A stretch of 64,000 nucleotides of DNA, taken from positions 28,847,501 to 28,911,500 of the forward strand of contig NC_089866.1 of NCBI RefSeq assembly GCF_036373705.1, written 5' to 3'. Made by a program: the position numbers and the translations under genes. Below the pieces are notes generated by a model. That model was not told the origin of the DNA, ran no database searches, and saw nothing but the letters and a program-made list of their open reading frames with translations. Shown here piece by piece: positions 1-64,000 of the stretch. How positions within the stretch are numbered: the first letter of the stretch is position 1; each line of letters starts with the position of its first letter. Source of the DNA: Amia ocellicauda (lineage: Eukaryota; Chordata; Actinopteri; Amiiformes; Amiidae).

Positions 1-413
1 AGTCTGCACGATGTGAACCGCAGCCCATGGAAACAAGCCGACAGAGTGATGCCTGCCAGTTGTACAGTTTCTACAGGAAGCCTGATTAGGTACAACCATG
101 TAGCAGGTGTTATCGATACAACGGGCTGACGTTACAGAGTTGAAAAGGCTACAAGTGTAGTGGGTAACTGTAGGACTTTGGAATCGCTGTAGGACATTGA
201 GAAGTCTTCAATCGAAAGCAAACGAGACATTAAGTGACCAGGTTTAGTTGATGTAGCTACTGAATTCAGTACGCACTGTATCTGTTGCGTGCTATTTATT
301 GGAGCTCTATTGATTTTTACCGCAGCTTAAGTAGTGATTTCCAACAGAAAACTTGTTGATGACAATCTTCTGTCAGTGACCTTATTGTTCGTGATCAAAA
401 GCTCCTGATGAAA
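1..413. other. Single-copy left flank of the array
   Basis: This stretch has no counterpart anywhere else in the window, so it is the sequence next to the array. It holds no recognisable gene or RNA. The only internal structure I see is a 9-bp direct repeat, CTGTAGGAC, at 168-176 and 187-195. The last part (327-413) belongs to a short minus-strand open frame that runs across the array edge and is listed separately. Confidence 0.85.
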
Positions 414-518
414 AGTGCGTAGCAAATTGACGGGATACTTTATGCTGCATTTGAGGATTGTTTTATAAGGAATAATGTACATTGCGGCTCCGATCATGGT
501 TAAAGCCATGGCAGTCAT
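327..518 (-). other. Short open frame crossing the array edge, unassigned
   Basis: A 63-codon frame starts in unit 1 (ATG at 516-518) and ends in the single-copy flank. Its first 35 residues come from repeat DNA and include a hydrophobic stretch (about residues 3 to 16) followed by an IIPYK-like segment; the rest is unique. Unit 1 and units 25 and 26 have a four-T run here, while units 2 to 24 have five Ts, which shifts the frame in those units. The frame could be a host exon whose end was caught when the unit was amplified. An in-frame stop lies four codons upstream of the ATG, I see no clear splice sites, and I recognise no family. It may be chance. Confidence 0.15.
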
Positions 519-677
519 GTTTTGCTATTTCTGGCACAGAACCTACACACACAACATCACTGCAGTGACACGTCTGTAAAACTTGAAAACAACAATAACA
601 ACACTGAAACGGATTCAGTTAAATATAGTTCTTTAAAATATGTATTTGAACCTAAAAAGTGTATTTCAAATGCTGCT

Positions 678-703
678 TTTTAAGTCGGGATTTTAAGTCG
701 GAA
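678..703. repeat. 13-bp direct repeat, two tandem copies
   Basis: TTTTAAGTCGGGA is followed at once by TTTTAAGTCGGAA, with one mismatch. It is present in all units at offset about 264, with single-base changes in units 9, 14, 20 and 26. Confidence 0.8.
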
Positions 704-1085
704 ACTTTACAACAATGAAACAGTTTTGCAATGTATTTTTCACAACCGTCTTTTACATCCTTATTTCATTCAGTTTGTGATGTGTATTGATTAATATGAT
801 TTAATAACATCTTTATTTTCTATTTGCGTAGTAGCTAGGTGTAGTGTTTGGTTGAACAATCATAATCAGAAGACTCCTAGTTTTTCAGAATAGCGGAACA
901 AAGCCCCCAGAAGTCCGCGATTCTGTCACTGTTCTCCGCAAACGCCGTTTTCATAGTGCCCTACACACCCCATCTGCACGGCTATCTACTTACAAACGGT
1001 AATTTAATTCAGCCCCATGACACATTTGAGCCACCTAACTCCGCCAGCTTCAGTCAATGAAAGCCAGCAACATGAAAAAGTACTA

Positions 1086-1096
1086 CAAGGTAAGAA
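1086..1096 (+). other. Strong 5' splice-site-like sequence
   Basis: CAAG|GTAAGA with GT at 1090-1091 is close to the animal donor consensus. The GTAAGA is kept in all 26 units. No coding exon ends here, because the upstream frame in this region is closed by stops in most units. Confidence 0.3.
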
Positions 1097-1234
1097 CATG
1101 TATTTCGCTCTCCCATTTTCACTTTAGTTCGAGTTCACTGACGATACTCTAGCCCAGCCTTGTAATGTCAGAGGACTGTGGCAGACACTGGTGAGTGTGC
1201 TGACGCTAAAATGGTCATGACAGGTAGAGGTGGA

Positions 1235-1242
1235 GGGGCCCC
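1235..1242. other. GGGGCCCC palindrome
   Basis: A perfect 8-bp GC palindrome sits at the border between the AT-rich first part and the GCTCC-rich patch. It is kept in all units. The same 8-mer occurs twice more near the end of the unit. Confidence 0.6.
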
Positions 1243-1374
1243 TGTACTGAGCTTTGATTGGGGCTCCAAAATTGACAAGCCCGACCCCAAACAATACGTA
1301 TGAAGTTTCACACTTTCTTCATTCAAGGAAACTGGACCGAACATGTGGGGGAGTTTCATGGAAGGGGCAGGGGA

Positions 1375-1500
1375 GAGAGTGGAGCAGCTCCAAAACCCCA
1401 GCTCCGGCTCCAGAACTCCCATGAAGCCGAGCACTGCCAGCTCCAGCTCCTCAACGAATAAGACTGGAACGAGCTCAGGACCCAGGAGCCGGTGCATTGG
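1375..1500. repeat. GCTCC-rich patch A
   Basis: A GC-rich, low-complexity block with repeated GCTCC and AGCTCCAGCTCC words. It shares GCTCCGGCTC and CAGCTCCAGCTCCT, in the same order and orientation, with a second block 1.1 kb further on. It creates the leucine/glutamate-rich reading of the minus-strand frame. It may be an old transposon remnant, but no terminal repeats are visible. Confidence 0.5.
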
Positions 1501-1859
1501 CCAGCATCCAATAAAGCCTAATGAAAGATATGTTGGGCATGTAGCCCTTTGTGTGGGAGAGTAGGCATTAAACGTACTCTTAATGTCACAAATCGTAGTG
1601 AGTGTAGGCTACAGAAATAAGCATGTCAATGCACTTTAATGGTTGCTTTCGCTGTCACCTCCATAAATGCACTTCATATGGTACTTGATCTTGGTACATG
1701 TAAGGGAAGTTAGATTGCGCTTAGAAAGCAGCTCTGGCATCGCATATTATCATGAAACTCAAACAAGGAAGCAAGTTGTGAATGTTTCTGTTTTAGGGAA
1801 TTTGGGGTAAACCTTACTGACAACGGGAAGCCCATATAAAGAGGCAACGGGTGAAAAGA

Positions 1860-1931
1860 AGGTTCCACCGAGATTTGAACTCAGATCACTAGATTCAAAG
1901 TCCAAAGTGCTAACCATTACACCACGGAACC
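1860..1931 (-). tRNA. tRNA-Gln-TTG: tRNA-Gln(TTG), copy 1
   Basis: Cloverleaf of 72 nt including the discriminator base: 7-bp acceptor stem, D arm with GG, seven-base anticodon loop CTTTGAA (anticodon TTG, reads CAA) and T loop TTCAAAT. It differs from the array consensus at two bases, which give G-U pairs in the anticodon and T stems, so folding should hold. A four-T Pol III terminator follows on the minus strand at 1854-1857. Confidence 0.93.
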
Positions 1932-2253
1932 ATTCTGCTTCACATTTCATGATGAGATCTCTAAACAATTCGTTTTTAAACCATGTCTGTAAATCTTTAA
2001 CAGTATTCCTTTATAATAGCGTTTGAAATATTTATGAATGTTGGGAAAGAAACAGAAAAGGGCTCAATTATGAGTGCAAATGAGTGTTCTACACGTGAAT
2101 GGATTTGTGTCAAACATAGTGATTCTTAATTGTATTCGACAAAATTGATACAGTCGTGAACAAAGATTGAAGTGAATTTGTTCAAAATCTCCATTTCAGC
2201 AGCTCCTCTAATCCATAAAGCATTGACATGATGAAGCTGTACATGATTTAATC

Positions 2254-2259
2254 AATAAA
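2254..2259 (+). other. AATAAA hexamer
   Basis: A canonical polyadenylation hexamer (CAATAAAGAC), kept in all units. A second one lies at 1510-1515 (CCAATAAAGCC). Neither follows a recognisable gene, so both may be chance in AT-rich DNA. Confidence 0.2.
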
Positions 2260-2367
2260 GACACGTATTTACACCTACCCATATTCGATTATTGATTAAT
2301 GAATTAATATATTAACACGTTTCCTTATTCCTTTGGCCTGAAAGTCAGAGTCGAGAGTGCGCCGTTA

Positions 2368-2376
2368 ACCAATGGG
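2368..2376. promoter_or_regulatory. CCAAT box match
   Basis: ACCAATGGG here, CCCAATGGG in most units, fits the core and flank preferred by the NF-Y factor. It is conserved across the array. Its target, if any, is unknown. Confidence 0.25.
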
Positions 2377-2498
2377 AGCTGTGAAATGCATGTTGTAAAA
2401 TGCTACGAGTGTTGGACGGGCAGTTTGTTTCACCATGTTAGGGTGAGGGGTGAGCGAGACCGGGCAAAAGAGGGAGCCAGAGCGGTCTGGACTAGGGT

Positions 2499-2590
2499 TG
2501 GCAATACTCGGGGTTTGCTGGCTCCGGCTCTGGAGTGGCCCCCACAGGTTCAGCTCCAGCTCCTGGCTAGTTCCGGCCAAACCAGGATGG
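2499..2590. repeat. GCTCC-rich patch B
   Basis: The second block with GCTCCGGCTC and CAGCTCCAGCTCCT, here 30 bp apart instead of 37. It contains the C-run indel (GTGGCCCCCACAGG or GTGGCACAGG) that divides the units into two families. The leading CTAGGGTTGGCAATAC recalls the ends of some hAT-like DNA transposons, but I cannot find a matching inverted end. Confidence 0.45.
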
Positions 2591-2598
2591 GGTCATTG

Positions 2599-2653
2599 TA
2601 TATAACATTATTGCTTTTATTTTAACTTGTGTTGCCTTGCAATATATTTGCAT
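2599..2653 (-). promoter_or_regulatory. Octamer plus TATA pair
   Basis: On the minus strand a perfect octamer ATGCAAAT (2646-2653) is followed about 40 bp later by TTATATA (2599-2605). Octamer elements bind POU factors such as Oct-1 and occur in snRNA, histone H2B and immunoglobulin promoters. The pair is kept in all complete units. No snRNA or histone gene follows, so a promoter role is inference only. Confidence 0.25.
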
Positions 2654-2821
2654 AGATGAAAGGACACATCTCAATCAGACGAGATCTGCTTTTGAAGCTT
2701 CAGTGTCTTGTTTAGTCTCCTTGGAAACTTTGGTGTCAATGTCTGATGTACTAATAGCTGGTGTGAGAACTGATATTATTGTATAACTCCCAAATACACG
2801 ACAATACCCACACAATGGCTT

Positions 2822-2848
2822 GGGGCCCCGAGGGGCTAAGGGGGCCCC
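2822..2848. other. GC-rich hairpin
   Basis: Two GGGGCCCC arms (2822-2829 and 2841-2848) flank an 11-nt loop with a further G4 run. Both strands could fold into an 8-bp all-GC stem. It is kept in all units, with one arm base changed in unit 15 (GGGACCCC near 37850). Confidence 0.55.
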
Positions 2849-2899
2849 TGATGCCTAGTAGCAGTGTTAGATTACAAGCTGAATTGTAACTTGCAACAA

Positions 2900-2916
2900 T
2901 TGCCTTCTTTTCTCAG
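2900..2916 (+). other. 3' splice-site-like tract at the unit junction
   Basis: TTGCCTTCTTTTCTCAG looks like a polypyrimidine tract with a CAG acceptor. The CAG straddles the junction between one unit and the next; the left-most unit lacks it because its left neighbour is unique DNA. Confidence 0.3.
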
Positions 2917-5415
2917 TGCGTAGCAAATTGACGGGATACTTTATGCTGCATTTGAGGATTGTTTTTATAAGGAATAATGAACATTGCGGCTCCGATCATT
3001 GTTAAAGCCATGGCAGTCATGTTTTGCTATTTCTGGCACAGAACCTACACACACAACATCACTGCAGTGACACGTCTGTAAAACTTGAAAACAACAATAA
3101 CAACACTGAAACGGATTCAGTTAAATATAGTTCTTTAAAATATGTATTTGAACCTAGAAAGTGTATTTCAAATGCTGCTTTTTAAGTCGGGATTTTAAGT
3201 CGGAAACTTTACAACAATGAAACAATTTTGCAATGTATTTTTCACATCCGTCTTTTACATCCTTATTTCATTCAGTTTGTGATGTGTATTGATTAATATG
3301 ATTTAATAACATCTTTATTTTCTATTTGCGTAGTAGCTAGGTGTAGTGTTTGGTTGAACAATCATAATCAGAAGACTCCTAGTTTTTCAGAATAGCGGAA
3401 CAAAGCCCCCAGAAGTCCGCGATTCTGTCACTGTTCTCCGCAACGCCGTTTTCATAGTGCCCTACACACCCCATCTCCACGGCTATCTACTTACAAACGG
3501 TAATTTAATTCAGCCCCATGACACATTTGAGCCACCTAACTCCGCCAGCTTCAGTCAATGAAAGCCAGCAACATGAAAAAGTACTACAAGGTAAGAACAT
3601 GTATTTCGCTCTCCCATTTTCACTTTAGTTCGAGTTCACTGACGATACTCTAGCCCAGCCTTGTAATGTCAGAGGACTGTGGCAGACACTGGTGAGTGTG
3701 CTGACGCTAAAATGGTCATGACAGGTAGAGGTGGAGGGGCCCCTGTTCTGAGCTTTGATTGGGGCTCCAAAATTGACAAGCCCGACCCCAAACAATACCT
3801 ATGAAGTTTCACACTTTCTTCATTCAAGGAAACTGAACCGAACATGTGGGGGAGTTTCATGGAAGGGGCAGGGGAGAGAGTGGAGCCGCTCCAAAACCCC
3901 AGCTCCGGCTCCAGAACTCCCATGAAGCCGAGCACTGCCAGCTCCAGCTCCTCAACGAATAAGACTGGAACGAGCTCAGGACCCAGGAGCCGGTGCATTG
4001 GCCAGCATCCAATAAAGCCTAATGAAAGATATGTTGGGCATGTAGCCCTTTGTGTGGGAGAGTAGGCATTGAACGTACTCTTAATGTCACAAATCGTAGT
4101 GAGTGTAGGCTACAGAAATAAGCATGTCAATGCACTTTAATGGTTGCTTTCGCTGTCACCTCCGTAAATGCACTTCATATGGTACTTGATCTTGGTACAT
4201 GTAAGGCAAGTTAGATTGCGCTTAGAAAGCAGCTCTGGCATCGCATATTATCATGAAACTCAAACAAGGAAGCAAGTTGTGAATGTTTCTGTTTTAGGGA
4301 ATTTGGGGTAAACCTTACTGACAACGGGAAGCCCATATGAAGAGGCAACAGGTGAAAAGAAGGTTCTACCGAGATTTGAACTCGGATCACTGGATTCAAA
4401 GTCCAAAGTGCTAACCATTACACCACGGAACCATTCTGTTTCACATTTCACGACGAGATCTCTAAACAATTCGTTTTTAAACCATGTCTGTAAATCTTTA
4501 ACAGTATTCCTTTATAATAGCGTTTGAAATATTTATGAATGTTGGGAAAGAAACAGAAAAGGGCTCAATTATGAGTGCAAATGAGTGTTCTACACGTGAA
4601 TGGATTTGTGTCAAACATAGTGATTCTTAATTCTATTCGACAAAATTGATACAGTCGTGAACAAAGATTGAAGTGAATTTGTTCACAATCTCCATTTCAG
4701 CAGCTCCTCTAATCCATAAAGCATTGAAATGATGAAGCTGTACTTGATTTAATCAATAAAGACACGTATTTACACCAAACCATATTCGATTATTGATTAA
4801 TGAATTAATATATTAACACGTTTCTTTATTGCTTGGGCCTGAAAGTCAGAGTCGAGAGTGCGCCGTTACCCAATGGGAGCTGTGAAATGCATGTTGTAAA
4901 ATGCTACGAGTGTTGGACGGGCAGTTTGTTTCACCATGTTAGGGTGAGGGGTGAGCGAGAGCGGGCTCTAGAGGGAGCCAGAGCGGTCTGGACTAGGGTT
5001 GGCAATACTCGGGGTTTGCTGGCTCCGGCTCTGGAGTGGCCCCCACAGGTTCAGCTCCAGCTCCTGGCTAGTTCCGGCCAAACCAGGATGGGGTCATTGT
5101 ATATAACATTATTGCTTTTATTTTAACTTGTGTTGCCTTGCAATATATTTGCATAGATGAAAGGACACATCTCAATCAGACGAGATCTGCTTTTGAAGCT
5201 TCAGTGTCTTGTTTAGTCTCCTTGGAAACTTTGGTGTCAATGTCTGATGTACTAATAGCTGGTGTGAGAACTGATATTATTGTATAACTCCCAAATACAC
5301 GACAATACCCACGCAATGGCTTGGGGCCCCGAGGGGCTAAGGGGGCCCCTGATGCCTAGTAGCAGTGTTAGATTACAAGCTGAATTGTAACTTGCAACAA
5401 TTGCCTTCTTTTCTC
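2915..5415. repeat. Unit 2 (2,501 bp)
   Basis: It is a near twin of unit 4, sharing CTGTTCTGAGC near 3744, ACTGAACCGAAC near 3835 and TTCTATTCGAC near 4632. It carries the private change CCTAGAAAG near 3155. Confidence 0.95.
4361..4432 (-). tRNA. tRNA-Gln-TTG: tRNA-Gln(TTG), copy 2, acceptor mismatch
   Basis: Consensus except G67 to A, which leaves a C6-A67 mismatch next to the G7-U66 wobble in the acceptor stem. A and B boxes and terminator are intact, so it may be transcribed, but the mature tRNA could be less stable. It shares the change with copies 4, 5 and 16. Confidence 0.85.
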
Positions 5416-7923
5416 AGTGCGTAGCAAATTGACGGGATACTTTATGCTGCATTTGAGGATTGTTTTTATAAGGAATAATGTACATTGCGGCTCCGATCAT
5501 GGTTAAAGCCATGGCAGTCATGTTTTGCTATTTCTGGCACAGAATCTCCACACACAACATCACTGCAGTGACACGTCTGTAAAACTTGAAAACAACAATA
5601 ACAACACTGAAACGGATTCAGTAAAATATAGTTCTTTAAAATATGTATTTGAACCTAAAAAGTGTATTTCAAATGCTGCTTTTTAAGTCGGGATTTTAAG
5701 TCGGAAACTTTACAACAATGAAACAATTTTGCAATGTATTTTTCACATCTGTCTTTTACATCCTTATTTCATTCAGTTTGTAATGTGTATTGATTAATAT
5801 GATTTAATAACATCTTTATTTTCTATTTGTGTAGTAGCTAGGTGTAGTGTTTGGTTGAACAATCATAATCAGAAGACTCCTAGTTTTTCAGAATAGTGGA
5901 ACAAAGCCCCCAGAAGTCCGCGATTCTGTCACTGTTCTCCGCAACGCCGTTTTCATAGTGCCCTACACACCCCATCTGCACGGCTATCTACTTACAAACG
6001 GTAATTTAATTCAGCCCCATGACACATTTGAGCCACCTAACTCTGCCAGCTTCAGTCAATGAAAGCCAGCAACATGAAAAAGTACTACAAGGTAAGAACA
6101 TGTATTTCGCTCTCCCATTTTCACTTTACTTCGAGTTCACTGACGATACTCTAGCCCAGCCTTGTAATGTCAGAGGACTGTGGCAGACACTGGTGAGTGT
6201 GCTGATGCTAAGATGGTCATGACAGGTAGAGGTGGAGGGGCCCCTGTACTGAGCTTTGATTGGGGCTCCAAAACTGACAAGCCCGACCCCAAACAATACC
6301 TATGAAGTTTCACACTTTCTTCATTCAAGGAAACTGGACCGAACATGTGGGGGAGTTTCATGGAAGGGGCAGGGGAGAGAGTGGAGCAGCTCCAAAACCC
6401 CAGCTCAGGCTCCAGAACTCCCATGAAGCCGAGCACTGCCAGCTCCAGCTCCTCAACGAATAAGACTGGAACGCGCTCAGGACCCAGGACCCAGGAGCCG
6501 GTGCATTGGCCAGCATCCAATAAAGCCTAATGAAAGATATGTTGGGCATGTAGCCCTTTGTGTGGGAGAGTAGGCATTGAACGTACTCTTAATGTCACAA
6601 ATCGTAGTGAGTGTAGGCTACAGAAATAAGCATGTCAATGCACTTTAATGGTTGCTTTCGCTGTCACCTCCGTAAATGCACTTCATATGGTACTTGATCT
6701 TGGTACATGTAAGGCAAGTTAGATTGCGCTTAGAAAGCAGCTCTGGCATCGCATATTATCATGAAACTCAAACAAGGAAGCAAGTTGTGAATGTTTCTGT
6801 TTTAGGGAATTTGGGGTAAACCTTACTGACAACGGGAAGCCCATATGAAGAGGCAACGGGTGAAAAGAAGGTTCCACCGAGATTTGAACTCGGATCACTG
6901 GATTCAAAGTCCAAAGTGCTAGACATTACACCACGGAACCATTCTGTTTCACATTTCACGATGAGATCTCTAAACAATTCGTTTTTAAACCATGTCTGTA
7001 AATCTTTAACAGTATTCCTTTATAATAGCGTTTGAAATATTTATGAATGTTGGGAAAGAAACAGAAAAGGGCTCAATTATGAGTGCAAATGAGTGTTCTA
7101 CACGTGAATGGATTTGTGTCAAACATAGTGATTCTTAATTGTATTCGACAAAATTGATACAGTCGTGAACAAAGATTGAAGTGAATTTGTTCAAAATCTC
7201 CATTTCAGCAGCTCCTCTAATCCATAAAGCATTGAAATGATGAAGCTGTACATGATTTAATCAATAAAGACACGTATTTTCACCTACCCATATTCGATTA
7301 TTGATTAATGAATTAATATATTAACACGTTTCCTTATTCCTTGGGCCTGAAAGTCAGAGTCGAGAGTGCGCCGTTACCCAATGGGAGCTGTGAAATGCAT
7401 GTTGTAAAATGCTACGAGTGTTGGACGGGCAGTTTGTTTCACCATGTTAGGGTGAGGGGTGAGCGAGAGCGGGCTCTAGAGGGAGCCAGAGCGGTCTGGA
7501 CTAGGGTTGGCAATACTCGGGGTTTGCTGGCTCCGGCTCTGGAGTGGCCCCCACAGGTTTAGCTCCAGCTCCTGGCTAGTTCCGGCCAAACCAGGATGGG
7601 GTCATTGTATATAACATTATTGCTTTTATTTTAACTTGTGTTGCCTTGCAATATATTTGCATAGATGAAAGGACACATCTCAATCAGACGAGATCTGCTT
7701 TTGAAGCTTCAGTGTCTTGTTTAGTCTCCTTGGAAACTTTGGTGTCAATGTCTGATGTACTAATAGCTGGTGTGAGAACTGATATTATTGTATAACTCCC
7801 AAATATACGACAATACCCACGCAATGGCTTGGGGCCCCGAGGGGCTAAGGGGGCCCCTGATGCCTAGTAGCAGTGTTAGATAACAAGGTGAATTGTAACT
7901 TGCAACAATTGCCTTCTTTTCTC
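5416..7923. repeat. Unit 3 (2,508 bp), with 7-bp duplication
   Basis: The extra length is a tandem GACCCAG duplication at 6481-6494, shared with units 6 and 17. It also shares GTAATGTGTATT, GTGTAGTAG and an altered tRNA D loop with those units. Confidence 0.95.
6869..6940 (-). tRNA. tRNA-Gln-TTG: tRNA-Gln(TTG), copy 3, D-loop change
   Basis: The D loop reads AATGTCTAG instead of AATGGTTAG. This removes G19, which normally pairs with C56 in the tRNA elbow and is the last base of the A box. All stems and the anticodon are intact. Likely impaired; shared with copies 6 and 17. Confidence 0.75.
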
Positions 7924-10424
7924 AGTGCGTAGCAAATTGACGGGATACTTTATGCTGCATTTGAGGATTGTTTTTATAAGGAATAATGTACATTGCGGCT
8001 CCGATCATGGTTAAAGCCATGGCAGTCATGTTTTGCTATTTCTGGCACAGAATCTCCACACACAACATCACTGCAGTGACACGTCTGTAAAACTTGAAAA
8101 CAACAATAACAACACTGAAACGGATTCAGTAAAATATAGTTCTTTAAAATATGTATTTGAACCTAAAAAGTGTATTTCAAATGCTGCTTTTTAAGTCGGG
8201 ATTTTAAGTCGGAAACTTTACAACAATGAAACAATTTTGCAATGTATTTTTCACATCCGTCTTTTACATCCTTATTTCATTCAGTTTGTGATGTGTATTG
8301 ATTAATATGATTTAATAACATCTTTATTTTCTATTTGCGTAGTAGCTAGGTGTAGTGTTTGGTTGAACAATCATAATCAGAAGACTCCTAGTTTTTCAGA
8401 ATAGCGGAACAAAGCCCCCAGAAGTCCGCGATTCTGTCACTGTTCTCCGCAACGCCGTTTTCATAGTGCCCTACACACCCCATCTGCACGGCTATCTACT
8501 TACAAACGGTAATTTAATTCAGCCCCATGACACATTTGAGCCACCTAACTCCGCCAGCTTCAGTCAATGAAAGCCAGCAACATGAAAAAGTACTACAAGG
8601 TAAGAACATGTATTTCGCTCTCCCATTTTCACTTTAGTTCGAGTTCACTGACGATACTCTAGCCCAGCCTTGTAATGTCAGAGGACTGTGGCAGACACTG
8701 GTGAGTGTGCTGACGCTAAAATGGTCATGACAGGTAGAGGTGGAGGGGCCCCTGTTCTGAGCTTTGATTGGGGCTCCAAAATTGACAAGCCCGACCCCAA
8801 ACAATACCTATGAAGTTTCACACTTTCTTCATTCAAGGAAACTGAACCGAACATGTGGGGGAGTTTCATGGAAGGGGCAGGGGAGAGAGTGGAGCCGCTC
8901 CAAAACCCCAGCTCCGGCTCCAGAACTCCCATGAAGCCGAGCACTGCCAGCTCCAGCTCCTCAACGAATAAGACTGGAACGAGCTCAGGACCCAGGAGCC
9001 GGTGCATTGGCCAGCATCCAATAAAGCCTAATGAAAGATATGTTGGGCATGTAGCCCTTTGTGTGGGAGAGTAGGCATTGAACGTACTCTTAATGTCACA
9101 AATCGTAGTGAGTGTAGGCTACAGAAATAAGCATGTCAATGCACTTTAATGGTTGCTTTCGCTGTCACCTCCGTAAATGCACTTCATATGGTACTTGATC
9201 TTGGTACATGTAAGGCAAGTTAGATTGCGCTTAGAAAGCAGCTCTGGCATCGCATATTATCATGAAACTCAAACAAGGAAGCAAGTTGTGAATGTTTCTG
9301 TTTTAGGGAATTTGGGGTAAACCTTACTGACAACGGGAAGCCCATATGAAGAGGCAACGGGTGAAAAGAAGGTTCTACCGAGATTTGAACTCGGATCACT
9401 GGATTCAAAGTCCAAAGTGCTAACCATTACACCACGGAACCATTCTGTTTCACATTTCACGACGAGATCTCTAAACAATTCGTTTTTAAACCATGTCTGT
9501 AAATCTTTAACAGTATTCCTTTATAATAGCGTTTGAAATATTTATGAATGTTGGGAAAGAAACAGAAAAGGGCTCAATTATGAGTGCAAATGAGTGTTCT
9601 ACACGTGAATGGATTTGTGTCAAACATAGTGATTCTTAATTCTATTCGACAAAATTGATACAGTCGTGAACAAAGATTGAAGTGAATTTGTTCACAATCT
9701 CCATTTCAGCAGCTCCTCTAATCCATAAAGCATTGAAATGATGAAGCTGTACTTGATTTAATCAATAAAGACACGTATTTACACCAAACCATATTCGATT
9801 ATTGATTAATGAATTAATATATTAACACGTTTCTTTATTGCTTGGGCCTGAAAGTCAGAGTCGAGAGTGCGCCGTTACCCAATGGGAGCTGTGAAATGCA
9901 TGTTGTAAAATGCTACGAGTGTTGGACGGGCAGTTTGTTTCACCATGTTAGGGTGAGGGGTGAGCGAGAGCGGGCTCTAGAGGGAGCCAGAGCGGTCTGG
10001 ACTAGGGTTGGCAATACTCGGGGTTTGCTGGCTCCGGCTCTGGAGTGGCCCCCACAGGTTCAGCTCCAGCTCCTGGCTAGTTCCGGCCAAACCAGGATGG
10101 GGTCATTGTATATAACATTATTGCTTTTATTTTAACTTGTGTTGCCTTGCAATATATTTGCATAGATGAAAGGACACATCTCAATCAGACGAGATCTGCT
10201 TTTGAAGCTTCAGTGTCTTGTTTAGTCTCCTTGGAAACTTTGGTGTCAATGTCTGATGTACTAATAGCTGGTGTGAGAACTGATATTATTGTATAACTCC
10301 CAAATACACGACAATACCCACGCAATGGCTTGGGGCCCCGAGGGGCTAAGGGGGCCCCTGATGCCTAGTAGCAGTGTTAGATTACAAGCTGAATTGTAAC
10401 TTGCAACAATTGCCTTCTTTTCTC
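7924..10424. repeat. Unit 4 (2,501 bp)
   Basis: It matches unit 2 at an offset of 5,009 bp through all the markers named there, apart from the first few hundred bases, which resemble unit 3 (AATCTCCACAC, CAGTAAAATATAG). Confidence 0.95.
9370..9441 (-). tRNA. tRNA-Gln-TTG: tRNA-Gln(TTG), copy 4, acceptor mismatch
   Basis: Same sequence as copy 2 with the C6-A67 mismatch; the copies lie 5,009 bp apart. Confidence 0.85.
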
Positions 10425-12925
10425 AGTGCGTAGCAAATTGACGGGATACTTTATGCTGCATTTGAGGATTGTTTTTATAAGGAATAATGTACATTGCGGC
10501 TCCGATCATGGTTAAAGCCATGGCAGTCATGTTTTGCTATTTCTGGCACAGAATCTCCACACACAACATCACTGCAGTGACACGTCTGTAAAACTTGAAA
10601 ACAACAATAACAACACTGAAACGGATTCAGTAAAATATAGTTCTTTAAAATATGTATTTGAACCTAAAAAGTGTATTTCAAATGCTGCTTTTTAAGTCGG
10701 GATTTTAAGTCGGAAACTTTACAACAATGAAACAATTTTGCAATGTATTTTTCACATCTGTCTTTTACATCCTTATTTCATTCAGTTTGTAATGTGTATT
10801 GATTAATATGATTTAATAACATCTTTATTTTCTATTTGTGTAGTAGCTAGGTGTAGTGTTTGGTTGAACAATCATAATCAGAAGACTCCTAGTTTTTCAG
10901 AATAGTGGAACAAAGCCCCCAGAAGTCCGCGATTCTGTCACTGTTCTCCGCAACGCCGTTTTCATAGTGCCCTACACACCCCATCTGCACGGCTATCTAC
11001 TTACAAACGGTAATTTAATTCAGCCCCATGACACATTTGAGCCACCTAACTCTGCCAGCTTCAGTCAATGAAAGCCAGCAACATGAAAAAGTACTACAAG
11101 GTAAGAACATGTATTTCGCTCTCCCATTTTCACTTTACTTTGAGTTTACTGACGATACTCTAGCCCAGCCTTGTAATGTCAGAGGACTGTGGCAGACACT
11201 GGTGAGTGTGCTGATGCTAAGATGGTCATGACAGGTAGAGGTGGAGGGGCCCCTGTACTGAGCTTTGATTGGGGCTCCAAAACTGACAAGCCCGACCCCA
11301 AACAATACCTATGAAGTTTCACACTTTCTTCATTCAAGGAAACTGGACCGAACATGTGGGGGAGTTTCATGGAAGGGGCAGGGGAGAGAGTGGAGCAGCT
11401 CCAAAACCCCAGCTCAGGCTCCAGAACTCCCATGAAGCCGAGCACTGCCAGCTCCAGCTCCTCAACGAATAAGACTGGAACGAGCTCAGGACCCAGGAGC
11501 CGGTGCATTGGCCAGCATCCAATAAAGCCTAATGAAAGATATGTTGGGCATGTAGCCCTTTGTGTGGGAGAGTAGGCATTGAACGTACTCTTAATGTCAC
11601 AAATCGTAGTGAGTGTAGGCTACAGAAATAAGCATGTCAATGCACTTTAATGGTTGCTTTCGCTGTCACCTCCGTAAATGCACTTCATATGGTACTTGAT
11701 CTTGGTACATGTAAGGCAAGTTAGATTGCGCTTAGAAAGCAGCTCTGGCATCGCATATTATCATGAAACTCAAACAAGGAAGCAAGTTGTGAATGTTTCT
11801 GTTTTAGGGAATTTGGGGTAAACCTTACTGACAACGGGAAGCCCATATGAAGAGGCAACGGGTGAAAAGAAGGTTCTACCGAGATTTGAACTCGGATCAC
11901 TGGATTCAAAGTCCAAAGTGCTAACCATTACACCACGGAACCATTCTGTTTCACATTTCACGACGAGATCTCTAAACAATTCGTTTTTAAACCATGTCTG
12001 TAAATCTTTAACAGTATTCCTTTATAATAGCGTTTGAAATATTTATGAATGTTGGGAAAGAAACAGAAAAGGGCTCAATTATGAGTGCAAATGAGTGTTC
12101 TACACGTGAATGGATTTGTGTCAAACATAGTGATTCTTAATTGTATTCGACAAAATTGATACAGTCGTGAACAAAGATTGAAGTGAATTTGTTCACAATC
12201 TCCATTTCAGCAGCTCCTCTAATCCATAAAGCATTGAAATGATGAAGCTGTACTTGATTTAATCAATAAAGACACGTATTTACACCAAACCATATTCGAT
12301 TATTGATTAATGAATTAATATATTAACACGTTTCTTTATTGCTTGGGCCTGAAAGTCAGAGTCGAGAGTGCGCCGTTACCCAATGGGAGCTGTGAAATGC
12401 ATGTTGTAAAATGCTACGAGTGTTGGACGGGCAGTTTGTTTCACCATGTTAGGGTGAGGGGTGAGCGAGAGCGGGCTCTACAGGGAGCCAGAGCGGTCTG
12501 GACTAGGGTTGGCAATACTCGGGGTTTGCTGGCTCCGGCTCTGGAGTGGCCCCCACAGGTTCAGCTCCAGCTCCTGGCTAGTTCCGGCCAAACCAGGATG
12601 GGGTCATTGTATATAACATTATTGCTTTTATTTTAACTTGTGTTGCCTTGCAATATATTTGCATAGATGAAAGGACACATCTCAATCAGACGAGATCTGC
12701 TTTTGAAGCTTCAGTGTCTTGTTTAGTCTCCTTGGAAACTTTGGTGTCAATGTCTGATGTACTAATAGCTGGTGTGAGAACTGATATTATTGTATAACTC
12801 CCAAATACACGACAATACCCACGCAATGGCTTGGGGCCCCGAGGGGCTAAGGGGGCCCCTGATGCCTAGTAGCAGTGTTAGATTACAAGCTGAATTGTAA
12901 CTTGCAACAATTGCCTTCTTTTCTC
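10425..12925. repeat. Unit 5 (2,501 bp), hybrid of unit-3 and unit-4 types
   Basis: Its first part is unit-3-like, including GCTCAGGCTCC near 11414. The 7-bp duplication is absent at about 11490, and from there to the end it follows unit 4 at most markers (tRNA acceptor change, TTCACAATC, CTTGATTTAATC). Private changes are TTTGAGTTTACTG near 11140 and CTCTACAGGG near 12477. Confidence 0.95.
11871..11942 (-). tRNA. tRNA-Gln-TTG: tRNA-Gln(TTG), copy 5, acceptor mismatch
   Basis: Carries the C6-A67 mismatch. It sits in a hybrid unit whose first part belongs to the unit-3 type, so the tRNA half came from the unit-4 type. Confidence 0.85.
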
Positions 12926-15433
12926 AGTGCGTAGCAAATTGACGGGATACTTTATGCTGCATTTGAGGATTGTTTTTATAAGGAATAATGTACATTGCGG
13001 CTCCGATCATGGTTAAAGCCATGGCAGTCATGTTTTGCTATTTCTGGCACAGAATCTCCACACACAACATCACTGCAGTGACACGTCTGTAAAACTTGAA
13101 AACAACAATAACAACACTGAAACGGATTCAGTAAAATATAGTTCTTTAAAATATGTATTTGAACCTAAAAAGTGTATTTCAAATGCTGCTTTTTAAGTCG
13201 GGATTTTAAGTCGGAAACTTTACAACAATGAAACAATTTTGCAATGTATTTTTCACATCTGTCTTTTACATCCTTATTTCATTCAGTTTGTAATGTGTAT
13301 TGATTAATATGATTTAATAACATCTTTATTTTCTATTTGTGTAGTAGCTAGGTGTAGTGTTTGGTTGAACAATCATAATCAGAAGACTCCTAGTTTTTCA
13401 GAATAGTGGAACAAAGCCCCCAGAAGTCCGCGATTCTGTCACTGTTCTCCGCAACGCCGTTTTCATAGTGCCCTACACACCCCATCTGCACGGCTATCTA
13501 CTTACAAACGGTAATTTAATTCAGCCCCATGACACATTTGAGCCACCTAACTCTGCCAGCTTCAGTCAATGAAAGCCAGCAACATGAAAAAGTACTACAA
13601 GGTAAGAACATGTATTTCGCTCTCCCATTTTCACTTTACTTCGAGTTCACTGACGATACTCTAGCCCAGCCTTGTAATGTCAGAGGACTGTGGCAGACAC
13701 TGGTGAGTGTGCTGATGCTAAGATGGTCATGACAGGTAGAGGTGGAGGGGCCCCTGTACTGAGCTTTGATTGGGGCTCCAAAACTGACAAGCCCGACCCC
13801 AAACAATACCTATGAAGTTTCACACTTTCTTCATTCAAGGAAACTGGACCGAACATGTGGGGGAGTTTCATGGAAGGGGCAGGGGAGAGAGTGGAGCAGC
13901 TCCAAAACCCCAGCTCAGGCTCCAGAACTCCCATGAAGCCGAGCACTGCCAGCTCCAGCTCCTCAACGAATAAGACTGGAACGCGCTCAGGACCCAGGAC
14001 CCAGGAGCCGGTGCATTGGCCAGCATCCAATAAAGCCTAATGAAAGATATGTTGGGCATGTAGCCCTTTGTGTGGGAGAGTAGGCATTGAACGTACTCTT
14101 AATGTCACAAATCGTAGTGAGTGTAGGCTACAGAAATAAGCATGTCAATGCACTTTAATGGTTGCTTTCGCTGTCACCTCCGTAAATGCACTTCATATGG
14201 TACTTGATCTTGGTACATGTAAGGCAAGTTAGATTGCGCTTAGAAAGCAGCTCTGGCATCGCATATTATCATGAAACTCAAACAAGGAAGCAAGTTGTGA
14301 ATGTTTCTGTTTTAGGGAATTTGGGGTAAACCTTACTGACAACGGGAAGCCCATATGAAGAGGCAACGGGTGAAAAGAAGGTTCCACCGAGATTTGAACT
14401 CGGATCACTGGATTCAAAGTCCAAAGTGCTAGACATTACACCACGGAACCATTCTGTTTCACATTTCATGATGAGATCTCTAAACAATTCGTTTTTAAAC
14501 CATGTCTGTAAATCTTTAACAGTATTCCTTTATAATAGCGTTTGAAATATTTATGAATGTTGGGAAAGAAACAGAAAAGGGCTCAATTATGAGTGCAAAT
14601 GAGTGTTCTACACGTGAATGGATTTGTGTCAAACATAGTGATTCTTAATTGTATTCGACAAAATTGATACAGTCGTGAACAAAGATTGAAGTGAATTTGT
14701 TCAAAATCTCCATTTCAGCAGCTCCTCTAATCCATAAAGCATTGAAATGATGAAGCTGTACATGATTTAATCAATAAAGACACGTATTTTCACCTACCCA
14801 TATTCGATTATTGATTAATGAATTAATATATTAACACGTTTCCTTATTCCTTGGGCCTGAAAGTCAGAGTCGAGAGTGCGCCGTTACCCAATGGGAGCTG
14901 TGAAATGCATGTTGTAAAATGCTACGAGTGTTGGACGGGCAGTTTGTTTCACCATGTTAGGGTGAGGGGTGAGCGAGAGCGGGCTCTAGAGGGAGCCAGA
15001 GCGGTCTGGACTAGGGTTGGCAATACTCGGGGTTTGCTGGCTCCGGCTCTGGAGTGGCCCCCACAGGTTTAGCTCCAGCTCCTGGCTAGTTCCGGCCAAA
15101 CCAGGATGGGGTCATTGTATATAACATTATTGCTTTTATTTTAACTTGTGTTGCCTTGCAATATATTTGCATAGATGAAAGGACACATCTCAATCAGACG
15201 AGATCTGCTTTTGAAGCTTCAGTGTCTTGTTTAGTCTCCTTGGAAACTTTGGTGTCAATGTCTGATGTACTAATAGCTGGTGTGAGAACTGATATTATTG
15301 TATAACTCCCAAATATACGACAATACCCACGCAATGGCTTGGGGCCCCGAGGGGCTAAGGGGGCCCCTGATGCCTAGTAGCAGTGTTAGATAACAAGCTG
15401 AATTGTAACTTGCAACAATTGCCTTCTTTTCTC
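12926..15433. repeat. Unit 6 (2,508 bp), with 7-bp duplication
   Basis: It is a twin of unit 3 with the GACCCAG duplication at 13991-14004 and the same tRNA D-loop change. It differs at TTTCATGATGAG near 14464. Confidence 0.95.
14379..14450 (-). tRNA. tRNA-Gln-TTG: tRNA-Gln(TTG), copy 6, D-loop change
   Basis: G19 and the next base are replaced (AATGTCTAG), as in copies 3 and 17. The rest is consensus. Confidence 0.75.
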
Positions 15434-17935
15434 AGTGCGTAGCAAATTGACGGGATACTTTATGCTGCATTTGAGGATTGTTTTTATAAGGAATAATGTA
15501 CATTGCGGCTCCGATCATGGTTAAAGCCATGGCAGTCATGTTTTGCTATTTCTGGCACAGAATCTCCACACACAACATCACTGCAGTGACACGTCTGTAA
15601 AACTTGAAAACAACAATAACAACACTGAAACGGATTCAGTAAAATATAGTTCTTTAAAATATGTATTTGAACCTAAAAAGTGTATTTCAAATGCTGCTTT
15701 TTAAGTCGGGATTTTAAGTCGGAAACTTTACAACAATGAAACAATTTTGCAATGTATTTTTCACATCTGTCTTTTACATCCTTATTTCATTCAGTTTGTA
15801 ATGTGTATTGATTAATATGATTTAATAACATCTTTATTTTCTATTTGCGTAGTAGCTAGGTGTAGTGTTTGGTTGAACAATCATAATCAGAAGACTCCTA
15901 GTTTTTCAGAATAGTGGAACAAAGCCCCCAGAAGTCCGCGATTCTGTCACTGTTCTCCGCAACGCCGTTTTCATAGTGCCCTACACACCCCATCTGCACG
16001 GCTATCTACTTACAAACGGTAATTTAATTCAGCCCCATGACACATTTGAGCCACCTAACTCTGCCAGCTTCAGTCAATGAAAGCCAGCAACATGAAAAAG
16101 TACTACAAGGTAAGAACATGTATTTCGCTCTCCCATTTTCACTTTACTTCGAGTTCACTGACGATACTCTAGCCCAGCCTTGTAATGTCAGAGGACTGTG
16201 GCAGACACTGGTGAGTGTGCTGACGCTAAAATGGTCAAGACAGGTAGAGGTGGAGGGGCCCCTGTACTGAGCTTTGATTGGGGCTCCAATATTGACAAGC
16301 CCGACCCCAAACAATACCTATGAAGTTTCACACTTTCTTCATTCAAGGAAACTGGACCGAACATGTGGGGGAGTTTCATGGAAGGGGCAGGGGAGAGAGT
16401 GGAGCAGCTCCAAAACCCCAGCTCCGGCTCCAGAACTCCCATGAAGCCGAGCACTGCCAGCTCCAGCTCCTCAACGAATAAGACTGGAACGAGCTCAGGA
16501 CCCAGGAGCCGGTGCATTGGCCAGCATCCAATAAAGCCTAATGAAAGATATGTTGGGCATGTAGCCCTTTGTGTGGGAGAGTAGGCATTGAACGTACTCT
16601 TAATGTCACAAATCGTAGTGAGTGTAGGCTACAGAAATAAGCATGTCAATGCACTTTAATGGTTGCTTTCGCTGTCACCTCCGTAAATGCACTTCATATG
16701 GTACTTGATCTTGGTACATGTAAGGCAAGTTAGATTGCGCTTAGAAAGCAGCTCTGGCATCGCATATTATCATGAAACTCAAACAAGGAAGCAAGTTGTG
16801 AATGTTTCTGTTTTAGGGAATTTGGGGTAAACCTTACTGACAACGGGAAGCCCATATGAAGAGGCAACGGGTGAAAAGAAGGTTCCACCGAGATTTGAAC
16901 TCGGATCACTGGATTCAAAGTAAAAAAGTGCTAACCATTACACCACGGAACCATTCTGTTTCACATTTCACGATGAGATCTCTAAACAATTCGTTTTTAA
17001 ACCATGTCTGTAAATCTTTAACAGTATTCCTTTATAATAGCGTTTGAAATATTTATGAATGTTGGGAAAGAAACAGAAAAGGGCTCAATTATGAGTGCAA
17101 ATGAGTGTTCTACACGTGAATGGATTTGTGTCAAACATAGTGATTCTTAATTGTATTCGACAAAATTGATACAGTCGTGAACAAAGATTGAAGTGAATTT
17201 GTTCAAAATCTCCATTTCAGCAGCTCCTCTAATCCATAAAGCATTGAAATGATGAAGCTGTACATGATTTAATCAATAAAGACACGTATTTTCACCTACC
17301 CATATTCGATTATTGATTAATGAATTAATATATTAACACGTTTCCTTATTCCTTGGGCCTGAAAGTCAGAGTCGAGAGTGCGCCGTTACCCAATGGGAGC
17401 TGTGAAATGCATGTTGTAAAATGCTACGAGTGTTGGACGGGCAGTTTGTTTCACCATGTTAGGGTGAGGGGTGAGCGAGAGCGGGCTCTAGAGGGAGCCA
17501 GAGCGGTCTGGACTAGGGTTGGCAATACTCGGGGTTTGCTGGCTCCGGCTCTGGAGTGGCCCCCACAGGTTTAGCTCCAGCTCCTGGCTAGTTCCGGCCA
17601 AACCAGGATGGGGTCATTGTATATAACATTATTGCTTTTATTTTAACTTGTGTTGCCTTGCAATATATTTGCATAGATGAAAGGACACATCTCAATCAGA
17701 CGAGATCTGCTTTTGAAGCTTCAGTGTCTTGTTTAGTCTCCTTGGAAACTTTGGTGTCAATGTCTGATGTACTAATAGCTGGTGTGAGAACTGATATTAT
17801 TGTATAACTCCCAAATACACGACAATACCCACGCAATGGCTTGGGGCCCCGAGGGGCTAAGGGGGCCCCTGATGCCTAGTAGCAGTGTTAGATTACAAGC
17901 TGAATTGTAACTTGCAACAATTGCCTTCTTTTCTC
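15434..17935. repeat. Unit 7 (2,502 bp), disrupted tRNA
   Basis: The extra base lies inside the tRNA gene. It shares GGTCAAGACAGG near 16234 and CCAATATTGAC near 16287 with units 8, 18 and 19. Confidence 0.95.
16880..16952 (-). pseudogene. tRNA-Gln(TTG) pseudogene, copy 7
   Basis: The two Gs of the 5' anticodon stem are replaced by an expanded T run (CACTTTTTTACTTTG), adding one base. The anticodon stem can no longer pair with TCCAG, and the six-T run inside the gene should stop Pol III early. The anticodon loop and both promoter boxes remain. Shared only with copy 18. Confidence 0.9.
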
Positions 17936-19375
17936 AGTGCGTAGCAAATTGACGGGATACTTTATGCTGCATTTGAGGATTGTTTTTATAAGGAATAATG
18001 TACATTGCGGCTCCGATCATGGTTAAAGCCATGGCAGTCATGTTTTGCTATTTCTGGCACAGAATCTCCACACACAACATCACTGCAGTGACACGTCTGT
18101 AAAACTTGAAAACAACAATAACAACACTGAAACGGATTCAGTAAAATATAGTTCTTTAAAATATGTATTTGAACCTAAAAAGTGTATTTCAAATGCTGCT
18201 TTTTAAGTCGGGATTTTAAGTCGGAAACTTTACAACAATGAAACAATTTTGCAATGTATTTTTCACATCTGTCTTTTACATCCTTATTTCATTCAGTTTG
18301 TAATGTGTATTGATTAATATGATTTAATAACATCTTTATTTTCTATTTGCGTAGTAGATAGGTGTAGTGTTTGGTTGAACAATCATAATCAGAAGACTCC
18401 TAGTTTTTCAGAATAGCGGAACAAAGCCCCCAGAAGTCCGCGATTCTGTCACTGTTCTCCGCAACGCCGTTTTCATAGTGCCCTACACACCCCATCTGCA
18501 CGGCTATCTACTTACAAACGGTAATTTAATTCAGCCCCATGACACATTTGAGCCACCTAACTCTGCCAGCTTCAGTCAATGAAAGCCAGCAACATGATAA
18601 AGTACTACAAGGTAAGAACATGTATTTCGCTCTCCCATTTTCACTTTACTTCGAGTTCACTGACGATACTCTAGCCCAGCCTTGTAATGTCAGAGGACTG
18701 TGGCAGACACTGGTGAGTGTGCTGACGCTAAAATGGTCAAGACAGGTAGAGGTGGAGGGGCCCCTGTACTGAGCTTTGATTGGGGCTCCAATATTGACAA
18801 GCCCGACCCCAAACAATACCTATGAAGTTTCACACTTTCTTCATTCAAGGAAACTGGACCGAACATGTGGGGGAGTTTCATGGAAGGGGCAGGGGAGAGA
18901 GTGGAGCCGCTCCAAAACCCCAGCTCCGGCTCCAGAACTCCCATGAAGCCGAGCACTGCCAGCTCCAGCTCCTCAACGAATAAGACTGGAACGAGCTCAG
19001 GACCCAGGAGCCGGTGCATTGGCCAGCATCCAATAAAGCCTAATGAAAGATATGTTGGGCATGTAGCCCTTTGTGTGGGAGAGTAGGCATTGAACGTACT
19101 CTTAATGTCACAAATCGTAGTGAGTGTAGGCTACAGAAATAAGCATGTCAATGCACTTTAATGGTTGCTTTCGCTGTCACCTCCGTAAATGCACTTCATA
19201 TGGTACTTGATCTTGGTACATGTAAGGCAAGTTAGATTGCGCTTAGAAAGCAGCTCTGGCATCGCATATTATCATGAAACTCAAACAAGGAAGCAAGTTG
19301 TGAATGTTTCTGTTTTAGGGAATTTGGGGTAAACCTTACTGACAACGGGAAGCCCATATGAAGGGGCAACGGGTG

Positions 19376-19379
19376 AAAA
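19376..19379 (-). terminator. Pol III terminator (copy 8)
   Basis: A TTTT run on the minus strand begins three bases past the discriminator base (context TTCTTTTCAC). Four Ts is the usual minimum for animal Pol III. The GTGAAAAGAAGG context on the plus strand is the same at all 25 copies. Confidence 0.85.
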
Positions 19380-19392
19380 GAAGGTTCCACCG

Positions 19393-19403
19393 AGATTTGA
19401 ACT
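19393..19403 (-). promoter_or_regulatory. Pol III B box (in copy 8)
   Basis: AGTTCAAATCT, tRNA positions 52 to 62, matches the GGTTCRANYCC core (TTCAAAT) with first and last positions as in other animal tRNA-Gln. It is the same in all 25 copies. Confidence 0.88.
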
Positions 19404-19435
19404 CGGATCACTGGATTCAAAGTCCAAAGTGCTAA

Positions 19436-19446
19436 CCATTACACCA
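19436..19446 (-). promoter_or_regulatory. Pol III A box (in copy 8)
   Basis: TGGTGTAATGG, tRNA positions 8 to 19, fits TRGYNNARNGG except that position 10-11 reads GT as in most tRNA-Gln. It lies within the gene. Copies 3, 6, 11, 14, 17, 20 and 22 change its last base. Confidence 0.85.
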
Positions 19447-20432
19447 CGGAACCTTTCTGTTTCACATTTCACGATGTGATCTCTAAACAATTCGTTTTTA
19501 AACCATGTCTGTAAATCTTTAACAGTATTCCTTTATAATAGCGTTTGAAATATTTATGAATGTTGGGAAAGAAACAGAAAAGGGCTCAATTATGAGTGCA
19601 AATGAGTGTTCTACACGTGAATGGATTTGTGTCAAACATAGTGATTCTTAATTGTATTCGACAAAATTGATACAGTCGTGAACAAAGATTGAAGTGAATT
19701 TGTTCAAAATCTCCATTTCAGCAGCTCCTCTAATCCATAAAGCATTGAAATGATGAAGCTGTACATGATTTAATCAATAAAGACACGTATTTACACCAAA
19801 CCATATTCGATTATTGATTAATGAATTAATATATTAACACGTTTCCTTATTCCTTGGGCCTGAAAGTCAGAGTCGAGGGTGCGCCGTTACCCAATGGGAG
19901 CTGTGAAATGCATGTTGTAAAATGCTACGAGTGTTGGACGGGCAGTTTGTTTCACCATGTTAGGGTGAGGGGTGAGCGAGAGCGGGCTCTAGAGGGAGCC
20001 AGAGCGGTCAGGACTAGGGTTGGCAATACTCGGGGTTTGCTGGCTCCGGCTCTGGAGTGGCACAGGTTCAGCTCCAGCTCCTGGCTAGTTCCGGCCAAAC
20101 CAGGATGGGGTCATTGTATATAACATTATTGCTTTTATTTTAACTTGTGTTGCCTTGCAATATATTTGCATAGATGAAAGGACACATCTCAATCAGACGA
20201 GATCTGCTTTTGAAGCTTCAGTGTCTTGTTTAGTCTCCTTGGAAACTTTGGTGTCAATGTCTGATGTACTAATAGCTGGTGTGAGAACTGATATTATTGT
20301 ATAACTCCCAAATACACGACAATACCCACGCAATGGCTTGGGGCCCCGAGGGGCTAAGGGGGCCCCTGATGCCTAGTAGCAGTGTTAGATTACAAGCTGA
20401 ATTGTAACTTGCAACAATTGCCTTCTTTTCTC

Positions 20433-32929: not shown

Positions 32930-35426
32930 AGTGCGTAGCAAATTGACGGGATACTTTATGCTGCATTTGAGGATTGTTTTTATAAGGAATAATGTACATT
33001 GCGGCTCCGATCATTGTTAATGCCATGGCAGTCATGTTTTGCTATTTCTGGCACAGAACCTACACACACATCATCACTGCAGTGACACGTCTGTAAAACT
33101 TGAAAACAACAATAACAACACTGAAACGGATTCAGTTAAATATAGTTCTTTAAAATATGTATTTGAACCTAAAAAGTGTATTTCAAATGCTGCTTTTTAA
33201 GTCAGGATTTTAAGTCGGAAACTTTACAACAATGAAACAATGTTGCAATGTATTTTTCACATCCGTCTTTTACATCCTTATTTCATTCAGTTTGTGATGT
33301 GTATTGATTAATATGATTTAATAACATCTTTATTTTCTATTTGCGTAGTAGCTAGGTGTAGTGTTTGGTTGAACAATCATAATCAGAAGACTCCTAGTTT
33401 TTCAGAATAGCGGAACAAAGCCCCCAGAAGTCCGCGATTCCGTCACTGTTCTAAGCAACGCCGTTTTCATAGTGCCCTACACACCCCATCTGCACGGCTA
33501 TCTACTTACAAACGGTAATTTAATTCAGCCCCATGACACATTTGAGCCACCTAACTCCGCCAGCTTCAGTCAATGAAAGCCAGCAACATGAAAAAGTACT
33601 ACAAGGTAAGAACATGTATTTCGCTCTCCCATTTTCACTTTAGTTGAAGTTCACTGACGATACTCTAGCCCAGCCTTGTAATGTCAGAGGACTGTGGCAG
33701 ACACTGGTGAGTGTGCTGACGCTAAAATGGTCATGACAGGTAGAGGTGGAGGGGCCCCTGTACTGAGCTTTGATTGGGGCTCCAAAACTGACAAGCCCGA
33801 CCCCAAACAATACCTATGAAGTTTCACACTTTCTTCATTCAAGGAAACTGGACCGAACATGTGGGGGAGTTTCATGGAAGGGGCAGGGGAGAGAGTGGAG
33901 CAGCTCCAAAACCCCAGCTCCGGCTCCAGAACTCCCATGAAGCCGAGCACTGCCAGCTCCAGCTCCTCAACGAATAAGACTGGAACGAGCTCAGGACCCA
34001 GGAGCCGGTGCATTGGCCAGCATCCAATAAAGCCTAATGAAAGATATGTTGGGCATGTAGCCCCTTGTGTGGGAGAGTAGGCATTGATCGTACTCTTAAT
34101 GTCACAAATCGTAGTGAGTGTAGGCTACAGAAATAAGCATGTCAATGCACTTTAATGGTTGCTTTCGCTGTCACCTCCGTAAATGCACTTCATATGGTAC
34201 TTGATCTTGGTACATGTAAGGCAAGTTAGATTGCGCTTAGAAAGCAGCTCTGGCATCGCATATTATCATGAAACTCAAACAAGGAAGCAAGTTGTGAATG
34301 TTTCTGTTTTAGGGAATTTGGGGTAAACCTTACTGACAACGGGAAGCCCATATGAAGAGGCAACGGGTGAAAAGAAGGTTCCACCGAGATTTGAACTCAG
34401 ATCACTGGATTCAAAGTCTAAAGTGCTAATCATTACACCACGGAACCATTATGTTTCATATTTCACGATGAGATCTCTAAACAATTCGTTTTTAAACCAT
34501 GTCTGTAAATCTTTAACAGTATTCCTTTATAATAGCGTTTGAAATATTTATGAATGTTGGGAAAGAAACAGAAAAGGGCTCATTTATGAGTGAAAATTAG
34601 TGTTCTACACGTGAATGGATTTGTGTCAAACATAGTGATTCTTTATTGTATTCGACAAAATTGATACAGTCGTGAACAAAGATTGAAGTGAATTTGTTCA
34701 AAATCTCCATTTCAGCAGCTCCTCTAATCCATAAAGCATTGAAATGATGAAGCTGTACATGATTTAATCAATAAAGACACGTATTTACACCAAACCATAT
34801 TCGATTATTGATTAATGAATTAATATATTAACACGTTTCCTTATTCCTTGGGCCTGAAAGTTAGAGTCGAGGGTGCGCCGTTACCCAATGGGAGCTGTGA
34901 AATGCATGTTGTAAAATGCTACGAGTGTTGGACGGGCAGTTTGTTTCACCATGTTAGGGTGAGGGGTGAGCGAGAGCGGGCTCTAGAGGGAGCCAGAGCG
35001 GTCAGGACTAGGGTTGGCAATACTCGGGGTTTGCTGGCTCCGGCTCTGGAGTGGCACAGGTTCAGCTCCAGCTCCTGGCTAGTTCCGGCCAAACCAGGAT
35101 GGGGTCATTGTATATAACATTATTGCTTTTATTTTAACTTGTGTTGCCTTGCAATATATTTGCATAGATTAAAGGACACATCTCAATCAGACGAGATCTG
35201 CTTTTGAAGCTTCAGTGTCTTGTTTAGTCTCCTTGGAAACTTTGGTGTCAATGTCTGATGTACTAATAGCTAGTGTGAGAACTGATATTATTGTATAACT
35301 CCCAAATACACGACAATACCCACGCAATGGCTTGGGGCCCCGAGGGGCTAAGGGGGCCCCTGATGCCTAGTAGCAGTGTTAGATTACAAGCTGAATTGTA
35401 ACTTGCAACAATTGCCTTCTTTTCTC
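32930..35426. repeat. Unit 14 (2,497 bp)
   Basis: It shares GATCGTACTC near 34087, GAGTGAAAATTAG near 34588 and a damaged tRNA with unit 22. AAGTCAGGATTTT near 33200 and ACAATGTTGC near 33237 are private. Confidence 0.95.
34376..34447 (-). tRNA. tRNA-Gln-TTG: tRNA-Gln(TTG), copy 14, degraded
   Basis: Three changes: G19 to A, an A29-C41 mismatch in the anticodon stem (TTAGA against TCCAG), and a U-G pair in the T stem. It is probably a pseudogene or poorly functional. Shared with copy 22. Confidence 0.65.
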
Positions 35427-37923
35427 AGTGCGTAGCAAATTTACGGGATACTTTATGCTGCATTTGAGGATTGTTTTTATAAGGAATAATGTACATTACG
35501 GCTCCGATCATTGTTAATGCCATGGCAGTCATGTTTTGCTATTTCTGGCACAGAACCTACACACACATCATCACTGCAGTGACACGTCTGTAAAACTTGA
35601 AAACAACAATAACAACACTGAAACGGATTCAGTTAAATATAGTTCTTTAAAATATGTATTTGAACCTAAAAAGTGTATTTCAAATGCTGCTTTTTAAGTC
35701 GGGATTTTAAGTCGGAAACTTTACAACAATGAAACAATTTTGCAATGTATTTTTCACATCCGTCTTTTACATCCTTATTTCATTCAGTTTGTGATGTGTA
35801 TTGATTAATATGATTTAATAACATCTTTATTTTCTATTTGCGTAGTAGCTAGGTGTAGTGTTTGGTTGAACAATCATAATCAGAAGACTCCTAGTTTTTC
35901 AGAATAGCGGAACAAAGCCCCCAGAAGTCCGCGATTCCGTCACTGTTCTCCGCAACGCCGTTTTCATAGTGCCCTACACACCCCATCTGCACGGCTATCT
36001 ACTTACAAACGGTAATTTAATTCAGCCCCATGACACATTTGAGCCACCTAACTCCGCCAGCTTCAGTCAATGAAAGCCAGCAACATGAAAAAGTACTATA
36101 AGGTAAGAACATGTAATTCGCTCTCCCATTTTCACTTTAGTTGAAGTTCACTGACGATACTCTAGCCCAGCCTTGTAATGTCAGAGGACTGTGTCAGACA
36201 CTGGTGAGTGTGCTGACGCTAAAATGGTCATGACAGGTAGAGGTGGAGGGGCCCCTGTACTGAGCTTTGATTGGGGCTCCAAAATTGACAAGCCCGACCC
36301 CAAACAATACCTATGAAGTTTCACACTTTCTTCATTCAAGGAAACTGGACCGAACATTTGGGGGAGTTTCATGGAAGGGGCAGGGGAGAGAGTGGAGCAG
36401 CTCCAAAACCCCAGCTCCGGCTCCAGAACTCCCATGAAGCCGAGCACTGCCAGCTCCAGCTCCTCAACGAATAAGACTGGAACGAGCTCAGGACCCAGGA
36501 GCCGGTGCATTGGCCAGCATCCAATAAAGCCTAATGAAAGATATGTTGGGCATGTAGCCCCTTGTGTGGGAGAGTAGGCATTGAACGTACTCTTAATGTC
36601 ACAAATCGTAGTGAGTGTAGGCTACAGAAATAAGCATGTCAATGCACTTTAATGGTTGCTTTCGCTGTCATCTCCGTAAATGCACTTCATATGGTACTTG
36701 ATCTTGGTACATGTAAGGCTTGTTAGATTGCGCTTAGAAAGCAGCTCTGGCATCGCATATTATCATGAAACTCAAACAAGGAAGCAAGTTGTGAATGTTT
36801 CTGTTTTAGGGAATTTGGGGTAAACCTTACTGACAATGGGAAGCCCATATGAAGAGGCAACGGGTGAAAAGAAGGTTCCACCGAGATTTGAACTCGGATC
36901 ACTGGATTCAAAGTCCAAAGTGCTAACCATTACACCACGGAACCATTATGTTTCACATTTTACGATGAGATCTCTAAACAATTCGTTTTTAAACCATGTC
37001 TCTAAATCTTTAACAGTATTCCTTCATAATAGCGTTTGAAATATTTATGAATGTTGGGAAAGAAACAGAAAAGGGCTCATTTATGAGTGAAAATTAGTGT
37101 TCTACACGTGAATGGATTTGTGTCAAACATAGTGATTCTTTATTGTATTCGACAAAATTGATACAGTCGTGAACAAAGATTGAAGTGAATTTGTTCAAAA
37201 TCTCCATTTCAGCAGCTCCTCTAATCCATAAAGTATTGAGATGATGAAGCTGTACATGATTTAATCAATAAAGACACTTATTTACACCTACCCATATTCG
37301 ATTATTGATTAATGAATTAATATATTAACACGTTTTCTTATTCCTTTGGCCGGAAAGTCAGAGTCGAGAGTGCGCTGTTACCCAATGGGAGCTGTGAAAT
37401 GCATGTTGTAAAATGCTACGAGTGTTGGACGGGCAGTTTGTTTCACCATGTTAGGGTGAGGGGTGAGCGAGAGCGGGCTCTAGAGAGAGCCAGAGCGGTC
37501 AGGACTAGGGTTGGCAATACTCGGGGTTTGCTGGCTCCGGCTCTGGAGTGGCACAGGTTCAGCTCCAGCTCCTGGCTAGTTCCGGCCAAACCAGGATGGG
37601 GTCATTGTATATAACATTATTGCTTTTATTTTAACTTGTGTTGCCTTGCAATATATTTGCATAGATTAAAGGACACATCTCAATCAGACGAGATCTGCTT
37701 TTGAAGCTTCAGTGTCTTGTTTAGTCTCCTTGGAAACTTTGGTGTCAATGTCTGATGTACTAATAGCTAGTGTGAGAACTGATATTATTGTGTAACTCCC
37801 AAATACACGACAATACCCACGCAATGGCTTGGGGCCCCGAGGGGCTAAGGGGACCCCTGATGCCTAGTAGCAGTGTTAGATTACAAGCTGAATTGTAACT
37901 TGCAACAATTGCCTTCTTTTCTC
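35427..37923. repeat. Unit 15 (2,497 bp)
   Basis: Its markers are GCAAATTTACGGG near 35435, CTATAAGGTAAG near 36097, AACATTTGGGGG near 36353 and GTCATCTCCG near 36667, all shared with unit 23 and the first half of unit 24. Confidence 0.95.
36873..36944 (-). tRNA. tRNA-Gln-TTG: tRNA-Gln(TTG), copy 15, consensus
   Basis: Consensus gene. The 5' leader differs from copies 8 to 10 (CCATTATGTTTCACATTTTACG on the plus strand just past the gene). Confidence 0.95.
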
Positions 37924-40424
37924 AGTGCGTAGCAAATTTACGGGATACTTTATGCTGCATTTGAGGATTGTTTTTATAAGGAATAATGTACATTACGGCT
38001 CCGATCATTGTTAATGCCATGGCAGTCATGTTTTGCTATTTCTGGCACAGAACCTACACACACATCATCACTGCAGTGACACGTCTGTAAAACTTGAAAA
38101 CAACAATAACAACACTGAAACGGATTCAGTTAAATATAGTTCTTTAAAATATGTATTTGAACCTAAAAAGTGTATTTCAAATGCTGCTTTTTAAGTCGGG
38201 ATTTTAAGTCGGAAACTTTACAACAATGAAACAATTTTGCAATGTATTTTTCACATCCGTCTTTTACATCCTTATTTCATTCAGTTTGTGATGTGTATTG
38301 ATTAATATGATTTAATAACATCTTTATTTTCTATTTGCGTAGTAGCTAGGTGTAGTGTTTGGTTGAACAATCATAATCAGAAGACTCCTAGTTTTTCAGA
38401 ATAGCGGAACAAAGCCCCCAGAAGTCCGCGATTCCGTCACTGTTCTCCGCAACGCCGTTTTCATAGTGCCCTACACACCCCATCTGCACGGCTATCTACT
38501 TACAAACGGTAATTTAATTCAGCCCCATGACACATTTGAGCCACCTAACTCCGCCAGCTTCAGTCAATGAAAGCCAGCAACATGAAAAAGTACTATAAGG
38601 TAAGAACATGTAATTCGCTCTCCCATTTTCACTTTAGTTGAAGTTCACTGACGATACTCTAGCCCAGCCTTGTAATGTCAGAGGACTGTGTCAGACACTG
38701 GTGAGTGTGCTGACGCTAAAATGGTCATGACAGGTAGAGGTGGAGGGGCCCCTGTACTGAGCTTTGATTGGGGCTCCAAAACTGACAAGCCCGACCCCAA
38801 ACAATACCTATGAAGTTTCACACTTTCTTCATTCAAGGAAACTGGACCGAACATGTGGGGGAGTTTCATGGAAGGGGCAGGGGAGAGAGTGGAGCAGCTC
38901 CAAAACCCCAGCTCAGGCTCCAGAACTCCCATGAAGCCGAGCACTGCCAGCTCCAGCTCCTCAACGAATAAGACTGGAACGAGCTCAGGACCCAGGAGCC
39001 GGTGCATTGGCCAGCATCCAATAAAGCCTAATGAAAGATATGTTGGGCATGTAGCCCTTTGTGTGGGAGAGTAGGCATTGAACGTACTCTTAATGTCACA
39101 AATCGTAGTGAGTGTAGGCTACAGAAATAAGCATGTCAATGCACTTTAATGGTTGCTTTCGCTGTCACCTCCGTAAATGCACTTCATATGGTACTTGATC
39201 TTGGTACATGTAAGGCAAGTTAGATTGCGCTTAGAAAGCAGCTCTGGCATCGCATATTATCATGAAACTCAAACAAGGAAGCAAGTTGTGAATGTTTCTG
39301 TTTTAGGGAATTTGGGGTAAACCTTACTGACAACGGGAAGCCCATATGAAGAGGCAACGGGTGAAAAGAAGGTTCTACCGAGATTTGAACTCGGATCACT
39401 GGATTCAAAGTCCAAAGTGCTAACCATTACACCACGGAACCATTCTGTTTCACATTTCACGACGAGATCTCTAAACAATTCGTTTTTAAACCATGTCTGT
39501 AAATCTTTAACAGTATTCCTTTATAATAGCGTTTGAAATATTTATCAATGTTGGGAAAGAAACAGAAAAGGGCTCAATTATGAGTGCAAATGAGTGTTCT
39601 ACACGTGAATGGATTTGTGTCAAACATAGTGATTCTTAATTCTATTCGACAAAATTGATACAGTCGTGAACAAAGATTGAAGTGAATTTGTTCACAATCT
39701 CCATTTCAGCAGCTCCTCTAATCCATAAAGCATTGAAATGATGAAGCTGTACTTGATTTAATCAATAAAGACACGTATTTACACCAAACCATATTCGATT
39801 ATTGATTAATGAATTAATATATTAACACGTTTCTTTATTGCTTGGGCCTGAAAGTCAGAGTCGAGAGTGCGCCGTTACCCAATGGGAGCTGTGAAATGCA
39901 TGTTGTAAAATGCTACGAGTGTTGGACGGGCAGTTTGTTTCACCATGTTAGGGTGAGGGGTGAGCGAGAGCGGGCAAAAGAGGGAGCCAGAGCGGTCTGG
40001 ACTAGGGTTGGCAATACTCGGGGTTTGCTGGCTCCGGCTCTGGAGTGGCCCCCACAGGTTCAGCTCCAGCTCCTGGCTAGTTCCGGCCAAACCAGGATGG
40101 GGTCATTGTATATAACATTATTGCTTTTATTTTAACTTGTGTTGCCTTGCAATATATTTGCATAGATGAAAGGACACATCTCAATCAGACGAGATCTGCT
40201 TTTGAAGCTTCAGTGTCTTGTTTAGTCTCCTTGGAAACTTTGGTGTCAATGTCTGATGTACTAATAGCTGGTGTGAGAACTGATATTATTGTATAACTCC
40301 CAAATACACGACAATACCCACGCAATGGCTTGGGGCCCCGAGGGGCTAAGGGGGCCCCTGATGCCTAGTAGCAGTGTTAGATTACAAGCTGAATTGTAAC
40401 TTGCAACAATTGCCTTCTTTTCTC
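37924..40424. repeat. Unit 16 (2,501 bp), hybrid of unit-15 and unit-4/5 types
   Basis: It follows unit 15 up to about 38700 (TTACGGG, TATAAGG, TGTGTCAGAC) and unit 5 or 4 from about 38780 (AAAACTGAC, GCTCAGGCTCC, TTCTATTCGAC). GGGCAAAAGAGG near 39972 recalls unit 1. Confidence 0.95.
39370..39441 (-). tRNA. tRNA-Gln-TTG: tRNA-Gln(TTG), copy 16, acceptor mismatch
   Basis: Carries the C6-A67 mismatch of copies 2, 4 and 5, 27 to 35 kb away, in a unit whose first part is of another type. Confidence 0.85.
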
Positions 40425-42932
40425 AGTGCGTAGCAAATTGACGGGATACTTTATGCTGCATTTGAGGATTGTTTTTATAAGGAATAATGTACATTGCGGC
40501 TCCGATCATGGTTAAAGCCATGGCAGTCATGTTTTGCTATTTCTGGCACAGAATCTCCACACACAACATCACTGCAGTGACACGTCTGTAAAACTTGAAA
40601 ACAACAATAACAACACTGAAACGGATTCAGTTAAATATAGTTCTTTAAAATATGTATTTGAACCTAAAAAGTGTATTTCAAATGCTGCTTTTTAAGTCGG
40701 GATTTTAAGTCGGAAACTTTACAACAATGAAACAATTTTGCAATGTATTTTTCACATCTGTCTTTTACATCCTTATTTCATTCAGTTTGTAATGTGTATT
40801 GATTAATATGATTTAATAACATCTTTATTTTCTATTTGTGTAGTAGCTAGGTGTAGTGTTTGGTTGAACAATCATAATCAGAAGACTCCTAGTTTTTCAG
40901 AATAGTGGAACAAAGCCCCCAGAAGTCCGCGATTCTGTCACTGTTCTCCGCAACGCCGTTTTCATAGTGCCCTACACACCCCATCTGCACGGCTATCTAC
41001 TTACAAACGGTAATTTAATTCAGCCCCATGACACATTTGAGCCACCTAACTCTGCCAGCTTCAGTCAATGAAAGCCAGCAACATGAAAAAGTACTACAAG
41101 GTAAGAACATGTATTTCGCTCTCCCATTTTCACTTTACTTCGAGTTCACTGACGATACTCTAGCCCAGCCTTGTAATGTCAGAGGACTGTGGCAGACACT
41201 GGTGAGTGTGCTGATGCTAAGATGGTCATGACAGGTAGAGGTGGAGGGGCCCCTGTACTGAGCTTTGATTGGGGCTCCAAAACTGACAAGCCCGACCCCA
41301 AACAATACCTATGAAGTTTCACACTTTCTTCATTCAAGGAAACTGGACCGAACATGTGGGGGAGTTTCATGGAAGGGGCAGGGGAGAGAGTGGAGCAGCT
41401 CCAAAACCCCAGCTCAGGCTCCAGAACTCCCATGAAGCCGAGCACTGCCAGCTCCAGCTCCTCAACGAATAAGACTGGAACGCGCTCAGGACCCAGGACC
41501 CAGGAGCCGGTGCATTGGCCAGCATCCAATAAAGCCTAATGAAAGATATGTTGGGCATGTAGCCCTTTGTGTGGGAGAGTAGGCATTGAACGTACTCTTA
41601 ATGTCACAAATCGTAGTGAGTGTAGGCTACAGAAATAAGCATGTCAATGCACTTTAATGGTTGCTTTCGCTGTCACCTCCGTAAATGCACTTCATATGGT
41701 ACTTGATCTTGGTACATGTAAGGCAAGTTAGATTGCGCTTAGAAAGCAGCTCTGGCATCGCATATTATCATGAAACTCAAACAAGGAAGCAAGTTGTGAA
41801 TGTTTCTGTTTTAGGGAATTTGGGGTAAACCTTACTGACAACGGGAAGCCCATATGAAGAGGCAACGGGTGAAAAGAAGGTTCCACCGAGATTTGAACTC
41901 GGATCACTGGATTCAAAGTCCAAAGTGCTAGACATTACACCACGGAACCATTCTGTTTCACATTTCACGATGAGATCTCTAAACAATTCGTTTTTAAACC
42001 ATGTCTGTAAATCTTTAACAGTATTCCTTTATAATAGCGTTTGAAATATTTATGAATGTTGGGAAAGAAACAGAAAAGGGCTCAATTATGAGTGCAAATG
42101 AGTGTTCTACACGTGAATGGATTTGTGTCAAACATAGTGATTCTTAATTGTATTCGACAAAATTGATACAGTCGTGAACAAAGATTGAAGTGAATTTGTT
42201 CAAAATCTCCATTTCAGCAGCTCCTCTAATCCATAAAGCATTGAAATGATGAAGCTGTACATGATTTAATCAATAAAGACACGTATTTTCACCTACCCAT
42301 ATTCGATTATTGATTAATGAATTAATATATTAACACGTTTCCTTATTCCTTGGGCCTGAAAGTCAGAGTCGAGAGTGCGCCGTTACCCAATGGGAGCTGT
42401 GAAATGCATGTTGTAAAATGCTACGAGTGTTGGACGGGCAGTTTGTTTCACCATGTTAGGGTGAGGGGTGAGCGAGAGCGGGCTCTAGAGGGAGCCAGAG
42501 CGGTCTGGACTAGGGTTGGCAATACTCGGGGTTTGCTGGCTCCGGCTCTGGAGTGGCCCCCACAGGTTTAGCTCCAGCTCCTGGCTAGTTCCGGCCAAAC
42601 CAGGATGGGGTCATTGTATATAACATTATTGCTTTTATTTTAACTTGTGTTGCCTTGCAATATATTTGCATAGATGAAAGGACACATCTCAATCAGACGA
42701 GATCTGCTTTTGAAGCTTCAGTGTCTTGTTTAGTCTCCTTGGAAACTTTGGTGTCAATGTCTGATGTACTAATAGCTGGTGTGAGAACTGATATTATTGT
42801 ATAACTCCCAAATATACGACAATACCCACGCAATGGCTTGGGGCCCCGAGGGGCTAAGGGGGCCCCTGATGCCTAGTAGCAGTGTTAGATAACAAGCTGA
42901 ATTGTAACTTGCAACAATTGCCTTCTTTTCTC
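40425..42932. repeat. Unit 17 (2,508 bp), with 7-bp duplication
   Basis: It matches units 3 and 6, including the GACCCAG duplication at 41490-41503 and the tRNA D-loop change. It keeps CAGTTAAATATAG near 40627, where units 3 and 6 have an A. Confidence 0.95.
41878..41949 (-). tRNA. tRNA-Gln-TTG: tRNA-Gln(TTG), copy 17, D-loop change
   Basis: Same two-base D-loop change as copies 3 and 6, and the same linked 7-bp duplication about 390 bp away. Confidence 0.75.
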
Positions 42933-45434
42933 AGTGCGTAGCAAATTGACGGGATACTTTATGCTGCATTTGAGGATTGTTTTTATAAGGAATAATGTAC
43001 ATTGCGGCTCCGATCATGGTTAAAGCCATGGCAGTCATGTTTTGCTATTTCTGGCACAGAATCTCCACACACAACATCACTGCAGTGACACGTCTGTAAA
43101 ACTTGAAAACAACAATAACAACACTGAAACGGATTCAGTAAAATATAGTTCTTTAAAATATGTATTTGAACCTAAAAAGTGTATTTCAAATGCTGCTTTT
43201 TAAGTCGGGATTTTAAGTCGGAAACTTTACAACAATGAAACAATTTTGCAATGTATTTTTCACATCTGTCTTTTACATCCTTATTTCATTCAGTTTGTAA
43301 TGTGTATTGATTAATATGATTTAATAACATCTTTATTTTCTATTTGCGTAGTAGCTAGGTGTAGTGTTTGGTTGAACAATCATAATCAGAAGACTCCTAG
43401 TTTTTCAGAATAGTGGAACAAAGCCCCCAGAAGTCCGTGATTCTGTCACTGTTCTCCGCAACGCCGTTTTCATAGTGCCCTACACACCCCATCTGCACGG
43501 CTATCTACTTACAAACGGTAATTTAATTCAGCCCCATGACACATTTGAGCCACCTAACTCTGCCAGCTTCAGTCAATGAAAGCCAGCAACATGAAAAAGT
43601 ACTACAAGGTAAGAACATGTATTTCGCTCTCCCATTTTCACTTTACTTCGAGTTCACTGACGATACTCTAGCCCAGCCTTGTAATGTCAGAGGACTGTGG
43701 CAGACACTGGTGAGTGTGCTGACGCTAAAATGGTCAAGACAGGTAGAGGTGGAGGGGCCCCTGTACTGAGCTTTGATTGGGGCTCCAATATTGACAAGCC
43801 CGACCCCAAACAATACCTATGAAGTTTCACACTTTCTTCATTCAAGGAAACTGGACCGAACATGTGGGGGAGTTTCATGGAAGGGGCAGGGGAGAGAGTG
43901 GAGCAGCTCCAAAACCCCAGCTCCGGCTCCAGAACTCCCATGAAGCCGAGCACTGCCAGCTCCAGCTCCTCAACGAATAAGACTGGAACGAGCTCAGGAC
44001 CCAGGAGCCGGTGCATTGGCCAGCATCCAATAAAGCCTAATGAAAGATATGTTGGGCATGTAGCCCTTTGTGTGGGAGAGTAGGCATTGAACGTACTCTT
44101 AATGTCACAAATCGTAGTGAGTGTAGGCTACAGAAATAAGCATGTCAATGCACTTTAATGGTTGCTTTCGCTGTCACCTCCGTAAATGCACTTCATATGG
44201 TACTTGATCTTGGTACATGTAAGGCAAGTTAGATTGCGCTTAGAAAGCAGCTCTGGCATCGCATATTATCATGAAACTCAAACAAGGAAGCAAGTTGTGA
44301 ATGTTTCTGTTTTAGGGAATTTGGGGTAAACCTTACTGACAACGGGAAGCCCATATGAAGAGGCAACGGGTGAAAAGAAGGTTCCACCGAGATTTGAACT
44401 CGGATCACTGGATTCAAAGTAAAAAAGTGCTAACCATTACACCACGGAACCATTCTGTTTCACATTTCACGATGAGATCTCTAAACAATTCGTTTTTAAA
44501 CCATGTCTGTAAATCTTTAACAGTATTCCTTTATAATAGCGTTTGAAATATTTATGAATGTTGGGAAAGAAACAGAAAAGGGCTCAATTATGAGTGCAAA
44601 TGAGTGTTCTACACGTGAATGGATTTGTGTCAAACATAGTGATTCTTAATTGTATTCGACAAAATTGATACAGTCGTGAACAAAGATTGAAGTGAATTTG
44701 TTCAAAATCTCCATTTCAGCAGCTCCTCTAATCCATAAAGCATTGAAATGATGAAGCTGTACATGATTTAATCAATAAAGACACGTATTTTCACCTACCC
44801 ATATTCGATTATTGATTAATGAATTAATATATTAACACGTTTCCTTATTCCTTGGGCCTGAAAGTCAGAGTCGAGAGTGCGCCGTTACCCAATGGGAGCT
44901 GTGAAATGCATGTTGTAAAATGCTACGAGTGTTGGACGGGCAGTTTGTTTCACCATGTTAGGGTGAGGGGTGAGCGAGAGCGGGCTCTAGAGGGAGCCAG
45001 AGCGGTCTGGACTAGGGTTGGCAATACTCGGGGTTTGCTGGCTCCGGCTCTGGAGTGGCCCCCACAGGTTTAGCTCCAGCTCCTGGCTAGTTCCGGCCAA
45101 ACCAGGATGGGGTCATTGTATATAACATTATTGCTTTTATTTTAACTTGTGTTGCCTTGCAATATATTTGCATAGATGAAAGGACACATCTCAATCAGAC
45201 GAGATCTGCTTTTGAAGCTTCAGTGTCTTGTTTAGTCTCCTTGGAAACTTTGGTGTCAATGTCTGATGTACTAATAGCTGGTGTGAGAACTGATATTATT
45301 GTATAACTCCCAAATACACGACAATACCCACGCAATGGCTTGGGGCCCCGAGGGGCTAAGGGGGCCCCTGATGCCTAGTAGCAGTGTTAGATTACAAGCT
45401 GAATTGTAACTTGCAACAATTGCCTTCTTTTCTC
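42933..45434. repeat. Unit 18 (2,502 bp), disrupted tRNA
   Basis: It is the counterpart of unit 7 at an offset of 27,499 bp and shares the same tRNA lesion. AAGTCCGTGATT near 43431 is private. Confidence 0.95.
44379..44451 (-). pseudogene. tRNA-Gln(TTG) pseudogene, copy 18
   Basis: Has the same anticodon-stem replacement by a six-T run and one added base as copy 7, exactly 27,499 bp away. The identical lesion shows common descent and not two events. Confidence 0.9.
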
Positions 45435-47931
45435 AGTGCGTAGCAAATTGACGGGATACTTTATGCTGCATTTGAGGATTGTTTTTATAAGGAATAATGT
45501 ACATTGCGGCTCCGATCATGGTTAAAGCCATGGCAGTCATGTTTTGCTATTTCTGGCACAGAATCTCCACACACAACATCACTGCAGTGACACGTCTGTA
45601 AAACTTGAAAACAACAATAACAACACTGAAACGGATTCAGTAAAATATAGTTCTTTAAAATATGTATTTGAACCTAAAAAGTGTATTTCAAATGCTGCTT
45701 TTTAAGTCGGGATTTTAAGTCGGAAACTTTACAACAATGAAACAATTTTGCAATGTATTTTTCACATCTGTCTTTTACATCCTTATTTCATTCAGTTTGT
45801 AATGTGTATTGATTAATATGATTTAATAACATCTTTATTTTCTATTTGCGTAGTAGATAGGTGTAGTGTTTGGTTGAACAATCATAATCAGAAGACTCCT
45901 AGTTTTTCAGAATAGTGGAACAAAGCCCCCAGAAGTCCGCGATTCTGTCACTGTTCTCCGCAACGCCGTTTTCATAGTGCCCTACACACCCCATCTGCAC
46001 GGCTATCTACTTACAAACGGTAATTTAATTCAGCCCCATGACACATTTGAGCCACCTAACTCTGCCAGCTTCAGTCAATGAAAGCCAGCAACATGATAAA
46101 GTACTACAAGGTAAGAACATGTATTTCGCTCTCCCATTTTCACTTTACTTCGAGTTCACTGACGATACTCTAGCCCAGCCTTGTAATGTCAGAGGACTGT
46201 GGCAGACACTGGTGAGTGTGCTGACGCTAAAATGGTCAAGACAGGTAGAGGTGGAGGGGCCCCTGTACTGAGCTTTGATTGGGGCTCCAATATTGACAAG
46301 CCCGACCCCAAACAATACCTATGAAGTTTCACACTTTCTTCATTCAAGGAAACTGGACCGAACATGTGGGGGAGTTTCATGGAAGGGGCAGGGGAGAGAG
46401 TGGAGCCGCTCCAAAACCCCAGCTCCGGCTCCAGAACTCCCATGAAGCCGAGCACTGCCAGCTCCAGCTCCTCAACGAATAAGACTGGAACGAGCTCAGG
46501 ACCCAGGAGCCGGTGCATTGGCCAGCATCCAATAAAGCCTAATGAAAGATATGTTGGGCATGTAGCCCTTTGTGTGGGAGAGTAGGCATTGAACGTACTC
46601 TTAATGTCACAAATCGTAGTGAGTGTAGGCTACAGAAATAAGCATGTCAATGCACTTTAATGGTTGCTTTCGCTGTCACCTCCGTAAATGCACTTCATAT
46701 GGTACTTGATCTTGGTACATGTAAGGCAAGTTAGATTGCGCTTAGAAAGCAGCTCTGGCATCGCCTATTATCATGAAACTCAAACAAGGAAGCAAGTTGT
46801 GAATGTTTCTGTTTTAGGGAATTTGGGGTAAACCTTACTGACAACGGGAAGCCCATATGAAGGGGCAACGGGTGAAAAGAAGGTTCCACCGAGATTTGAA
46901 CTCGGATCACTGGATTCAAAGTCCAAAGTGCTAACCATTACACCACGGAACCTTTCTGTTTCACATTTCACGATGTGATCTCTAAACAATTCGTTTTTAA
47001 ACCATGTCTGTAAATCTTTAACAGTATTCCTTTATAATAGCGTTTGAAATATTTATGAATGTTGGGAAAGAAACAGAAAAGGGCTCAATTATGAGTGCAA
47101 ATGAGTGTTCTACACGTGAATGGATTTGTGTCAAACATAGTGATTCTTAATTGTATTCGACAAAATTGATACAGTCGTGAACAAAGATTGAAGTGAATTT
47201 GTTCAAAATCTCCATTTCAGCAGCTCCTCTAATCCATAAAGCATTGAAATGATGAAGCTGTACATGATTTAATCAATAAAGACACGTATTTACACCAAAC
47301 CATATTCGATTATTGATTAATGAATTAATATATTAACACGTTTCCTTATTCCTTGGGCCTGAAAGTCAGAGTCGAGGGTGCGCCGTTACCCAATGGGAGC
47401 TGTGAAATGCATGTTGTAAAATGCTACGAGTGTTGGACGGGCAGTTTGTTTCACCATGTTAGGGTGAGGGGTGAGCGAGAGCGGGCTCTAGAGGGAGCCA
47501 GAGCGGTCAGGACTAGGGTTGGCAATACTCGGGGTTTGCTGGCTCCGGCTCTGGAGTGGCACAGGTTCAGCTCCAGCTCCTGGCTAGTTCCGGCCAAACC
47601 AGGATGGGGTCATTGTATATAACATTATTGCTTTTATTTTAACTTGTGTTGCCTTGCAATATATTTGCATAGATGAAAGGACACATCTCAATCAGACGAG
47701 ATCTGCTTTTGAAGCTTCAGTGTCTTGTTTAGTCTCCTTGGAAACTTTGGTGTCAATGTCTGATGTACTAATAGCTGGTGTGAGAACTGATATTATTGTA
47801 TAACTCCCAAATACACGACAATACCCACGCAATGGCTTGGGGCCCCGAGGGGCTAAGGGGGCCCCTGATGCCTAGTAGCAGTGTTAGATTACAAGCTGAA
47901 TTGTAACTTGCAACAATTGCCTTCTTTTCTC
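45435..47931. repeat. Unit 19 (2,497 bp)
   Basis: It is the counterpart of unit 8, sharing GTAGATAGGTG and ACATGATAAAG. It differs at AATAGTGGAAC near 45911 and ATCGCCTATTATC near 46760. Confidence 0.95.
46881..46952 (-). tRNA. tRNA-Gln-TTG: tRNA-Gln(TTG), copy 19, consensus
   Basis: Consensus gene with the CCTTTCTG leader variant also seen next to copies 8 and 9. Confidence 0.95.
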
Positions 47932-50427
47932 AGTGCGTAGCAAATTGACGGGATACTTTATGCTGCATTTGAGGATTGTTTTTATAAGGAATAATGTACA
48001 TTGCGGCTCCGATCATGGTTAAAGCCATGGCAGTCATGTTTTGCTATTTCTGGCACAGAATCTCCACACACAACATCACTGCAGTGACACGTCTGTAAAA
48101 CTTGAAAACAACAATAACAACACTGAAACGGATTCAGTTAAATATAGTTCTTTAAAATATGTATTTGAACCTAAAAAGTGTATTTCAAATGCTGCTTTAT
48201 AAGTCGGGATTTTAAGTCGGAAACTTTACAACAATGAAACAATTTTGCAATGTATTTTTCACATCCGTCTTTTACATCCTTATTTCATTCAGTTTGTGAT
48301 GTGTATTGATTAATATGATTTAATAACATCCTTATTTTCTATTTGCGTAGTAGCTAGGTGTAGTGTTTGGTTGAACAATCATAATCAGAAGACTCCTAGT
48401 TTTTCAGAATAGCGGAACAAAGCCCCCAGAAGTCCGCGATTCTGTCACTGTTCTCCGCAACGCCGTTTTCATAGTGCCCTACACACCCCATCTGCACAGC
48501 TATCTACTTACAAACGGTAATTTAATTCAGACCCATTACACATTTGAGCCACCTAACTCCGCCAGCTTCAGTCAATGAAAGCCAGCAACATGAAAAAGTA
48601 CTACAAGGTAAGAACATGTATTTCGCTCTCCCATTTTCACTTTAGTTGAAGTTCACTGACGATACTCTAGCCCAGCCTTGTAATGTCAGAGGACTGTGGC
48701 AGACACTGGTGAGTGTGCTGACGCTAAAATGGTCATGACAGGTAGAGGTGGAGGGGCCCCTGTTCTGAGCTTTGATTGGGGCTCCAAAATTGACAAGCCC
48801 GACCCCAAACAATACCTATGAAGTTTCACACTTTCTTCATTCAAGGAAACTGGACCGAACATGTGGGGGAGTTTCATGGAAGGGGCAGGGGAGAGAGTGG
48901 AGCAGCTCCAAAACCCCAGCTCCGGCTCCAGAACTCCCATGAAGCCGAGCACTGCCAGCTCCAGCTCCTCAACGAATAAGACTGGAACGAGCTCAGGACC
49001 CAGGAGCCGGTGCATTGGCCAGCATCCAATAAAGCCTAATGAAAGATATGTTGGGCATGTAGCCCTTTGTGTGGGAGAGTAGGCATTGAACGTACTCTTA
49101 ATGTCACAAATCGTAGTGAGTGTAGGCTACAGAAATAAGCATGTCAATGCACTTTAATGGTTGCTTTCGCTGTCACCTCCGTAAATGCACTTCATATGGT
49201 ACTTGATCTTGGTACATGTAAGGCAAGTTAGATTGCGCTTAGAAAGCAGCTCTGGCATCGCATATTATCATGAAACTCAAACAAGGAAGCAAGTTGTGAA
49301 TGTTTCTGTTTTAGGGAATTTGGGGTAAACCTTACTGACAACGGGAAGCCCATATGAATGGTCAACGGGTGAAAAGAAGGTTCCACCGAGATTTGAACTC
49401 GGATCACTGGATTCAAAGTCCAAAGTGCTAAACATTACACCACGGAACCATTCTGTTTCACATTTCACGATGAGATCTCTAAACAATTCGTTTTTAAACC
49501 ATGTCTGTAACTCTTTAACAGTATTCCTTTATAATAGCGTTTGAAATATTTATGAATGTTGGGAAAGAAACAGAAAAGGGCTCAATTATGAGTGCAAATG
49601 AGTGTTCTACACGTGAATAGATTTGTGTCAAACATAGTGATTCTTAATTGTATTCGACAAAATTGATACAGTCGTGAACAAAGATTGAAGTGAATTTGTT
49701 CAAAATCTCCATTTCAGCAGCTCCTCTAATCCATAAAGCATTGACATGATGAAGCTGTACATGATTTAATCAATAAAGACACGTATTTACACCTACCCAT
49801 ATTCGATTATTGATTAATTTTTCATATATTAACACGTTTCCTTATTCCTTGGGCCTGAAAGTCAGAGTCGAGGGTGCGCCGTTACCCAATGGGAGCTGTG
49901 AAATGCATGTTGTAAAATGCTACGAGTGTTGGACGGGCAGTTTGTATCACCATGTTAGGGTGAGGGGTGAGCGAGAGCGGGCTCTAGAGGGAGCCAGAGC
50001 GGTCAGGACTAGGGTTGGCAATACTCGGGGTTTGCTGGCTCCGGCTCTGGAGTGGCACAGGTTCAGCTCCAGCTCCTGGCTAGTTCCGGCCAAACCAGGA
50101 TGGGGTCATTGTATATAACATTATTTCTTTTATTTTAACTTGTGTTGCCTTGCAATATATTTGCATAGATGAAAGGACACATCTCAATCAGACGAGATCT
50201 GCTTTTGAAGCTTCAGTGTCTTGTTTAGTCTCCTTGGAAACTTTGGTGTCAATGTCTGATGTACTAATAGCTGGTGTGAGAACTGATATTATTGTATAAC
50301 TCCCAAATACACGACAATACCCACGCAATGGCTTGGGGCCCCGAGGGGCTAAGGGGGCCCCTGATGCCTAGTAGCAGTGTTAGATTACAAGCTGAATTGT
50401 AACTTGCAACAATTGCCTTCTTTTCTC
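47932..50427. repeat. Unit 20 (2,496 bp), mosaic of units 9 and 11
   Basis: It follows unit 9 except for a patch from about 49432 to 49825 that carries every unit-11 marker, including the one-base-shorter TTAATTTTTCATAT. It has the short C run. Confidence 0.95.
49378..49449 (-). tRNA. tRNA-Gln-TTG: tRNA-Gln(TTG), copy 20, G19 changed
   Basis: G19 to T as in copy 11, although the surrounding unit is otherwise like unit 9, whose tRNA is consensus. The trailer side is unit-9-like and the leader side unit-11-like, so the switch lies within or just before the gene. Confidence 0.78.
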
Positions 50428-52924
50428 AGTGCGTAGCAAATTGACGGGATACTTTATGCTGCATTTGAGGATTGTTTTTATAAGGAATAATGTACATTGC
50501 GGCTCCGATCATGGTTAAAGCCATGGCAGTCATGTTTTGCTATTTCTGGCACAGAATCTCCACACACAACATCACTGCAGTGACACGTCTGTAAAACTTG
50601 AAAACAACAATAACAACACTGAAACGGATTCAGTTAAATATAGTTCTTTAAAATATGTATTTGAACCTAAAAAGTGTATTTCAAATGCTGCTTTTTAAGT
50701 CGGGATTTTAAGTCGGAAACTTTACAACAATGAAACAATTTTGCAATGTATTTTTCACATCCGTCTTTTACATCCTTATTTCATTCAGTTTGTGATGTGT
50801 ATTGATTAATATGATTTAATAACATCCTTATTTTCTATTTGCGTAGTAGCTAGGTGTAGTGTTTGGTTGAACAATCATAATCAGAAGACTCCTAGTTTTT
50901 CAGAATAGCGGAACAAAGCCCCCAGAAGTCCGCGATTCTGTCACTGTTCTCCGCAACGCCGTTTTCATAGTGCCCTACACACCCCATCTGCACGGCTATC
51001 TACTTACAAACGGTAATTTAATTCAGACCCATTACACATTTGAGCCACCTAACTCCGCCAGCTTCAGTCAATGAAAGCCAGCAACATGAAAAAGTACTAC
51101 AAGGTAAGAACATGTATTTCGCTCTCCCATTTTCACTTTAGTTGAAGTTCACTGACGATACTCTAGCCCAGCCTTGTAATGTCAGAGGACTGTGGCAGAC
51201 ACTGGTGAGTGTGCTGACGCTAAAATGGTCATGACAGGTAGAGGTGGAGGGGCCCCTGTACTGAGCTTTGATTGGGGCTCCAAAATTGACAAGCCCGACC
51301 CCAAACAATACCTATGAAGTTTCACACTTTCTTCATTCAAGGAAACTGGACCGAACATGTGGGGGAGTTTCATGGAAGGGGCAGGGGAGAGAGTGGAGCC
51401 GCTCCAAAACCCCAGCTCCGGCTCCAGAACTCCCATGAAGCCGAGCACTGCCAGCTCCAGCTCCTCAACGAATAAGACTGGAACGAGCTCAGGACCCAGG
51501 AGCCGGTGCATTGGCCAGCATCCAATAAAGCCTAATGAAAGATATGTTGGGCATGTAGCCCTTTGTGTGGGAGAGTAGGCATTGAACGTACTCTTAATGT
51601 CACAAATCGTAGTGAGTGTAGGCTACAGAAATAAGCATGTCAATGCACTTTAATGGTTGCTTTCGCTGTCACCTCCGTAAATGCACTTCATATGGTACTT
51701 GATCTTGGTACATGTAAGGCAAGTTAGATTGCGCTTAGAAAGCAGCTCTGGCATCGCATATTATCATGAAACTCAAACAAGGAAGCAAGTTGTGAATGTT
51801 TCTGTTTTAGGGAATTTGGGGTAAACCTTACTGACAACGGGAAGCCCATATGAAGAGGCAACGGGTGAAAAGAAGGTTCCACCGAGATTTGAACTCGGAT
51901 CACTGGATTCAAAGTCCAAAGTGCTAACCATTACACCACGGAACCATTCTGTTTCACATTTCACGATGTGATCTCTAAACAATTCGTTTTTAAACCATGT
52001 CTGTAAATCTTTAACAGTATTCCTTTATAATAGCGTTTGAAATATTTATGAATGTTGGGAAAGAAACAGAAAAGGGCTCAATTATGAGTGCAAATGAGTG
52101 TTCTACACGTGAATGGATTTGTGTCAAACATAGTGATTCTTAATTGTATTCGACAAAATTGATACAGTCGTGAACAAAGATTGAAGTGAATTTGTTCAAA
52201 ATCTCCATTTCAGCAGCTCCTCTAATCCATAAAGCATTGAAATGATGAAGCTGTACATGATTTAATCAATAAAGACACGTATTTACACCAAACCATATTC
52301 GATTATTGATTAATGAATTAATATATTAACACGTTTCCTTATTCCTTGGGCCTGAAAGTCAGAGTCGAGGGTGCGCCGTTACCCAATGGGAGCTGTGAAA
52401 TGCATGTTGTAAAATGCTACGAGTGTTGGACGGGCAGTTTGTTTCACCATGTTAGGGTGAGGGGTGAGCGAGAGCGGGCTCTAGAGGGAGCCAGAGCGGT
52501 CAGGACTAGGGTTGGCAATACTCGGGGTTTGCTGGCTCCGGCTCTGGAGTGGCACAGGTTCAGCTCCAGCTCCTGGCTAGTTCCGGCCAAACCAGGATGG
52601 GGTCATTGTATATAACATTATTGCTTTTATTTTAACTTGTGTTGCCTTGCAATATATTTGCATAGATGAAAGGACACATCTCAATCAGACGAGATCTGCT
52701 TTTGAAGCTTCAGTGTCTTGTTTAGTCTCCTTGGAAACTTTGGTGTCAATGTCTGATGTACTAATAGCTGGTGTGAGAACTGATATTATTGTATAACTCC
52801 CAAATACACGATAATACCCACGCAATGGCTTGGGGCCCCGAGGGGCTAAGGGGGCCCCTGATGCCTAGTAGCAGTGTTAGATTACAAGCTGAATTGTAAC
52901 TTGCAACAATTGCCTTCTTTTCTC
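50428..52924. repeat. Unit 21 (2,497 bp)
   Basis: It follows unit 10 up to about 52740 and then shows ACACGATAATACC near 52806, otherwise seen only at the end of unit 13. Confidence 0.95.
51874..51945 (-). tRNA. tRNA-Gln-TTG: tRNA-Gln(TTG), copy 21, consensus
   Basis: Consensus gene, counterpart of copy 10 at an offset of 27,498 bp. Confidence 0.95.
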
Positions 52925-55421
52925 AGTGCGTAGCAAATTGACGGGATACTTTATGCTGCATTTGAGGATTGTTTTTATAAGGAATAATGTACATTGCGGC
53001 TCCGATCATTGTTAATGCCATGGCAGTCATGTTTTGCTATTTCTGGCACAGAACCTACACACACATCATCACTGCAGTGACACGTCTGTAAAACTTGAAA
53101 ACAACAATAACAACACTGAAACGGATTCAGTTAAATATAGTTCTTTAAAATATGTATTTGAACCTAAAAAGTGTATTTCAAATGCTGCTTTTTAAGTCGG
53201 GATTTTAAGTCGGAAACTTTACAACAATGAAACAATTTTGCAATGTATTTTTCACATCCGTCTTTTACATCCTTATTTCATTCAGTTTGTGATGTGTATT
53301 GATTAATATGATTTAATAACATCCTTATTTTCTATTTGCGTAGTAGCTAGGTGTAGTGTTTGGTTGAACAATCATAATCAGAAGACTCCTAGTTTTTCAG
53401 AATAGCGGAACAAAGCCCCCAGAAGTCCGCGATTCCGTCACTGTTCTAAGCAACGCCGTTTTCATAGTGCCCTACACACCCCATCTGCACGGCTATCTAC
53501 TTACAAACGGTAATTTAATTCAGCCCCATGACACATTTGAGCCACCTAACTCCGCCAGCTTCAGTCAATGAAAGCCAGCAACATGAAAAAGTACTACAAG
53601 GTAAGAACATGTATTTCGCTCTCCCATTTTCACTTTAGTTGAAGTTCACTGACGATACTCTAGCCCAGCCTTGTAATGTCAGAGGACTGTGGCAGACACT
53701 GGTGAGTGTGCTGACGCTAAAATGGTCATGACAGGTAGAGGTGGAGGGGCCCCTGTACTGAGCTTTGATTGGGGCTCCAAAACTGACAAGCCCGACCCCA
53801 AACAATACCTATGAAGTTTCACACTTTCTTCATTCAAGGAAACTGGACCGAACATGTGGGGGAGTTTCATGGAAGGGGCAGGGGAGAGAGTGGAGCAGCT
53901 CCAAAACCCCAGCTCCGGCTCCAGAACTCCCATGAAGCCGAGCACTGCCAGCTCCAGCTCCTCAACGAATAAGACTGGAACGAGCTCAGGACCCAGGAGC
54001 CGGTGCATTGGCCAGCATCCAATAAAGCCTAATGAAAGATATGTTGGGCATGTAGCCCCTTGTGTGGGAGAGTAGGCATTGATCGTACTCTTAATGTCAC
54101 AAATCGTAGTGAGTGTAGGCTACAGAAATAAGCATGTCAATGCACTTTAATGGTTGCTTTCGCTGTCACCTCCGTAAATGCACTTCATATGGTACTTGAT
54201 CTTGGTACATGTAAGGCAAGTTAGATTGCGCTTAGAAAGCAGCTCTGGCATCGCATATTATCATGAAACTCAAACAAGGAAGCAAGTTGTGAATGTTTCT
54301 GTTTTAGGGAATTTGGGGTAAACCTTACTGACAACGGGAAGCCCATATGAAGAGGCAACGGGTGAAAAGAAGGTTCCACCGAGATTTGAACTCAGATCAC
54401 TGGATTCAAAGTCTAAAGTGCTAATCATTACACCACGGAACCATTATGTTTCATATTTCACGATGAGATCTCTAAACAATTCGTTTTTAAACCATGTCTG
54501 TAAATCTTTAACAGTATTCCTTTATAATAGCGTTTGAAATATTTATGAATGTTGGGAAAGAAACAGAAAAGGGCTCATTTATGAGTGAAAATTAGTGTTC
54601 TACACGTGAATGGATTTGTGTCAAACATAGTGATTCTTTATTGTATTCGACAAAATTGATACAGTCGTGAACAAAGATTGAAGTGAATTTGTTCAAAATC
54701 TCCATTTCAGCAGCTCCTCTAATCCATAAAGCATTGAAATGATGAAGCTGTACATGATTTAATCAATAAAGACACGTATTTACACCAAACCATATTCGAT
54801 TATTGATTAATGAATTAATATATTAACACGTTTCCTTATTCCTTGGGCCTGAAAGTTAGAGTCGAGGGTGCGCCGTTACCCAATGGGAGCTGTGAAATGC
54901 ATGTTGTAAAATGCTACGAGTGTTGGACGGGCAGTTTGTTTCACCATGTTAGGGTGAGGGGTGAGCGAGAGCGGGCTCTAGAGGGAGCCAGAGCGGTCAG
55001 GACTAGGGTTGGCAATACTCGGGGTTTGCTGGCTCCGGCTCTGGAGTGGCACAGGTTCAGCTCCAGCTCCTGGCTAGTTCCGGCCAAACCAGGATGGGGT
55101 CATTGTATATAACATTATTGCTTTTATTTTAACTTGTGTTGCCTTGCAATATATTTGCATAGATTAAAGGACACATCTCAATCAGACGAGATCTGCTTTT
55201 GAAGCTTCAGTGTCTTGTTTAGTCTCCTTGGAAACTTTGGTGTCAATGTCTGATGTACTAATAGCTAGTGTGAGAACTGATATTATTGTATAACTCCCAA
55301 ATACACGACAATACCCACGCAATGGCTTGGGGCCCCGAGGGGCTAAGGGGGCCCCTGATGCCTAGTAGCAGTGTTAGATTACAAGCTGAATTGTAACTTG
55401 CAACAATTGCCTTCTTTTCTC
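52925..55421. repeat. Unit 22 (2,497 bp)
   Basis: It is the counterpart of unit 14 at an offset of 19,995 bp. It lacks unit 14's two private changes and has ATCCTTATTTTC near 53321, which belongs to the unit 9 to 11 group. Confidence 0.95.
54371..54442 (-). tRNA. tRNA-Gln-TTG: tRNA-Gln(TTG), copy 22, degraded
   Basis: Same three changes as copy 14 (G19 to A, A29-C41 mismatch, T-stem wobble), exactly 19,995 bp away. Confidence 0.65.
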
Positions 55422-57918
55422 AGTGCGTAGCAAATTTACGGGATACTTTATGCTGCATTTGAGGATTGTTTTTATAAGGAATAATGTACATTACGGCTCC
55501 GATCATTGTTAATGCCATGGCAGTCATGTTTTGCTATTTCTGGCACAGAACCTACACACACATCATCACTGCAGTGACACGTCTGTAAAACTTGAAAACA
55601 ACAATAACAACACTGAAACGGATTCAGTTAAATATAGTTCTTTAAAATATGTATTTGAACCTAAAAAGTGTATTTCAAATGCTGCTTTTTAAGTCGGGAT
55701 TTTAAGTCGGAAACTTTACAACAATGAAACAATTTTGCAATGTATTTTTCACATCCGTCTTTTACATCCTTATTTCATTCAGTTTGTGATGTGTATTGAT
55801 TAATATGATTTAATAACATCTTTATTTTCTATTTGCGTAGTAGCTAGGTGTAGTGTTTGGTTGAACAATCATAATCAGAAGACTCCTAGTTTTTCAGAAT
55901 AGCGGAACAAAGCCCCCAGAAGTCCGCGATTCCGTCACTGTTCTCCGCAACGCCGTTTTCATAGTGCCCTACACACCCCATCTGCACGGCTATCTACTTA
56001 CAAACGGTAATTTAATTCAGCCCCATGACACATTTGAGCCACCTAACTCCGCCAGCTTCAGTCAATGAAAGCCAGCAACATGAAAAAGTACTATAAGGTA
56101 AGAACATGTAATTCGCTCTCCCATTTTCACTTTAGTTGAAGTTCACTGACGATACTCTAGCCCAGCCTTGTAATGTCAGAGGACTGTGTCAGACACTGGT
56201 GAGTGTGCTGACGCTAAAATGGTCATGACAGGTAGAGGTGGAGGGGCCCCTGTACTGAGCTTTGATTGGGGCTCCAAAATTGACAAGCCCGACCCCAAAC
56301 AATACCTATGAAGTTTCACACTTTCTTCATTCAAGGAAACTGGACCGAACATTTGGGGGAGTTTCATGGAAGGGGCAGGGGAGAGAGTGGAGCAGCTCCA
56401 AAACCCCAGCTCCGGCTCCAGAACTCCCATGAAGCCGAGCACTGCCAGCTCCAGCTCCTCAACGAATAAGACTGGAACGAGCTCAGGACCCAGGAGCCGG
56501 TGCATTGGCCAGCATCCAATAAAGCCTAATGAAAGATATGTTGGGCATGTAGCCCCTTGTGTGGGAGAGTAGGCATTGAACGTACTCTTAATGTCACAAA
56601 TCGTAGTGAGTGTAGGCTACAGAAATAAGCATGTCAATGCACTTTAATGGTTGCTTTCGCTGTCATCTCCGTAAATGCACTTCATATGGTACTTGATCTT
56701 GGTACATGTAAGGCAAGTTAGATTGCGCTTAGAAAGCAGCTCTGGCATCGCATATTATCATGAAACTCAAACAAGGAAGCAAGTTGTGAATGTTTCTGTT
56801 TTAGGGAATTTGGGGTAAACCTTACTGACAACGGGAAGCCCATATGAAGAGGCAACGGGTGAAAAGAAGGTTCCACCGAGATTTGAACTCGGATCACTGG
56901 ATTCAAAGTCCAAAGTGCTAACCATTACACCACGGAACCATTATGTTTCACATTTCACGATGAGATCTCTAAACAATTCGTTTTTAAACCATGTCTCTAA
57001 ATCTTTAACAGTATTCCTTCATAATAGCGTTTGAAATATTTATGAATGTTGGGAAAGAAACAGAAAAGGGCTCATTTATGAGTGAAAATTAGTGTTCTAC
57101 ACGTGAATGGATTTGTGTCAAACATAGTGATTCTTTATTGTATTCGACAAAATTGATACAGTCGTGAACAAAGATTGAAGTGAATTTGTTCAAAATCTCC
57201 ATTTCAGCAGCTCCTCTAATCCATAAAGTATTGAGATGATGAAGCTGTACATGATTTAATCAATAAAGACACGTATTTACACCTACCCATATTCGATTAT
57301 TGATTAATGAATTAATATATTAACACGTTTTCTTATTCCTTTGGCCGGAAAGTCAGAGTCGAGAGTGCGCTGTTACCCAATGGGAGCTGTGAAATGCATG
57401 TTGTAAAATGCTACGAGTGTTGGACGGGCAGTTTGTTTCACCATGTTAGGGTGAGGGGTGAGCGAGAGCGGGCTCTAGAGGGAGCCAGAGCGGTCAGGAC
57501 TAGGGTTGGCAATACTCGGGGTTTGCTGGCTCCGGCTCTGGAGTGGCACAGGTTCAGCTCCAGCTCCTGGCTAGTTCCGGCCAAACCAGGATGGGGTCAT
57601 TGTATATAACATTATTGCTTTTATTTTAACTTGTGTTGCCTTGCAATATATTTGCATAGATTAAAGGACACATCTCAATCAGACGAGATCTGCTTTTGAA
57701 GCTTCAGTGTCTTGTTTAGTCTCCTTGGAAACTTTGGTGTCAATGTCTGATGTACTAATAGCTAGTGTGAGAACTGATATTATTGTATAACTCCCAAATA
57801 CACGACAATACCCACGCAATGGCTTGGGGCCCCGAGGGGCTAAGGGGGCCCCTGATGCCTAGTAGCAGTGTTAGATTACAAGCTGAATTGTAACTTGCAA
57901 CAATTGCCTTCTTTTCTC
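55422..57918. repeat. Unit 23 (2,497 bp)
   Basis: It is the counterpart of unit 15 at an offset of 19,995 bp and shares the TTCATAATAGCG change near 57018. Confidence 0.95.
56868..56939 (-). tRNA. tRNA-Gln-TTG: tRNA-Gln(TTG), copy 23, consensus
   Basis: Consensus gene, counterpart of copy 15 at an offset of 19,995 bp. Confidence 0.95.
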
Positions 57919-60419
57919 AGTGCGTAGCAAATTTACGGGATACTTTATGCTGCATTTGAGGATTGTTTTTATAAGGAATAATGTACATTACGGCTCCGAT
58001 CATTGTTAATGCCATGGCAGTCATGTTTTGCTATTTCTGGCACAGAACCTACACACACATCATCACTGCAGTGACACGTCTGTAAAACTTGAAAACAACA
58101 ATAACAACACTGAAACGGATTCAGTTAAATATAGTTCTTTAAAATATGTATTTGAACCTAAAAAGTGTATTTCAAATGCTGCTTTTTAAGTCGGGATTTT
58201 AAGTCGGAAACTTTACAACAATGAAACAATTTTGCAATGTATTTTTCACATCCGTCTTTTACATCCTTATTTCATTCAGTTTGTGATGTGTATTGATTAA
58301 TATGATTTAATAACATCTTTATTTTCTATTTGCGTAGTAGCTAGGTGTAGTGTTTGGTTGAACAATCATAATCAGAAGACTCCTAGTTTTTCAGAATAGC
58401 GGAACAAAGCCCCCAGAAGTCCGCGATTCCGTCACTGTTCTCCGCAACGCCGTTTTCATAGTGCCCTACACACCCCATCTGCACGGCTATCTACTTACAA
58501 ACGGTAATTTAATTCAGCCCCATGACACATTTGAGCCACCTAACTCCGCCAGCTTCAGTCAATGAAAGCCAGCAACATGAAAAAGTACTATAAGGTAAGA
58601 ACATGTAATTCGCTCTCCCATTTTCACTTTAGTTGAAGTTCACTGACGATACTCTAGCCCAGCCTTGTAATGTCAGAGGACTGTGTCAGACACTGGTGAG
58701 TGTGCTGACGCTAAAATGGTCATGACAGGTAGAGGTGGAGGGGCCCCTGTACTGAGCTTTGATTGGGGCTCCAAAATTGACAAGCCCGACCCCAAACAAT
58801 ACCTATGAAGTTTCACACTTTCTTCATTCAAGGAAACTGGACCGAACATTTGGGGGAGTTTCATGGAAGGGGCAGGGGAGAGAGTGGAGCAGCTCCAAAA
58901 CCCCAGCTCCGGCTCCAGAACTCCCATGAAGCCGAGCACTGCCAGCTCCAGCTCCTCAACGAATAAGACTGGAACGAGCTCAGGACCCAGGAGCCGGTGC
59001 ATTGGCCAGCATCCAATAAAGCCTAATGAAAGATATGTTGGGCATGTAGCCCCTTGTATGGGAGAGTAGGCATTGAACGTACTCTTAATGTCACAAATCG
59101 TAGTGAGTGTAGGCTACAGAAATAAGCATGTCAATGCACTTTAATGGTTGCTTTCGCTGTCATCTCCGTAAATGCACTTCATATGGTACTTGATCTTGGT
59201 ACATGTAAGGCAAGTTAGATTGCGCTTAGAAAGCAGCTCTGGCATCGCATATTATCATGAAACTCAAACAAGGAAGCAAGTTGTGAATGTTTCTGTTTTA
59301 GGGAATTTGGGGTAAACCTTACTGACAACGGGAAGCCCATATGAAGAGGCAACGGGTGAAAAGAAGGTTCCACCGAGATTTGAACTCGGATCACTGGATT
59401 CAAAGTCCAAAGTGCTAACCATTACACCACGGAACCATTATGTTTCACATTTCACGATGAGGTCTCTAAACAATTCGTTTTTAAACCATGTCTCTAAATC
59501 TTTAACAGTATTCCTTTATAATAGCGTTTGAAATATTTATGAATGTTGGGAAAGAAACAGAAAAGGGCTCATTTATGAGTGAAAATTAGTGTTCTACACG
59601 TGAATGGATTTGTGTCAAACATAGTGATTCTTTATTGTATTCGACAAAATTGATACAGTCGTGAACAAAGATTGAAGTGAATTTGTTCAAAATCTCCATT
59701 TCAGCAGCTCCTCTAATCCATAAAGCATTGAAATGATGAACCTGTACATGATTTAATCAATAAAGACACGTATTTACACCTACCCATATTCGATTATTGA
59801 TTAATGAATTAATATATTAACATGTTTCCTAATTCCTTGGGCCTGAAAGTCAGAGTCGAGAGTGCGCCGTTACCCAATGGGAGCTGTGAAATGCATGTTG
59901 TAAAATGCTACGAGTGTTGGACGGGCAGTTTGTTTCACCATGTTAGGGTGAGGGGTGAGCGAGAGCGGGCTCTAGAGGGAGCCAGAGCGGTCTGGACTAG
60001 GGTTGGCAATACTCGGGGTTTGCTGGCTCCGGCTCTGGAGTGGCCCCCACAGGTTCAGCTCCAGCTCCTGGCTAGTTCCGGCCAAACCAGGATGGGGTCA
60101 TTGTATATAACATTATTGCTTTTATTTTAACTTGTGTTGCCGTGCAATATATTTGCATAGATGAAAGGACAAATCTCAATCAGACGAGATCTGCTTTTGA
60201 AACTTCAGTGTCTTGTTTAGTCTCCTTGGAAACTTTGGTGTCAATGTCTGATGTACTAATAGCTGGTGTGAGAACTGATATTATTGTATAAATCCCAAAT
60301 ACACGACAATACCCACGCAATGGCTTGGGGCCCCGAGGGGCTAAGGGGGCCCCTGATGCCTAGTAGCAGTGTTAGATTACAAGCTGAATAGTAACTTGCA
60401 ACAATTTCCTTCTTTTCTC
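57919..60419. repeat. Unit 24 (2,501 bp), hybrid of unit-23 and unit-25 types
   Basis: It matches unit 23 through the tRNA and to about 59640, then unit 25 (GATGAACCTGTAC near 59735, ACATGTTTCCTAATTCC near 59820, long C run near 60046). ATGAGGTCTC near 59456 is private. Confidence 0.95.
59365..59436 (-). tRNA. tRNA-Gln-TTG: tRNA-Gln(TTG), copy 24, consensus
   Basis: Consensus gene, same as copy 23 in the neighbouring unit 2,497 bp away. Confidence 0.95.
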
Positions 60420-62919
60420 AGTGCGTAGCAAATTGACGGGATACTTTATGCTGCATTTGAGGATTGTTTTATAAGGAATAATGTACATTGCGGCTCCGAT
60501 CATGGTTAAAGCCATGGCAGTCATGTTTTGCTATTTCTGGCACAGAACCTACACACACATCATCACTGCAGTGACACGTCTGTAAAACTTGAAAACAACA
60601 ATAACAACACTGAAACGGATTCAGTTAAATATAGTTCTTTAAAATATGTATTTGAACCTAAAAAGTGTATTTCAAATGCTGCTTTTTAAGTCGGGATTTT
60701 AAGTCGGAAACTTTACAACAATGAAACAATTTTGCAATGTATTTTTCACATCCGTCTTTTACATCCTTATTTCATTCAGTTTGTGATGTGTATTGATTAA
60801 TATGATTTAATAACATCTTTATTTTCTATTTGCGTAGTAGCTAGGTGTAGTGTTTGGTTGAACAATCATAATCAGAAGACTCCTATTTTTTCAGAATAGC
60901 GGAACAAAGCCCCCAGAAGTCCACGATTCTGTCACTGTTCTCCGCAACGCCGTTTTCATAGTGCCCTACACACCCCATCTGCACGGCTATCTACTTACAA
61001 ACGGTAATTTAATTCAGCCCCATGACACATTTGAGCCACCTAACTCCGCCAGCTTCAGTCAATGAAAGCCAGCAACATGAAAAAGTACTACAAGGTAAGA
61101 ACATGTATTTCGCTCTCCCATTTTCACTTTAGTTCGAGTTCACTGACAATACTCTAGCCCAGCCTTGTAATGTCAGAGGACTGTGGCAGACACTGGTGAG
61201 TGTGCTGACGCTAAAATGGTCATGACAGGTAGAGGTGGAGGGGCCCCTGTACTGAGCTTTGATTGGGGCTCCAAAATTGACAAGCCCGACCCCAAACAAT
61301 ACCTATGAAGTTTCACACTTTCTTCATTCAAGGAAACTGGACCGAACATGTGGGGGAGTTTCATGGAAGGGGCAGGGGAGAGAGTGGAGCAGCTCCAAAA
61401 CCCCAGCTCCGGCTCCAGAACTCCCATGAAGCCGAGCACTGCCAGCTCCAGCTCCTCAACGAATAAGACTGGAACGAGCTCAGGACCCAGGAGCCGGTGC
61501 ATTGGCCAGCATCCAATAAAGCCTAATGAAAGATATGTTGGGCATGTAGCCCTTTGTGTGGGAGAGTAGGCATTGAACGTACTCTTAATGTCACAAATCG
61601 TAGTGAGTGTAGGCTACAGAAATAAGCATGTCAATGCACTTTAATGGTTGCTTTCGCTGTCACCTCCGTAAATGCACTTCATATGGTACTTGATCTTGGT
61701 ACATGTAAGGCAAGTTAGATTGCGCTTAGAAAGCAGCTCTGGCATCGCATATTATCATGAAACTCAAACAAGGAAGCAATTTGTGAATGTTTCTGTTTTA
61801 GGGAATTTGGGGTAAACCTTACTGACAACGGGAAGCCCATATGAAGAGGCAACGGGTGAAAAGAAGGTTCCACCGAGATTTGAACTCGAATCACTGGATT
61901 CAAAGTCCAAAGTGCTAACCATTACACCACGGAACCATTCTTTTTCACATTTCACGATGTGATCTCTAAACAATTCGTTTTTAAACCATGTCTGTAAATC
62001 TTTAACAGTATTCCTTTATAATAGCGTTTGAAATATTTATGAATGTTGGGAGAGAAACAGAAAAGGGCTCAATTATGAGTGCAAATGAGTGTTCTACACG
62101 TGAATGGATTTGTGTCAAACATAGTGATTCTTAATTGTATTCGACAAAATTGATACAGTCGTGAACAAAGATTGAAGTGAATTTGTTCAAAATCTCCATT
62201 TCAGCAGCTCCTCTAATCCATAAAGCATTGAAATGATGAACCTGTACATGATTTAATCAATAAAGACACGTATTTACACCTACCCATATTCGATTATTGA
62301 TTAATGAATTAATATATTAACATGTTTCCTAATTCCTTGGGCCTGAAAGTCAGAGTCGAGAGTGCGCCGTTACCCAATGGGAGCTGTGAAATGCATGTTG
62401 TAAAATGCTACGAGTGTTGGACGGGCAGTTTGTTTCACCATGTTAGGGTGAGGGGTGAGCGAGAGCGGGCTCTAGAGGGAGCCAGAGCGGTCTGGACTAG
62501 GGTTGGCAATACTCGGGGTTTGCTGGCTCCGGCTCTGGAGTGGCCCCCACAGGTTCAGCTCCAGCTCCTGGCTAGTTCCGGCCAAACCAGGATGGGGTCA
62601 TTGTATATAACATTATTGCTTTTATTTTAACTTGTGTTGCCGTGCAATATATTTGCATAGATGAAAGGACAAATCTCAATCAGACGAGATCTGCTTTTGA
62701 AACTTCAGTGTCTTGTTTAGTCTCCTTGGAAACTTTGGTGTCAATGTCTGATGTACTAATAGCTGGTGTGAGAACTGATATTATTGTATAAATCCCAAAT
62801 ACACGACAATACCCACGCAATGGCTTGGGGCCCCGAGGGGCTAAGGGGGCCCCTGATGCCTAGTAGCAGTGTTAGATTACAAGCTGAATAGTAACTTGCA
62901 ACAATTTCCTTCTTTTCTC
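60420..62919. repeat. Unit 25 (2,500 bp)
   Basis: It has the four-T run near 60469, as in unit 1. Its last 700 bp are almost the same as the end of unit 24 (AAATCTCAATC, GAAACTTCAGTG, AATAGTAACTTG). Confidence 0.95.
61865..61936 (-). tRNA. tRNA-Gln-TTG: tRNA-Gln(TTG), copy 25
   Basis: One private change, C49 to T, giving a U49-G65 wobble at the top of the T stem. It should fold normally. The leader has CCATTCTTTTTCAC on the plus strand, also private. Confidence 0.93.
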
Positions 62920-64000
62920 AGTGCGTAGCAAATTGACGGGATACTTTATGCTGCATTTGAGGATTGTTTTATAAGGAATAATGTACATTGCGGCTCCGAT
63001 CATGGTTAAAGCCATGGCAGTCATGTTTTGCTATTTCTGGCACAGAACCTACACACACATCATCACTGCAGTGACACGTCTGTAAAACTTGAAAACAACA
63101 ATAACAACACTGAAACGGATTCAGTTAAATATAGTTCTTTAAAATATGTATTTGAACCTAAAAAGTGTATTTCAAATGCTGCTTTTTAATTCGGGATTTT
63201 AAGTCGGAAACTTTACAACAATGAAACAATTTTGCAATGTATTTTTCACATCCGTCTTTTACATCCTTATTTCATTCAGTTTGTGATGTGTATTGATTAA
63301 TATGATTTAATAACATCTTTATTTTCTATTTGCGTAGTAGCTAGGTGTAGTGTTTGGTTGAACAATCATAATCAGAAGACTCCTATTTTTTCAGAATAGC
63401 GGAACAAAGCCCCCAGAAGTCCACGATTCTGTCACTGTTCTCCGCAACGCCGTTTTCATAGTGCCCTACACACCCCATCTGCACGGCTATCTACTTACAA
63501 ACGGTAATTTAATTCAGCCCCATGACACATTTGAGCCACCTAACTCCGCCAGCTTCAGTCAATGAAAGCCAGCAACATGAAAAAGTACTACAAGGTAAGA
63601 ACATGTATTTCGCTCTCCCATTTTCACTTTAGTTCGAGTTCACTGACGATACTCTAGCCCAGACTTGTAATGTCAGAGGACTGTGGCAGACACTGGTGAG
63701 TGTGCTGACGCTAAAATGGTCATGACAGGTAGAGGTGGAGGGGCCCCTGTGCAGAGCTTTGATTGGGGCTCCAAAATTGACAAGCCCGACCCCAAACAAT
63801 ACCTATGAAGTTTCACACTTTCTTCATTCAAGGAAACTGGACCGAACATGTGGGGGAGTTTCATGGAAGGGGCAGGGGAGAGAGTGGAGCAGCTCCAAAA
63901 CCCCAGCTCCGGCTCCAGAACTCCCATGAAGCCGAGCACTGCCAGCTCCAGCTCCTCAACGAATAAGACTGGAACGAGCTCAGGACCCAGGAGCCGGTGC
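62920..64000. repeat. Unit 26, cut by the window end (1,081 bp)
   Basis: This is the first part of a unit like unit 25, again with the four-T run. The window ends before its tRNA gene, expected near 64366. TTTTTAATTCGGG near 63184 and CTGTGCAGAGC near 63748 are private. Confidence 0.95.

Follow-up and report, generated by a model that had tools for sequence, protein, structure and literature searches.

Tandem repetition of tRNA genes in vertebrates is exemplified by the Xenopus laevis tDNA repeat, which is a few kilobases long and has several different tRNA genes per unit. The human 1q23.3 tDNA macrosatellite is described as a GC-rich 7.3-kb unit arranged head to tail, with copies approximately 98% alike, five tRNA genes, for four amino acids, in each unit, and binding of CTCF (PMC4041453). 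In zebrafish, maternally deposited tRNAs originate in repetitive regions, where the isodecoders of the egg and early embryo are found; later-rising isodecoders are scattered, and constantly expressed ones occur in both contexts (PMC11417395). The zebrafish clusters, as on chromosome 4, lie in highly repetitive, mobile-element-rich regions and mostly on one chromosome arm (PMC11417395, PMC11075544). Entamoeba tRNA genes are distributed over many distinct tandem arrays that differ in gene content and have units of up to five tRNA genes, and in E. histolytica short tandem repeats lie between the genes (PMC2652664). In Arabidopsis, a tRNA-Cys cluster comprises four genes in 0.4-kb units with a pseudogene copy and mobile-element traces, while a Ser/Tyr cluster is inactive across most tissues but is switched on again in specialized cells (PMC10701932, PMC12308677).

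The locus described here was analyzed in a window of 64,000 nucleotides, the whole stretch of DNA under study. Anchor search, alignment and an identity matrix yielded 25 complete 2.5-kb units with lengths of 2,496-2,508 bp and pairwise identities of 97.6-100.0%.

414..64000, no strand assigned: tandem array of 25 complete units and a partial 26th, clipped by the window end
Starts of units 1-13: 414, 2915, 5416, 7924, 10425, 12926, 15434, 17936, 20433, 22930, 25427, 27927, 30433
Starts of units 14-26: 32930, 35427, 37924, 40425, 42933, 45435, 47932, 50428, 52925, 55422, 57919, 60420, 62920

ARAGORN predicted exactly one minus-strand tRNA-Gln(TTG) in each of the 25 complete units and Rfam RF00005 recovered the same 25 tRNAs at 41.2-65.1 bits, confirming the sequence-only reading of one such gene per unit. 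Highly similar units of more than 1 kb follow one another head to tail, and 25/25 complete window units contain at least one complete tRNA gene. Tandem Repeats Finder reported no tandem repeat of period ≤500 in the window; the array is invisible to it because 500 was the longest period searched. The array runs past the window, as had been proposed, to C23:28,964,674, and in full occupies C23:28,846,721-28,964,674 (117,954 bp) with 35 tRNA-Gln(TTG) genes. The accompanying description of a tRNA-bearing 2.5-kb repeat that starts at 414 and simply continues held inside the window and required amendment on both sides. Left of 414 lies module X (782 bp), and a further unit ends to the left of this module, outside the window. 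Past the window, unit spacings of 2.3, 3.1, 3.3, 3.7, 4.0 and 4.1 kb and extra modules were found. The right half of the array has composite units of greater length as well as unit copies that lack a tRNA, of which the module map shows 11, alongside 10 tRNA copies beyond the window.

Like human 1q23.3, the array has a long unit with mobile-element fragments within it and tRNA genes as a small part (PMC4041453), but each 2.5-kb unit carries one tRNA-Gln(TTG), the GC content is 42%, and a crude scan gave no good CTCF-like match. The repetitive, mobile-element-rich setting is shared with the zebrafish clusters (PMC11417395, PMC11075544), whereas here arrays occur on at least five contigs and the C23 array holds a single isoacceptor in its 2.5-kb units. 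Division of the tRNA genes among tandem arrays that differ in gene content recalls Entamoeba (PMC2652664), although the spacer here is long, is in part a dispersed repeat, and lies in a window with no tandem repeat of period ≤500. As in the Arabidopsis Cys cluster, tRNA genes sit inside repeated units with pseudogene copies and mobile-element traces, at 2.5 kb and 35 genes rather than 0.4 kb and four (PMC10701932, PMC12308677). No case of a single-isoacceptor tRNA macrosatellite in fish was found among the open-licence papers listed. Tandem tRNA arrays are already known elsewhere, and the present locus adds a well-formed example of them.

Each unit consists of part of an old dispersed repeat and a tRNA-bearing segment known, among the matches listed, from the array only.

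1..413, no strand assigned: right part of module X (whole module, window -368 to 413)
414..1450, no strand assigned: unit 1, positions 1-1037, part of the old dispersed repeat
1451..2737, no strand assigned: unit 1, positions 1038-2324, tRNA-bearing segment, array-only among the matches listed
2738..2914, no strand assigned: unit 1, positions 2325-2501, other end of the dispersed repeat

Copies of the dispersed repeat that match parts of the unit lie at 14 sites across 10 further contigs, and among the matches listed the pieces found elsewhere are 72-91% identical to unit positions 1-1037. The other end of the repeat (unit positions 2325-2501) abuts the start of the next unit where X is absent. 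Module X is present in composite units and dispersed relatives and missing from the 2.5-kb units; X-like sequence adjoins the unit-start match in 6/6 dispersed relatives examined, and in 3/6 the unit-end part flanks the X-like sequence on its far side. These X-bearing relatives support the suggestion that the 2.5-kb unit may be a shortened form that lost X before it spread. In the search with the tRNA-bearing segment, 50/50 matches listed fall in the array (40 of 399 candidates scored); in a second segment search 35/40 do so, the other 5 lying within query 1-151 only (40 of 241 scored). With the tRNA as query, the first 35/40 matches are in the array and the other 5, at 93% identity, in the array on C25 (40 of 175 candidates scored). 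A tRNA-derived SINE or dispersed tRNA repeat was therefore rejected, the tRNA and flank-segment matches listed being almost all in the array. A coding mobile element as the source of the unit was also set aside, as neither of two reading frames matched Pfam above the cut-off: one of 88 aa, located mainly in the X part of the composite unit, had a single match at E 0.15, and one of 162 aa next to a dispersed copy had none. Module Y contains degenerate tRNA-like sequences scoring 18.8 and 18.0 bits, under the gathering score of 29.

Exact block duplications of 3,390 bp at a lag of 19,995 and 2,477 bp at a lag of 27,499 show unequal exchange in the array, and these duplications together with variant patterns common to units are the marks of concerted evolution by exchange. 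The duplications and the make-up of the unit show head-to-tail multiplication, by unequal exchange, of a tRNA-Gln(TTG) locus that had been joined to an old dispersed repeat. The proposed comparison with rDNA or 5S arrays homogenized by exchange is supported in that a real array of macrosatellite scale is present, but it is not special to this locus, as other tRNA arrays exist in the genome. Long blocks identical at a distance could also be produced if one or a few units had been expanded by the assembler. This is extremely improbable in view of the 13 different tRNA sequences among the 35 copies, the unit-specific variants, and the location of both array ends within one 29.8-Mb contig.

Coordinates of the tRNA copies were taken from ARAGORN and Rfam RF00005, and their condition from base-pair comparison.

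1860..1931, minus strand: copy 1, pair-preserving changes only
4361..4432, minus strand: copy 2, acceptor-stem pair 6 broken
6869..6940, minus strand: copy 3, D-loop G19 changed
9370..9441, minus strand: copy 4, acceptor-stem pair 6 broken
11871..11942, minus strand: copy 5, acceptor-stem pair 6 broken
14379..14450, minus strand: copy 6, G19 changed
16880..16952, minus strand: copy 7, two anticodon-stem changes and an inserted T (internal six-T run)
19382..19453, minus strand: copy 8, consensus
21879..21950, minus strand: copy 9, consensus
24376..24447, minus strand: copy 10, consensus
26873..26944, minus strand: copy 11, G19 changed
29382..29453, minus strand: copy 12, pair-preserving changes only
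31879..31950, minus strand: copy 13, pair-preserving changes only
34376..34447, minus strand: copy 14, G19 changed and an anticodon-stem pair broken
36873..36944, minus strand: copy 15, consensus
39370..39441, minus strand: copy 16, acceptor-stem pair 6 broken
41878..41949, minus strand: copy 17, G19 changed
44379..44451, minus strand: copy 18, two anticodon-stem changes and an inserted T (internal six-T run)
46881..46952, minus strand: copy 19, consensus
49378..49449, minus strand: copy 20, G19 changed
51874..51945, minus strand: copy 21, consensus
54371..54442, minus strand: copy 22, G19 changed and an anticodon-stem pair broken
56868..56939, minus strand: copy 23, consensus
59365..59436, minus strand: copy 24, consensus
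61865..61936, minus strand: copy 25, one pair-preserving change

From their sequences, 17/35 array copies (13/25 in the window) were judged to bear damaging changes. The TTG anticodon and a TCTTTTC run directly downstream are present in 35/35 copies. A further stretch, which we take to be the B box, is likewise unchanged in 35/35. These Pol III parts count in favor of a transcribed array, and the unchanged stretch also speaks for the proposed boundary element; against the latter, a crude scan of one unit yielded no match with fewer than two mismatches to a CTCF core. Such an architectural role, in which chromatin would be partitioned by occupancy of TFIIIC, Pol III or an insulator protein as proposed for the human 1q23.3 repeat with its CTCF precedent (PMC4041453), is considered very improbable.

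Variability was counted in the alignment of the 25 complete units, the partial 26th being left out.

1932..1951, minus strand: 20 bp directly upstream (sense) of the tRNA in unit 1, most variable 20-column window of the repeat

Nine of these 20 columns are variable versus 134/2,246 in the background (Fisher 1.1e-6), a value reached by just one other of 2,519 windows, which overlaps the first. In uniform shuffles, which treat columns as independent, a maximum of at least 9 occurred in 0.12% of 5,000. Eleven distinct patterns across units are seen at the 12 variable sites of a 26-bp stretch. The gene body is less variable (9/73) than its two adjoining 20-bp flanks (13/40; p 0.013) and not less variable than the distant spacer (134/2,246; p 0.04 in the other direction). 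Among the 10 copies beyond the window, variable columns numbered 8/50 in the first 50 bp upstream, 6/50 in the next 50, 4/72 in the body, 1/20 directly downstream, and 21/600 at 101-400 bp. The C25 array (10/11 sites used; one ran off the fetched DNA) did not cleanly reproduce the peak, with 4/20 upstream, 5/72 in the body, 0/20 directly downstream, and 6/50 at 51-100 bp downstream; it was dropped as an independent test of the peak because its upstream region comprises only two sequence types.

The flanks of tRNA genes are reported to mutate fast through transcription (PMC8113476). The upstream peak and a body less variable than its immediate flanks fit germ-line Pol III transcription under weak selection; such transcription would leave a mutation peak beside the gene, which is indirect support, and the array is probably transcribed in the germ line. 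Individual tRNA copies are not protected: with 17/35 copies judged damaged and a body no less variable than the distant spacer, there is no sign of strong selection for tRNA output. Selection on any single copy may be weak, so that about half would have decayed while the consensus is still the commonest sequence.

The same decay supports the suggested passenger, i.e. a macrosatellite driven by exchange alone whose tRNA was carried along from the first unit and is degenerating with no output of consequence. Multiplication of the tRNA-less unit copies in the right half and a body no less variable than the distant spacer agree with this, but variation in the body is below that in its flanks, 12/35 copies are identical, the anticodon and downstream T run are kept in all 35, and the densest mutation window lies directly at the gene. 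We regard a passenger as rather unlikely.

The explanation we favor, with slightly better than even confidence, is a redundant tandem tRNA array: a repeat-joined locus spread by exchange, transcribed by Pol III in the germ line, under weak selection per copy and likely providing a tRNA-Gln stock for the egg and early embryo. The repetitive context of zebrafish-type maternal arrays is found here, and by that analogy tRNA-Gln from the array is likely a maternal stock; the array would supply bulk tRNA-Gln to the egg and early embryo and isolated genes would serve later cells. The suggestion that the array raises tRNA-Gln(UUG) supply gains indirectly from the mutation peak and the zebrafish analogy, and is weakened by damage in about half of the copies. 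With 35 copies in 13 sequence versions, one can ask which array genes are transcribed and when, and the array is suited to asking how transcription shapes mutation. Should expression prove to be mainly in the oocyte, the zebrafish maternal-tRNA observation would be extended to a genome with arrays on several chromosomes, and why maternal translation draws on repeated genes would become a testable question.

The genome seems to contain several tRNA arrays, of which C23 carries one. On C6, C20, C25 and C27, tRNA genes follow one another at partly regular intervals of 2-6 kb, the array types being Gln-TTG on C23, Gln on C25, Gln-CTG with Glu on C6, and Glu on C20. A broader possibility, advanced tentatively, is that much of the tRNA gene set now resides in distinct macrosatellites that each hold a particular tRNA type or pair, arose independently on unrelated spacers and serve as germ-line stocks; transcription would raise mutation, exchange would spread or remove copies, and selection would act on whole-array dose, so that intact and broken copies would coexist. 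Alternatively, the array could feed the tRNA-Gln(UUG) pool of all tissues, with copy number under dosage selection. It does hold 24 of 45 exact matches to a Gln-TTG arm pattern in the readable part of the genome, a search in which the count of other genes is a lower bound, but this general role is improbable given the damaged copies and the tRNA-Gln arrays on C25 and C6, which mean that the C23 array is not the sole source.

The array was bounded in 90 kb of DNA around the window, which also supplied the copies outside it. It runs along contig NC_089866.1 (C23) from 28,846,721 to 28,964,674 (117,954 bp), against 28,847,501-28,911,500 for the window, thus continuing past the window as the sequence-only reading had proposed, and contains 35 tRNA-Gln(TTG) genes. 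Within the window, ARAGORN returned 25 genes, one per unit and all on the minus strand, and Rfam returned the same 25. An anchor search likewise recovered the 25 complete units expected (2,496-2,508 bp each, 97.6-100% identity) and a partial 26th. The window portion consists of uniform units, and composite forms lie to the right. The longest exact repeats, with lags of 19,995 and 27,499, spanned 3,390 and 2,477 bp respectively, and the nearest neighbour of a unit switches along its length. These exact blocks and shifting neighbours are the traces expected of unequal crossing-over and conversion, in agreement with the earlier claim that exchange keeps the units similar. The reading frames flanking the array, taking the six longest per side, include several that presumably encode Tc1/mariner-like transposases (two of 346 codons) or retroelement pol. 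Together with the vertebrate-type tRNA, the Tc1-like frames are in keeping with a ray-finned fish. A lone tRNA-Glu-like match was listed about 32 kb to the left, at C23:28,814,299.

To gain insight into the origin of the unit, 988 Mb of genome in 385 contigs were searched. The whole-unit query (15 of 993 candidates scored) listed the right end of the array and, outside it, 14 places spread over 10 other contigs. With identities of 72-91%, all of these corresponded to unit positions 2-875 or parts thereof, and some also to portions of 2325-2501 and 876-1036. When the 849-bp flank on one side of the tRNA was the query (40 of 399 candidates scored), all 50 listed matches fell in the array. The opposite flank of 560 bp (40 of 241 scored) gave 35 full-length array matches among those listed, and five short dispersed matches ending by unit position 1037. 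The unit is thus a tRNA-bearing segment joined to an old dispersed repeat; the former was seen only in the array among the matches listed, where weak dispersed copies could be missed.

In some units right of the window, the unit end and the next unit start are separated by a 782-bp module X, and some have a module Y (436 bp or a longer form) after unit position 2007. The module table also counts tRNA-less copies, six without positions 480-1971 and five starting at 1530. Module X, which has no copy in the 2.5-kb units, recurs at the left edge of the array, preceded by the end of another unit. Since X-like sequence adjoins the part matching the unit start in all six dispersed relatives examined (with the unit-end part on its far side in three of the six), the 2.5-kb unit is most likely a form that lost an ancestral X; AGT is common to both ends at the presumed junction of the loss. 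In module Y we read a degenerate tRNA-Glu-like sequence together with a tRNA-Gln 3' half, both scoring below the Rfam gathering score; Y may be either a gain or a loss.

All 35 copies retain the TTG anticodon and a TCTTTTC run directly downstream, and 12 have the consensus sequence among 13 distinct tRNA sequences. About half of the copies are decayed in sequence. In the window, eight of 25 are consensus, four have pair-preserving changes only and 13 carry changes judged from sequence to be damaging, namely a broken acceptor pair (n = 4), a changed D-loop G19 (n = 5), G19 together with a broken anticodon-stem pair (n = 2), and a pair of anticodon-stem changes plus a T insertion giving a run of six T (n = 2); position names follow standard tRNA numbering. 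The stem, G19 and insertion changes are judged likely to impair tRNA function. Beyond the window, four of ten copies are consensus, one has a single pair-preserving change, one an altered last base and four a broken pair.

Variability, scored as variable columns in the alignment of the 25 window units, peaked next to the gene. In the 20 bp directly upstream, 9/20 columns were variable, compared with 134/2,246 more than 100 bp from the tRNA on either side (Fisher, 1.1e-6). Among 2,519 20-column windows only this one and one overlapping it reached 9, the next densest separate windows holding 6; a uniform shuffle reached a maximum of 9 in 0.12% of 5,000 trials. Within 26 bp upstream there are 12 variable sites, distributed over 11 different sets of units, so they are mostly independent events. 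The two 20-bp flanks together were more variable than the tRNA body (13/40 versus 9/73, p 0.013). In the ten copies beyond the window, 8/50 columns varied in the first 50 bp upstream, 6/50 in the next 50, 4/72 in the body, 1/20 directly downstream and 21/600 at 101-400 bp. The C25 array gave no clean replicate of the peak (4/20 upstream, from two sequence types; 0/20 directly downstream).

According to PMC8113476, citing Thornlow and co-workers, tRNA gene bodies vary little and their immediate flanks mutate faster through transcription. Since only germ-line mutations are inherited, the upstream peak supports germ-line transcription of the array. Two results weigh against this: variability in the body slightly exceeded that of distant spacer (p 0.04; p 0.055 when compared with all other columns), so selection on single copies is weak, and the C25 array did not cleanly repeat the peak. 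We infer that the array is a redundant germ-line tRNA stock. Close behind remains the explanation that the macrosatellite is driven by exchange alone with its tRNA decaying; the damaged copies are consistent with it. The one motif scan made gave no support for a chromatin-partitioning boundary role. Zebrafish maternal tRNAs stem from repetitive parts of the genome (PMC11417395), and a maternal role for the tRNA genes of zebrafish chromosome 4 is put forward as a hypothesis in PMC11075544.

Tandem tRNA arrays are already known, and the C23 array belongs among them. Published cases include a human array with a 7.3 kb unit of five tRNA genes (PMC4041453) and arrays in Entamoeba (PMC2652664) and Arabidopsis (PMC10701932, PMC12308677); clustering of tRNA genes and pseudogenes is put at 65% in zebrafish and 87% in stickleback (PMC2888827). 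What sets the C23 array apart is that each long unit has a single isoacceptor and that several such arrays lie on different chromosomes of the genome.

The tRNA-Gln query (40 of 175 candidates scored) listed the 35 array genes first, then five at 93% on contig C25. In 100 kb examined there, long repeats occur, for example at lags of 4.9 and 5.9 kb, with six complete readable tRNA-Gln genes (four TTG, two CTG). The tRNA alone is common to C25 and C23, and a spacer unlike that of C23 is established for C25 only. A Gln arm pattern with at most two mismatches gave 151 genome matches and none in a reversed control, placements being taken from the first 100. Among those listed, 45 were exact: 24 in the C23 array, eight on C25, 12 on unplaced C102, C162, C183 and C367, and a lone one on C28. 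On C102, 6/8 adjacent Gln spacings among the matches listed were 5,886-5,899 bp. A Glu arm pattern with at most three mismatches also gave 151 matches (control 0; placements from the first 100).

Among the matches listed on C6 (49.4-50.6 Mb), all seven adjacent Gln spacings under 4 kb were 3,514-3,524 bp (27 one-mismatch places used, four listed two-mismatch places excluded), 15/20 adjacent Glu spacings under 4 kb were 3,515-3,523 bp, and Gln-Glu pairs within 400 bp lay 210-211 bp (16/18) or 166 bp (2/18) apart. On C20 (5.52-5.89 Mb), 6/19 adjacent Glu spacings were 5,012-5,043 bp (20 listed places with 0 or 1 mismatch). On C27 (4.25-4.55 Mb), at least 44 RF00005 places were found (63 of 56,076 loose candidates scored), with 11/43 adjacent spacings of 2,027-2,028 bp and 6/43 of 2,480-2,481 bp among the matches listed. 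Irregular spacings in the C6, C20, C27 and C102 lists may reflect copies beyond those listed. Minor observations on these loci were as follows.

C6:49.43-50.63 Mb (over 1.1 Mb), tRNA-Gln(CTG) and tRNA-Glu matches separated by about 210 bp and lying on opposite strands, period about 3.52 kb.
C25:3.06-3.34 Mb, tRNA-Gln repeats with periods near 4.9 and 5.9 kb; the 40 bp directly downstream of the copies read lack a T run, in contrast to TCTTTTC in the C23 array.
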